Both the position numbers and the translations under genes were made by a program. From positions 2,211,851 to 2,275,850 of the forward strand of contig JACTAT010000001.1 of NCBI GenBank assembly GCA_014526335.1: a DNA stretch of 64,000 bases, given 5' to 3'. This DNA comes from Chrysaora quinquecirrha. Taxonomy: Eukaryota; Cnidaria; Scyphozoa; Semaeostomeae; Pelagiidae. Numbering within the stretch: position 1 is the stretch's first letter; each line of letters begins with the position of its first letter. This document shows, piece by piece, positions 1 through 64,000 of the stretch. The notes below the pieces were generated by a model. That model saw only the letters and a list, made by a program, of their open reading frames with translations. It was not told the origin of the DNA and made no database searches.

Positions 1-3000
1 TTTATCCAGCATAAGGCGACAAACGAGTCAGTCCAGCATTGACAGATTTCTACTGGAAGTAAAGGTTGAAGCGTGTCCTTGATGTTAGTAATCAAACGCG
101 CTAAAATAACACATGATAAGAGTTCGAGGCGTGGAATCGTTGTTTTACCAAGAGGTGCCACTCTAGATTTCGAGGCTACAAGGCTGACGGATGTTTGATC
201 GTTATTCGTGATCTTGGCGAAAACTGCTGCTGCATATGCACTTTCTGAACTGTCACAGAAGCCGAAAAGTTGGACCCTTTCTGGTTTATCTCTTAAATCG
301 TCGAAATAGTATCTAGGGACTGTAACATCATGAGCCCCTTTAAGTTGGTTAAGCATTGCACTCCATTCATCTTTAAGGTCTTCTGGAAGAGCTTCGTCCC
401 AATCAATATTCCGTTTGAATACCTTTTGCATGAAGACTTTGAATTGGGTTGTTACCGGTGTTATCAGACCAAGTGGATCGTAAATCTTTGCAATGGCTCT
501 TAATAAGTTCCTTTTCGTTGCTTGAAGATTTTCGGCGAATTTTGCAATTTCAGCTAAGTTAAACACAAGTTTGTCTTGTTGTATGTCCCAGGATAAACCT
601 AGTACCTTGCTATTCGCTGCTTGTTCAAGAGTATCTCTTTCGAATGTTGATTTTGCGAATGATTGATCATCTTCATTAAGTGTTCTTTCTTCTGTTGGCC
701 TGTCAAGAGTTGCATTTTCGCGAGAGATTATTTGCGATATCACCTTTGGCGAATTTGATTGCCACTTGCGAAGGTTGAATCCTCCATCCCTCATGATATT
801 CTTTGATTTTTCATACATATTGAACACCTCACTTTCACTATATCCACCAGAATTCATGTCATCGACATAAAGTGAGTTCATGAGTCTTGTAGAAATTTCT
901 GAATCTTCGCCTTGGTATTTCTCGATGTGGTGTCTTAGAGTCGCATTCAGAATGAAAGGGCTCGAGGTGACACCAAAAACCACTCGTTGAAATCGGTAGA
1001 TGGTCGGAGATGATTCGGGTTTGCTGACATCGTCATGCCATAAAAAGCGTAGGACATCACGATCTGCTTTGTTTACGGAAATCATTAGAAACGCCTTTTC
1101 AATGTCTGCAGATAAAGCTATCGGATACAGACGAAAACGAGTTATGATATCGGCAACTGTCTTCAGAAGGCATGGTCCTGCATAAAGACATTTGTTAAGC
1201 GATGTACCTGATGACGTGGAAGCTGATGCGTCATACACTACTCTTACTTTGGTTGTTGCCTTGTCTTGTCGCACAACGGGATGATGAGGCAGATAATGTG
1301 TTTTTCCAACTGGACTTGTGTCACTTTCCTTCACCCTTTCTATTATTCCGCGTGTTTCTTGGTCATTGATGATTGCATCATACTCTTTTTGAAGTTCAGG
1401 ATTATTGCTCAATTTCTTGCACAATAGTTCAAGACGCCTTTTGCATAATTGATAATTATCAGGCAACAATGGGTGGTCTTCTTTCCATGGTAGTTTGGCT
1501 TCATAGTGACCGTCAACAAAGTCTATATCATCACAGAAATTCTGATAGATCGTTTCTTCATTCTTGGAAATTCCAATGCTCTCTAGATCCCAAAATTTGG
1601 ATAGTTGATTCGTCAAAGCTTGAATTTCGCTTTCTTCCTTTGAGATGTAAGAGGTCGCTCTTAGTACATGGGTTTGCACTAAGTTTGTTGAAGTCAAATT
1701 TGTTTCAGGGCAGTTCGGTAGATTTCCTGACAAAATCCATCCAAGATGTGATTCGAGGGCCATAGGCCCCCCTTTCTCCCCCTTGAGACACCCTCCTGTG
1801 AAGAATGTCCAGTAAAAGTCCAGACCAATCAGAATGTCGATATCTAAGTCTTGATTTCCATCAGGGTTATAATCTGCTAGAGGCAGGGTGTTCAAATAGG
1901 GGTACTGATTCATTGCCATCTGCACGGGCTGGTTTGTAACTGGAGCACATATTGTAGGCAATACATACGCCGTGACGTACATATTTAGGTTGCTATAAGG
2001 ACTTCTGACACAGAATTGTGTGACATTACAAGTTTTTTCGCTGCTTTCTTCAGCTCCAAATGTTTTAATCGTGAGTGTTTCTGTTGAGACTGTAGGCAGG
2101 GCCAAGGAGTCCTGGAGCCGCTGAGAAATATAAGAGCGCTGACTGCCAGAATCGAATATCAATCTTGCGACGGTCGTTTTACTCGGATCACTAGCCGGAG
2201 AAATGAAGCCTTTGGCCGTTTGTAGCAGCACCGAATTTCGTACATCAGCAAACATGGTTGTAGTAGTGCGGCTAGCTGACTGTGGTCTTTGAGCCGTTTG
2301 TGCAGCATTTCCTTCAGTTGGTGTAAATTGGCTTACATTCCGCTGCCACTGTAGAGGATTAGCAGGCGCACCATGAGATAATTGACTGGAATTTTGCTGC
2401 AACTGTACAGGATTAACACTCTCAGCACGCGGTAATTGGCTGCGTGGGGTCATTTGACCTGCATTCTGATCGCAAAGACTTGCATGGTGGCGCTGCTTGC
2501 AAAAATAACATTTAATATTGCTTCTGCATTCTCGAGATAAATGTCCCTTTTTGAGGCAAACGAAACATCTACCTTGTCTTTTTATGATTTCCTTTCGGGC
2601 TCTTACTTCCGTTACAACAGTACATTTAGCAGAAAGATGACTATTCTTACAAAATGAGCAAGTTATCTTTGTTTCATTTGTTAAAAGAGCAGCTGTTGTA
2701 TGCGGTGCGGGGCGGTTTTGTTTTGCGGGACCTGTTGAGGATTTCATTTCCAGCTGCCCACACTGTTCTCTTGCTTCAAGTTCTTGCTTGAAAAATTTCA
2801 ACACTTGTTCTAAGGTCCACTCATTCTTCTTGATACCCTTTGTTATTGTAAGACGAATTTCTTCTGGCAATTTTGCCAATATTATTGGTAAAAGAAGTGC
2901 CCCATACTGAGCGAAATCAACCCCGAGTGTTTTTAGACTTCTGACGTTTGCTTCGATGCAATCGTAGAGTTTTCTAAGAGAGTTCACGTCCTTTTCCGAG

Positions 3001-3701
3001 GAAACTTGACGAATGTTTAAAAGAACCTCCATATGGGAGTTGATTATGATTTGCTTTTGGGCAAAACGGTCTTGCAAAATCGAGATGGCTTCCTCGTAGT
3101 TAGCCCCTGTTGTTTTTAGTCCTGAAATAGCTGAAGCTGCCTGACCTTCTAGAAGGGTTCGTAAATGTCTAAATTTATCAACAGGAGTAAGGGATGAATT
3201 CTTATGTATAACTTCGAAGGCATCCCACCATTCTGTCCATTTTTTAGGATCACCATGATACTTGGGAAGCGTAAGTTTAGGCAGTTTTGCTGAACTTCCT
3301 TGTGGGCGTGTAGATGTGGAATCCCGCTGTTCATGTTGCTCTTGTGTTTGATTATTCCCCTTTAATTCTGCCCTTTTTGCTTCTAATTCTACTGAAACTT
3401 TTTGAATTTCAAAAAGAAGTTCTTCACATTCGACTACTTCATTTGAAATCTGATCCTCGGGTAGTAAGACAAATATTTCTTCGTCTATTTTACGTAAAGT
3501 CTTTGACTTTTCATTAAAAGCAGAGATTAAATGTTCAATATTCAATAACGACTGATTTGGGCTATCTAATTCTTTTCTAGCGTCCCCAAGAAGTTTCGTG
3601 GTATGAGCTCGATAACCCCCTCTTATTCTTCTTTGCCTTGCAAGAGTTGAGGCAGCTGGTGTGGGAGGATCGGGGATAGGACCTTGCCCCTCCTGCGCCA
3701 T
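1..3701 (-). CDS. BEL/Pao retrotransposon gag-pol polyprotein, C-terminus beyond window
   Basis: The frame from the ATG at 3701 stays open to the left edge: I read all 1,233 codons and found no stop. An in-frame stop lies just upstream near 3729, so this ATG is the natural start. Order of parts: a DUF1759-type Gag segment (about 3206-3290 encodes LPKLTLPKYHGDPKKW); three CCHC-like zinc knuckles (2622-2660, 2526-2567, 2472-2510); a retroviral-type aspartyl protease with the DSG catalytic triad (2145-2153, in FDSGSQRSYIS); reverse transcriptase with the YVDD active site (858-869); and the Pao-specific stretch IPRLELL (118-137) near the start of the RNase H/A17 region. Integrase should lie off the left edge. 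The enzyme set copies element RNA into DNA in cytoplasmic particles. An intact frame implies recent insertion. Family assignment rests on motifs recalled, not on a search. Confidence 0.93.
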   Translation of the reverse strand, partial: MAQEGQGPIPDPPTPAASTLARQRRIRGGYRAHTTKLLGDARKELDSPNQSLLNIEHLISAFNEKSKTLRKIDEEIFVLLPEDQISNEVVECEELLFEIQKVSVELEAKRAELKGNNQTQEQHEQRDSTSTRPQGSSAKLPKLTLPKYHGDPKKWTEWWDAFEVIHKNSSLTPVDKFRHLRTLLEGQAASAISGLKTTGANYEEAISILQDRFAQKQIIINSHMEVLLNIRQVSSEKDVNSLRKLYDCIEANVRSLKTLGVDFAQYGALLLPIILAKLPEEIRLTITKGIKKNEWTLEQVLKFFKQELEAREQCGQLEMKSSTGPAKQNRPAPHTTAALLTNETKITCSFCKNSHLSAKCTVVTEVRARKEIIKRQGRCFVCLKKGHLSRECRSNIKCYFCKQRHHASLCDQNAGQMTPRSQLPRAESVNPVQLQQNSSQLSHGAPANPLQWQRNVSQFTPTEGNAAQTAQRPQSASRTTTTMFADVRNSVLLQTAKGFISPASDPSKTTVARLIFDSGSQRSYISQRLQDSLALPTVSTETLTIKTFGAEESSEKTCNVTQFCVRSPYSNLNMYVTAYVLPTICAPVTNQPVQMAMNQYPYLNTLPLADYNPDGNQDLDIDILIGLDFYWTFFTGGCLKGEKGGPMALESHLGWILSGNLPNCPETNLTSTNLVQTHVLRATSYISKEESEIQALTNQLSKFWDLESIGISKNEETIYQNFCDDIDFVDGHYEAKLPWKEDHPLLPDNYQLCKRRLELLCKKLSNNPELQKEYDAIINDQETRGIIERVKESDTSPVGKTHYLPHHPVVRQDKATTKVRVVYDASASTSSGTSLNKCLYAGPCLLKTVADIITRFRLYPIALSADIEKAFLMISVNKADRDVLRFLWHDDVSKPESSPTIYRFQRVVFGVTSSPFILNATLRHHIEKYQGEDSEISTRLMNSLYVDDMNSGGYSESEVFNMYEKSKNIMRDGGFNLRKWQSNSPKVISQIISRENATLDRPTEERTLNEDDQSFAKSTFERDTLEQAANSKVLGLSWDIQQDKLVFNLAEIAKFAENLQATKRNLLRAIAKIYDPLGLITPVTTQFKVFMQKVFKRNIDWDEALPEDLKDEWSAMLNQLKGAHDVTVPRYYFDDLRDKPERVQLFGFCDSSESAYAAAVFAKITNNDQTSVSLVASKSRVAPLGKTTIPRLELLSCVILARLITNIKDTLQPLLPVEICQCWTDSFVALCWI

Positions 3702-3784
3702 AACAACAACAGAATGATAACTCAAACTTCAAAGATTTCAGAATACTTATAAGAAAACGAATAATTCAACCAACACAACAAAAA

Positions 3785-3802
3785 ATCCGGTTCGGTGGAC
3801 CA
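3785..3802 (-). promoter_or_regulatory. candidate tRNA primer-binding site
   Basis: On the minus strand the sequence immediately after the LTR end (TACA) begins TGGTCCACCGAACCGG. The initial TGG is the complement of a tRNA 3' CCA, as expected for the minus-strand priming site. I did not identify the matching tRNA. Confidence 0.5.
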
Positions 3803-4363
3803 TGTAGAAAATTACCTGTTTCAGGCTCAAAGATTCGATCCCAGGCAAGATGTTTCCTGGGTTAACAGGCTAGAATTACCGTCAATGTCAAAGGACGGTT
3901 CGAAACTAGACTCATTTCAAATGTCGTAACAAATATAAATAGAGGACTGTGTGATAAATTATGAAATATAAAAGGCTTACCAAGAATATAAGATGCAATA
4001 AAACAAGAAATCTACATAAGAATAAGCGAGAATACGTGTGATTGTCCGTGTCAGTTCATCTGCTTCTGGTTAATCGAATGTTCCAGTCCAACGTTCCATG
4101 TACAGCGATAATTCTTTATCCATGAGATTCCCATCAATTTATGTGAGCAGCAATCAATTTCCATTAATAGAGAGTTCCAAATTTTTGGATAAATCGAGAT
4201 TTATAGATTCTTCTTGTAATTCAGAGAGTTCATTCGTTTCAAAGAGTGTTCAGATCAACAACAAAAAGCAACTGACAACCACACGTCGTTTCATGGTACA
4301 AAAATCCAAAAATAAAAAAGAGAAAGAGGCTGAGGGCCCGAGGGTTGGGGTCTTTTTCCCACA
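3803..4363 (-). repeat. putative 5' LTR of the BEL/Pao element
   Basis: On the plus strand the segment starts TGTAGAAAA and ends TTTCCCACA, so it has the TG...CA ends of an LTR. It abuts the candidate primer-binding site without a gap. It is 561 bp long, reasonable for BEL/Pao. A TATAAAT box lies at 4199-4205 on the minus strand. The boundary is inferred from the ends and the neighbouring satellite, because the second LTR is not in the window. Confidence 0.55.
4199..4205 (-). promoter_or_regulatory. possible TATA box in LTR U3
   Basis: TATAAAT on the minus strand, about 160 bp inside the element's 5' end. The position is plausible for an LTR promoter, but the motif is short in AT-rich DNA. 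Confidence 0.3.
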
Positions 4364-4830
4364 CTAGTGATTGCTTTGCCAGTGAGTATTGGTAAGTTGT
4401 TGTTTTGACAGTGATAGTATTGCTAGTAGCTGTTTTGATAGCGAAATTATAAGCTAGTGATTGTTTAAATAATAAAAGTATTGGCTAGTGATTGCTGTGA
4501 TAGTCATTGCTTTTATAGTGATACTATTTGCTAGTGATTGCTTTGACAGAGAGCACTGGTTAGTTATTTTATAGACAGCGATAGTACTGTCTAGTAATTG
4601 TTTTGATGGCGATAGTATATGCTAATGATTCTTTAAATGATAAGAGTATTGGCTAGTGATTGTGTTGATAGTGATTGCTGTGATAGTGATAATGTTGGCT
4701 AGTGATTGTTTTGACAGTGAAGGTAATTCGATAATGATTGCTTTGATATTGATGATATTATAATTGTATTCGATTGATGATTGTATTGATAAGATATCAA
4801 GTGATCAAAGATTGTATCAATAGTGATTCT
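4364..4830. repeat. degenerate minisatellite (CTAGTGATTG...TTTGACAGTGAT)
   Basis: Imperfect tandem copies, spaced about 40-60 bp, share CTAGTGATTG, TTTTGATAG or TTTGACAG, and GATAGTATT cores. The retrotransposon LTR ends exactly at its left border. No coding signal is seen. Confidence 0.6.
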
Positions 4831-5519
4831 GTTAATTTTCCCTTTATATGGTTTATTGATTGTCGATTGTGCTTCTATCGTGAATTTTGTTGGTCAGCCA
4901 TTGGTAAACGTGTTTGTGTTGATCAGTGATTGTTTTCGTCAGTTGTTAAGTTGAAAATTTAGTACTACTCAACATTGATCATAATCCGGCTGATCTGGAA
5001 TAGTAGGGATCATTGATTTGGCTGATCATTGAATGTCTTGATCAGTAATTTAATTGACTGATGTGTTGATTGTATTGATGTATTGATTAGCGATTGTGTA
5101 CATAAGTGGTGGTACTGATTAGTTATTTGTAGTGAACTCTCATAGTATTATTTACTGCTCATGGTCATGTTTAGTGACGATGAAAATCGTTGATAGTACT
5201 TTCGGGTTGTAACCAAAGCCGATGCAGTCGGTTTATTTTCGGTTCTTTCTCTGGCGATCGGGGATGGCAATCAGGTGAATCACGTAACCCATTGTCTTAG
5301 AAGCTTTGGTTACTGAGCGACAACAGATATTTGTGATACATCAATTGATTTTCTTCTGAAGATGACGATAGTTGTTTCTCCTACATTTTCCACTTGCATA
5401 TCTAATCACTTAGACATCAGACGTAGACTATTGGAAATGAAATGATTTTGTCAGATGGAGTTTCACAGTGTGGATATGCACATATAAAATCAATCACCTC
5501 TTCGCCACCATTCGATTTT

Positions 5520-6100
5520 TTTTCAACTGATATGTTTGTGATGACGTGGAAATTTAGTTCTTCTACGTATAACTTTGGATGGTGTCTTGAAACTAGCAGA
5601 AATAGTGTTGACATGTGATTTGCAGATCTCTGTAGTTTCGTGCAATTCAAGCTGATGTGATGTCTTGTAAACTGGCAGAACAGCGTGGAACAAAGTTTCA
5701 AAACGTTTAGTGACAGGGAATTTCAGTTGGTATACATTTATAAACCTGAGGTATTTGGACCTCTTCATCGCCTATTTGATGTTTTCGAAGCAGCGTAATA
5801 TGCTTGCTCCGACGTGAATGTTTAGATCTTCTACATCTAACCCCTCAATGTGTAAGCTAGCAGCAAAGATGTGAAAGAATCTGCAGAGTGCTTAGTGACA
5901 GGGAATTCGATTCGGTATGTGTATATATATTGAACTCTTCCCTACTAATGCAAGTTTTCAGCCGAGCGTTATACTTTTATGAAGACGTGGACATTCGTCA
6001 GCTGCAACCAACCCATGGTTGTCCCATAACCTAGCATAATTAATATGGAAGTGAAATTACACAAGCTCTAGTTGCAGCGAGTTTTGAGTTGGAATTTGCT
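5520..6100. repeat. possible diverged tandem blocks
   Basis: Blocks near 5538, 5808 and 5977 share GACGTGG/GACGTGAA followed by TTAG...TTCTAC-type text. GTGACAGGGAATT also recurs near 5712 and 5891. The spacing is irregular (about 270 and 170 bp) and identity is low, so this may be an old duplication. Confidence 0.3.
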
Positions 6101-7524
6101 ATAAGCCAGAAATATATTTATGTGCAGATAATTTGCAGTATGGCCGAAAATATTTTCGATGTTTATCGCAATTCTTATGTACATATTGTAAATCGAGGAT
6201 CCGTAGGAGACCTGAGCTTGCAGTTGTTTTTGCTACGCTGGCCAATTGGCAAATTGGCTGGATGAACTGCCCTTGGATTTGCAATGTACATGGATGGAGT
6301 TTACGTTTAATGGTGATTGTGTTCTTTTCAGTACATCTGTCAGGGAGGTATAGGACTATAGCGTTAAGAACTTGTGGCTTGGTTTGGCACCTAGTTTTAC
6401 TGCAGATATAATATGACAAACAAGTTATGAAATAAAGCGGACAAAAGTGATTGCCGTAAAGTATAAAGTGACATTGTAATCATGCGTATGTGTGCGCTCT
6501 CGATCAACGAATCTGTTGGCCTACCTTGGAAGATTTGAATTTGACTTGCTGGTATCTTGTTTTTGCTTTAATATTTTACCGAAATGAAGCTTGAAAAGCG
6601 TCAGGTTAGACGAGTATATCGATGCCTGATGCCAGAGACTGTGCCTTTCACGATTCGAGGAGCCTTTTGACAAAAGTTTGACATAGTGGAGGGAGCTATT
6701 TGGATACTTGGTGTTTGCCGTCGTATGGGATTATTTTGGCTGATACGTTTACTGCTGACAGCTGCCATTCCACTTATCCTTACCTGTCCTGTTTGTCCAG
6801 CTATCACAGCTGAAGGCAACCATCCCTCTGAAAAGTGGATTGTAATCTTTGGAAGAGCACTCCAATTTTACATGTAACATCGCGAGAACTCAGAGCCATG
6901 CCAATGCCTTGCCTATTATTGATGCATGACCTTATGTGATGATGATGCACAACCTGAAATTAGTGGACAAGTACTGGCAAATTCTCAGCATATGCACGCA
7001 CTTCAATCTTCCGTCCACGCATCACAGGCAAAGATTCATTAATTATTTGCAGAGAATCTTAAGTTTCCATTTCTTCATTGCTTGCCTTTTGTCTCTTTTG
7101 CCCCCTTTCCTGATTCCGAATTCACATGCTGGACAGCATTCTCTAGCGACTGGTCATGCCTAGTCTTTGAATTTTTCTTTCGTTAGGCCCTTTTCTGAAA
7201 AATCTGTCGGTCTTGTTAGATTCAGTCCTAAATGCTTGATATAGATGACCATGAACAAGTGACCTCGTGCTTTATATTTAGAACTGATTTACCGTATACC
7301 GTCGAGATTTACCCATACACATGCATGGTAGCCATGTATCCACTGCTCATGACTGAGGAAATTTCTGTCTTGCAATGTCTGGTAGTTCAACATTATTCTT
7401 GTCATCATTCAGTATTTAGCTGCAGCCTGCAAACTCGACTTGATTTTATCGTGTTGTAGAAGTTGTGGACTATATCACTGCACAAATGTTGCGAGGTGAG
7501 GGACTTCTTGGGTGAAGGTGCTGT

Positions 7525-7640
7525 GGCGTCGTTGTGTAATCCAGCTGACTCGTGGTGTCAGAAGCTCAGTGTAGTCAGGGTTCGAGCCCAACCACGGTAG
7601 CGTCACAGCCAGGGTCGAGGTCTCGATTAGTTAACCAACT
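7525..7640 (+). mobile_element. possible tRNA-derived SINE relic
   Basis: GTGGCGTCGTTGTG resembles a degraded Pol III box A, and GGTTCGAGCCC (about 7579-7589) fits box B at a normal distance. The segment does not fold as a functional tRNA by eye. The tail is not defined. Confidence 0.3.
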
Positions 7641-10600
7641 ACTGAGATCCTAGCGACTGGATCACCATATCATAGTGATAGTATCATATTATGCTTGAAG
7701 AGTCCCAGCGCGAAGACTTATTTTTGTTGTTTTTATGTTTCGTGGACCAGGAGTTTGACGTTCTCACTGCTGGCCTTCTTGTTTGGTCAAAACTGTTCGA
7801 AAATAGGAATCATCGACCTTAGTGCAGTTGAGACCTAAGGAAAATTCAGATTTCATCACAACACGAAAGGGGCAAATTGGGTGAAATGCGGTTTGTTACT
7901 TAGCAACTCTTCCTTTAAACCCTGAGAAAAAAACAGGGGTGCAGAAGACCTTCATGTCCCTCGTTTGGAATTTTTGATTTGTTAGTTGTACAGAGATTGA
8001 ATTCTAACGAAAGCAACTTCAAAATAACAGCTATTGTTCACTTCAGATAACTTATTTTGGGGCCAAGCATATTTCCCCTAATGCAGTTCACATTAGAACG
8101 TTAGAATAAGCACGAAAGGTTAAGGTTTTGTGGAATTTAAGTTTTTTCTAGGGCTAGCATAGCTACTTATTTTTGCCTTATATTATTATTATTATTTTTT
8201 TCTAACTCTTCCTTCGTTATTCAACTGATATTCAAAGAACCAAAAAACATATTTTGAAACAGAGTTACAAAAGGACACAGATCGATTCGAATCGTAGCCA
8301 TAAACATTTCCACTCTCAACAATTCGTCATTTTTAAAAGTCGTGGGAATAACTGAGCATGAATGAGTTGATAAATTCTCAATTGAATCAGTAAAAGGAGA
8401 AGTTATCGAAAGAGTCGAATAGTTTCAACAAAGATTTGCTCGGTTTCAAACTAAATTAATGATGAAAGTGATTCAGATTTAATCTCGAGTTTAATAAAAC
8501 AGATCGTGGAGTCTGCGAAAGAATCTAGGAAGTCTTAACCGTCGAGGCAATCGAGGGGCCTACGATTCTCTACGATACATGCGTCGCGGAGTATCGAGAA
8601 TCGAGCGGGACGCGCTTGCTAGATACATGTATCGCGATGTAAGGACAAGCGATAGCACAAAGTATCTGACTATGTCTCCTTTTCCAAACCTTCAAGCGAA
8701 CCCATCGAAAGCTACTTTTCGTCTTAGGCCTGATTACCTATTTGGAAGTTCGCTTAAAGCTTACTGCTTAAACCCTTGCAATCTTGTACCATTGCAGCAA
8801 AATTACCTAAGTGATGTTGCGAGTGGCCGGAAAAACATAGGAAAAGGAGCACCTCCTTCATGTTGAAATCCAAAAAGGCACGTGGGGCAGGTCATTCCTT
8901 TGTAATTTGTACCTTATAATCTCGTAGAACTTTCTGGAAATCCTTTTGTATATAAAGAAATTCTTTGTTGTAATGGAAAATTTTGTGCACCTTTTCTATG
9001 AATGGTTATCTTTTAGAAAAGTGTAGGCACTTCTCTTACAAATAACTCCATGAAGCAATGTGGTTTCAAGGAGAAATATATAGCCTCGTTTAGTTTAGTC
9101 TCTGTGGCGTTTCTCGTTGTTCAGAGTTATAGAGCGGTTGGTACAGTAGAAGTTATGGCTTCAGACTAGGGCCCCTTGGCTGCTAGACCTTGGGCAATGA
9201 ATGCTGCCTACTGCCTGCCTGAATTATTTATGCTAATCTATGCTAATCCATGCGGTATGTGCATCTAACAATTCAATTCAATAGCGATACTTTTCAAACA
9301 CTCTTATAACAAGTAGAAACATCTGTTTCAATCTCACGCGAAAAGCGCAAAGCTAAAGGGATCGGAATGGGGAATAGACCTTTTTCTATAGACGGAAATG
9401 TTTTCATAGTGGTTTCAGTTGTTTGTAACCATACCAGTAACAAGATAACGAATTTAAAATAGAAATTCAACAGTTTCTTCTTTTCCTGCTGTTGTGAATA
9501 CTGCATATAAACAAAAAGACTTGTAAACCATTGCGATAGTGTTATTGAATATCCAACTGAATGGCATTTGAAATTCAGATTTGTTTTTACTCGAACTGTT
9601 TCATTTTCAAACCAGCTTCTTTGTTTGCTTCGATATCCACTGATTAGCAACCCAGGTCTTGAATGGCGGACTTAATCTCATGTGGGAAAAGCCGATTACT
9701 TTCCTTCTTCCCAAGGATCTTTTTATGCTCATAAATCGCAACAATTGCCGCAGCGAAAACATCCCACCATTCACTGACTTATTTGATTCCAGGGTGGCAT
9801 CTTTGTAGTTAGATTCTGGCGGGAACGGCTATGTTATGCAACTAGTCCATTGCAAGAAATCATAAGCGGCAACGAAAGGAAACGCCCATTTTCAAACTCC
9901 TTAATAAAAACCTGTGAATTTGTTGGGGGTATGACAATCACTGACAACGAAAAGCCGTCCATTACATTTAGTCACTCCATCGAGTAGTCCTGCTCCCGTT
10001 CCTTAAGGACGCGGCTTGTTTTCCTTGTTTTTAGTTTGATTTAGTTTACTTAAGTATGCTTTAGTTTTGCATTTGTTCTGTTATCTTGAAGAGCGAGACT
10101 TAAATCGATCTCTGCTTCCTCTGGGAAGCCCCTGTTGAAACACAGGATTGTTGCGCGTAAAGAAATCGCGTCTTGAAGTTAAGCGCGCATGTCTAAACAG
10201 TTACAGTCTAAGAATCTTAACTTGGCCTAACTCTCCTCGAAGTCCCAATTTTCTATCATGGAATTTCCATGGCAAATATCTGTCGATTTCTTTTGCCACT
10301 CCCAATAAGTTGTTTTTCTCCCATTCATTGGCTCCCAGGTCTCAAGTTCCCATGACGTCTTCTGCCTTTTGTTACTGCTATTATTAATCCACCTTTTGTC
10401 CCTTTTAACTGGTGCACGGGGGTTCCACTGGCATGTTTAAGCATCACTGTGAATAACCAGACAACTGAGGGTAATAGAGCGTGTCCCGACTATGATATTG
10501 AAAATCCAATCTTGTTCACCACACAATCGCTAAATTTGTGGGTGTACCTGGAATTGCAGACGTGTTTTGCTTTCCAAAAAGGAGAACCGAAATTTCGTGG

Positions 10601-12033
10601 TTGAAGATGGAAGTTTACACGATTTCTGTTCCGCCACTGAGGCCAGTTGCTGACTTCCAGGTACAGTACGTCAAAATAACTGTTTTTGACTTTAAGATCA
10701 CTAAAACACACTTCCTCAGATTTTTGCTCAAGATTTGTTATTTTATTTTGTAAATTATATACAGCAGTTGATCAGTATGATATTCTTATGTATAAATTCT
10801 TGTTAAGGGTATGAAATTGAAAACTTAAAAACATCTGTGGACTTATAAACTATATGGAATTTTTGCTATGAGCATGGTTGATCGATTTGATAAGGAAAGG
10901 ATCGAGTATCGACACAGTTCTAGAATTTGAACAAATTTCTAAATATTGAAGCCGTGTGACGTAGAGTTTGCTGTCCCGACAGCTTTGTGTCTCAGAGGAG
11001 TTGTTTAACACTGTAACTGTCATAAACACTGTAATTAGATATCATTTCGTGGACCTTTTTCTTAGAAGGGAAGTAATTGGATGTACTGTACGGATTTTAA
11101 TGTCACCTTTAAATCACATCATTGATTATTAACAAATATAATTAGCACCGGTATGATGAAATCGATTTAACGTTCATTTGCGAGTTAGAGATCTTGTTTT
11201 TGTATGGAAAGGCCATCAGTCCTTCACTTCTCGGATAACGGGACAACTCACAGTTTTTACTGGTCACTGGAGTTTGCTTTTAGAATTTCACCCTTTTTCC
11301 AACGAAACAACAAAACAAATATTACCTTTTTTATTTACGCAAAGAAGGCCTAATTTTAATGCTATGCAAATTTGGAAGGGGATTTGTCGTATTGTTGGCC
11401 ACGGTGGTAGCTGTTTAAAGAAGTAAATGTTAGCTTTATAGGGATAAGAGTGTTTCTAAAAAAAGTAGGCCTATTTATTGAGTAGATATTTAAAATTTAA
11501 TTTTACGATTTTGGGCAAGCGCCGAATGGGCTTTTTCGCTTAAGTACATACATATGTATAAAACATGAGTTATATAACTATTTGGCTTTTTAAATCGCCT
11601 GCATGTCCCAAAAATCCAAAAAAACTTTAGTAATGCAGAAAAGCAGGAGAAATAAAACAAGATATTTAGTAAACCTACAGTGGTTTGTGAAAATTTGCAG
11701 ACCCAGTATGGTAAAAATTATCCGGTCCTGGAGTTTCTTAATTTTTGCCCATTAGAGTGTCAAACTTGAATGTAAAGAGTTTGTTGTGAACGAATGAAAA
11801 AGAGTGAAGAAAATAGGAAGGGCAAACAACATGTACTTTGCTGAAAAGTCAAAGTTGAGAGTTTTGAGCAATTCCAGACAAATTGTTTCAACGTTGCCAC
11901 ACCCACGTCTGACTTGTCATCGACCTGTTGTCACATGTCCTTGCAAAGAATTCTTTCCGCAATGTACCGCTTTGGAGGAGGATTTTGTAAGAAACATACT
12001 GGAGAAATAGCAGAAGAGAAGAGCATGGTGGGA

Positions 12034-12550
12034 CAAGATTATGTTGATGATTATGATGATGGCGATGATGGTGATGATGATAGTGATGATAATGACAACG
12101 ATGATGATGATGATGTTGATCATGATGATGATGTTGATAATGATGGTGATGATGATGATGATGATGGTGATGATAATGACGATAATGACAAGGATGATTA
12201 TGTTGATGTTGATCATGATGATGATGTTGATAATGATGGTGATGATGATGATGATGATGGTGATGATAATGACAATAATGACAACGATGATTATGATGAT
12301 GTTGATCATGATGATGGTGGTGATGATGGTGATGATTAATTTTGGGAACGGATTGGTTATGATTTTTATGATTATGATTTTATTATGATTGTGGTAATTA
12401 TCTCACTTAACTTTTTATCTCATGAAGATATAATAATAATAATGATGAGAATTATGATTATGTTGATCACTTTGATGATGATATTGTTGATTATAATTTT
12501 GATTACGAAAAGACAGCAGTAGTGATTGATGATAATGTTTATTGTGATGC
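12034..12550. repeat. GAT-rich trinucleotide satellite
   Basis: Dense GATGAT/GATGTTGAT runs at 12034-12345, with a higher period visible as near-duplicate blocks at about 12109-12175 and 12208-12274. A looser ATTATGATT tail runs to about 12550. It creates artificial poly-Asp/Met/Ile frames on both strands that I do not regard as genes. Confidence 0.9.
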
Positions 12551-12835
12551 TGGTGAATCGTTTTATACATGACAGTCCTTATACTAGAAAGCTCTTTAAC
12601 TATTAACGTGCCCAACATTTCAAAATTACTTGCGATGTTAAATAACCACTGAGGACGAAGAACCTTCTTGCAGTGACCACCCTCAGTGCCAGTGAGGGAT
12701 TTGCATGGCGTTGATGTTCCGAAAATGACTGCTGAGTGGATGGGACCTCAAAATTAAGCACGCCAGCCGTCACTAGAAATGGAATGATACAGGGTACTAA
12801 GGCATACGCATTATGCTTGTTTTTCTCGTCTACAG

Positions 12836-12928
12836 GCATGGCTTCAGTCTGCAGAGGAACAGTCCGCTTGCTTTCATATAAATGCCCCTGACTACAATAG
12901 TGTCAGAGATTTGCTGCGAAAACATCAG
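12836..12928 (+). CDS. exon: spectrin repeat helix A fragment
   Basis: Acceptor TCTACAG, donor GTAATC, 31 codons, phase 0 at both ends. The product AWLQSAEEQSACFHI has the helix-A tryptophan and reads into the next exon as one repeat. The preceding exon was not found, so the intron to its left may span the retrotransposon. Confidence 0.75.
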
Positions 12929-15900
12929 GTAATCCTTTGCAACATCAATTTGCAACTAAAGCAACTAGATCAATTATTACATTCAATGGCGTACCCAGAT
13001 CTGAAGTAGTGGGAGGGCCTGAACAAATTTTTTCCAGACCACGCCCTTCAATCTCTCGCAAATGCGAAGAAACGCCCTTTTTGTTCCCTACCCCCATGAG
13101 TTTTACAACGATTTTGGACAAATCTCGAGGACCATATTTTAGAAAAATGGGAGGGTCCTGACCCCCATTCCCTCCCTTGGGTACGCCACTGAGTACATTT
13201 AAGAATTTTACTTAGAATACTCCAAGGAGAAATATATTTCTTTGCAATATCGTGCACCCTTGCCGTAAATTCTACATTTCGCGAAAAGAAAGCCCTTTGG
13301 AAATCGTATTGTCTTTAAGCTACGCATTAGATACTTGGGCTTTTAGATGAACTTCAATTTACTTTTGAGTAATGTATTAAATACTCTACTGTAGTACTAT
13401 TTTCGCTTGGCAAATCTAAGCTGTATAATGATGCTATTCGTTGTTTAATTCAATTGTATATCAAAATGCACTTTGGTTTTTCCAGACATTCATTGACGGA
13501 GTTAAACGTAAAGAGATTGACTTGCAAAGAGTTAACCATCATGGAGAGGCTTTTCTAGCTGAAGCTAAGGTCAGTCAGAGTTTTAATCCTATTTCCTCGT
13601 TTTAAACTGGTTTTATCGCAGTGCAATAGATATATCTCACTTTTAACAACCAAAGATTAGTTTAGGATGCAAGACGAGCGCTCTTGCTCACGAGTCAATT
13701 ATTTCACTGTTGCATTGAACTTCTGGACGGTAAACAGAACTACGGCTTGTGAACGAGCAGCCAAACGTTTTGCCCTTTTCCTTGGAAAAAAAAGTTACAA
13801 TGATATCTGCGAATCGTAAATTCCGACTTTGGGTGCGAAAATTTTACAACATGATTAGCTACGTTCGCGTAATACCCGTTTTCAGCGCATCCAGCGATCC
13901 AGTTTAACGTCTGCGTAGAGCCTGCTTTATGTTGTCAAATAAGCTATATAGGATAAGCAATCCCGACCCTCTGCAACAAATTAAACTGTTTTCTAAAAAG
14001 TAGTGGCAACCAGGCGAAGTGCTGCAGGGTCGACGGTATTTGCGGCACCAGGCAGCTCAGTTTAGGCCACTTCAGATTCTTTGTGACATATTTTGCTTTA
14101 TGGCCATCAACCGGAGTTTGGTGTCGCATAGAGAGCAGTCTTAATACTCTGCTGACATTAATTTCTCTCTAGCGTAATAGGGCCAAAAAGGGGGCTGAGA
14201 ATTGTAAAATAAACATTTTGTAACTTGTTTATTCTGCTCTAGCACAAGCATCAGTCAATGTTATTGTATTTGAAAAATTTCTTGTAACTGTCCGTATGGA
14301 TCGATACCCTTTATTTGAAAGAAATAACCGCGATTGGTCTTAGCTGTATTTACAATTTCTAAATACCATTGATCCAATAGACCCGGCATAAAGAGAAAAT
14401 CAATTTATTAATTTCTTAGTGATATATCATCCTTGTTTTTGTCTATCTCTAGAAATCCCGCCATTACAAGTAGTGTGAAAAATCTCAGGCCCCCCATGTT
14501 ACAGGATTCTATCCCCGTGAAGTTTGCTTTTAGGCTTATTCGGCCTACAGCTTCCTTTGTTGCTAACACAACAGAGATTATCTTGTTCTTCTGGGATACT
14601 TCTTAGACTATGATACATAATGCGAATGCACAATGGCCTCGGCATTGTTGGGTTAACAGCATATTGGGATCGCTGTAACAAGTGTATTATATCCTAGTTT
14701 GTTTTCGCTGTACTTCTCATTATTTCATCGCTATAAACAAGTTACTAGAAGCCAAGTCATGCACATCCTAATAGTTCAACTAGGGGTGGTTGCTTTCTAC
14801 CCGTTGATAAAATATGCAGTACATTTCAGGTAGCGTGTCAAGAAATTTTTAAGCGCTTTTCCCTATGTACAAGATGAAGTGTAAGTTGATATGGTGTGTT
14901 TAGCACCCGTAACTAGGATCACATAAGTTAAAGAATCAACGAGACCTCGACCCTCTGAGATGTTTCACATGTTTAAAAATCAAAGTTGGTAATTTCGTCA
15001 GGGCCTTAGGTGTTATGATCCGCTGTTCTTAGGCCCCGGCAAAGCGATCCAACATTGTTTGTCAAACATTTGAAATTTGCTTATACAAAATGTTTGACCG
15101 TTTCGCCACGTCACGAAACATTGCTCATGAAACAAATTTGCTTTGCCTAACGTATTTTGCTAATATTTGTTTGTCAAGCATTGTTTCAAGACGTGACCAA
15201 ACATTGAAACATTACTTTATTACTTAATTTAAATGTTTGGTATTCAATGTTTCATCGGGGTATAAACAACTTTGTCCTACTTTCAAACGCATGGGAAATT
15301 TGGATTATCTATCGTTTAATGAATGTTACCTTTTCAAATCATTGATTCTGATATTAAGATTGTTTTCACACAGGCATTCCAGAAAGAGCTAGAAAACTAC
15401 TTGGCCAGTGTACCAGAAGCTTTATCATCCGCTGTTGGTGCTAATGGTCAAACATGGGTCCTTGAACAGAAGTTGCATAGCATTAACGATCGCTATAGAA
15501 AACTGCTCAGAGCAATCCAGTTTAAAAGCAATTTGCTCAACGAATCTCTTACGAAGCATCAGGATTATGAAGAAAAAGTTGGGAAATTTACACCATGGAT
15601 GGAGCAAGCATTACAGAAGTTTGCTAGCGAATTCCAAGAGCCGATTCCATCCGAGGCTAAAAAGATCCAAAAGAGGCTTGACGTCATCAAGGTTTGTTGT
15701 TTGAAAATTCTGCTTTGTATTAGGAATTGAATGTTTTGCAAATTTTTAAACAGCTCGCGTGGTTTGGGAATCAGCAGTCTGTTGACACTGCTCTACTGGG
15801 TTTGTCTAGGGTTTTAGATCGCTAGTCATTTGGATGGGCATCTTTTGTGATCGGAATGGAGGGATATATTAAACATTTGTTCGCCTAATCATACTTTCTA

Positions 15901-18900
15901 TTTGAAAAGACCACGCTTTTGACCTCTCCGCGTGCAACGACCGGGATCGCGGTCGCTTAAGGAGAGGTAGTGCAACACATTTTGAATCAAATTCACAAAT
16001 AATGGAAGAAAAAGTGCGACAAGGAATCTGCGACTATTACTGATGTAAATATCTGCTGAAACGTAGGAAACAAGATGCGAGTTACTCACAAAAATAAAGT
16101 ACTTTATTAAATGCTTCCTTGAGCAGATGAACTTGGACATGAATCTTGTCTCTCACTTTGTCCAATGAAAACGTGAATTTGATGTAAAGTTTACTGCACT
16201 ACCTCTCCTGAAAGCGACTTCAATCCAGGCTATTGCACGCAAAGAGGATTCCCTTACTCAAGATGTCCGCCGTTTTCCAGAAAAATATCGTGCCGATCCA
16301 GACCTCTTTCAAAATGGTTATTGAAGGAAGTACAGAAGACACCCTTTTACTTGGGGTTTTATACCAATCTGACTGCCACGTGGTATTATAGCAATAGATT
16401 TTAAATCTTAATTGTCTTCTTTTAGGCTTTCCAAACTTCAGTAGAAGAGAGGCACTCTGAATTGGTAAGCATTAAGATGGCCGCCGAGGTTCTTTCTGGT
16501 TTAGATAAAAGAGACATTGAACATGCTGTCGGCTGCTATGTAACAGCACAACCACCAGGTAATCAAAAATGTCTTTTTAAATTTAAGTGTTGTAATTTCT
16601 ACAGTGCAATATTATTGTATGCAGGAGTGGATCGAGATTATAGCAACAGTAACTGCAGCTACTGTCAGATTTTCAGAGATCATTGTATGCAAATCAGCTG
16701 TTATTAGAGTATGTTAGAAAGGAATATTTATTTCAAGACTTTATTTGGCATCTGGAAACCCATTCTCATAAGTATCATCGTCAATCGTGCCTTCAAAATC
16801 AAGCGGATTGAAAGCTGTTAAAGTTTAAGAGCTCTAGCTATGGTGCTTGTGGTGTAGGCCATAGTCTTAAAATGATTGAATGTATTTGTTTCCCGATGTT
16901 AGTCCCCCCCCCTGAAAAGCAGTCCTAAGGGACTGAAGGGGTTACTGTGCCTAATGTGAATGTAAAATGTTCTCTTGCTCCCTTTCAATTTTGACCACGT
17001 TCCCTTTTTTCCTGGATAAATTTCGCATGTTTCCGTGCTGCCAAGAACACCTGAACGACCCACATCAATCTTGCTTGTAACTGCGTACAAATAAATTGAA
17101 TTTATGAAAATTTCATTTTAGGTGCATGGATAAGAACCACAGCATCTTTAGTGAAACGCTATGAAGAGCTGACAGTGAACATAACTGGTTTTATAGCAGA
17201 TTGCAAACTGTTTTAATCACAGTGCAAAACTTCAAAGATGGCGTTGATTCAATGTTGAAATGGGGTGAACAGACAAAGAAAACATTTGAAAGAATGACAA
17301 CTGTATCATTCGAAATTTACATCCTCCAGCAGCAAATTAAGGAAATCAAAGTAAGTTTAGTCGTCAATGCTTATTAATGTTTACCATGAACTTCATTATG
17401 TCACTTTGAAATTGGTGGCGTCGCCGAGTGGTCAAGACGTTTGGCTCAAGATCGTAAGGTCGTAGGTTCGAATCTCGGCGGGACTACTTTGCACAAGCCT
17501 ACAGTCAACTCAGCTATCCATTCTTCCGAGGTCAATAAATGAGTTTCTAGAATCGGTATCAGTCTTGGGACACAAGCTGCCGGTCCACATCAGCTGTATA
17601 GCTGGAAGAACCCCCGGTCTGCGTTCACATATAAAGATTGCTGCTTGCTAGCTCGCTATACTTGTCTTAGAAAGCTGGCTCTAAAATTGCGGGATATGGC
17701 TACTCCCTGGAGACAAATCTGCGGCGTTTCGCTGATATTTCATAATCTTTCAAGAACTAAAAATACCAGGTCTGGCTCGAACCATCTTTCAACTTATAGT
17801 TTCAAATGTTTAAAAATGTTCGAAAAATATACAACGACAAAATTGCTGTTTGCGATAGAGTTAATTGATCAGACCCTTCATCGAATTTTCGATCTGTTGT
17901 GTGTAAATTGATAAGAATTTGTAACCAGCATGCCTTTTCTCTCCTTTAATCTTAGCTGATTACTTTGGACATTGAAGGACACAAACCAAGTGTCAATTCA
18001 CTTAACGTCACCCTTGATCAGAAGCGCAGGGAAAGTGCTGTTCAGCGATATTTGGACAAAATGCAGAAGATCAACAAATTCTTTGGAGAATTAGAATTCA
18101 AAGCCAACAAACGCAAGGATGATATTGTTGCCGTGTATCAAAAGATTGTCATTACATTCGAGCAATGGCTTGTCAGTGTTATCAAGAAGCTTGATTCTGG
18201 AGAATTATTGACAACTGATATTCTGGAATTCGAGGAAAATCTGACGGTAAGCCGAATTATCACAAGTTTTAGTTCATGCTTGTTGGCTTTTGATTTAGTC
18301 CTACATTTCATGTATTCAACCCCGAGTAGTTGAACAGCCGTCTTATTTGTTTACCTTTAAAGTTTCTGTTTCAATCTATCGTAAAATATAAAAGTGGAAG
18401 CAGTATTAGACATGATAGTCACCACTTATCATGACAAGCCTTTGATATTTAGTTGGGCAACGTTTCGGGAGAGATCATCGGGCAATGAGAAATGTGCCTT
18501 CTTTCCTATTTATTGCAAAGGTCGGATCGAAAGATGTGAAATTAAAAGTGGAAGGTTTGGCAGGTTTGAATTCGTCTAGAATTCGTTTTGAGTTCGTTTG
18601 GCGCAAAACTGTCACTATTGTTGGGAAGATCTGCGAAGTCTCCTGAGGCCCTGGTCCAAAAATTTAGCAAGCAATATTTGAACGCTTAACCACGTTATAA
18701 GATCTTGCTCGACAAACATAAATAGGTAGATTCATTGTGCTTGATAAGCGTTGCTTTGTGACTTGTCCAATTGGTTAAACATGGCCTAAGTACAAACCCT
18801 TATAAGCGCACTAAACCTTTTTAGAATTCTTGCTGAAGCAAATACGAATTCGAAGTCTGCCGAGTTTACCGAAAACAGAATTTTTTCCCATAAAACAGGG

Positions 18901-21900
18901 TCCATGTCTCATCAACATTATAAGTTCTGTTAATAGATCCTGTACCATCTCCGTCCTAATTTTTTGTGTTCATACCAGCTGCCTCAAGTGTCTCCAGCAA
19001 TCTGAAACCATGTTTTCACCACTGTAGTTGTTTTGCTATCTGTTCTGTCTTCAACGCAGTTGTGAAAGTCGAGAGTCGTGAATGAAAATACAACTGAAAC
19101 GTGCAAGAGCTTTAGAACACGCTTTTTTTCTATAAAGAACCTAGCTCAAGGTCTTGTTCCTAATGTTCCTAAATATTTTTGAACGTCTCTCATTGAAATG
19201 AGAACCAAAAGCTCCTACTGTTATAACGACTATTATAAATGGACACAGTATGTGAGCAAAGCTAGGAAGTACTCAAGGAAACATTCTATACATGCGTAAC
19301 ACACAATTAAAGTGAGTTTTGACTGTCAATGAATTGAACTGCCTTCCTAATCCTCGATTGCTTGCAGTGATAAAAACATTCAAAGTTGAAAAGTTCCCTA
19401 GCGACTGTATCTTTGGTAGTAATTTAAAATTATTTAAAATTTTCGGCCTCCTACATGAAGGTTCCTCCTTATGAAGTGGGTCTTTACAAAAAAACGTGTA
19501 TTTTATTTTTGATTTGAAAAAAAGTTTCGTTAAATTGAATTCAATTTCGGTTCTTATTATATGGGGCGTAAAAATACGGCTGTTCGGACCGGCAACGGCG
19601 CAATCTGATTGGTTCGTCAACGGTCTCTACAAGCCGTATTGATCGGTGTTGATATAACCATGTGAAATAACCGCGTAATTTCTTTATTGATGAAGTGAGA
19701 GAGATTGAGATGGGAAAAATACTGAAAAATGAGAAAATGATGTTTCTTTGGTAAACATTCCCGAACATAGGTCGAAAAAATTAATTTGTTTTTAACACCA
19801 TATAATAAAGCCTTTATTGAACGATTGCAAGGTCAATGCAAGGAAATATTCGGACCTCAGCTTCTTGTACGGACATCGCTACGTTCGGTCCGTTCGTCCT
19901 GCTTCGTTCCGAATATTTTCCAGCATTGACCTCGCAATCGTTAAATAACCCCATAATATTATCCTTTTTCTGGTCCCACAGAGAATCACTGAAGATGTCG
20001 AATCCCACCGTCTTGAGTTCCAATTGATAAATCAATGTGGACATGAACTCATAACCCTTGAAAAAGACCGAAAAGATTCCCATCTTCTGCCAGTATTGGA
20101 CAGTGTCAACAGAAACTGGCAAGTTGCTGCTATCCAGTTGATTAATCATAGTCGAAGATTTGATGAAGTTGTGAAATGCTCCGAGAAGTATCATGGCATC
20201 AAACAACCTCTTGTATCGTGGTTGGATAAAATGGAAGGAAAAGTGACTACTTTAGAACCAGTTTCAGTGCAGGCACAAGCTGTTATCGAGCAAATGAGTG
20301 AACAAAAGGTAGGCGTCTTATTTTAATTAACTAACTATCAAACTAACTAACTAACTAACTAACTAATTGATTAACTAACTAACTAACTAACCAACTAACT
20401 AACTAACCAACTAACTAACTAACGAGCTACCTTACTAACTAACTAACTATCTAACTATCTAATTAAGTAACTAACTAACTTACTCACTAGGCAACTGGCT
20501 GACTAACTAACTTACTAACTAACTAACTAATTAGCTACCTAACTAAACTAACTAACTAATTAACTAGCTAACAAACTAACCAACCAATTAACTTACTGAC
20601 TGACTGACTGGCTAACTGACTAACTAACTGACTAACTAACTTGTTGAACTACTATACAACTTAATAGGTGTAGCAAAGTAAGATGGTCCTGAATTCACTT
20701 TTGCTTTACTTTACAGATGCTGGTGAATGACATGTATAATCACAAAGGAACCGTTGAAATTTTGACAAACATCTCTAAGCAATTGGCAGCAATTGTACAA
20801 CGAGATGAACATGGTAAGTGAAACATTTTGGAGAAACTTCTTATCAAAGATCTATTTTGTTTGCTTAAAACATTGCATTTGCCTTTAGGGAGTTTCAGAA
20901 ATCTAGTTATAGTTTTTAATGTTAAGCTATATATAATTCAATGATTCTAGACAATGACTAGCCTTCAAATATCTTCCCAATAGTAACTGATGCGTTCATG
21001 AATTGAAAATCATCTTCTCCAAGTCATGAATTGTTGCCTTCTATTTGGAAAGCCAACAAATCAATGTGCAGCAGATGCTGCGTAGGAGTATGTGGCGTTC
21101 AGTGTGCTATAATGCTTTTCAAACAGATTCTATCTTTATATGCAATTTGATCATAAAAACAGAGCTATACTACAACTATGACAAAAAGCTACCTAACTTT
21201 ATCCATTTAAAATATTTAAACAAGAGATTCAAAAATATAGATTCATAATTGAACGTTTCGATCTTATGATCTTCTTCAGCAAACTGTTCTTTACAATAAT
21301 TGGAGGCCTGCTTATATACCTAGATAACAATAGGGTAACAAAGAAATGTTACCCTATTTTACCTTTGCTACCCTATTGTAATCTGGGTATATAAGTAGGC
21401 CCCAATTATTGTAATGAACAGTTTCCTGAAGAAGATCATATAAGATCGAAACGTTCAATTATGAATCTTTTTTGAATCTCGTGAGTAATCTACATATTGT
21501 TTCAGGTTTCTAATATGGAAAGCCTGTAACGTGTCGTCCATGAATTGGATTAAGACTGTCATTTAAATGCTTAACGTTTTTGCCTTTATTTATTGATCAA
21601 ACAGTATCCGTCATTTTCCTTTACCATGCAAACTTCTATTTTGCTCGTTTTCGCTCACGTGTTTCTCATCCTGAATTCTTTCAGAGCAACAAGGTATTCT
21701 TGCAGTTGAAGAAGAGGTTGCATCAATCCGAGGTAGATTTGATGACATTGCAACTATCCTAGAGGCGAGGGGTAGAAACATTGACATCACTCTGTCTCAG
21801 GCTGAAAAATACAACATCGCATACAATGAAGTTTCAATGTGGCTCGAAAGTGCTGAAGGATTCCAGCTTCAGCAGCGTCAGATCTCAGACAACCTTGAAG

Positions 21901-24900
21901 AATTACAAAAGCAAATGAGTGAACAAAGGGTAACTATCGCTCTATTTTGTAATACTGGTTAATTGTGTTAATAATTCACCCTGAAAGTTCAATAATGTGT
22001 AATAAAACCAATGTCAAAGGCTATATGCCAGGGGGTTCATGCCGGTCTTATTAGATAATTCTGTAAGAAACCTTTGTCCTATGTTGTGGTTGTGTTGAAA
22101 ACTCAAGACTAGTCCAGCTTAACGTTTCTGATTGGCTCATCCCATGTCTTCGCCTTGGTGTACATTTTCAAGTAACTATACTGTCCAGTGTTATACAAAA
22201 ACCCCCCAAAAACACCATAACGAATTTCCAATCTTTGTGCCTATTACAAAAATAACAAGTTTCTAATACCAAAAGACAATTAGCCCTTTCACTGGTTGTT
22301 ATATACGTACGTGTAAAACTGAACAATTTAAATTTGTCTGAGATTGGTATGCTACCAGGGAATTGTGAAATTTCAAAGAGTTATGCAACCTTTTGTGAAA
22401 CATTGATAATTTTTAAGCTGTACAGAGCTTCAGAATTGGCCTTTGTCATTTTTTTCGGTCTGTTCTGTGAGTGTCATACAAAAAACTATATGGCTTTATC
22501 CAATGCCCTATGACGTTTGTTGCAGGCGGACAACTCACTATTGCAATTATGTTGTTTATTGCAATACATACGTGATTAACATTAATGGTTAATCCTCTAA
22601 TAATCCTGAATTGTAAAATTGCGTCCTATACGTTACGGCATCAAATGGGGTTTTCATGTGGTGAAAATTATAAAAGGACCTGAATCATCACATTCAAGGT
22701 TAATTATAGGAAATCGACAAGATTAAAGCTGGCACAGAGCAGTGACTCTCGAAATCCATGAAAAGAATATTGTCTTTTGGTATTTCATATTTTGCTTTGA
22801 AATTTTAGGTTCTTCAGCGAGATTTATCACAAGGTGTACAAGAAATCAATCACGTATTAGATTGTGGACATGATTTGATAGATGGTCGTATGGATGCTCA
22901 TGGAACTGATGATATACAGAATCAGATCGATTACATTGCTGTCAAATGGAAGGACATCACGTTTGCAGCCAATGAAAGACAAACACAGTTGGAGGAAGCC
23001 ATTGCAAAGGCATTCCATCGTGACATCACTTCCTTGCAAATTTGGATTGAAAATACTGAGAAGAATGTGGACCGTCTTGTCAAGAGAAAACCTAGCGAGA
23101 GAGAAATTGAGCAGTACATTAAGGTAAGAGTTTCTGAATCTATTCTTGAATTATTTGGAAGGAAATTTAACTTTATAGATCATGTGGCCTTATCTGGCTA
23201 AACAAATATATAGCATAGCCCCAGCCGGCTGAAGATTAAAGATCGAGGAGTCTTCTAAGGCCCCATACACTAATTATAAGGCAATTTACACTAATTATAC
23301 ACTAATTATAACCCCATACACTAATTCTAAGGCCCTTTATAAGAAAGTTTTTTTGGCCAGTAATGAAACTTTCTTAGATATTTCATGTTTTCAGTACCAA
23401 AACTTTCACGTGACTTCCTTAGCATATGTTTTGCGAATGCATTATTGCTGCGCATGCACAGTTAAAGGCATTGTAAGAATGGCATGAATACCGCGTACTA
23501 ACTACCGAAGATTTTTGCCTTTTATATAAGCGAAAATACGAAAGAGAACTCTCTTATGTTTCAATAATCCAGCAGTGAACTTTCTTAAATTTTTAAGAAG
23601 TTGAGAACTACTTTCTTATAAACCACCTTTACAAAAAACTTGTAGGGCGTTGGACAGTAATGATAGATTTTTCCACAAATTGCTGAACTGCATCATCAAA
23701 AGGCTAATGAAAGTTCCATTGAGCCAATGAGTTCATTGAAATTGCCGCCTGCCTTTATAGTTAAAAATATTACTTGCAAATTCAATATAAGCGTCTCAAT
23801 TTTTCGTAGGAGTTACTGGTTGAGATAAGAACTTATGAACACGTGATTTATGTGATTCATTTGATCGCAAATGATTTGATTCAGTCTGGTGGTGAAGATG
23901 CCAAACAAATTGAACAAATAAAAGCTCAAATTGACAAGAATTGGTTAAAGTTGGACAGGAAATTTCAAGCTTCAGCAATTTTTAAGGGACGAATAACATT
24001 GCATTTCCCTGGAGAAGTTAGATACAGAGACCCAGACGAAGAGGTACAATAAAACAACACTTTGTTTTTTCTTTGTTTGTTTGGTTATTTGTTAAATTGT
24101 TTGTTTGTTTCTGTGATTGTTTTTTGTTTGCTTGCTTAGATGTTGGTTTCGTTGTTGTTGCTGTAGAGCAGCGTGAAGCTCCTGCGTAGCAGAATATAAC
24201 CGTGGTACATTTCGAATTTTGTATGTTTGTTTGTGACCTGTTTGTTACCAAGGTTTCTATTTCTCTGTTTACAGTTTCTCTCAGTTCTGCCTGAATCAAG
24301 AAAACGGCGACTAACTGACAACTACCACGAGTGCACTACCGAAAGCAAAGTCCCACTGCTTCAGGATACTTCTGAAGTCATCATTCCTGATGAAGAAAGC
24401 CAGATGGAGAGCCAACCTGAGGATAGTTACCTCTTGCAATCTGATGAATCAAGTCCTAGAACACAGGTAGTCACTGAAGAACACAAGGTCTTTGCAGTTG
24501 ACGAAACAACAACTCAGGATCAGTTGACTGGAAGTCCATTTGTTAATATTGAGGTAAAAAGAACATCAAAGAAAGAAAAAGATCCTGAGAAAGATGACAT
24601 AGAATCAACAACACCAAAGAAGTTAAGTTTTCAGGCAACCAAGATTAAACCAATACAGATCTCTTCACTTGATGGAAAAATCAAAAGTCGAGAAGAAATA
24701 CCAACCATTGCAGATCAGTCCCTAATTGATAAAGATGGTCGTGTTGTACGCAAGACAATAACCGTGAGGAAAAGGATTGTAAAGAGAATCATCCGTTTGC
24801 CAGATGGAACAAGACAAGAAATCGAAGAAGAAGTTCCAGTTTCTGACTCTGAAGACAGGACTGACACGTTTGAAGTGATCGAGCGTGTTGAAGCAGAGCC

Positions 24901-27900
24901 TGCCAAACCAGAAGAGCATGCACCTAAAGAAGAACCAACAGAAGAGGTTGTTACGCCAATGGAAGTAACTGTAGAAGAATCATTGCCTTTTGAGCCTGAG
25001 CAGAAATATCCCGAACATGCAGAGCACCCAGAGGAGCCTGTGAGCATGATAGAAGAAGATGGTCGTGTTGTACGCAAGACAATAACCGTGAGGAAAAGGA
25101 TTGTTAAGAGAATCATCCGTTTGCCAGATGGAACAAGACAAGAAATCGAAGAGGAAGTTCCAGTTTCTGATGCTGAAGAGAAGCATGACACGTTTGAGGT
25201 GATCAAGCATGATGAACCAGAGCCTGGCAGACCGGCAGAAATGAAATTTGTCGTTGCTGAAGAGAAGCCAACGATGCCTGACAAAGTGTCGGCAAAGGAG
25301 CCAAGGCATGTTGAAAGGGTGTATGTGACACGCATCTTGAGGCAGCCAGATGGAACTGAGCGAGTGCTTGAAACATCCGAAACAGTTTCTCCTTTGCAGC
25401 CTGAACCTGAAGATGAAAAGCCAGAAAAGGTTGAAAAGGTAAAAGACAGCAAGGGACGTGTAATCAAGACTGTCACTCACAGTCCAGTGTTTGTGGTGAG
25501 AAAGAGAAAAGTTGTGAAGAAGAGCCGAGTCCTACCCGATGGCAAGAAGGAACCGGAAGAGACAAGTGTTGTTGAGCCAGAAGAAACAAAAGAGATTGAA
25601 GCACCCATCATCAAACGTGTTGTAAAACGTGTTACGCACGACCGAGATGGAAGGGATAAGGTTGTGCAGGAGCAGGTCAATGTGAAGCCATTTGAAGTAA
25701 TTGAAACAAAGGAAGATTCCAAGCCTGAAGTGAGTGAAAAACGGGAAAGAGGCAAAACTGTGCGAACTGTCAAGAGAAAGATAGTTGAAACCAGGCAGCA
25801 AAAGATCACGAAGAAAGTGACTAAACGACCTGACGGCAAACAAGATGGACCTATAGAAGAGGAGGTTATCAAACCTGTTGAGCCTGCCAACTACAGGATT
25901 GTGCGCAAAACTGTACGACATCCAGATGGCACTGAGAAGGTGACAGAAGAGCCTGATTTCACCATGCCAGATGATGCAAAAGAACCGACAGTTGAAGAAG
26001 TTAAAGACCGACGCGGCACTGTTGTGCGAAGGATTACTCTGAAACCTGTGCCTATGATCACAACAAGAAAGGTGTACCGAACTATCATCATTGCTCCAGA
26101 TGGCAGGGAAGAAAGTGTGCAAGAAAGGGTCGAAGAGAGAGGACAGCCTGGCAAACCGGAAGAGCATGCACCTGTGGAAGAGCCAATGGAAGAAAAGGTT
26201 TTGACGCCAATGGAAGTAACAGTTGAAGAAGCATTGCCCGCTGAGCCTGAAGAGAAGCAGCCAGAACAAGTGGAGCAGCCAGACAAGTATGAGGAGATGG
26301 TAGATGAATATGGTCGTGTTATTCGCAAGACAATAACGGTGAGAACAAGGATTGTGAAGAGAATCGTCCGCCTACCAGATGAAAGGACACAGGAGATTGA
26401 AGAAGAAGTTCCAGTTTCTGACTCTGAAGACAGGACTGACACGTTTGAAGTGATCGAGCGTGTTGAAGCAGAGCCTGCCAAACCAGAAGAGCATGCACCT
26501 AAAGAAGAACCAACAGAAGAGGTTGTTACGCCAATGGAAGTAACTGTAGAAGAATCATTGCCTTTTGAGCCTGAGCAGAAATATCCCGAACATGCAGAGC
26601 ACCCAGAGGAGCCTGTGAGCATGATAGAAGAAGATGGTCGTGTTGTACGCAAGACAATAACCGTGAGGAAAAGGATTGTTAAGAGAATCATCCGTTTGCC
26701 AGATGGAACAAGACAAGAAATCGAAGAGGAAGTTCCAGTTTCTGATGCTGAAGAGAAGCGTGACACGTTTGAGGTGATCAAGCATGATGAACCAGAGCCT
26801 GGCAGACCGGCAGAAATGAAATTTGTCGTTGCTGAAGAGAAGCCAACGATGCCTGACAAAGTGTCGGCAAAGGAGCCAAGGCATGTTGAAAGGGTGTATG
26901 TGACACGCATCTTGAGGCAGCCAGATGGAACTGAGCGAGTGCTTGAAACATCCGAAACAGTTTCTCCTTTGCAGCCTGAACCTGAAGATGAAAAGCCAGA
27001 AAAGGTTGAAAAGGTAAAAGACAGCAAGGGACGTGTAATCAAGACTGTCACTCACAGTCCAGTGTTTGTGGTGAGAAAGAGAAAAGTTGTGAAGAAGAGC
27101 CGAGTCCTACCGGATGGCAAGAAGGAACCCGAAGAGACAAGTGTTGTTGAGCCAGAAGAAACAAAAGAGATTGAAGCACCCATCATCAAACGTGTTGTAA
27201 AACGTGTTACATACGACCGAGATGGAAGGGAGAAGGTTGTGCAGGAGCAGGTCAATGTGAAGCCATTTGAAGTAATTGAAACAAAGGAAGATTCCAAGCC
27301 TGAAGTGAGTGAAAAACGGGAAAGAGGCAAAACTGTGCGAACTGTCAAGAGAAAGATAGTTGAAACCAGGCAGCAAAAGATCACGAAGAAAGTGACTAAA
27401 CGACCTGACGGCAAACAAGATGGACCTATAGAAGAGGAGGTTATCAAACCTGTTGAGCCTGCCAACTACAGGATTGTGCGCAAAACTGTACGACATCCAG
27501 ATGGCACTGAGAAGGTGACAGAAGAGCCTGATTTCACCATGCCAGATGATGCAAAAGAACCGACAGTTGAAGAAGTTAAAGACCGACGCGGCACTGTTGT
27601 GCGAAGGATTACTCTGAAACCTGTGCCTATGATCACAACAAGAAAGGTGTACCGAACTATCATCATTGCTCCAGATGGCAGGGAAGAAAGTGTGCAAGAA
27701 AGGGTCGAAGAGAGAGGACAGCCTGGCAAACCGGAAGAGCATGCACCTGTGGAAGAGCCAACGGAAGAAAAGGTTTTGACGCCAATGGAAGTAACAGTTG
27801 AAGAAGCATTGCCCGCTGAGCCTGAAGAGAAGCAGCCAGAACAAGTGGAGCAGCCAGACAAGTATGAGGAGATGGTAGATGAATATGGTCGTGTTGTTCG

Positions 27901-30900
27901 CAAGACAATAACGGTGAGAACAAGGATTGTGAAGAGAATCGTCCGCCTACCAGATGGAAGGACACAGGAGATTGAAGAAGAAGTTCCAGTTTCTGACTCT
28001 GAAGACAGGACTGACACGTTTGAAGTGATCGAGCGTGTTGAAGCAGAGCCTGCCAAACCAGAAGAGCATGCACCTAAAGAAGAACCAACAGAAGAGGTTG
28101 TTACGCCAATGGAAGTAACTGTAGAAGAATCATTGCCTTTTGAGCCTGAGCAGAAATATCCCGAACATGCAGAGCACCCAGAGGAGCCTGTGAGCATGAT
28201 AGAAGAAGATGGTCGTGTTGTATGCAAGACAATAACCGTGAGGAAAAGGATTGTTAAGAGAATCATCCGTTTGCCAGATGGAACAAGACAAGAAATCGAA
28301 GAGGAAGTTCCAGTTTCTGATGCTGAAGAGAAGCGTGACACGTTTGAGGTGATCAAGCATGATGAACCAGAGCCTGGCAGACCGGCAGAAATGAAATTTG
28401 TCGTTGCTGAAGAGAAGCCAACGATGCCTGACAAAGTGTCGGCAAAGGAGCCAAGGCATGTTGAAAGGGTGTATGTGACACGCATCTTGAGGCAGCCAGA
28501 TGGAACTGAGCGAGTGCTTGAAACATCCGAAACAGTTTCTCCTTTGCAGCCTGAACCTGAAGATGAAAAGCCAGAAAAGGTTGAAAAGGTAAAAGACAGC
28601 AAGGGACGTGTAATCAAGACTGTCACTCACAGTCCAGTGTTTGTGGTGAGAAAGAGAAAAGTTGTGAAGAAGAGCCGAGTCCTACCCGATGGCAAGAAGG
28701 AACCGGGAAGAGACAAGTGTTGTTGAGCCAGAAGAAACAAAAGAGATTGAAGCACCCATCATCAAACGTGTTGTAAAACGTGTTACGCACGACCGAGATG
28801 GAAGGGAGAAGGTTGTGCAGGAGCAGGTCAATGTGAAGCCATTTGAAGTAATTGAAACAAAGGAAGATTCCAAGCCTGAAGTGAGTGAAAAAACGGGAAA
28901 GAGGCAAAACTGTGCGAACTGTCAAGAGAAAGATAGTTGAAACCAGGCAGCAAAAGATCACGAAGAAAGTGACTAAACGACCTGACGGCAAACAAGATGG
29001 ACCTATAGAAGAGGAGGTTATCAAACCTGTTGAGCCTGCCAACTACAGGATTGTGCGCAAAACTGTACGACATCCAGATGGCACTGAGAAGGTGACAGAA
29101 GAGCCTGATTTCACCATGCCAGATGATGCAAAAGAACCGACAGTTGAAGAAGTTAAAGACCGACGCGGCACTGTTGTGCGAAGGATTACTACGAAACCTG
29201 TGCCTATGATCACAACAAGAAAGGTGTACCGAACTATCATCATTGCTCCAGATGGCAGGGAAGAAAGTGTGCAAGAAAGGGTCAAGAGAGAGGACAGCCT
29301 GGCAAACCGGAAGAGCATGCACCTGTGGAAGAGCCAACGGAAGAAAAGGTTTTGACGCCAATGGAAGTAACAGTTGAAGAAGCATTGCCCGCTGAGCCTG
29401 AAGAGAAGCAGCCAGAACAAGTGGAGCAGCCAGACAAGTATGAGGAGATGGTAGATGAATATGGTCGTGTTGTTCGCAAGACAATAACGGTGAGAACAAG
29501 GATTGTGAAGAGAATCGTCCGCCTACCAGATGGAAGGACACAGGAGATTGAAGAAGAAGTTCCAGTTTCTGACTCTGAAGACAGGACTGACACGTTTGAA
29601 GTGATCGAGCGTGTTGAAGCAGAGCCTGCCAAACCAGAAGAGCATGCACCTAAAGAAGAACCAACAGAAGAGGTTGTTACGCCAATGGAAGTAACTGTAG
29701 AAGAATCATTGCCTTTTGAGCCTGAGCAGAAATATCCCGAACATGCAGAGCACCCAGAGGAGCCTGTGAGCATGATAGAAGAAGATGGTCGTGTTGTACG
29801 CAAGACAATAACCGTGAGGAAAAGGATTGTTAAGAGAATCATCCGTTTGCCAGATGGAACAAGACAAGAAATCGAAGAGGAAGTTCCAGTTTCTGATGCT
29901 GAAGAGAAGCGTGACACGTTTGAGGTGATCAAGCATGATGAACCAGAGCCTGGCAGACCGGCAGAAATGAAATTTGTCGTTGCTGAAGAGAAGCCAACGA
30001 TGCCTGACAAAGTGTCGGCAAAGGAGCCAAGGCATGTTGAAAGGGTGTATGTGACACGCATCTTGAGGCAGCCAGATGGAACTGAGCGAGTGCTTGAAAC
30101 ATCCGAAACAGTTTCTCCTTTGCAGCCTGAACCTGAAGATGAAAAGCCAGAAAAGGTTGAAAAGGTAAAAGACAGCAAGGGACGTGTAATCAAGACTGTC
30201 ACTCACAGTCCAGTGTTTGTGGTGAGAAAGAGAAAAGTTGTGAAGAAGAGCCGAGTCCTACCGGATGGCAAGAAGGAACCCGAAGAGACAAGTGTTGTTG
30301 AGCCAGAAGAAACAAAAGAGATTGAAGCACCCATCATCAAACGTGTTGTAAAACGTGTTACGCACGACCGAGATGGAAGGGAGAAGGTTGTGCAGGAGCA
30401 GGTCAATGTGAAGCCATTTGAAGTAATTGAAACAAAGGAAGATTCCAAGCCTGAAGTGAGTGAAAAACGGGAAAGAGGCAAAACTGTACGAACTGTCAAG
30501 AGAAAGATAGTTGAAACCAGGCAGCAAAAGATCACTAAGAAAGTGACTAAACGACCTGACGGCAAACAAGATGGACCTATAGAAGAGGAGGTTATGAAAC
30601 CTGTTGAGCCTGCCAACTACAGGATTGTGCGCAAAACTGTACGACATCCAGATGGCACTGAGAAGGTGACAGAAGAGCCTGATTTCACCATGCCAGATGA
30701 TGCAAAAGAACCGACAGTTGAAGAAGTTAAAGACCGACGCGGCACTGTTGTGCGAAGGATTACTACGAAACCTGTGCCTATGATCACAACAAGAAAGGTG
30801 TACCGAACTATCATCATTGCTCCAGATGGCAGGGAAGAAAGTGTGCAAGAAAGGGTCGAAGAGAGAGGACAGCCTGGCAAACCGGAAGAGCATGCACCTG

Positions 30901-33900
30901 TGGAAGAGCCAACGGAAGAAAAGGTTTTGACGCCAATGGAAGTAACAGTTGAAGAAGCATTGCCCGCTGAGCCTGAAGAGAAGCAGCCAGAACAAGTGGA
31001 GCAGCCAGACAAGTATGAGGAGATGGTAGATGAATATGGTCGTGTTGTTCGCAAGACAATAACGGTGAGAACAAGGATTGTGAAGAGAATCGTCCGCCTA
31101 CCAGATGGAAGGACACAGGAGATTGAAGAAGAAGTTCCAGTTTCTGACTCTGAAGACAGGACTGACACGTTTGAAGTGATCGAGGTGTTGAAGCAGAGCC
31201 TGCCAAACCAGAAGAGCATGCACCTAAAGAAGAACCAACAGAAGAGGTTGTTACGCCAATGGAAGTAACTGTAGAAGAATCATTGCCTTTTGAGCCTGAG
31301 CAGAAATATCCCGAACATGCAGAGCACCCAGAGGAGCCTGTGAGCATGATAGAAGAAGATGGTCGTGTTGTATGCAAGACAATAACCGTGAGGAAAAGGA
31401 TTGTTAAGAGAATCATCCGTTTGCCAGATGGAACAAGACAAGAAATCGAAGAGGAAGTTCCAGTTTCTGATGCTGAAGAGAAGCGTGACACGTTTGAGGT
31501 GATCAAGCATGATGAACCAGAGCCTGGCAGACCGGCAGAAATGAAATTTGTCGTTGCTGAAGAGAAGCCAACGATGCCTGACAAAGTGTCGGCAAAGGAG
31601 CCAAGGCATGTTGAAAGGGTGTATGTGACACGCATCTTGAGGCAGCCAGATGGAACTGAGCGAGTGCTTGAAACATCCGAAACAGTTTCTCCTTTGCAGC
31701 CTGAACCTGAAGATGAAAAGCCAGAAAAGGTTGAAAAGGTAAAAGACAGCAAGGGACGTGTAATCAAGACTGTCACTCACAGTCCAGTGTTTGTGGTGAG
31801 AAAGAGAAAAGTTGTAAAGAAGAGCCGAGTCCTACCGGATGGCAAGAAGGAACCGAAGAGACAAGTGTTGTTGAGCCAGAAGAAACAAAAGAGATTGAAG
31901 CACCCATCATCAAACGTGTTGTAAAACGTGTTACGCACGACCAAGATGGAAGGGAGAAGGTTGTGCAGGAGCAGGTCAATGTGAAGCCATTTGAAGTAAT
32001 TGAAACAAAGGAAGATTCCAAGCCTGAAGTGAGTGAAAACGGAAAGAGGCAAAACTGTGCGAACTGTCAAGAGAAAGATAGTTGAAACCAGGCAGCAAAA
32101 GATCACTAAGAAAGTGACTAAACGACCTGACGGCAAACAAGATGGACCTATAGAAGAGGAGGTTATGAAACCTGTTGAGCCTGCCAACTACAGGATTGTG
32201 CGCAAAACTGTACGACATCCAGATGGCACTGAGAAGGTGACAGAAGAGCCTGATTTCACCATGCCAGATGATGCAAAAGAACCGACAGTTGAAGAAGTTA
32301 AAGACCGACGCGGCACTGTTGTGCGAAGGATTACTACTGAAACCTGTGCCTATGATCACAACAAGAAAGGTGTACCGAACTATCATCATTGCTCCAGATG
32401 GCAGGGAAGAAAGTGTGCAAGAAAGGGTCAAGAGAGAGGACAGCCTGGCAAACCGGAAGAGCATGCACCTGTGGAAGAGCCAACGGAAGAAAAGGTTTTG
32501 ACGCCAATGGAAGTAACAGTTGAAGAAGCATTGCCCGCTGAGCCTGAAGAGAAGCAGCCAGAACAAGTGGAGCAGCCAGACAAGTATGAGGAGATGGTAG
32601 ATGAATATGGTCGTGTTGTTCGCAAGACAATAACGGTGAGAACAAGGATTGTGAAGAGAATCGTCCGCCTACCAGATGGAAGGACACAGGAGATTGAAGA
32701 AGAAGTTCCAGTTTCTGACTCTGAAGACAGGACTGACACGTTTGAAGTGATCGAGCGTGTTGAAGCAGAGCCTGCCAAACCAGAAGAGCATGCACCTAAA
32801 GAAGAACCAACAGAAGAGGTTGTTACGCCAATGGAAGTAACTGTAGAAGAATCATTGCCTTTTGAGCCTGAGCAGAAATATCCCGAACATGCAGAGCACC
32901 CAGAGGAGCCTGTGAGCATGATAGAAGAAGATGGTCGTGTTGTATGCAAGACAATAACCGTGAGGAAAAGGATTGTTAAGAGAATCATCCGTTTGCCAGA
33001 TGGAACAAGACAAGAAATCGAAGAGGAAGTTCCAGTTTCTGATGCTGAAGAGAAGCGTGACACGTTTGAGGTGATCAAGCATGATGAACCAGAGCCTGGC
33101 AGACCGGCAGAAATGAAATTTGTCGTTGCTGAAGAGAAGCCAACGATGCCTGACAAAGTGTCGGCAAAGGAGCCAAGGCATGTTGAAAGGGTGTATGTGA
33201 CACGCATCTTGAGGCAGCCAGATGGAACTGAGCGAGTGCTTGAAACATCCGAAACAGTTTCTCCTTTGCAGCCTGAACCTGAAGATGAAAAGCCAGAAAA
33301 GGTTGAAAAGGTAAAAGACAGCAAGGACGTGTAATCAAGACTGTCACTCACAGTCCAGTGTTTGTGGTGAGAAAGAGAAAAGTTGTGAAGAAGAGCCGAG
33401 TCCTACCGGATGGCAAGAAGGAACCCAAGAGACAAGTGTTGTTGAGCCAGAAGAAACAAAAGAGATTGAAGCACCCATCATCAAACGTGTTGTAAAACGT
33501 GTTACGCATACGACCGAGATGGAAGGGATAAGGTTGTGCAGGAGCAGGTCAATGTGAAGCCATTTGAAGTAATTGAAACAAAGGAAGATTCCAAGCCTGA
33601 AGTGAGTGAAAACGGAAAGAGGCAAAACTGTGCGAACTGTCAAGAGAAAGATAGTTGAAACCAGGCAGCAAAAGATCACGAAGAAAGTGACTAAACGACC
33701 TGACGGCAAACAAGATGGACCTATAGAAGAGGAGGTTATCAAACCTGTTGAGCCTGCCAACTACAGGATTGTGCGCAAAACTGTACGACATCCAGATGGC
33801 ACTGAGAAGGTGACAGAAGAGCCTGATTTCACCATGCCAGATGATGCAAAAGAACCGACAGTTGAAGAAGTTAAAGACCGACGCGGCACTGTTGTGCGAA

Positions 33901-36900
33901 GGATTACTCTGAAACCTGTGCCTATGATCACAACAAGAAAGGTGTACCGAACTATCATCATTGCTCCAGATGGCAGGGAAGAAAGTGTGCAAGAAAGGGT
34001 CGAAGAGAGAGGACAGCCTGGCAAACCGGAAGAGCATGCACCTGTGGAAGAGCCAACGGAAGAAAAGGTTTTGACGCCAATGGAAGTAACAGTTGAAGAA
34101 GCATTGCCCGCTGAGCCTGAAGAGAAGCAGCCAGAACAAGTGGAGCAGCCAGACAAGTATGAGGAGATGGTAGATGAATATGGTCGTGTTGTTCGCAAGA
34201 CAATAACGGTGAGAACAAGGATTGTGAAGAGAATCGTCCGCCTACCAGATGGAAGGACACAGGAGATTGAAGAAGAAGTTCCAGTTTCTGACTCTGAAGA
34301 CAGGACTGACACGTTTGAAGTGATCGAGCGTGTTGAAGCAGAGCCTGCCAAACCAGAAGAGCATGCACCTAAAGAAGAACCAACAGAAGAGGTTGTTACG
34401 CCAATGGAAGTAACTGTAGAAGAATCATTGCCTTTTGAGCCTGAGCAGAAATATCCCGAACATGCAGAGCACCCAGAGGAGCCTGTGAGCATGATAGAAG
34501 AAGATGGTCGTGTTGTATGCAAGACAATAACCGTGAGGAAAAGGATTGTTAAGAGAATCATCCGTTTGCCAGATGGAACAAGACAAGAAATCGAAGAGGA
34601 AGTTCCAGTTTCTGATGCTGAAGAGAAGCGTGACACGTTTGAGGTGATCAAGCATGATGAACCAGAGCCTGGCAGACCGGCAGAAATGAAATTTGTCGTT
34701 GCTGAAGAGAAGCCAACGATGCCTGACAAAGTGTCGGCAAAGGAGCCAAGGCATGTTGAAAGGGTGTATGTGACACGCATCTTGAGGCAGCCAGATGGAA
34801 CTGAGCGAGTGCTTGAAACATCCGAAACAGTTTCTCCTTTGCAGCCTGAACCTGAAGATGAAAAGCCAGAAAAGGTTGAAAAGGTAAAAGACAGCAAGGG
34901 ACGTGTAATCAAGACTGTCACTCACAGTCCAGTGTTTGTGGTGAGAAAGAGAAAAGTTGTGAAGAAGAGCCGAGTCCTACCGGATGGCAAGAAGGAACCC
35001 AAGAGACAAGTGTTGTTGAGCCAGAAGAAACAAAAGAGATTGAAGCACCCATCATCAAACGTGTTGTAAAACGTGTTACGCATACGACCGAGATGGAAGG
35101 GAGAAGGTTGTGCAGGAGCAGGTCAATGTGAAGCCATTTGAAGTAATTGAAACAAAGGAAGATTCCAAGCCTGAAGTGAGTGAAAACGGAAAGAGGCAAA
35201 ACTGTGCGAACTGTCAAGAGAAAGATAGTTGAAACCAGGCAGCAAAAGATCACGAAGAAAGTGACTAAACGACCTGACGGCAAACAAGATGGACCTATAG
35301 AAGAGGAGGTTATCAAACCTGTTGAGCCTGCCAACTACAGGATTGTGCGCAAAACTGTACGACATCCAGATGGCACTGAGAAGGTGACAGAAGAGCCTGA
35401 TTTCACCATGCCAGATGATGCAAAAGAACCGACAGTTGAAGAAGTTAAAGACCGACGCGGCACTGTTGTGCGAAGGATTACTCTGAAACCTGTGCCTATG
35501 ATCACAACAAGAAAGGTGTACCGAACTATCATCATTGCTCCAGATGGCAGGGAAGAAAGTGTGCAAGAAAGGGTCGAAGAGAGAGGACAGCCTGGCAAAC
35601 CGGAAGAGCATGCACCTGTGGAAGAGCCAACGGAAGAAAAGGTTTTGACGCCAATGGAAGTAACAGTTGAAGAAGCATTGCCCGCTGAGCCTGAAGAGAA
35701 GCAGCCAGAACAAGTGGAGCAGCCAGACAAGTATGAGGAGATGGTAGATGAATATGGTCGTGTTATTCGCAAGACAATAACGGTGAGAACAAGGATTGTG
35801 AAGAGAATCGTCCGCCTACCAGATGGAAGGACACAGGAGATTGAAGAAGAAGTTCCAGTTTCTGACTCTGAAGACAGGACTGACACGTTTGAAGTGATCG
35901 AGGTGTTGAAGCAGAGCCTGCCAAACCAGAAGAGCATGCACCTAAAGAAGAACCAACAGAAGAGGTTGTTACGCCAATGGAAGTAACTGTAGAAGAATCA
36001 TTGCCTTTTGAGCCTGAGCAGAAATATCCCGAACATGCAGAGCACCCAGAGGAGCCTGTGAGCATGATAGAAGAAGATGGTCGTGTTGTATGCAAGACAA
36101 TAACCGTGAGGAAAAGGATTGTTAAGAGAATCATCCGTTTGCCAGATGGAACAAGACAAGAAATCAAGAGGAAGTTCCAGTTTCTGATGCTGAAGAGAAG
36201 CGTGACACGTTTGAGGTGATCAAGCATGATGAACCAGAGCCTGGCAGACCGGCAGAAATGAAATTTGTCGTTGCTGAAGAGAAGCCAATGATGCCTGACA
36301 AAGTGTCGGCAAAGGAGCCAAGGCATGTTGAAAGGGTGTATGTGACACGCATCTTGAGGCAGCCAGATGGAACTGAGCGAGTGCTTGAAACATCCGAAAC
36401 AGTTTCTCCTTTGCAGCCTGAACCTGAAGATGAAAAGCCAGAAAAGGTTGAAAAGGTAAAAGACAGCAAGGGACGTGTAATCAAGACTGTCACTCACAGT
36501 CCAGTGTTTGTGGTGAGAAAGAGAAAAGTTGTGAAGAAGAGCCGAGTCCTACCGGATGGCAAGAAGGAACCGAAGAGACAAGTGTTGTTGAGCCAGAAGA
36601 AACAAAAGAGATTGAAGCACCCATCATCAAACGTGTTGTAAAACGTGTTACGCACAACCGAGATGGAAGGGAGAAGGTTGTGCAGGAGCAGGTCAATGTG
36701 AAGCCATTTGAAGTAATTGAAACAAAGGAAGATTCCAAGCCTGAAGTGAGTGAAAAACGGGAAAGAGGCAAAACTGTGCGAACTGTCAAGAGAAAGATAG
36801 TTGAAACCAGGCAGCAAAAGATCACTAAGAAAGTGACTAAACGACCTGACGGCAAACAAGATGGACCTATAGAAGAGGAGGTTATGAAACCTGTTGAGCC

Positions 36901-39900
36901 TGCCAACTACAGGATTGTGCGCAAAACTGTACGACATCCAGATGGCACTGAGAAGGTGACAGAAGAGCCTGATTTCACCATGCCAGATGATGCAAAAGAA
37001 CCGACAGTTGAAGAAGTTAAAGACCGACGCGGCACTGTTGTGCGAAGGATTACTACGAAACCTGTGCCTATGATCACAACAAGAAAGGTGTACCGAACTA
37101 TCATCATTGCTCCAGATGGCAGGGAAGAAAGTGTGCAAGAAAGGGTCAAGAGAGAGGACAGCCTGGCAAACCGGAAGAGCATGCACCTGTGGAAGAGCCA
37201 ACGGAAGAAAAGGTTTTGACGCCAATGGAAGTAACAGTTGAAGAAGCATTGCCCGCTGAGCCTGAAGAGAAGCAGCCAGAACAAGTGGAGCAGCCAGACA
37301 AGTATGAGGAGATGGTAGATGAATATGGTCGTGTTATTCGCAAGACAATAACGGTGAGAACAAGGATTGTGAAGAGAATCGTCCGCCTACCAGATGGAAG
37401 GACACAGGAGATTGAAGAAGAAGTTCCAGTTTCTGACTCTGAAGACAGGACTGACACGTTTGAAGTGATCGAGCGTGTTGAAGCAGAGCCTGCCAAACCA
37501 GAAGAGCATGCACCTAAAGAAGAACCAACAGAAGAGGTTGTTACGCCAATGGAAGTAACTGTAGAAGAATCATTGCCTTTTGAGCCTGAGCAGAAATATC
37601 CCGAACATGCAGAGCACCCAGAGGAGCCTGTGAGCATGATAGAAGAAGATGGTCGTGTTGTACGCAAGACAATAACCGTGAGGAAAAGGATTGTTAAGAG
37701 AATCATCCGTTTGCCAGATGGAACAAGACAAGAAATCAAGAGGAAGTTCCAGTTTCTGATGCTGAAGAGAAGCGTGACACGTTTGAGGTGATCAAGCATG
37801 ATGAACCAGAGCCTGGCAGACCGGCAGAAATGAAATTTGTCGTTGCTGAAGAGAAGCCAACGATGCCTGACAAAGTGTCGGCAAAGGAGCCAAGGCATGT
37901 TGAAAGGGTGTATGTGACACGCATCTTGAGGCAGCCAGATGGAACTGAGCGAGTGCTTGAAACATCCGAAACAGTTTCTCCTTTGCAGCCTGAACCTGAA
38001 GATGAAAAGCCAGAAAAGGTTGAAAAGGTAAAAGACAGCAAGGGACGTGTAATCAAGACTGTCACTCACAGTCCAGTGTTTGTGGTGAGAAAGAGAAAAG
38101 TTGTGAAGAAGAGCCGAGTCCTACCGGATGGCAAGAAGGAACCCGAAGAGACAAGTGTTGTTGAGCCAGAAGAAACAAAAGAGATTGAAGCACCCATCAT
38201 CAAACGTGTTGTAAAACGTGTTACGAACGACCGAGATGGAAGGGAGAAGGTTGTGCAGGAGCAGGTCAATGTGAAGCCATTTGAAGTAATTGAAACAAAG
38301 GAAGATTCCAAGCCTGAAGTGAGTGAAAAACGGGAAAGAGGCAAAACTGTGCGAACTGTCAAGAGAAAGATAGTTGAAACCAGGCAGCAAAAGATCACGA
38401 AGAAAGTGACTAAACGACCTGACGGCAAACAAGATGGACCTATAGAAGAGGAGGTTATCAAACCTGTTGAGCCTGCCAACTACAGGATTGTGCGCAAAAC
38501 TGTACGACATCCAGATGGCACTGAGAAGGTGACAGAAGAGCCTGATTTCACCATGCCAGATGATGCAAAAGAACCGACAGTTGAAGAAGTTAAAGACCGA
38601 CGCGGCACTGTTGTGCGAAGGATTACTACTGAAACCTGTGCCTATGATCACAACAAGAAAGGTGTACCGAACTATCATCATTGCTCCAGATGGCAGGGAA
38701 GAAAGTGTGCAAGAAAGGGTCGAAGAGAGAGGACAGCCTGGCAAACCGGAAGAGCATGCACCTGTGGAAGAGCCAACGGAAGAAAAGGTTTTGACGCCAA
38801 TGGAAGTAACAGTTGAAGAAGCATTGCCCGCTGAGCCTGAAGAGAAGCAGCCAGAACAAGTGGAGCAGCCAGACAAGTATGAGGAGATGGTAGATGAATA
38901 TGGTCGTGTTGTTCGCAAGACAATAACGGTGAGAACAAGGATTGTGAAGAGAATCGTCCGCCTACCAGATGGAAGGACACAGGAGATTGAAGAAGAAGTT
39001 CCAGTTTCTGACTCTGAAGACAGGACTGACACGTTTGAAGTGATCGAGCGTGTTGAAGCAGAGCCTGCCAAACCAGAAGAGCATGCACCTAAAGAAGAAC
39101 CAACAGAAGAGGTTGTTACGCCAATGGAAGTAACTGTAGAAGAATCATTGCCTTTTGAGCCTGAGCAGAAATATCCCGAACATGCAGAGCACCCAGAGGA
39201 GCCTGTGAGCATGATAGAAGAAGATGGTCGTGTTGTACGCAAGACAATAACCGTGAGGAAAAGGATTGTTAAGAGAATCATCCGTTTGCCAGATGGAACA
39301 AGACAAGAAATCAAGAGGAAGTTCCAGTTTCTGATGCTGAAGAGAAGCGTGACACGTTTGAGGTGATCAAGCATGATGAACCAGAGCCTGGCAGACCGGC
39401 AGAAATGAAATTTGTCGTTGCTGAAGAGAAGCCAACGATGCCTGACAAAGTGTCGGCAAAGGAGCCAAGGCATGTTGAAAGGGTGTATGTGACACGCATC
39501 TTGAGGCAGCCAGATGGAACTGAGCGAGTGCTTGAAACATCCGAAACAGTTTCTCCTTTGCAGCCTGAACCTGAAGATGAAAAGCCAGAAAAGGTTGAAA
39601 AGGTAAAAGACAGCAAGGGACGTGTAATCAAGACTGTCACTCACAGTCCAGTGTTTGTGGTGAGAAAGAGAAAAGTTGTGAAGAAGAGCCGAGTCCTACC
39701 GGATGGCAAGAAGGAACCCAAGAGACAAGTGTTGTTGAGCCAGAAGAAACAAAAGAGATTGAAGCACCCATCATCAAACGTGTTGTAAAACGTGTTACGC
39801 ATACGACCGAGATGGAAGGGAGAAGGTTGTGCAGGAGCAGGTCAATGTGAAGCCATTTGAAGTAATTGAAACAAAGGAAGATTCCAAGCCTGAAGTGAGT

Positions 39901-42900
39901 GAAAAACGGAAAGAGGCAAAACTGTGCGAACTGTCAAGAGAAAGATAGTTGAAACCAGGCAGCAAAAGATCACGAAGAAAGTGACTAAACGACCTGACGG
40001 CAAACAAGATGGACCTATAGAAGAGGAGGTTATCAAACCTGTTGAGCCTGCCAACTACAGGATTGTGCGCAAAACTGTACGACATCCAGATGGCACTGAG
40101 AAGGTGACAGAAGAGCCTGATTTCACCATGCCAGATGATGCAAAAGAACCGACAGTTGAAGAAGTTAAAGACCGACGCGGCACTGTTGTGCGAAGGATTA
40201 CTACTGAAACCTGTGCCTATGATCACAACAAGAAAGGTGTACCGAACTATCATCATTGCTCCAGATGGCAGGGAAGAAAGTGCAAGAAAGGGTCGAAGAG
40301 AGAGGACAGCCTGGCAAACCGGAAGAGCATGCACCTGTGGAAGAGCCAACGGAAGAAAAGGTTTTGACGCCAATGGAAGTAACAGTTGAAGAAGCATTGC
40401 CCGCTGAGCCTGAAGAGAAGCAGCCAGAACAAGTGGAGCAGCCAGACAAGTATGAGGAGATGGTAGATGAATATGGTCGTGTTGTTCGCAAGACAATAAC
40501 GGTGAGAACAAGGATTGTGAAGAGAATCGTCCGCCTACCAGATGGAAGGACACAGGAGATTGAAGAAGAAGTTCCAGTTTCTGACTCTGAAGACAGGACT
40601 GACACGTTTGAAGTGATCGAGCGTGTTGAAGCAGAGCCTGCCAAACCAGAAGAGCATGCACCTAAAGAAGAACCAACAGAAGAGGTTGTTACGCCAATGG
40701 AAGTAACTGTAGAAGAATCATTGCCTTTTGAGCCTGAGCAGAAATATCCCGAACATGCAGAGCACCCAGAGGAGCCTGTGAGCATGATAGAAGAAGATGG
40801 TCGTGTTGTACGCAAGACAATAACCGTGAGGAAAAGGATTGTTAAGAGAATCATCCGTTTGCCAGATGGAACAAGACAAGAAATCGAAGAGGAAGTTCCA
40901 GTTTCTGATGCTGAAGAGAAGCGTGACACGTTTGAGGTGATCAAGCATGATGAACCAGAGCCTGGCAGACCGGCAGAAATGAAATTTGTCGTTGCTGAAG
41001 AGAAGCCAACGATGCCTGACAAAGTGTCGGCAAAGGAGCCAAGGCATGTTGAAAGGGTGTATGTGACACGCATCTTGAGGCAGCCAGATGGAACTGAGCG
41101 AGTGCTTGAAACATCCGAAACAGTTTCTCCTTTGCAGCCTGAACCTGAAGATGAAAAGCCAGAAAAGGTTGAAAAGGTAAAAGACAGCAAGGGACGTGTA
41201 ATCAAGACTGTCACTCACAGTCCAGTGTTTGTGGTGAGAAAGAGAAAAGTTGTGAAGAAGAGCCGAGTCCTACCGGATGGCAAGAAGGAACCCAAGAGAC
41301 AAGTGTTGTTGAGCCAGAAGAAACAAAAGAGATTGAAGCACCCATCATCAAACGTGTTGTAAAACGTGTTACGCATACGACCGAGATGGAAGGGAGAAGG
41401 TTGTGCAGGAGCAGGTCAATGTGAAGCCATTTGAAGTAATTGAAACAAAGGAAGATTCCAAGCCTGAAGTGAGTGAAAACGGGAAAGAGGCAAAACTGTG
41501 CGAACTGTCAAGAGAAAGATAGTTGAAACCAGGCAGCAAAAGATCACGAAGAAAGTGACTAAACGACCTGACGGCAAACAAGATGGACCTATAGAAGAGG
41601 AGGTTATCAAACCTGTTGAGCCTGCCAACTACAGGATTGTGCGCAAAACTGTACGACATCCAGATGGCACTGAGAAGGTGACAGAAGAGCCTGATTTCAC
41701 CATGCCAGATGATGCAAAAGAACCGACAGTTGAAGAAGTTAAAGACCGACGCTGCACTGTTGTGCGAAGGATTACTACGAAACCTGTGCCTATGATCACA
41801 ACAAGAAAGGTGTACCGAACTATCATCATTGCTCCAGATGGCAGGGAAGAAAGTGCAAGAAAGGGTCAAGAGAGAGGACAGCCTGGCAAACCGGAAGAGC
41901 ATGCACCTGTGGAAGAGCCAACGGAAGAAAAGGTTTTGACGCCAATGGAAGTAACAGTTGAAGAAGCATTGCCCGCTGAGCCTGAAGAGAAGCAGCCAGA
42001 ACAAGTGGAGCAGCCAGACAAGTATGAGGAGATGGTAGATGAATATGGTCGTGTTGTTCGCAAGACAATAACGGTGAGAACAAGGATTGTGAAGAGAATC
42101 GTCCGCCTACCAGATGGAAGGACACAGGAGATTGAAGAAGAAGTTCCAGTTTCTGACTCTGAAGACAGGACTGACACGTTTGAAGTGATCGAGCGTGTTG
42201 AAGCAGAGCCTGCCAAACCAGAAGAGCATGCACCTAAAGAAGAACCAACAGAAGAGGTTGTTACGCCAATGGAAGTAACTGTAGAAGAATCATTGCCTTT
42301 TGAGCCTGAGCAGAAATATCCCGAACATGCAGAGCACCCAGAGGAGCCTGTGAGCATGATAGAAGAAGATGGTCGTGTTGTACGCAAGACAATAACCGTG
42401 AGGAAAAGGATTGTTAAGAGAATCATCCGTTTGCCAGATGGAACAAGACAAGAAATCGAAGAGGAAGTTCCAGTTTCTGATGCTGAAGAGAAGCGTGACA
42501 CGTTTGAGGTGATCAAGCATGATGAACCAGAGCCTGGCAGAACGGCAGAAATGAAATTTGTTGTTGCTGAAGAGAAGCCAACGATGCCTGACAAAGTGTC
42601 GGCAAAGGAGCCAAGGCATGTTGAAAGGGTGTATGTGACACGCATCTTGAGGCAGCCAGATGGAACTGAGCGAGTGCTTGAAACATCCGAAACAGTTTCT
42701 CCTTTGCAGCCTGAACCTGAAGATGAAAAGCCAGAAAAGGTTGAAAAGGTAAAAGACAGCAAGGGACGTGTAATCAAGACTGTCACTCACAGTCCAGTGT
42801 TTGTGGTGAGAAAGAGAAAAGTTGTGAAGAAGAGCCGAGTCCTACCGGATGGCAAGAAGGAACCGAAGAGACAAGTGTTGTTGAGCCAGAAGAAACAAAA

Positions 42901-45900
42901 GAGATTGAAGCACCCATCATCAAACGTGTTGTAAAACGTGTTACGCATACGACCGAGATGGAAGGGAGAAGGTTGTGCAGGAGCAGGTCAATGTGAAGCC
43001 ATTTGAAGTAATTGAAACAAAGGAAGATTCCAAGCCTGAAGTGAGTGAAAACGGAAAGAGGCAAAACTGTGCGAACTGTCAAGAGAAAGATAGTTGAAAC
43101 CAGGCAGCAAAAGATCACGAAGAAAGTGACTAAACGACCTGACGGCAAACAAGATGGACCTATAGAAGAGGAGGTTATCAAACCTGTTGAGCCTGCCAAC
43201 TACAGGATTGTGCGCAAAACTGTACGACATCCAGATGGCACTGAGAAGGTGACAGAAGAGCCTGATTTCACCATGCCAGATGATGCAAAAGAACCGACAG
43301 TTGAAGAAGTTAAAGACCGACGCGGCACTGTTGTGCGAAGGATTACTACGAAACCTGTGCCTATGATCACAACAAGAAAGGTGTACCGAACTATCATCAT
43401 TGCTCCAGATGGCAGGGAAGAAAGTGTGCAAGAAAGGGTCAAGAGAGAGGACAGCCTGGCAAACCGGAAGAGCATGCACCTGTGGAAGAGCCAACGGAAG
43501 AAAAGGTTTTGACGCCAATGGAAGTAACAGTTGAAGAAGCATTGCCCGCTGAGCCTGAAGAGAAGCAGCCAGAACAAGTGGAGCAGCCAGACAAGTATGA
43601 GGAGATGGTAGATGAATATGGTCGTGTTGTTCGCAAGACAATAACGGTGAGAACAAGGATTGTGAAGAGAATCGTCCGCCTACCAGATGGAAGGACACAG
43701 GAGATTGAAGAAGAAGTTCCAGTTTCTGACTCTGAAGACAGGACTGACACGTTTGAAGTGATCGAGCGTGTTGAAGCAGAGCCTGCCAAACCAGAAGAGC
43801 ATGCACCTAAAGAAGAACCAACAGAAGAGGTTGTTACGCCAATGGAAGTAACTGTAGAAGAATCATTGCCTTTTGAGCCTGAGCAGAAATATCCCGAACA
43901 TGCAGAGCACCCAGAGGAGCCTGTGAGCATGATAGAAGAAGATGGTCGTGTTGTACGCAAGACAATAACCGTGAGGAAAAGGATTGTTAAGAGAATCATC
44001 CGCTTGCCAGATGGAACAAGACAAGAAATCAAGAGGAAGTTCCAGTTTCTGATGCTGAAGAGAAGCGTGACACGTTTGAGGTGATCAAGCATGATGAACC
44101 AGAGCCTGGCAGACCGGCAGAAATGAAATTTGTCGTTGCTGAAGAGAAGCCAACGATGCCTGACAAAGTGTCGGCAAAGGAGCCAAGGCATGTTGAAAGG
44201 GTGTATGTGACACGCATCTTGAGGCAGCCAGATGGAACTGAGCGAGTGCTTGAAACATCCGAAACAGTTTCTCCTTTGCAGCCTGAACCTGAAGATGAAA
44301 AGCCAGAAAAGGTTGAAAAGGTAAAAGACAGCAAGGACGTGTAATCAAGACTGTCACTCACAGTCCAGTGTTTGTGGTGAGAAAGAGAAAAGTTGTGAAG
44401 AAGAGCCGAGTCCTACCGGATGGCAAGAAGGAACCCGAAGAGACAAGTGTTGTTGAGCCAGAAGAAACAAAAGAGATTGAAGCACCCATCATCAAACGTG
44501 TTGTAAAACGTGTTACGCATACGACCGAGATGGAAGGGAGAAGGTTGTGCAGGAGCAGGTCAATGTGAAGCCATTTGAAGTAATTGAAACAAAGGAAGAT
44601 TCCAAGCCTGAAGTGAGTGAAAACGGAAAGAGGCAAAACTGTGCGAACTGTCAAGAGAAAGATAGTTGAAACCAGGCAGCAAAAGATCACGAAGAAAGTG
44701 ACTAAACGACCTGACGGCAAACAAGATGGACCTATAGAAGAGGAGGTTATCAAACCTGTTGAGCCTGCCAACTACAGGATTGTGTGCAAAACTGTACGAC
44801 ATCCAGATGGCACTGAGAAGGTGACAGAAGAGCCTGATTTCACCATGCCAGATGATGCAAAAGAACCGACAGTTGAAGAAGTTAAAGACCGACGCGGCAC
44901 TGTTGTGCGAAGGATTACTACGAAACCTGTGCCTATGATCACAACAAGAAAGGTGTACCGAACTATCATCATTGCTCCAGATGGCAGGGAAGAAAGTGTG
45001 CAAGAAAGGGTCGAAGAGAGAGGACAGCCTGGCAAACCGGAAGAGCATGCACCTGTGGAAGAGCCAACGGAAGAAAAGGTTTTGACGCCAATGGAAGTAA
45101 CAGTTGAAGAAGCATTGCCCGCTGAGCCTGAAGAGAAGCAGCCAGAACAAGTGGAGCAGCCAGACAAGTATGAGGAGATGGTAGATGAATATGGTCGTGT
45201 TGTTCGCAAGACAATAACGGTGAGAACAAGGATTGTGAAGAGAATCGTCCGCCTACCAGATGGAAGGACACAGGAGATTGAAGAAGAAGTTCCAGTTTCT
45301 GACTCTGAAGACAGGACTGACACGTTTGAAGTGATCGAGCGTGTTGAAGCAGAGCCTGCCAAACCAGAAGAGCATGCACCTAAAGAAGAACCAACAGAAG
45401 AGGTTGTTACGCCAATGGAAGTAACTGTAGAAGAATCATTGCCTTTTGAGCCTGAGCAGAAATATCCCGAACATGCAGAGCACCCAGAGGAGCCTGTGAG
45501 CATGATAGAAGAAGATGGTCGTGTTGTACGCAAGACAATAACCGTGAGGAAAAGGATTGTTAAGAGAATCATCCGTTTGCCAGATGGAACAAGACAAGAA
45601 ATCGAAGAGGAAGTTCCAGTTTCTGATGCTGAAGAGAAGCGTGACACGTTTGAGGTGATCAAGCATGATGAACCAGAGCCTGGCAGACCGGCAGAAATGA
45701 AATTTGTCGTTGCTGAAGAGAAGCCAACGATGCCTGACAAAGTGTCGGCAAAGGAGCCAAGGCATGTTGAAAGGGTGTATGTGACACGCATCTTGAGGCA
45801 GCCAGATGGAACTGAGCGAGTGCTTGAAACATCCGAAACAGTTTCTCCTTTGCAGCCTGAACCTGAAGATGAAAAGCCAGAAAAGGTTGAAAAGGTAAAA

Positions 45901-48900
45901 GACAGCAAGGACGTGTAATCAAGACTGTCACTCACAGTCCAGTGTTTGTGGTGAGAAAGAGAAAAGTTGTGAAGAAGAGCCGAGTCCTACCGGATGGCAA
46001 GAAGGAACCCAAGAGACAAGTGTTGTTGAGCCAGAAGAAACAAAAGAGATTGAAGCACCCATCATCAAACGTGTTGTAAAACGTGTTACGCACGACCGAG
46101 ATGGAAGGGAGAAGGTTGTGCAGGAGCAGGTCAATGTGAAGCCATTTGAAGTAATTGAAACAAAGGAAGATTCCAAGCCTGAAGTGAGTGAAAAACGGGA
46201 AAGAGGCAAAACTGTGCGAACTGTCAAGAGAAAGATAGTTGAAACCAGGCAGCAAAAGATCACGAAGAAAGTGACTAAACGACCTGACGGCAAACAAGAT
46301 GGACCTATAGAAGAGGAGGTTATCAAACCTGTTGAGCCTGCCAACTACAGGATTGTGCGCAAAACTGTACGACATCCAGATGGCACTGAGAAGGTGACAG
46401 AAGAGCCTGATTTCACCATGCCAGATGATGCAAAAGAACCGACAGTTGAAGAAGTTAAAGACCGACGCGGCACTGTTGTGCGAAGGATTACTACGAAACC
46501 TGTGCCTATGATCACAACAAGAAAGGTGTACCGAACTATCATCATTGCTCCAGATGGCAGGGAAGAAAGTGTGCAAGAAAGGGTCGAAGAGAGAGGACAG
46601 CCTGGCAAACCGGAAGAGCATGCACCTGTGGAAGAGCCAACGGAAGAAAAGGTTTTGACGCCAATGGAAGTAACAGTTGAAGAAGCATTGCCCGCTGAGC
46701 CTGAAGAGAAGCAGCCAGAACAAGTGGAGCAGCCAGACAAGTATGAGGAGATGGTAGATGAATATGGTCGTGTTGTTCGCAAGACAATAACGGTGAGAAC
46801 AAGGATTGTGAAGAGAATCGTCCGCCTACCAGATGGAAGGACACAGGAGATTGAAGAAGAAGTTCCAGTTTCTGACTCTGAAGACAGGACTGACACGTTT
46901 GAAGTGATCGAGCGTGTTGAAGCAGAGCCTGCCAAACCAGAAGAGCATGCACCTAAAGAAGAACCAACAGAAGAGGTTGTTACGCCAATGGAAGTAACTG
47001 TAGAAGAATCATTGCCTTTTGAGCCTGAGCAGAAATATCCCGAACATGCAGAGCACCCAGAGGAGCCTGTGAGCATGATAGAAGAAGATGGTCGTGTTGT
47101 ACGCAAGACAATAACCGTGAGGAAAAGGATTGTTAAGAGAATCATCCGTTTGCCAGATGGAACAAGACAAGAAATCAAGAGGAAGTTCCAGTTTCTGATG
47201 CTGAAGAGAAGCGTGACACGTTTGAGGTGATCAAGCATGATGAACCAGAGCCTGGCAGACCGGCAGAAATGAAATTTGTCGTTGCTGAAGAGAAGCCAAC
47301 GATGCCTGACAAAGTGTCGGCAAAGGAGCCAAGGCATGTTGAAAGGGTGTATGTGACACGCATCTTGAGGCAGCCAGATGGAACTGAGCGAGTGCTTGAA
47401 ACATCCGAAACAGTTTCTCCTTTGCAGCCTGAACCTGAAGATGAAAAGCCAGAAAAGGTTGAAAAGGTAAAAGACAGCAAGGGACGTGTAATCAAGACTG
47501 TCACTCACAGTCCAGTGTTTGTGGTGAGAAAGAGAAAAGTTGTAAAGAAGAGCCGAGTCCTACCGGATGGCAAGAAGGAACCCGAAGAGACAAGTGTTGT
47601 TGAGCCAGAAGAAACAAAAGAGATTGAAGCACCCATCATCAAACGTGTTGTAAAACGTGTTACGACGACCGAGATGGAAGGGAGAAGGTTGTGCAGGAGC
47701 AGGTCAATGTGAAGCCATTTGAAGTAATTGAAACAAAGGAAGATTCCAAGCCTGAAGTGAGTGAAAAACGGGAAAGAGGCAAAACTGTGCGAACTGTCAA
47801 GAGAAAGATAGTTGAAACCAGGCAGCAAAAGATCACGAAGAAAGTGACTAAACGACCTGACGGCAAACAAGATGGACCTATAGAAGAGGAGGTTATCAAA
47901 CCTGTTGAGCCTGCCAACTACAGGATTGTGCGCAAAACTGTACGACATCCAGATGGCACTGAGAAGGTGACAGAAGAGCCTGATTTCACCGTGCCAGATG
48001 ATGCAAAAGAACCGACAGTTGAAGAAGTTAAAGACCGACGCGGCACTGTTGTGCGAAGGATTACTACGAAACCTGTGCCTATGATCACAACAAGAAAGGT
48101 GTACCGAACTATCATCATTGCTCCAGATGGCAGGGAAGAAAGTGTGCAAGAAAGGGTCGAAGAGAGAGGACAGCCTGGCAAACCGGAAGAGCATGCACCT
48201 GTGGAAGAGCCAATGGAAGAAAATGTTTTGACGCCAATGGAAGTAACAGTTGAAGAAGCATTGCCCGCTGAGCCTGAAGAGAAGCAGCCAGAACAAGTGG
48301 AGCAGCCAGACAAGTATGAGGAGATGGTAGATGAATATGGTCGTGTTGTTCGCAAGACAATAACGGTGAGAACCAGGATTGTGAAGAGAATCGTCCGCCT
48401 ACCAGATGGAAGGACACAGGAGATTGAAGAAGAAGTTCCAGTTTCTGACTCTGAAGACAGGACTGACACGTTTGAAGTGATCGAGCGTGTTGAAGCAGAG
48501 CCTGCCAAACCAGAAGAGCATGCACCTAAAGAAGAACCAACAGAAGAGGTTGTTACGCCAATGGAAGTAACTGTAGAAGAATCATTGCCTTTTGAGCCTG
48601 AGCAGAAATATCCCGAACATGCAGAGCACCCAGAGGAGCCTGTGAGCATGATAGAAGAAGATGGTCGTGTTGTACGCAAGACAATAACCGTGAGGAAAAG
48701 GATTGTTAAGAGAATCATCCGTTTGCCAGATGGAACAAGACAAGAAATCGAAGAGGAAGTTCCAGTTTCTGATGCTGAAGAGAAGCGTGACACGTTTGAG
48801 GTGATCAAGCATGATGAACCAGAGCCTGGCAGACCGGCAGAAATGAAATTTGTCGTTGCTGAAGAGAAGCCAACGATGCCTGACAAAGTGTCGGCAAAGG

Positions 48901-51900
48901 AGCCAAGGCATGTTGAAAGGGTGTATGTGACACGCATCTTGAGGCAGCCAGATGGAACTGAGCGAGTGCTTGAAACATCCGAAACAGTTTCTCCTTTGCA
49001 GCCTGAACCTGAAGATGAAAAGCCAGAAAAGGTTGAAAAGGTAAAAGACAGCAAGGGACGTGTAATCAAGACTGTCACTCACAGTCCAGTGTTTGTGGTG
49101 AGAAAGAGAAAAGTTGTAAAGAAGAGCCGAGTCCTACCGGATGGCAAGAAGGAACCCGAAGAGACAAGTGTTGTTGAGCCAGAAGAAACAAAAGAGATTG
49201 AAGCACCCATCATCAAACGTGTTGTAAAACGTGTTACGCACGACCGAGATGGAAGGGAGAAGGTTGTGCAGGAGCAGGTCAATGTGAAGCCATTTGAAGT
49301 AATTGAAACAAAGGAAGATTCCAAGCCTGAAGTGAGTGAAAAACGGGAAAGAGGCAAAACTGTGCGAACTGTCAAGAGAAAGATAGTTGAAACCAGGCAG
49401 CAAAAGATCACGAAGAAAGTGACTAAACGACCTGACGGCAAACAAGATGGACCTATAGAAGAGGAGGTTATCAAACCTGTTGAGCCTGCCAACTACAGGA
49501 TTGTGCGCAAAACTGTACGACATCCAGATGGCACTGAGAAGGTGACAGAAGAGCCTGATTTCACCATGCCAGATGATGCAAAAGAACCGACAGTTGAAGA
49601 AGTTAAAGACCGACGCGGCACTGTTGTGCGAAGGATTACTACGAAACCTGTGCCTATGATCACAACAAGAAAGGTGTACCGAACTATCATCATTGCTCCA
49701 GATGGCAGGGAAGAAAGTGTGCAAGAAAGGGTCGAAGAGAGAGGACAGCCTGGCAAACCGGAAGAGCATGCACCTGTGGAAGAGCCAACGGAAGAAAAGG
49801 TTTTGACGCCAATGGAAGTAACAGTTGAAGAAGCATTGCCCGCTGAGCCTGAAGAGAAGCAGCCAGAACAAGTGGAGCAGCCAGACAAGTATGAGGAGAT
49901 GGTAGATGAATATGGTCGTGTTGTTCGCAAGACAATAACGGTGAGAACAAGGATTGTGAAGAGAATCGTCCGCCTACCAGATGGAAGGACACAGGAGATT
50001 GAAGAAGAAGTTCCAGTTTCTGACTCTGAAGACAGGACTGACACGTTTGAAGTGATCGAGCGTGTTGAAGCAGAGCCTGCCAAACCAGAAGAGCATGCAC
50101 CTAAAGAAGAACCAACAGAAGAGGTTGTTACGCCAATGGAAGTAACTGTAGAAGAATCATTGCCTTTTGAGCCTGAGCAGAAATATCCTGAACATGCAGA
50201 GCACCCAGAGGAGCCTGTGAGCATGATAGAAGAAGATGGTCGTGTTGTACGCAAGACAATAACCGTGAGGAAAAGGATTGTTAAGAGAATCATCCGTTTG
50301 CCAGATGGAACAAGACAAGAAATCGAAGAGGAAGTTCCAGTTTCTGATGCTGAAGAGAAGCGTGACACGTTTGAGGTGATCAAGCATGATGAACCAGAGC
50401 CTGGCAGACCGGCAGAAATGAAATTTGTCGTTGCTGAAGAGAAGCCAACGATGCCTGACAAAGTGTCGGCAAAGGAGCCAAGGCATGTTGAAAGGGTGTA
50501 TGTGACACGCATCTTGAGGCAGCCAGATGGAACTGAGCGAGTGCTTGAAACATCCGAAACAGTTTCTCCTTTGCAGCCTGAACCTGAAGATGAAAAGCCA
50601 GAAAAGGTTGAAAAGGTAAAAGACAGCAAGGGACGTGTAATCAAGACTGTCACTCACAGTCCAGTGTTTGTGGTGAGAAAGAGAAAAGTTGTAAAGAAGA
50701 GCCGAGTCCTACCGGATGGCAAGAAGGAACCCGAAGAGACAAGTGTTGTTGAGCCAGAAGAAACAAAAGAGATTGAAGCACCCATCATCAAACGTGTTGT
50801 AAAACGTGTTACGCACGACCGAGATGGAAGGGAGAAGGTTGTGCAGGAGCAGGTCAATGTGAAGCCATTTGAAGTAATTGAAACAAAGGAAGATTGCAAG
50901 CCTGAAGTGAGTGAGAAACGGGAAGGAGGCAAAACTGTGCGAACTGTCAAAGAAACATTTACTGAAGTTTTGATACGAAAAGTTTGGAAAACTATTGTTA
51001 GGGATTTAAATGGAGAAGAAGTTCAACCTCAGACCGAGGACATTATCGTTCCTGTTCCCACTAGTGATGTTTCCATATTTCCAAAAGACTGTTCTGAACT
51101 CTTTTCCGCTGAGGTCAATCGAGACGTTCCTCTTGATTATCGTTATAATAGTGAGATCTTCCCAGTTGAGGAAAAGCCCGACTCGACAGGTCAAATTAGT
51201 CGCAAAGTCAGAGCGAAGCCTATCGTTACTCTAACAAAGCGTCGTGTTTACAGAGAAATAGTGATTTCCCCAGATGGAAGTGAGGAGTCCGTGAAAGAGA
51301 GAGTAGAGGAAAGTTCAGAACGTGATAGAGACGAACCATCGGCTTCAGTTAAGCTTTATGACAGTATTTTCGAGGAGAGTAAACGAAAGGCCAAACCTGA
51401 AGATTCAGTTGTTATCGAGGATGAGACTTTCAAGAAACCGCGACTTATCGAGAGAGTTTACGTTACTCGTATCCTGAGGCATTTAGATGGAACTGAACAA
51501 GTCATCGAGAAATCGGAAACTGTTGCACCTCTGAAACCAGTGCCCGAAGATGATCAGCCGGAACATACTGATGGGGAGAAAGACAAAAGAGGCCGAATTG
51601 TAAGGAAAGTCACTGTTACTCCATCTTTTATTTCCCGAAAGAAAACAGAATTAAAGAAAGGCCGTGTTCTACCGGATGGTAATGAAAGTTTGCACGAGTC
51701 AGTCATTGTGGAGCCCGAACAAACAAGTGAGATAGTTGTACCGGTCATAAAACGTATTGTGAAGCCAGCAAGCACTGGCCCTAACAGACGATCTGGAATA
51801 TTCGATGAGGCTGAGTATATTGAACCTTTTTCTGTCTTCGAAATGAAAGAGCTTACGAGACCCGAGGTCACTGATAAACTGGAACGGGGAGAGCCTGTAA

Positions 51901-54900
51901 CATTGATCACGAGAAAAGTCTCCGAAGTGACGAAAGAGAGAATGATAAAAAGATTGGACGAAAGCCTGATGGTAGAATTGACGGACCAGAAGAACAGACG
52001 ATTTTCAGACCAGTGGAACCTGTGAGTTTTGAAGTTGTGCCAAAAACTGTGCGACAAGATGACGGAACAGAATCTGTTGAAGATGATGTTGTGTATTCCT
52101 GGCCAAAAGATGTTTCTCCTAAGGTTGAAGAAGTGAAAGATAAAAAGGGACATGTCGTCAAAAGGATTTTCACTAAACGACTACCTGTCATTACTGCAAA
52201 GAAGGTATACAGAACGATTATTGTTGAACCAAATGGTCAGGAGAAAAGTGTCCAAGAAAGGGTTGTTGAACAACAGCAGCCTGGAAGACCGAAAGAAGAT
52301 GCACCAGGAAGAGATATCCCAGATAGAGATACACAAGAAGACACCATTGAACCTCAAGAAGCGTCACAACAAGAATATTCCCCTGAATTCGACTCTTCTT
52401 ATCCAACTGTCCAGCAAAGAAGCGTTACTGTCAGCAAGACGTCTGTTACGAAAACAAGAATAGTCAAACGAACAATTGTTGCAACAGATGGAACCAAGAA
52501 GGTCGTTGAAGAGGAAGTTCCAATTCAGGAATATCCCACTGAATTCGAAACTCCATCTGAGCCTGATGACGTCAGAAAGACTACTGTGACAAGAACAGTG
52601 AAAAGAACAATTGTTTCACCAGATGGCACCAAGCAGGAGATTGAAGAAGAAGTTCCAGTTCAGGAATATCCTACTGAATTTGCTTCTCCTTCTGAACCAG
52701 AAGATGTCAGTAAACCTGTGACAAGAACAGTGAGAAGAACAATCGTTTCACCAGATGGCACAAAGCAGGTCATTGAAGAAGAAGTTCCAGTTCAGGAATA
52801 TCCTACTGAATTCAAATCTCCATCTGAACCTGAAGATGTCAGTAAACCTGCGACAAGAACAGTGAAAAGAACAATCGTTTCACCAGATGGCACAAAGCAG
52901 GTCTCCTTCTGAACCAGAAGATGTCAGTAAACCTGTGACAAGAACAGTGAGAAGAACAATCGTTTCACCAGATGGCACAAAGCAGGTCATTGAAGAAGAA
53001 GTTCCAGTTCAGGAATATCCTACTGAATTCAAATCTCCATCTGAACCTGAAGATGTCAGTAAACCTGCGACAAGAACAGTGAAAAGAACAATCGTTTCAC
53101 CAGATGGCACCAAACAGGTGATTGAAGAAGAAGTTCCAGTTCAGGAATATCCTACTGAATTCAAATCTCTATCTGAACCAGATGATGTCAGCAAGACTTC
53201 TGTAACAAGAACTGTAAAAAGAACAATCGTTTCACCAGATGGTACAAAGAAGGTGATTGAAGAAGAAGTTCCAGTTTCCCCTTACGGAGCTTTTGTTGAT
53301 CAAGTTGCTCCATATGATTCCGTCAAGCGTCGAGGTCGTAAAGAAATTCAGAGAATTTATGTGACAAAGATCTTACGAGAGAGAAATGGCAATGAGCGTG
53401 TGCTAGAGACATCAGAGATTGTCGCACCAATTTACGATGATATTGACGATAAGCCGAAAGAAAGTGTACAAGAGATTAAAGACAACAGTGGAAAAGTCGT
53501 AAGAAAGTTGATATCAAGTCCCGTTTTTGTCAATAAAGAGAAAGTCGTAGAAAAATCTTACAAACAAGAGCCGGATGGCGATGAAACCTTGACGCATACT
53601 AAAGTTATTTTCCTGAATCTTCTAAAGATACAAAGCCTCAGCTTATCCAGCCTCTCACTGATGAGAAGGCTGAAAGTGAGAAATTTGCTGATGCTCCGGA
53701 GAAGGTTAGGCCCTTCTTTGTGATAACAACGAAAGAAGAAAGTGCTCCTGAAATTGCTGAAAGTCGTGACAAGGACAAGACAGTACGTAATGTTAAGAAG
53801 AGAATCCGTGACGTAACACAGCAAAATGTTGTACGGAGAGTTGAAAGGACGGTTGATGGAAAACAACTTGGTGTTATTGAAGAAATATTTGTTAGTCCTG
53901 TTGAACCAGTAAGTTGGAAATTCGTGAAGAAAGTGGTTGTACAGCCGGATGGATCGGAGGAATTGATAGAAGAGCCTGAATATGTTATGCCTGATGATGC
54001 CAAAGAGACTGTTGATGAGATCAAGGATAGGAATGGTAAGGTTATAAAGAAAGTCGTCAAAAAGCCGACGCCGATGATAACAGCAAGACGTATCTACAGA
54101 ACTATTATTGTGTCACCCACTGGTGCGCAGTTGAAGTGTATTGAGGATGTAGAAGAAACTGCAGAGCCACATCCAGAGAAGCCAGGAGAAGAGGTCATCA
54201 ATGAACCACAGTTTGTTACATCTAAGGAATTGCAGCCGTTACCTGTTAAAGAAACACTGCTTTCCTCACATCCTCTGGATGAGGAAGTCGAGGAAATCCT
54301 AGAAGAGTGCCCGAGGTTTGTCATCAGAGCAGGGAAGAAGTTCCACGCTGTTAATGGCAAAGCCCCCGAGAAACAAAGTCCAGTCACAGCTGAAACCATC
54401 CATCGTAAGCCAAAACACATTGAACGTCTGTATACAACTACGATATTAAGGCCGCTTAGTGGAGTAGACAGAGTGCTTGAATCTTCAGAAGCGATCCTAC
54501 CATTAGAGCCTTCCGTGGAGGATGATTATCCTGACAGGACAGATGATGTCAAGGACAAGAGGGGTAATGTGATAAAGAAAATCTCAACATCGCCAACATT
54601 TGTAGCCAGGCAAAAGACACTTGTTAGAAAGAGTGTGGTAATGCCTGATGGTAAGGAACAACCAAAAGGCGCCGTTGTTGTTGCAAGTGAAGAACCCAAA
54701 CAAACCCAGCCTCTTGTATTGAAAAGAGTTGTGAAGAAGAAAGTTATTGATGAAACTGGCAAAGAGAGTGTTATCGAAGAAACCAAGTCACTGAAACCAT
54801 ATCATCTTAGGTTAACAAAACAACTCCCCGATCCTGAGATCTCGCTCAAGAAACAACACAACCGAACAGTTCGCATTGTTAAAAGTAAGTTAACAGACAC

Positions 54901-57900
54901 TATTCAGAAAAAGGCTGTCGAGAGAGTTACTAAAAAACCTGACGGTAAACAAGATGGACCCAAAGAACAACTTGTTATCGAGCCTGTCGAAGTCGTAGAC
55001 TACAAATTTGTACCAACTAAAAGTCGCACGCCAGATGGAAAAGAAATCGTTGTTGAAGAACCGCAATATACTTTGCCCGAGCATGCGTACTCTGAGCCAG
55101 AAGAAATCAAGGATAACAAGGGTACAGTAATCAGAAGAATAACAAACGTTCCTCTGCCGGTTGTAACTGCTAGGAAGGTTTATAGAGTTGTGATATTAAG
55201 TCCGGAGGGTGAAGAGCTAAGTACCGAGGAGCGGGTTGAAGATCAGGAACTTCCTAAAGAGCCAGAAGATGATAAACCAGACGCCCCTGTCGCGCTGTTC
55301 CCCGCGTTTGAAACCATCAAACCAACCAAAGTCGGACGCTCTACTCCTTCACCCGAGAGACGAGCCTCAGCACCGGAAAAAGCTGGCAAAAAATCGCCGG
55401 TTAGTGATAGAAGATCCAAGTCTCCGGATCAGAAAAGAACAAGTCCGATGCAGCGGTCTCCAGAGCCTTCAAGAAAATCAAAAGAATTGCCGAGAAAGAA
55501 ATCCACCTCGCCGGATAGAAAAGCAAAGCCTGAACCTGTGGAAGAAATCGTCATGCCGGTTTCATTTAATGAAGTCGAATCAATGCCGGATATCTTTGAA
55601 AGTCTGCCGGACTCTGATTTAGTCATGGGTGAGAAGTTCCCAAAGAAGATCACAGCGGAAGAAAAGGAAGACCTAAGCAAAATGATATTCCCTGAAGAAA
55701 AGGTCGAGGAAGATACTGTGCATAGAGCGGTTCCAAAAGAGCGTTCTTTGCCAAAGCGCTTCTCTCGTGCTGTAAAGAAAGTCACCTACATGAATTACTG
55801 GCAGAGGTTGAAAGAAAATGTCCAGAGAAGACCATCATTACAACCTGTAGAGGAACTGATTGTTAGGCTTGGCACGACTGAGAGTAAACTGAAAGTCATA
55901 TGGGAAAAGATAATTGAAATTACTGAAATCACGATTGATTATGATTCATTTATGCTTTGGTTAACGTTTGTAGAACGTGAGCTTACTTCCTTGAAGCCAA
56001 TCAACTCAAAATATCCTGTTTTGGAAGAACAGAAGATATACCACGAGGTAGGGATCGATTAAGAAGTTCTTCTTAGTCTTTCTAACTGTTACAAGACTAC
56101 TGTGATTGATTCACAGATTTCGTGCTCTGTCTTGCAGCATAGCAAATCGTTGGAACGAAATCAAAGTATTTTATCACTCCTTTATGTCTCTACTATCATT
56201 ACTATTTAAGACTTTTAATAAAGATTTGTAATATTAGAAGGTGCTCTAGTATTGTGGTCTAATCCTGCTAGTTCTAGCATAGTGAGATCAGAACTTAAGC
56301 CCCAGCCAGGGTGCCTTCGCAGGTCTCATCAACTTCTGAGATCCTTGCACCTGATGCTAAAACACATCGTTACTATATTAAGGCCCTGGCCAAATCATGA
56401 ACATTGTTGGTCAAACATTTCAGATGTGCTTTACAAGACGTTTGACCGTTTGACCATGTCTCAAAACATTGCTTGTAGAACTTGCTTGCTTGGTAATGTT
56501 TTTAATACTTCAAAAACATTTCCTGCTTACTTTAGGCTAAATATATTTGTTGAGCAATGCTTTGTGATGTGGCCAAGCGACCATACATTTTATGGACAAA
56601 CCATTCCTGATGTTTGGCCAGGGGCCTAAGAGGATTTGATGCTCCCTGGCCAACTGAAGTAACTTGAGGATCAGGTTGGCCTGAGGATTCGAAAGGAGGA
56701 AGGTTCTCATCTGTTACGTTTCATTTCATAAACATCTTGTTCCTTATTTGCAGAGCTTGCATAAAGATTTGGTTGATCATGTCCCTTTCAAAGAAGCACT
56801 GGAAAAAGTGACGAAAGAACTTTCAGATTTCGTTGACTCGGAGCCAGAACGAGAACAAATCGAACAGGAACTCGGAGAAGTAACATCTCGCTTTGACCGA
56901 CTTTTCAAGTTATCAGAAGATCGTAAGAAGCAAATTGAAGATGTTGAGCCTCTATCTAAACAACATTGCGATTATATCAAACCAGTTGAAGAGCTGAACG
57001 CTGAAGCTGAGAAAGTTTTAAAGGAAAAATCGCCTGGGTTTATCGATCTAGAATTACTTGAAGATGAAATGGTTACTTTGAAGGTATGATGATTCTTTTT
57101 TGATTTGCAAAAACATGCTGCCTGCTGAAGTACGTTAATGTGAACAAGTGATGCTTCTCCTCGTACACAGAGTCACATAAATACTAATAGTTCTTGTCTA
57201 TTTTTGTTACTGCAGATCATATGACTTTTCGCATTTCGCCTATCTTTCAGGATTTGAAAAGACGCCTTGACGAAGACAAGCCAAACAAACAACACGCAAA
57301 AGAAACTTCTGACAAGATTCTTCGCTTCCCCAATGACAATGTTGAAAAGAAGCCTGTGAATGAACACTGTGATAAAGTCTTGAAGAAGAGAGAGGAAATT
57401 GAACGATCAGTTGATGGAAAGATTGCTACTTTAGAGAAGCAAATTAGCAAGGCAAAGAAGTTCTACATGGGTGTTGCAACAATCGACACGTGGGCACCGC
57501 AGATTGATGATGCTTTGGAACAAGATCAAGTGGCTGCCAAAGAGCCTGAGGAAATCAAACAGCAACTCAAGAAACTAGATGTAAGTTTCTATGGTTTTTG
57601 AACCAGATCTTTATATCACGTAACCTTTTATAGAGATTTAGCTTTACAATTCTACGCCAAAACCCTACCACTATCTTCGAAAATCAAATCGATTTCTTAC
57701 CAACAAACCAATATTTATTTTTCATAGGAATTCTAATTAATTACAAGGAAATTTTTGCGACTCAGTAAAGGCAATAGGCTGGTATTCACCTTTACCTGTT
57801 TTACGTAGTTTTAATGCTGTAATTTTGTATTCAGAACCTTCAGAAAGAAATTGACGAGCAGAGAGCTACTGTCACAATGGTTGTTGATAATGGTAGATGG

Positions 57901-60900
57901 CTTTGTCAGAACTTATACTGCGTCGACTCAAGGTAGACAAAAATCATTTCTCCCTGTATATTTAAAGTTGAATATATATTTGAAAACTAGAACCATATTT
58001 TTTTTGCAGAAAGAATTGAGTACCTTAGCTGTTTTGTTGTAATCTACAAGATTAGGTATTGGGAAGTTTTTCGGTATTATTGTGAAAAGTGGCATTGCCA
58101 TTAATGTCTGTGTAAAGTCGAGATTTCGACGACGGAATATTGCTCTAAAAAGCCATCAACTTGTTGAAGAGATGCAATACTTTACGGACATGCTCAAACT
58201 AAAATACCACATTTTAGGACCCTTGCTTTCGGGTCAACTCATACAGCCAGATTAACCTGACCAGTTTCTACTGTATCAAGGTAGAAAATGTTCATCTATT
58301 CTATATATCGTTTCTATGTTAAAGGTATAACTTTAGGTTGATAAATAAAAACTTTATTGTTTTTCAGGGGCAGACGAAAATCTACGGCGAATGATGTGCT
58401 TGAAAAGATGAATAACACGACTAACACGATGGATCGCCTTGCTGATGAAATATCAAAGCGACAAAGGAAACTGAGTCTTGTCCTTTGCAGCATGGAAGAT
58501 TTCCAAAATCTGATCGACAAATTTGATAAATGGCTAAAAACAACGGAAAAAAGTCTCGAGTCGCATAAAACTTTGCCTGTAACACCACAAGAAGTCACTC
58601 AACAAATGACAAAGTTTGAGGTATAAACATGTTGTTTCATTCCCTATTCATTTCGTTAACATCACGGTATTTTGATGCAAACAAGGTACTGGAGGAGGCA
58701 GGATTTGTTTTAGAATTTCAGAGGTTGATTTTGTACACAAAAGCTTACTTCTCTGTTCAATGAAGCAAAATGATTTGAAATCGAGTTTGAAATAAGGTTA
58801 AGCAGAAGGAGCATTATGATCTCAAATAAGCCAACATACTGATAATCCCCAACCCTTTTAAATCTCTAATTTAAACTTATATTGGTTGAAGATAGCTTGT
58901 ATGGTCAGACTGTGCATATATAAGAAGTTAATTCATTTCAAAACGAAAAGATCAGGAACAGTCTAAAGCAATTGACTAAGACTAAACTAAGTATATTTTT
59001 GCGGTCTGTTTCAACGAGTGTCAGACGAAAAAAGCTTTCAAGTATGTCCTACAATGCTTCTGCAGAAATTGTTATACATAAAGATGCAGTTATTCTGTTC
59101 GTCTGTTTGAACGTAAAATATTCCGAATAATGCTTCAAATTCCCTGCAGTTTAGTATTGACAAGGGAATTAAGAAATAAGTTGTTCTTAGTCAAGGTTTT
59201 ATGTTTTTTAATGAGGTTTTTCTAAGTGAAGATTTTATATTTTCTAATGTTATGTATCATACTTTTCTTGATTAGCCTTTATACAAGGAAGTGGTTCAAC
59301 ACGACCCTGTATACGGAGAACTGCTTCACAATGGCCAACAACATCTAGACACACTACCTGCTGGAAGAGAGAAAGAAAAATTAACAAAGAAACTGAAAGA
59401 AATAACAGATCGTTGGATAAAGACGAATCGCATAGCAAAAGAAAGACATGACAAACTTTCACGCTTGTCTCCCTGTGTTGTGGATTATCATGAGAATATG
59501 GCTGTGACTGAAGATGTCATAAAGCAAGGAGAAGCTCAGCTGAAATCATTAGAACCGTTTGGTTTGAATGTTGATGCAGGAAGAAAGCAGCTGCGTGATA
59601 TCAGGGTGAGTACTTTCAATAAACAGGGACCCCGGAGCCTGTTGAAGAGTAGAGGGCTATCGTTGTTTAAACAATAGAAAACAATACAATTACGCCATAT
59701 TCAATTCAATTTTTGTACACAAAACAAGAAAATTGAAGTTGATATTAAAAATACGTATTCTGTACGTTTCCAAAAAAACATAGCTTATCTTGTTTGGGTG
59801 GCAAATTAAGGATCTAATAATGCAAAAATAACCATTAAATTTACTAAAAACAGAGCTAAGAAACAATATCTCATTACGAACATAAGGTTATAAAAGTTAC
59901 AAATACTTCAGTAGTCTATTTATCTGGAACAAGTGAGGGGTTATAACCCTAGCACACTCCCCAGCACCCCGTCTCCGGCGTGCGTATTAAAGTTTCAAAA
60001 TAAAGAATGAGAAACAATGCACAACTGCTCATCTTGTACGAATGCAGAGATCTAAGCATAATGGTGCTAATGTTTTGCCCTGCAGTTGGAAAGTTTGAAA
60101 GTTTTTTTTCTTCTTTAGCTTCTTTTAGCTCATGTAGCTTCTCGACGCTTTGTTGTTTACCTCTGAATTTTGGTCTTTCAGGCAACTCTTGACAACTTTG
60201 ATAGGAATGAACAGGCAGTTGTTTATTTGAATCAGGCCGTGAGTGACATTGAAAGATACGTGCCTGATAAATCTTCACAACCACTGAAAAAGCTTGCACG
60301 ACACAACACTGATAAATATTCAGACGTCAGACGAAAACTGAAGGAAAAAGAAATCGTTATTGAAAGAGAATTGATTGAGGCTGAAAAGTTCTACAATTCA
60401 TTCGTTACTGTAGAAGAGAGAGTGAAGAAAGTCGAACAAATCGTCTCAGAAGTCAATGACAGTTCGGATGACCCTGATGAAATAAGAAGAGGAATGGACA
60501 CCGTTAAGGTAGCGATGTTTATTATTACTTATATGTGAAATGAACTGGTTGACCAGAAATAAACTGATCTGATCTGGCCTGATCTGGATTAATCTGATTT
60601 GATCTAAACTGATCTGACCTGATCTGTCCTGATTTTATTTGATCTGATCTAATTTGGACTTATCTGATTTGATCTGAGCTAAACTGATTTGATCTGTCTA
60701 ATCTGATCTTATCTGAACTGATTTAATCTGACCTGACCTCAGACCTGATCTGATCTTTCCAGATCTGATTTGATTTGTTCTGGACTGGTTTGATCTGATC
60801 TAACCTGATTTTTCCAGATCTGGTCTGATTTAATTTGATTCGACCTAAAGAATCTGACCTCATCTCGTCTGATCAGATTTAATCAGAACTATTTTAATAG

Positions 60901-63567
60901 GAATCGATTTGATTTTATCTGATTTTTTTTCCATTTGATTTTATCTGCGCAAATCTGTTTTGATGTGCATTGATTTGCTTTTATATGGACTGGCTGCCAC
61001 TCATTCCTATTGCATTGTCAGACTGAGGGAACAATAATGCCCAGAAGAGACCAAGGAAAAAAGCAACCATCTCAAGATTTATTCAGTGACCTCGTTATTT
61101 ACTAACTTTTATGCTTTTATTGATTAGGAGGTGCTTATCATAATCACTGAAATCATAACGATCATCGAGATCATTGAAATCACAATAACTGCCAAGAAAC
61201 ACAGCAAGGAACCTTCTTCAGTTATGAAAGATATCGAAGCTAAAGAAACTCAGATAAAATCCTTCAAGAAACGAACAAATAAAGTATCAGAAAAAGCGAA
61301 GAGTAAGCAGAAGAATCTAGATTCACGAGCACAGAAAGAAAGCTTGGAAGAACTGATATCGAGTGTTTCGAACTGGTTGCCTGTTGTTGAGGCGTCTGTT
61401 CTGAGACAAACTCCAGTTTCTGTTGATTTCAATGTACTGAAGCCACAACACACTGAAATAACTGTAAGTACAATCGAAATCAATCTTCAGAACTTCTGGT
61501 GTAGCTAAGAATACAGTAGTCAAATGCTACATTGCTGTTTATGATTACTCTAATGGGTGGGAGTGTTTGCAAGAAATAGTTTTTGCAAGAATATCGTCAT
61601 GTAGATGCTTGCATTCACAGTAAGAGGAACCACTAAAATATGTTCCAAATGGTTTTAGTCTTCGATGCCAATACAGACTATGGTTTGAGAAATTTATGCA
61701 GACAGACTTAAAAACTTAAGACAAATGTCAAGTTTGTAAATAGTCAAGACATTGATTGCATTGATTAAGCAAGCAGCAAGGCAAGCAGCTGTTTGTTTCA
61801 GTGTGGTTTATGATAAGACTGATTTGAACACACAACTTGTAGATAATTTAGAGACTACTTGGATACTCAGTTACTTATGTGCACCTAGCTTTTAAGGTTA
61901 AGGTTTGGAGAGTGCGTTTGGTCTTATCTAACTGGTATTTAAGATCATAATTCAGCAGCTGTTCTATACCGTTTTTGTTGCTATCTTCATTTCATACCAC
62001 GTATTACCTTCTTTATTGAAGTAGAAAACAGGTATATATCATCATGCATACGGGGCCTAAAACAATTTGCTATGCTGGAAAAAATGTGTGTAGCAAATTC
62101 CAAGAGTGTCATTGTTGTAGATTGATGTGGGCTGGTGTTAATCCCTTCCTTTTTTTTCTGTTTTTAGGCTCTGTATCAAGATGTATCGGGTCGAGAGCCA
62201 ACAGTAAAACATGTTATCGAGGCTGGAAAAGCAGAGATTAAACAAAAGGAGCCTGGGCCAGAGAAAGAAACCCTCACAGAAGCAATCGAAGACATCGAGA
62301 AGCGCTGGAAAACTGTGCATATTAAAGTAACGAAGCGTCAAGCTGTTATCGAGAAGCTGTACCCTGTTGCTAAGCAATATAATGACGAGGTTGAGAAACT
62401 GTTCCCATGGATGCTAACCGCTGACAAGGAGTTACGTGTTATCCAGCCATTGTCAAGCCAGTCTGAAGTGCTTGTCCAGCAAAAACGAGCTGTCGAGGTT
62501 TGTTTTCTTTAAGTTTTTAGGCCCTTGCAAAGCAATGTAATATTGAAAGTCAAAAATGTGAGATTTGCTTTACAGGCAATGTTTTACTGTTTGGCCATGG
62601 CACAAAACATTGTTTTGCAAGCAGAAATTTCTATTAATGCTTTTGGAAAATGTCAAAACATATTCTATTTTCTACTAGTCGTAAGCAAAAGATCATTGAC
62701 AAAATTAAGTTTATCAACATTGCCAAATTGTCAAGCAAGCATTTTGTCGTAACGGGCAAATTTCAAATATTTGACAAACAAGGTTTGATCCATCGGCAAA
62801 GGCATAAAATTTCTTCCTTCTTGACGATATCATTTATTTAATATTTATAATATATATGTTGCTTAGATTTTGGCCAAACTTTCCTTACTTTCTTCTTGCT
62901 TTCAAACAAATACTTGAATATAGATGGAAACTATGTAAATTTAAACCAGTGGCAAATATTGAAATTATCATTTCCACTTTTAATTTGAGTCATGACTTGA
63001 AAATGTCCGGAGGGGAACTTTTTGGCGAACATCTTTCGCAGGAAATTTTCTGCAAATTTGCAGGAAATTTTCTCTGAAACGCTAGCCTGGACCCTTGAAA
63101 CGTCTCTAATTGAAGGAAATGTTGGCTAGATTTCGCTGGAAATTCTCTGATTTTTAACCCTTGCTGTCAGGAAATAAAATTTTTCCCAATCCTGTTTGAG
63201 ATTTTGGTTTGTTTTATAGGATCTGGTAAAAGAAAGCGAACTGAAAAAGACAGTTCTTGAGAAATGCAACCACGCGGCCAAGGTTCTTTTAGACACGTCA
63301 TCTCGCGAGTCACGTGACCATACAATATCTGACAAAGAGATAGTGAATGAAGAGGTCAAATTCTTGAACCAAACTTGGAAGAATGTGACTGAGAAACTGT
63401 CTGATGTTAAGAAACAAGCTGATAATATCGATAAAGAATTGGTTGTGTTTTATGATAAGGAAAGAACGCTTGAAGATTTGTTTGAGGATATCGAAAATAC
63501 AATCGAGAAACAATCTACTGTTTCTACATCGCCTGAAAAATGTTCGCAGGAGCAACAAGTTATCAAG
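12836..63567 (+). CDS. giant spectrin-repeat cytoskeletal protein gene, partial (21 exons seen)
   Basis: Twenty-one exons join in consistent phase: 12836-12928, 13486-13569, 15374-15691, 16426-16558, 17122-17350, 17956-18246, 19982-20308, 20717-20813, 21685-21929, 22809-23123, 23810-24043, 24275-56047, 56754-57083, 57251-57580, 57835-57932, 58368-58620, 59276-59605, 60182-60508, 61128-61463, 62168-62497, 63220-63567. All have AG acceptors and GT donors. The flanking exons encode about seven spectrin repeats before and eight after the giant exon, recognised by a helix-A tryptophan (WLQSAEE, FTPWME, VSWLDKME, FDKWLK, FPWML) spaced about 105-120 residues. Family knowledge: such rods occur in nesprins (Msp-300, ANC-1), plakins and spectrins and link actin, nuclei or microtubules. 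The giant disordered insert argues for the nesprin or plakin class. Both ends lie outside the window. No symbol is justified. Confidence 0.82.
12984..13191. mobile_element. 208-bp hAT-type MITE with 8-bp target duplication
   Basis: The left end CAATGGCGTACCCA and the right end TGGGTACGCCACTG form an inverted repeat. The flanks ATTACATT (12976-12983) and AGTACATT (13192-13199) match at 7 of 8 bases, the size hAT elements make. CAGTGGCG ends are typical of animal hAT MITEs. It has no coding capacity and sits 55 bp after an exon. Confidence 0.85.
13486..13569 (+). CDS. exon: spectrin repeat helix B fragment
   Basis: Acceptor TTTTCCAG, donor GTCAGT, 28 codons, phase 0/0. The product TFIDGVKRKEIDLQRVNH is an amphipathic helix of the H-x(3)-R-K-E-I type seen in helix B of plakin- and nesprin-class repeats. 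Confidence 0.75.
13570..15373 (+). other. intron, mostly unremarkable
   Basis: GTCAGT...CACACAG. No coding signal. The right half holds a diverged MITE (15032-15261). Confidence 0.65.
15032..15261. mobile_element. GGCCC-TIR MITE, diverged copy
   Basis: It begins GGCCCCGGCAAAG, and its right end CATCGGGGT is a partial inverted match. It shares the interior with the copies at 56382 and 62520: GTCAAACATTT, ATTTGCTT, GTTTGACCGTTT and AAACATTGCT in the same order. Confidence 0.75.
15374..15691 (+). CDS. exon: spectrin repeat (106 codons)
   Basis: Acceptor TCACACAG, donor GTTTGT, phase 0/0. Heptad-patterned helices: a helix C with INDRYRKLLRAIQ, then the next helix A with VGKFTPWMEQALQKF and a loop ending in QEPIPSEA. 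The exon border therefore cuts inside repeats at a constant position, as in the exons downstream. Confidence 0.85.
15692..16425 (+). other. intron without recognisable content
   Basis: GTTTGT...TTTTAG. I see no coding signal or clear repeat. Confidence 0.6.
16426..16558 (+). CDS. exon: spectrin repeat segment
   Basis: Acceptor TTCTTTTAG, donor GTAATC, 44 codons plus one base (phase 0/1). The product begins AFQTSVEERHSELVSIKM (helix B) and ends in GCYVTAQPPG. The split Gly codon is completed by the next exon. Confidence 0.75.
16559..17121 (+). other. intron without recognisable content
   Basis: GTAATC...TTTTAG. No repeat or gene was recognised. A C7 tract lies near 16905. Confidence 0.6.
17122..17350 (+). 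CDS. exon: spectrin repeat segment with apparent 1-base deletion
   Basis: Acceptor TTCATTTTAG, donor GTAAGT. The entry frame reads GAWIRTTASLVKRYEELT (helix C), then IADCKLF and a stop. One base to the side the frame reads LQTVLITVQNF, then DSMLKWGEQTKK (helix A with its Trp) up to the donor in phase 0. The switch is at about 17201 (GATTG where GATTTG would keep frame). Its length of 229 bp is one base short of a consistent phase 1-to-0 exon. I infer a sequencing or assembly deletion. A real null allele is the alternative. Confidence 0.7.
17351..17955 (+). other. intron carrying a SINE-like relic
   Basis: GTAAGT...TCTTAG. The segment 17414-17650 looks tRNA-derived. The rest is plain. Confidence 0.6.
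17414..17650 (+). mobile_element. tRNA-derived SINE candidate
   Basis: TGGCGTCGCCGAGTGG (from 17416) fits Pol III box A, and GGTTCGAATC (17465-17474) fits box B. The head looks like a Leu/Ser-type tRNA with CAA in the anticodon place, but the anticodon and T stems do not pair well, so it is not a functional tRNA. About 170 bp of unrelated body follow. The right end is uncertain. Confidence 0.55.
17956..18246 (+). CDS. exon: spectrin repeat (97 codons)
   Basis: Acceptor TTAATCTTAG, donor GTAAGC, phase 0/0. LDKMQKINKFFGELEF forms helix C, and FEQWLVSVIKKLDSGELL is the next helix A plus loop. Confidence 0.82.
18647..18786. mobile_element. GGCCC-TIR MITE, short diverged copy
   Basis: The left end GGCCCTGGTCCAAAAA and the right end TTAAACATGGCC are inverted to each other. 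The interior retains AAGCAATATTTGA and GCGTTGCTTTGTGA. It is about 100 bp shorter than its relatives, so internally deleted. Confidence 0.6.
19801..19962. mobile_element. palindromic MITE-like element
   Basis: Arms AACGATTGCAAGGTCAATGC...AATATTCGGA and the reverse complement at 19913-19945 pair over about 35-60 bp around a central TCCGTTCG-rich loop. A second TTATTATATGGGG-like end near 19553 suggests a larger nested element (19553-19965). It ends about 20 bp before an exon acceptor. Confidence 0.65.
19982..20308 (+). CDS. exon: spectrin repeat (109 codons)
   Basis: Acceptor GTCCCACAG, donor GTAGGC, phase 0/0. It holds VNRNWQVAAIQLINHS (helix C, Trp) and QPLVSWLDKMEGKVTTLEPV (helix A and loop), and ends in IEQMSEQK. 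The acceptor lies only about 20 bp beyond a palindromic mobile element. Confidence 0.87.
20309..20716 (+). other. intron filled by CTAA satellite
   Basis: GTAGGC...TTACAG. About 320 of its 408 bases are the tetranucleotide tract. Confidence 0.75.
20324..20643. repeat. (CTAA)n tetranucleotide satellite
   Basis: Runs of CTAACTAA with scattered substitutions (CCAA, CTGA, CTTA), about 320 bp. It lies 16 bp after the exon donor. Confidence 0.95.
20717..20813 (+). CDS. exon: spectrin repeat helix B
   Basis: Acceptor CTTTACAG, donor GTAAGT, 32 codons plus one base (phase 0/1). MLVNDMYNHKGTVEILTNI is a typical helix B, read on from the helix A of the previous exon. Confidence 0.78.
20814..21684 (+). 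other. intron with a long palindromic element
   Basis: GTAAGT...TTTCAG. The element at 21224-21480 is the only structure I recognise. Confidence 0.65.
21224..21480. mobile_element. 257-bp foldback element with hammerhead-like core
   Basis: The left arm from GAGATTCAAAAATATAG and the right arm ending TTTGAATCTC are inverted repeats of about 115 bp with a few differences. The right arm contains CTGAAGA (21426-21432), a GATC/GATC hairpin (21434-21437 with 21444-21447) and GAAA (21448-21451), in the order of a hammerhead ribozyme core. The left arm carries the complement. Confidence 0.7.
21685..21929 (+). CDS. exon: spectrin repeat helix C and next helix A
   Basis: Acceptor TTCTTTCAG, donor GTAACT. 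The two leading bases complete the Gly/Glu codon from 20813 (phase 1/0). EEEVASIRGRFDDIATIL is helix C, and YNEVSMWLESAEGFQ is helix A with Trp. It ends LQKQMSEQR, echoing the QMSEQK end of the 19982 exon, so the repeat boundaries recur at the same place. Confidence 0.82.
21930..22808 (+). other. intron without recognisable content
   Basis: GTAACT...TTTTAG. AT-rich, with no gene, satellite or clear inverted repeat seen. Confidence 0.6.
22809..23123 (+). CDS. exon: spectrin repeat (105 codons)
   Basis: Acceptor AATTTTAG, donor GTAAGA, phase 0/0. IDYIAVKWKDITFAANERQ is helix C, and ITSLQIWIENTEKNVDRL is helix A with Trp. Confidence 0.87.
23124..23809 (+). other. intron with possible MITE
   Basis: GTAAGA...TCGTAG. 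A short ACACTAATTATA tandem (about 23266-23330) precedes a possible MITE at 23337-23622. Confidence 0.55.
23337..23622. mobile_element. possible MITE with TTTATAAGAAAGT ends
   Basis: TTTATAAGAAAGT at 23337-23349 is inverted as ACTTTCTTATAAA at 23610-23622. No clear target duplication is seen. Confidence 0.5.
23810..24043 (+). CDS. exon: spectrin repeat end before giant exon (78 codons)
   Basis: Acceptor TTTTCGTAG, donor GTACAA, phase 0/0. IDKNWLKLDRKFQASA is helix C. The exon then leaves the spectrin pattern (LHFPGEVRYRDPDEE) and leads into the giant exon. Confidence 0.8.
24044..24274 (+). other. intron before the giant exon
   Basis: GTACAA...TTACAG, 231 bp, with a TTTG-rich simple stretch at about 24061-24140. 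Confidence 0.75.
24275..56047 (+). CDS. giant 31.8-kb exon: 525-codon tandem repeats in a spectrin-repeat protein
   Basis: Acceptor TGTTTACAG, donor GTAGGG after a complete Glu codon, phase 0 at both ends, length 31,773 bp (10,591 codons if uninterrupted). Order: acidic unique lead (24275-24727); 16 full and one partial 1,575-bp unit (24728-50950); three diverged older module series (about 50951-52340, 53330-54170, 54410-55250); a 44-codon secondary array (52434-53290); a Ser-Pro-rich basic segment (55330-55530); and the start of a spectrin repeat with FMLWLTFVEREL. The frame is open at 24275-28707 and 47691-51960 and broken often in between. I infer most breaks are consensus errors. The sequence is lysine/arginine- and glutamate-rich without transmembrane segments, so probably an extended or disordered spacer. 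From memory the basic-PDG motif recalls the RK-x-x-R...SPDG pseudo-repeats near ankyrin C-termini. I could not test this. Confidence 0.8.
24728..50950 (+). repeat. tandem array, about 16.7 copies of a 1,575-bp coding unit
   Basis: Copies start at 24728, 26303, 27878, 29454, 31029, 32600, 34173, 35747, 37318, 38893, 40466, 42038, 43611, 45184, 46757, 48330 and 49905 (the last partial, diverging after 50950). Spacing is 1571-1576 bp, and 1575 (525 codons) where the frame is intact. Copies are almost identical at DNA level. Variants distribute as a mosaic: Arg/Cys in GRVVRK/GRVVCK, Leu/Thr in RRITLK/RRITTK, Ile/Met in EEEVIK/EEEVMK. Each unit has eight modules (seven PDG and one RDG turns). The first and last modules share a linker (KPEEHAP...TPMEVTVEE), which shows an older internal duplication. 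Confidence 0.97.
50951..52340 (+). repeat. diverged older copy of the repeat modules, frame broken near 51960
   Basis: The modules keep the order of the young unit but differ at many sites: KRRVYREIVISPDGSEE, IERVYVTRILRHLDGTE, KKGRVLPDGNES, then KERMIKRLD. At 51957-51962 the frame changes: GGACGAAAG reads on correctly only with one more G (a CpG site). After it the frame continues with DGTESVEDD and KKVYRTIIVEPNGQE. It is part of the giant exon. Confidence 0.8.
52434..53290 (+). repeat. secondary tandem array of a 132-bp (44-codon) unit
   Basis: About seven units carry TRTVKRTIVSPDGTK, then IEEEVPVQEYPTEF, then SPSEPEDVSK. PDG positions are near 52620, 52752, 52883, 52968, 53100 and 53235. 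The 85-bp step (52883 to 52968) breaks the frame. The text from 52685 is repeated almost perfectly from 52902 (offset 217 bp, not a multiple of three), and removing one copy would give regular spacing and an open frame. A new short array thus formed from the same basic-PDG module. Confidence 0.9.
53330..54170 (+). repeat. diverged older copy of the repeat modules, frame broken near 53612
   Basis: It carries IQRIYVTKILRERNGNE, VINKE-like linkers, VERTVDGKQLG, VVQPDGSEELIEEPEY and YRTIIVSPTGAQ in the same order as the young unit's later modules. At 53611-53614 TTTTCCTGAA appears one C short, and the frame resumes as PESSKDTKPQ and stays open to 56062. It is part of the giant exon. Confidence 0.8.
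54410..55250 (+). repeat. third diverged copy of the repeat modules
   Basis: In-frame and intact: IERLYTTTILRPLSGVD, VMPDGKEQPK, LKRVVKKKVIDETGKES, VTKKPDGKQDGPKE, SRTPDGKEIVVEEPQY, and ARKVYRVVILSPEGEE. The module order matches the 525-codon unit, which supports an old tandem architecture preceding the young array. Confidence 0.82.
55330..55530 (+). other. Ser-Pro-rich basic segment within the giant exon
   Basis: Repeated S/T-P next to Arg/Lys (TPSPERR, KKSPVSDRR, SPDQKRTSPMQ, STSPDRK). Such segments in cytoskeletal linkers are often proline-directed phosphorylation sites and can bind microtubules. Here that is inference from composition only. Confidence 0.6.
56048..56753 (+). other. intron after the giant exon
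   Basis: GTAGGG...TTGCAG. It contains a full-length GGCCC-TIR MITE (56382-56626). The rest shows no coding signal. Confidence 0.7.
56382..56626. mobile_element. GGCCC-TIR MITE, best-preserved copy
   Basis: Ends GGCCCTGGCCAAA and TTTGGCCAGGGGCC are inverted repeats. TAA flanks both sides, suggesting a 3-bp target duplication as made by PIF/Harbinger elements. It is 245 bp with no coding capacity. Confidence 0.85.
56754..57083 (+). CDS. exon: spectrin repeat (110 codons)
   Basis: Acceptor TTATTTGCAG, donor GTATGA, phase 0/0. It starts SLHKDLVDHVPFKEALEKV and carries VTSRFDRLFKLSEDRKKQ as helix C. It completes the repeat whose helix A (FMLWLTFVEREL) is encoded at the end of the giant exon, which confirms the junction. 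Confidence 0.88.
57251..57580 (+). CDS. exon: spectrin repeat (110 codons)
   Basis: Acceptor TATCTTTCAG, donor GTAAGT, phase 0/0. Helix C is HCDKVLKKREEIERSVDG, and the next helix A is VATIDTWAPQIDDALEQ with Trp. Confidence 0.88.
57581..58367 (+). other. two introns around a short exon, no repeat recognised
   Basis: The intervals 57581-57834 and 57933-58367 (with exon 57835-57932 between) are AT-rich and show no mobile element or gene that I recognise. Confidence 0.55.
57835..57932 (+). CDS. exon: spectrin repeat helix B
   Basis: Acceptor TTGTATTCAG, donor GTAGAC, 32 codons plus two bases (phase 0/2). NLQKEIDEQRATVTMVVDN is helix B. The split Arg codon (AG|G) is completed at 58368. Confidence 0.75.
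58368..58620 (+). CDS. exon: spectrin repeat helix C and next helix A
   Basis: Acceptor GTTTTTCAG, donor GTATAA (phase 2/0). MDRLADEISKRQRKLSL is helix C, and LIDKFDKWLKTTEKSLES is helix A with Trp. Confidence 0.85.
58621..59275 (+). other. intron without recognisable content
   Basis: GTATAA...GATTAG. No coding signal or repeat seen. Confidence 0.6.
59276..59605 (+). CDS. exon: spectrin repeat (110 codons)
   Basis: Acceptor CTTGATTAG, donor GTGAGT, phase 0/0. ITDRWIKTNRIAKERHDKL is helix C with Trp, and VVDYHENMAVTEDVIKQ stands where helix A would be, without Trp. Confidence 0.87.
59606..60181 (+). other. intron without recognisable content
   Basis: GTGAGT...TTTCAG. No coding signal or clear repeat seen. 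Confidence 0.6.
60182..60508 (+). CDS. exon: spectrin repeat (109 codons)
   Basis: Acceptor GTCTTTCAG, donor GTAGCG, phase 0/0. YSDVRRKLKEKEIVIEREL is helix C, and FYNSFVTVEERVKKVEQIV is helix A with a hydrophobic residue in place of Trp. Confidence 0.87.
60509..61127 (+). other. intron filled by TGATCT satellite
   Basis: GTAGCG...GATTAG. Most of the interval is the degenerate satellite at 60552-60990. Confidence 0.7.
60552..60990. repeat. degenerate (TGATC/TGATT)n satellite
   Basis: About 440 bp of CTGATCTGATT/CTGACCTGATCT text with period near 5-10 bp and many substitutions. It is unrelated in unit to the CTAA tract at 20324. Confidence 0.88.
61128..61463 (+). CDS. exon: spectrin repeat (112 codons) with Ile-rich start
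   Basis: Acceptor TTGATTAG, donor GTAAGT, phase 0/0. The first 20 codons are an unusual ATC/ATT-rich run (EVLIIITEIITIIEI) in the helix-B place. Then normal repeat text follows: IKSFKKRTNKVSEKAKSK (helix C) and ISSVSNWLPVVEASVLR (helix A with Trp). Confidence 0.84.
61464..62167 (+). other. intron without recognisable content
   Basis: GTAAGT...TTTTAG. I see no gene or clear repeat. Confidence 0.6.
62168..62497 (+). CDS. exon: spectrin repeat (110 codons)
   Basis: Acceptor CTGTTTTTAG, donor GTTTGT, phase 0/0. IEDIEKRWKTVHIKVTKRQ is helix C with Trp, and VEKLFPWMLTADKELRVI is helix A with Trp. The closest family feel is plakin or nesprin rods. Confidence 0.88.
62498..63219 (+). other. intron with GGCCC MITE
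   Basis: GTTTGT...TTATAG. The MITE (62520-62803) begins only 22 bp after the donor. The remainder is plain AT-rich DNA. Confidence 0.65.
62520..62803. mobile_element. GGCCC-TIR MITE copy
   Basis: The left end GGCCCTTGCAAAGCAATG and the right end CATCGGCAAAGGC are inverted. The shared interior includes GATTTGCTTTACA, TTTGGCCATG and CAAAACATTG. Confidence 0.78.
63220..63567 (+). CDS. exon: spectrin repeat (116 codons), last seen
   Basis: Acceptor GTTTTATAG, donor GTATAT, phase 0/0. VKFLNQTWKNVTEKLSDV is helix C with Trp, followed by an acidic helix LEDLFEDIENTIEKQ. The gene must continue beyond the right edge because the donor is intact and no stop is reached. Confidence 0.85.
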
Positions 63568-64000
63568 GTATATTTGTTATTGAATACAACCATACTTCTT
63601 ATCTAGCATATATCTTAAAATTATATTTGTCATGAATGGCTATTCGTTGCAAATATATATACATAGTTCTGGTGCTGAAGAAGGCTCAACATAGCTGGAA
63701 CATAAAAAGCAAAACGGGAGGAGAGCCATGGACTGTGTGAATCTACTCGGCGATTTCATTGAGCTCTGTAGCTCAGTGGAAACGTTGTTGGCTATCTGAT
63801 CATGCAGTCCTGGGTTTAAATCCCATCAATTGTGGTACGTCACTTGTGGAAAAATCTATCTTACAATTACATACAGAGTACTGTAGAACTAGACTTATTA
63901 CACGAGTTGTACTATTCGCAAACAGCAACCACCAATACCCGAATAACCGCAACAACCTGGTTGCTGTTTGCTTCATAGTACTGAGGAAACAGTTGTATGT
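63568..64000 (+). other. start of intron running off the right edge
   Basis: GTATAT donor at 63568. It contains the tRNA-like relic. No further exon is seen. Confidence 0.6.
63761..63835 (+). mobile_element. tRNA-like relic or SINE head
   Basis: TAGCTCAGTGG (63769-63779) fits box A, and GGGTTTAAATCCC (about 63812-63824) fits box B and can form a T stem. The anticodon arm is not convincing, so a SINE head or tRNA pseudogene is more likely than a working tRNA. It lies in the last intron seen (63568-64000). Confidence 0.5.

Follow-up and report, generated by a model that had tools for sequence, protein, structure and literature searches.

Bilaterian spectraplakins (Short stop, or Shot, together with dystonin and MACF1) possess a large repeat-coding exon, the plakin repeat region, and in Shot this region sits between the plakin domain and the rod. 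Spectraplakin repeat exons are known from Bilateria, and PMC9320987 describes the plakin repeat region as "unexplored" even in Drosophila. In the same paper the Shot region is exon 12 of shot-RH, one isoform, and a figure legend gives the order plakin domain, plakin repeat region, rod (PMC9320987). Plectin repeats are dated to early Bilateria in PMC9145010. Other described systems share single features with the locus reported here. Epiplakin (EPPK1) is a plakin-family protein that also has tandem domains in a single exon and a species-varying copy number, as outlined in PMC8782857, and mucin VNTR exons (MUC12, MUC16) are likewise very long single tandem-repeat coding exons, according to PMC13345508. 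The TCP domain (G-box) of CPAP is described in PMC3776556 as a beta-meander with PDG turns. That domain is an open beta-sheet and binds a STIL peptide.

The locus lies in a 64,000-nucleotide stretch of Chrysaora quinquecirrha DNA (the window), with all features on the plus strand. It is probably a spectraplakin gene in which one mid-rod coding exon holds 16.65 near-identical units, each with a predicted beta core and a linker predicted to be disordered, that would likely form a spacer or docking rod. Like the plakin repeat exon, it is a large repeat-coding exon within a spectraplakin, and it differs from it in repeat type: plectin repeats were absent from the Pfam matches of the scanned parts (24275-28723, 50001-51980, 53603-56047 and one unit) and also from those of the related sequences P0109, P0004 and P0003. 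Its site likely differs from that in Shot as well, since it follows the SH3 region by ∼1,380 residues as gauged in Rhopilema. Epiplakin, in contrast, consists of plakin repeat domains only, has its entire coding sequence in one exon, and is without a spectrin rod, whereas mucins are epithelial-barrier glycoproteins and the gene here belongs to an intracellular cytolinker family.

Limits and relatives of the giant exon

An earlier note on this DNA had placed a single coding exon at 24275..56047 with phase 0 at both ends. Our coordinates and phases agreed with it; the exon is 31,773 bp as assembled, and generic matrices scored its acceptor at 6.0 and its donor at 3.6, compared to 7.1 for the acceptor of the following exon (56754) and a weak -0.16 for the donor at 24043 (GAG/GTACAA). 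The upstream intron (24044..24274) has GT at 24044 and AG ahead of 24275. The proposed in-frame join to the flanking spectrin exons also held: the exon at 56754 starts in phase 0, and both junctions are found in P0111, a 6934-aa NCBI protein from the jellyfish Rhopilema esculentum ("titin-like isoform X4"), the alignments of which cross them with E values of 1.5e-40 and 6.3e-94. The exon opens with a nonrepeated head of 453 bp (24275..24727), the start of which is conserved (FLSVLPESRKRRL here and MTILPETRKRRF in relatives). The homogeneous tandem array (24728..50958) is followed by diverged modules (50959..55799, one at 54422-55243) that are matched by P0002 and P0007 and include a patch of 132-bp (44-residue) tandem repeats (52454..53276). 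Half a spectrin repeat (55800..56047), kept in P0003, P0004, P0007, and P0107-P0111, closes the exon.

The absence of an internal intron, as the earlier note had it, is supported by relatives. Single ORFs of 17,664, 19,053, and 14,553 nt in P0107, P0108, and P0109 (ENA contigs) run unbroken from the exon start through the donor, and P0111 spans both junctions, in a comparison that for Rhopilema was one of protein sequence only. All six relatives with an ORF reaching the exon end (P0003, P0004, and P0107-P0110) continue with a V codon, like the window, which is what the donor GT yields when read in phase 0; the spliced models P0007 and P0111 have spectrin sequence after the exon end. The EukProt models P0002 and P0007 differ by ∼36 residues within the exon and are identical elsewhere, so they probably represent one species, and a short intron within the exon is possible in that species. 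P0111 and P0107-P0110 share the core module, the diverged 3' modules give similar score series in P0107-P0111, and the modelled flanking exons occur in the same order in P0111 (17/17). On sequence grounds P0111 and P0107-P0110 are the same gene as that described here, and "titin-like" looks like an automatic name.

Where DNA-level ORFs allow the exon to be measured, namely in four species, it ranges from 14.6 to 31.8 kb. The 31.8-kb stretch is likely one coding exon and would rank with the largest known from animals. That ranking, also made previously, was fair short of calling it the outright largest, because human MUC12 alleles are bigger, coding for up to 23,080 residues in the 2026 preprint cited above (PMC13345508).

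The tandem array and its copy number

Positions 24728-50958 match the unit at >95% throughout, equivalent to 16.65 copies. The 16 complete copies yielded a consensus of 1575 bp (525 codons) that lacks stops and whose phase agrees with that of the exon at either end. Array copies are mostly >99% alike, and some contain private variants, which indicates that the array is not one copy pasted 16 times. Rhopilema has three array copies, with 3447 residues between the junctions, and P0107-P0110 have 8, 8, 5, and at least 4, versus 16.65 here; the unit measures 510-623 residues in P0107-P0111 versus 525 here.

The previously given size of 31.8 kb, or about 10,600 codons, stands for the DNA as assembled; as the size of the gene itself it depends on an assembly with presumed consensus errors and an unverified copy number. 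It is conceivable, though we think it rather unlikely, that the exon is real and its length wrong, with copies over- or under-counted and a true size nearer the 14.6-19.1 kb of the relatives, or longer. The near identity of most copies, the three to eight array copies in relatives, and the consensus errors, which hint at a mixing of reads from different copies, are all compatible with a miscount, and copy numbers of epiplakin are described as hard to determine in PMC8782857; the private variants of some copies count against it.

Predicted module structure and proposed function

The conserved module core comprises ∼275 residues. An example core, folded as 283 residues (25298..26146), was predicted to be all-beta, and the 242-residue linker of that same unit (26147..26872) was predicted to be disordered with two isolated hairpins. 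In the consensus unit, the linker has a net charge of -31 and 28 prolines. Core blocks were predicted as all-beta with pLDDT values of 71-94, and the predicted beta-hairpins have PDG turns and long strands, with positive charge higher before most turns than after. A second structure prediction gave one good model of five (mean values of 84.8, then 54.6 to 40.9).

The module had no convincing Pfam or PDB-fold match. It resembles the CPAP TCP domain in the PDG turns predicted between strands and differs from it in falling below the Pfam cut-off in the scanned part of the window; fold searches gave no confident match. The relative P0109 passes Tcp10_C overall (50.5), with no stretch passing alone and a best stretch of 13 residues, and Tcp10_C is named in the precomputed Pfam lists of P0006 and P0107-P0111. 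By analogy with CPAP, the chief role of the array might be to bind partners and not to act as a spacer, with beta cores that work like the TCP domain and present ∼20 partner sites. The predicted PDG turns and long strands would suit such a role, which we nevertheless regard as doubtful: Tcp10_C reached 22.6 bits versus a cut-off of 36 for 24275-28723, where no stretch passes alone, and it did not match a single unit. CPAP was absent among the fold matches listed, but those searches gave no confident match to anything.

We favor the view that the array evolves in concert and would likely act as a long and flexible spacer and as a docking rod with multivalent binding. Unequal crossing-over or gene conversion, as we infer, would keep copies alike within a species and set their number. 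The array would place the actin- or membrane-side N-terminus far from the C-terminus, and copy number would tune both the reach of the protein and its number of binding sites. A broader proposal, for which we see an even chance, is that cnidarian spectraplakins contain an undescribed mid-rod all-beta family that expands in one exon and is homogenised per species, such that the ∼20 modules here, with their copy-number-set reach, would constitute a heritable molecular ruler. The locus suggests that a lineage outside Bilateria fills the rod with another beta module, as yet without a name. It may serve as a test bed for the splicing and translation of a ∼30 kb coding exon, for frame upkeep in near-identical coding repeats, and for whether copy number tunes cytolinker length, and it warns of the ease with which genes of this kind are mis-assembled and given wrong names.

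Reading frame and selection

The clustered small breaks reported earlier are real in the given sequence. We counted 49 indel events at nine sites, every one of them within copies 3-15, with copies 1, 2, and 16 free of indels, plus three breaks 3' of the array: one at ∼51950, a frame-shifting 217-bp duplication at 52685-53119 in the 44-residue repeat patch, and one at ∼53610. As assembled, the region contains stops in each of the three plus-strand frames. Seven of the nine indel sites lie ≤1 nt from a CpG (p 1.8e-5), and different copies carry mosaic combinations of the same few sites. The sequence on either side of the break at ∼51950 matches P0002 as one continuous protein, and the same holds for P0002/P0007 at the break at ∼53610. 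We read the frame breaks as inferred consensus errors introduced where near-identical copies were indistinguishable. By eye, indel sites 517 and 920 resemble two true variants merged.

Between diverged copies, pN/pS was lower in frame (0.36-0.54) than in the two shifted frames (0.85-2.0) in five of five comparisons, and the substitution pattern is for that reason shown to be coding far beyond chance, with purifying selection between diverged copies. The 31 substitutions within the array (11 synonymous, 20 nonsynonymous, and no stops) exhibited no clear constraint, being close to the 28:67:9 proportion of possible CpG transitions; by that proportion, the chance of observing no stops among 31 is 0.06. 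A reading in which the inner copies are genuinely defective, and the functional gene relies solely on its intact outer parts or removes the array by splicing, is improbable. Such decay would fit the stops and 49 indels of the assembled sequence and the lack of visible selection between array copies, but it would also gather stops, of which the substitutions contain none, and it is at odds with the few, mostly CpG-associated sites recurring in mosaics, with the clean copies 1, 2, and 16, and with the five to eight array copies held in one unbroken ORF in P0107-P0109.

Flanking exons and gene family

Nine spectrin-repeat exons were modelled upstream (12836..24043; starts at 12836, 15374, 16426, 17165, 17956, 19982, 21684, 22809, and 23810, several limits being approximate). 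When joined, they matched Pfam Spectrin (E 7.4e-19) and aligned in order, nine of nine, on P0111 885-1673 with 49-83% identity, with gaps (32 residues at most) where parts are missing from the exon model. The eight modelled downstream exons (56754..63582; starts at 56754, 57251, 58378, 59276, 60182, 61197, 62168, and 63220, the limits 58378, 60511, 61197, and 63582 being approximate) matched Pfam Spectrin as well (E 1.5e-23) and aligned in order, eight of eight, both on P0111 5122-6019 (identity 34-57%, no gap longer than 37 residues) and on P0007 839-1735. The earlier designation of a spectrin-repeat gene is thus upheld by spectrin on both flanks and can be narrowed: the gene most likely groups with spectraplakins (dystonin/Short stop family). 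Among 99 protein matches, the descriptive names were dystonin, Short stop, or BPAG1, except for P0104 (GAR domain protein) and P0105 (hypothetical); this family search scored 1,924 candidates of ∼2,130-6,780 residues, longer nesprins being outside the comparison. P0111 has a plakin SH3_10 domain (precomputed) and, over its SH3 region, can be aligned to residues 771-977 of mouse dystonin (E 5e-21); a plakin domain with SH3 was found in the Rhopilema orthologue only, the region lying outside the window. Also corresponding to regions outside the window, a calponin-homology pair was missing from the domains listed for P0111 isoform X4, as were EF-hands and a GAS2-related (GAR) domain from those listed for P0111 and P0007. 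The alternative of a nesprin (SYNE, Msp300) is very improbable, for although nesprins can carry large repeated regions and Pfam Spectrin_SYNE1 (PF25034) also matches the flanks, PF25034 is listed for dystonins too and the SH3_10 domain of P0111 was matched to dystonin, in a family search that covered candidates up to ∼6,800 residues. The sole PDB sequence matching the downstream flank was dystrophin (E 5.9e-14).

The giant exon and its counterparts in relatives

The giant exon (24275-56047, + strand) was preceded by a usable acceptor and followed by a usable donor, with phase 0 at each end, as the earlier note had claimed. A non-array head of 453 bp from the exon start precedes a tandem array (24728-50958, +) of 16.65 copies of a 1575-bp unit, with identity to the unit above 95% over this entire span and mostly >99%. 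The consensus of the 16 complete copies was exactly 525 codons, contained no stops, and was in phase with the exon start; because the unit comprises whole codons within one exon, unequal exchange could alter the copy number while the frame is kept. Diverged copies and a patch of 44-residue repeats lie 3' of the array, and the very end of the exon is half a spectrin repeat. Upstream of this half repeat, a Ser-Pro and Lys/Arg-rich stretch (55340-55537), present likewise in the homologs P0003 and P0107-P0110, is possibly a phospho-regulated or microtubule-binding patch. Antisense (minus) open frames of 301-524 residues recur within the array (24728-50958), probably as a by-product of codon composition.

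Six relatives were retrieved for the 5' part of the exon and five for the 3' part. Three ORFs from ENA contigs, P0107 (5908 aa), P0108 (6357 aa), and P0109 (4870 aa), share the opening MTILPETRKR[RK]F, which corresponds to the window's FLSVLPESRKRRL, and extend from exon start to donor without a stop over 17,664, 19,053, and 14,553 nt, respectively. In all three, the counterpart of the window exon's last residues is followed by a V codon and unrelated sequence, and P0003, P0004, and P0110 exhibit the same 3' pattern. This V-codon read-through, found in six of the six relatives whose ORF reaches the exon end and in the window alike, looks from its sequence like an unspliced ORF crossing a phase-0 GT donor. 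P0111, a "titin-like" NCBI protein of Rhopilema esculentum (Cnidaria, Scyphozoa), contains both exon junctions at the protein level, at which its own exon structure is not visible. The nine upstream and eight downstream modelled exons keep their order when aligned to it (34-83% identity), and gaps of ≤37 residues mark places where the window exon model is incomplete. The EukProt model P0007 showed 71% identity in the region searched and includes the 3' junction. It differs by ~36 residues inside the exon from P0002, probably from the same species, so a short intron within the exon is possible in that species. The earlier claim of one coding exon (31.8 kb as assembled) is supported by the unbroken exon-length ORFs P0107-P0109 and the two junctions in P0111, and is tempered by the P0002/P0007 difference; we consider it very likely that the giant exon itself is real.

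Frame breaks and coding constraint

The clustered small breaks described previously were recovered as 49 indels in copies 3-15 (none in copies 1, 2, and 16) and three further breaks past the array. The indels cluster into nine sites, in mosaic combinations across copies. Seven of the nine lie ≤1 nt from a CpG (such positions make up 13%; p = 1.8e-5). Of the 30 variable sites, 16 fall within a CpG, a context that covers 6.6% of positions (p = 8e-12). Judged by eye, the broken stretch at sites 517 and 920 resembles a merge of two variants present in other copies. Given the CpG proximity, the mosaic sites, and these apparent merges, we infer that the breaks fit genuine CpG divergence among copies together with a consensus built from mixed or mis-called reads. 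The breaks 3' of the array are at ~51950, at a near-perfect 217-bp tandem duplication (132 + 85; 52685-53119, as assembled) that shifts the frame by one within the 44-residue repeat patch, and at ~53610. At ~51950, the match to P0002 carries over from one frame (residues 280-776) to the next (771-976) on adjoining DNA; at ~53610, P0002 to residue 1073 and then P0007 from residue 25 (1075 in P0002 numbering) switch frames, also on adjoining DNA. Since the relatives' residues run on across both positions, the protein is continuous there in that relative.

Five comparisons of diverged segments yielded in-frame pN/pS values of 0.36, 0.38, 0.54, 0.42, and 0.41, with 0.85 to 2.0 for ten shifted-frame controls. 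The 31 substitutions among array copies (11 synonymous, 20 nonsynonymous, 0 stops) showed no clear departure from the possible CpG transitions (28, 67, and 9, respectively). Measurable constraint is thus absent between recent copies, perhaps excepting the lack of stops (chance of 0.06).

Module structure and evolution

In the AlphaFold2 prediction for one unit, residues 1-282 form an all-beta core (blocks of ten residues score 71-94), and the linker mostly scores <50 and has two hairpins (whole-unit mean 66.7, pTM 0.50). Modelling the core by itself reproduced these strands, with only one of five models confident. More positive charge was found before than after 18 of 20 xDG turns in two tandem units, and in relatives at 60/82, 26/29, 9/11, and 33/45. 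No convincing match to the module was found among Pfam families, PDB sequences, or PDB folds. Its predicted PDG turns are similar to those in the open beta-meander of the CPAP TCP domain, as described in PMC3776556; the Pfam test for that domain failed in the window, so the likeness is a lead only.

The core pattern matched eight of 12 relatives and missed four. Core length was 274-275 residues in the window unit, P0001, P0004, P0107, P0109, and P0111, 277 in P0002, 269 in P0005, and 254 in P0110 (single match); the non-core part varied in length between relatives. Repeat periods were 510, 575, 623, 607, and 529 residues in P0107-P0111, respectively, and 378/383 in P0001, and by profile the arrays of P0107-P0111 hold 8, 8, 5, 4, and 3 copies. 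The window's array was the longest among those compared. Diverged modules after the array number four in P0107-P0110, with similar score series, and three in P0111. Copies within one protein were up to 100% identical in P0107-P0110 and 99.3% in P0111, and three clean window copies were up to 99.3% identical to each other; window copies compared with those of P0107-P0111 reached at most 0.72. Such high within-species and low between-species identity is, at the sequence level, a signature of concerted evolution.

Folded beads joined by acidic, proline-rich linkers mid-rod would form a long, flexible, possibly extensible segment, and the array would repeat any binding site ~20 times. We give roughly even chances to the array acting as a spacer.

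Gene family and other elements in the window

The giant exon is flanked by spectrin repeats. Descriptive names among the 99 rod-flank matches were all dystonin, short stop, or BPAG1, apart from P0104, labelled a GAR domain protein, and P0105, labelled hypothetical; no descriptive name is attached to P0007 or to several others. P0111 carries SH3_10, and its SH3 region aligns to mouse dystonin 771-977 (E 5e-21). Counting against a spectraplakin, the only PDB match to the downstream flank was dystrophin, and the CH, EF-hand, and GAS2-related domains fall outside the window span. Residues 1-50 of P0111 form a membrane-anchor-like stretch ahead of the plakin SH3, in place of CH domains; some dystonin isoforms likewise begin with such a stretch instead of CH domains. 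According to PMC9145010, a coral has a true spectraplakin and plectin repeats date to early Bilateria.

Four downstream spectrin exons (starting at 56754, 57251, 59276, and 62168, within 56754-62497) are exactly 330 bp each, one repeat length per exon, phase 0-0 and followed by GT; another (60182-60508) is 327 bp. A BEL/Pao-type retrotransposon (3-3728, - strand) with an open frame of 1242 residues runs off the window's left end; Pfam Peptidase_A17, DUF1759, and DUF1758 scored over the cut-off and RVT_1 slightly under. Simple repeats outside the exons comprise a 300-bp GAT-rich array (12037-12336) and a 318-bp TAAC array (20324-20641).
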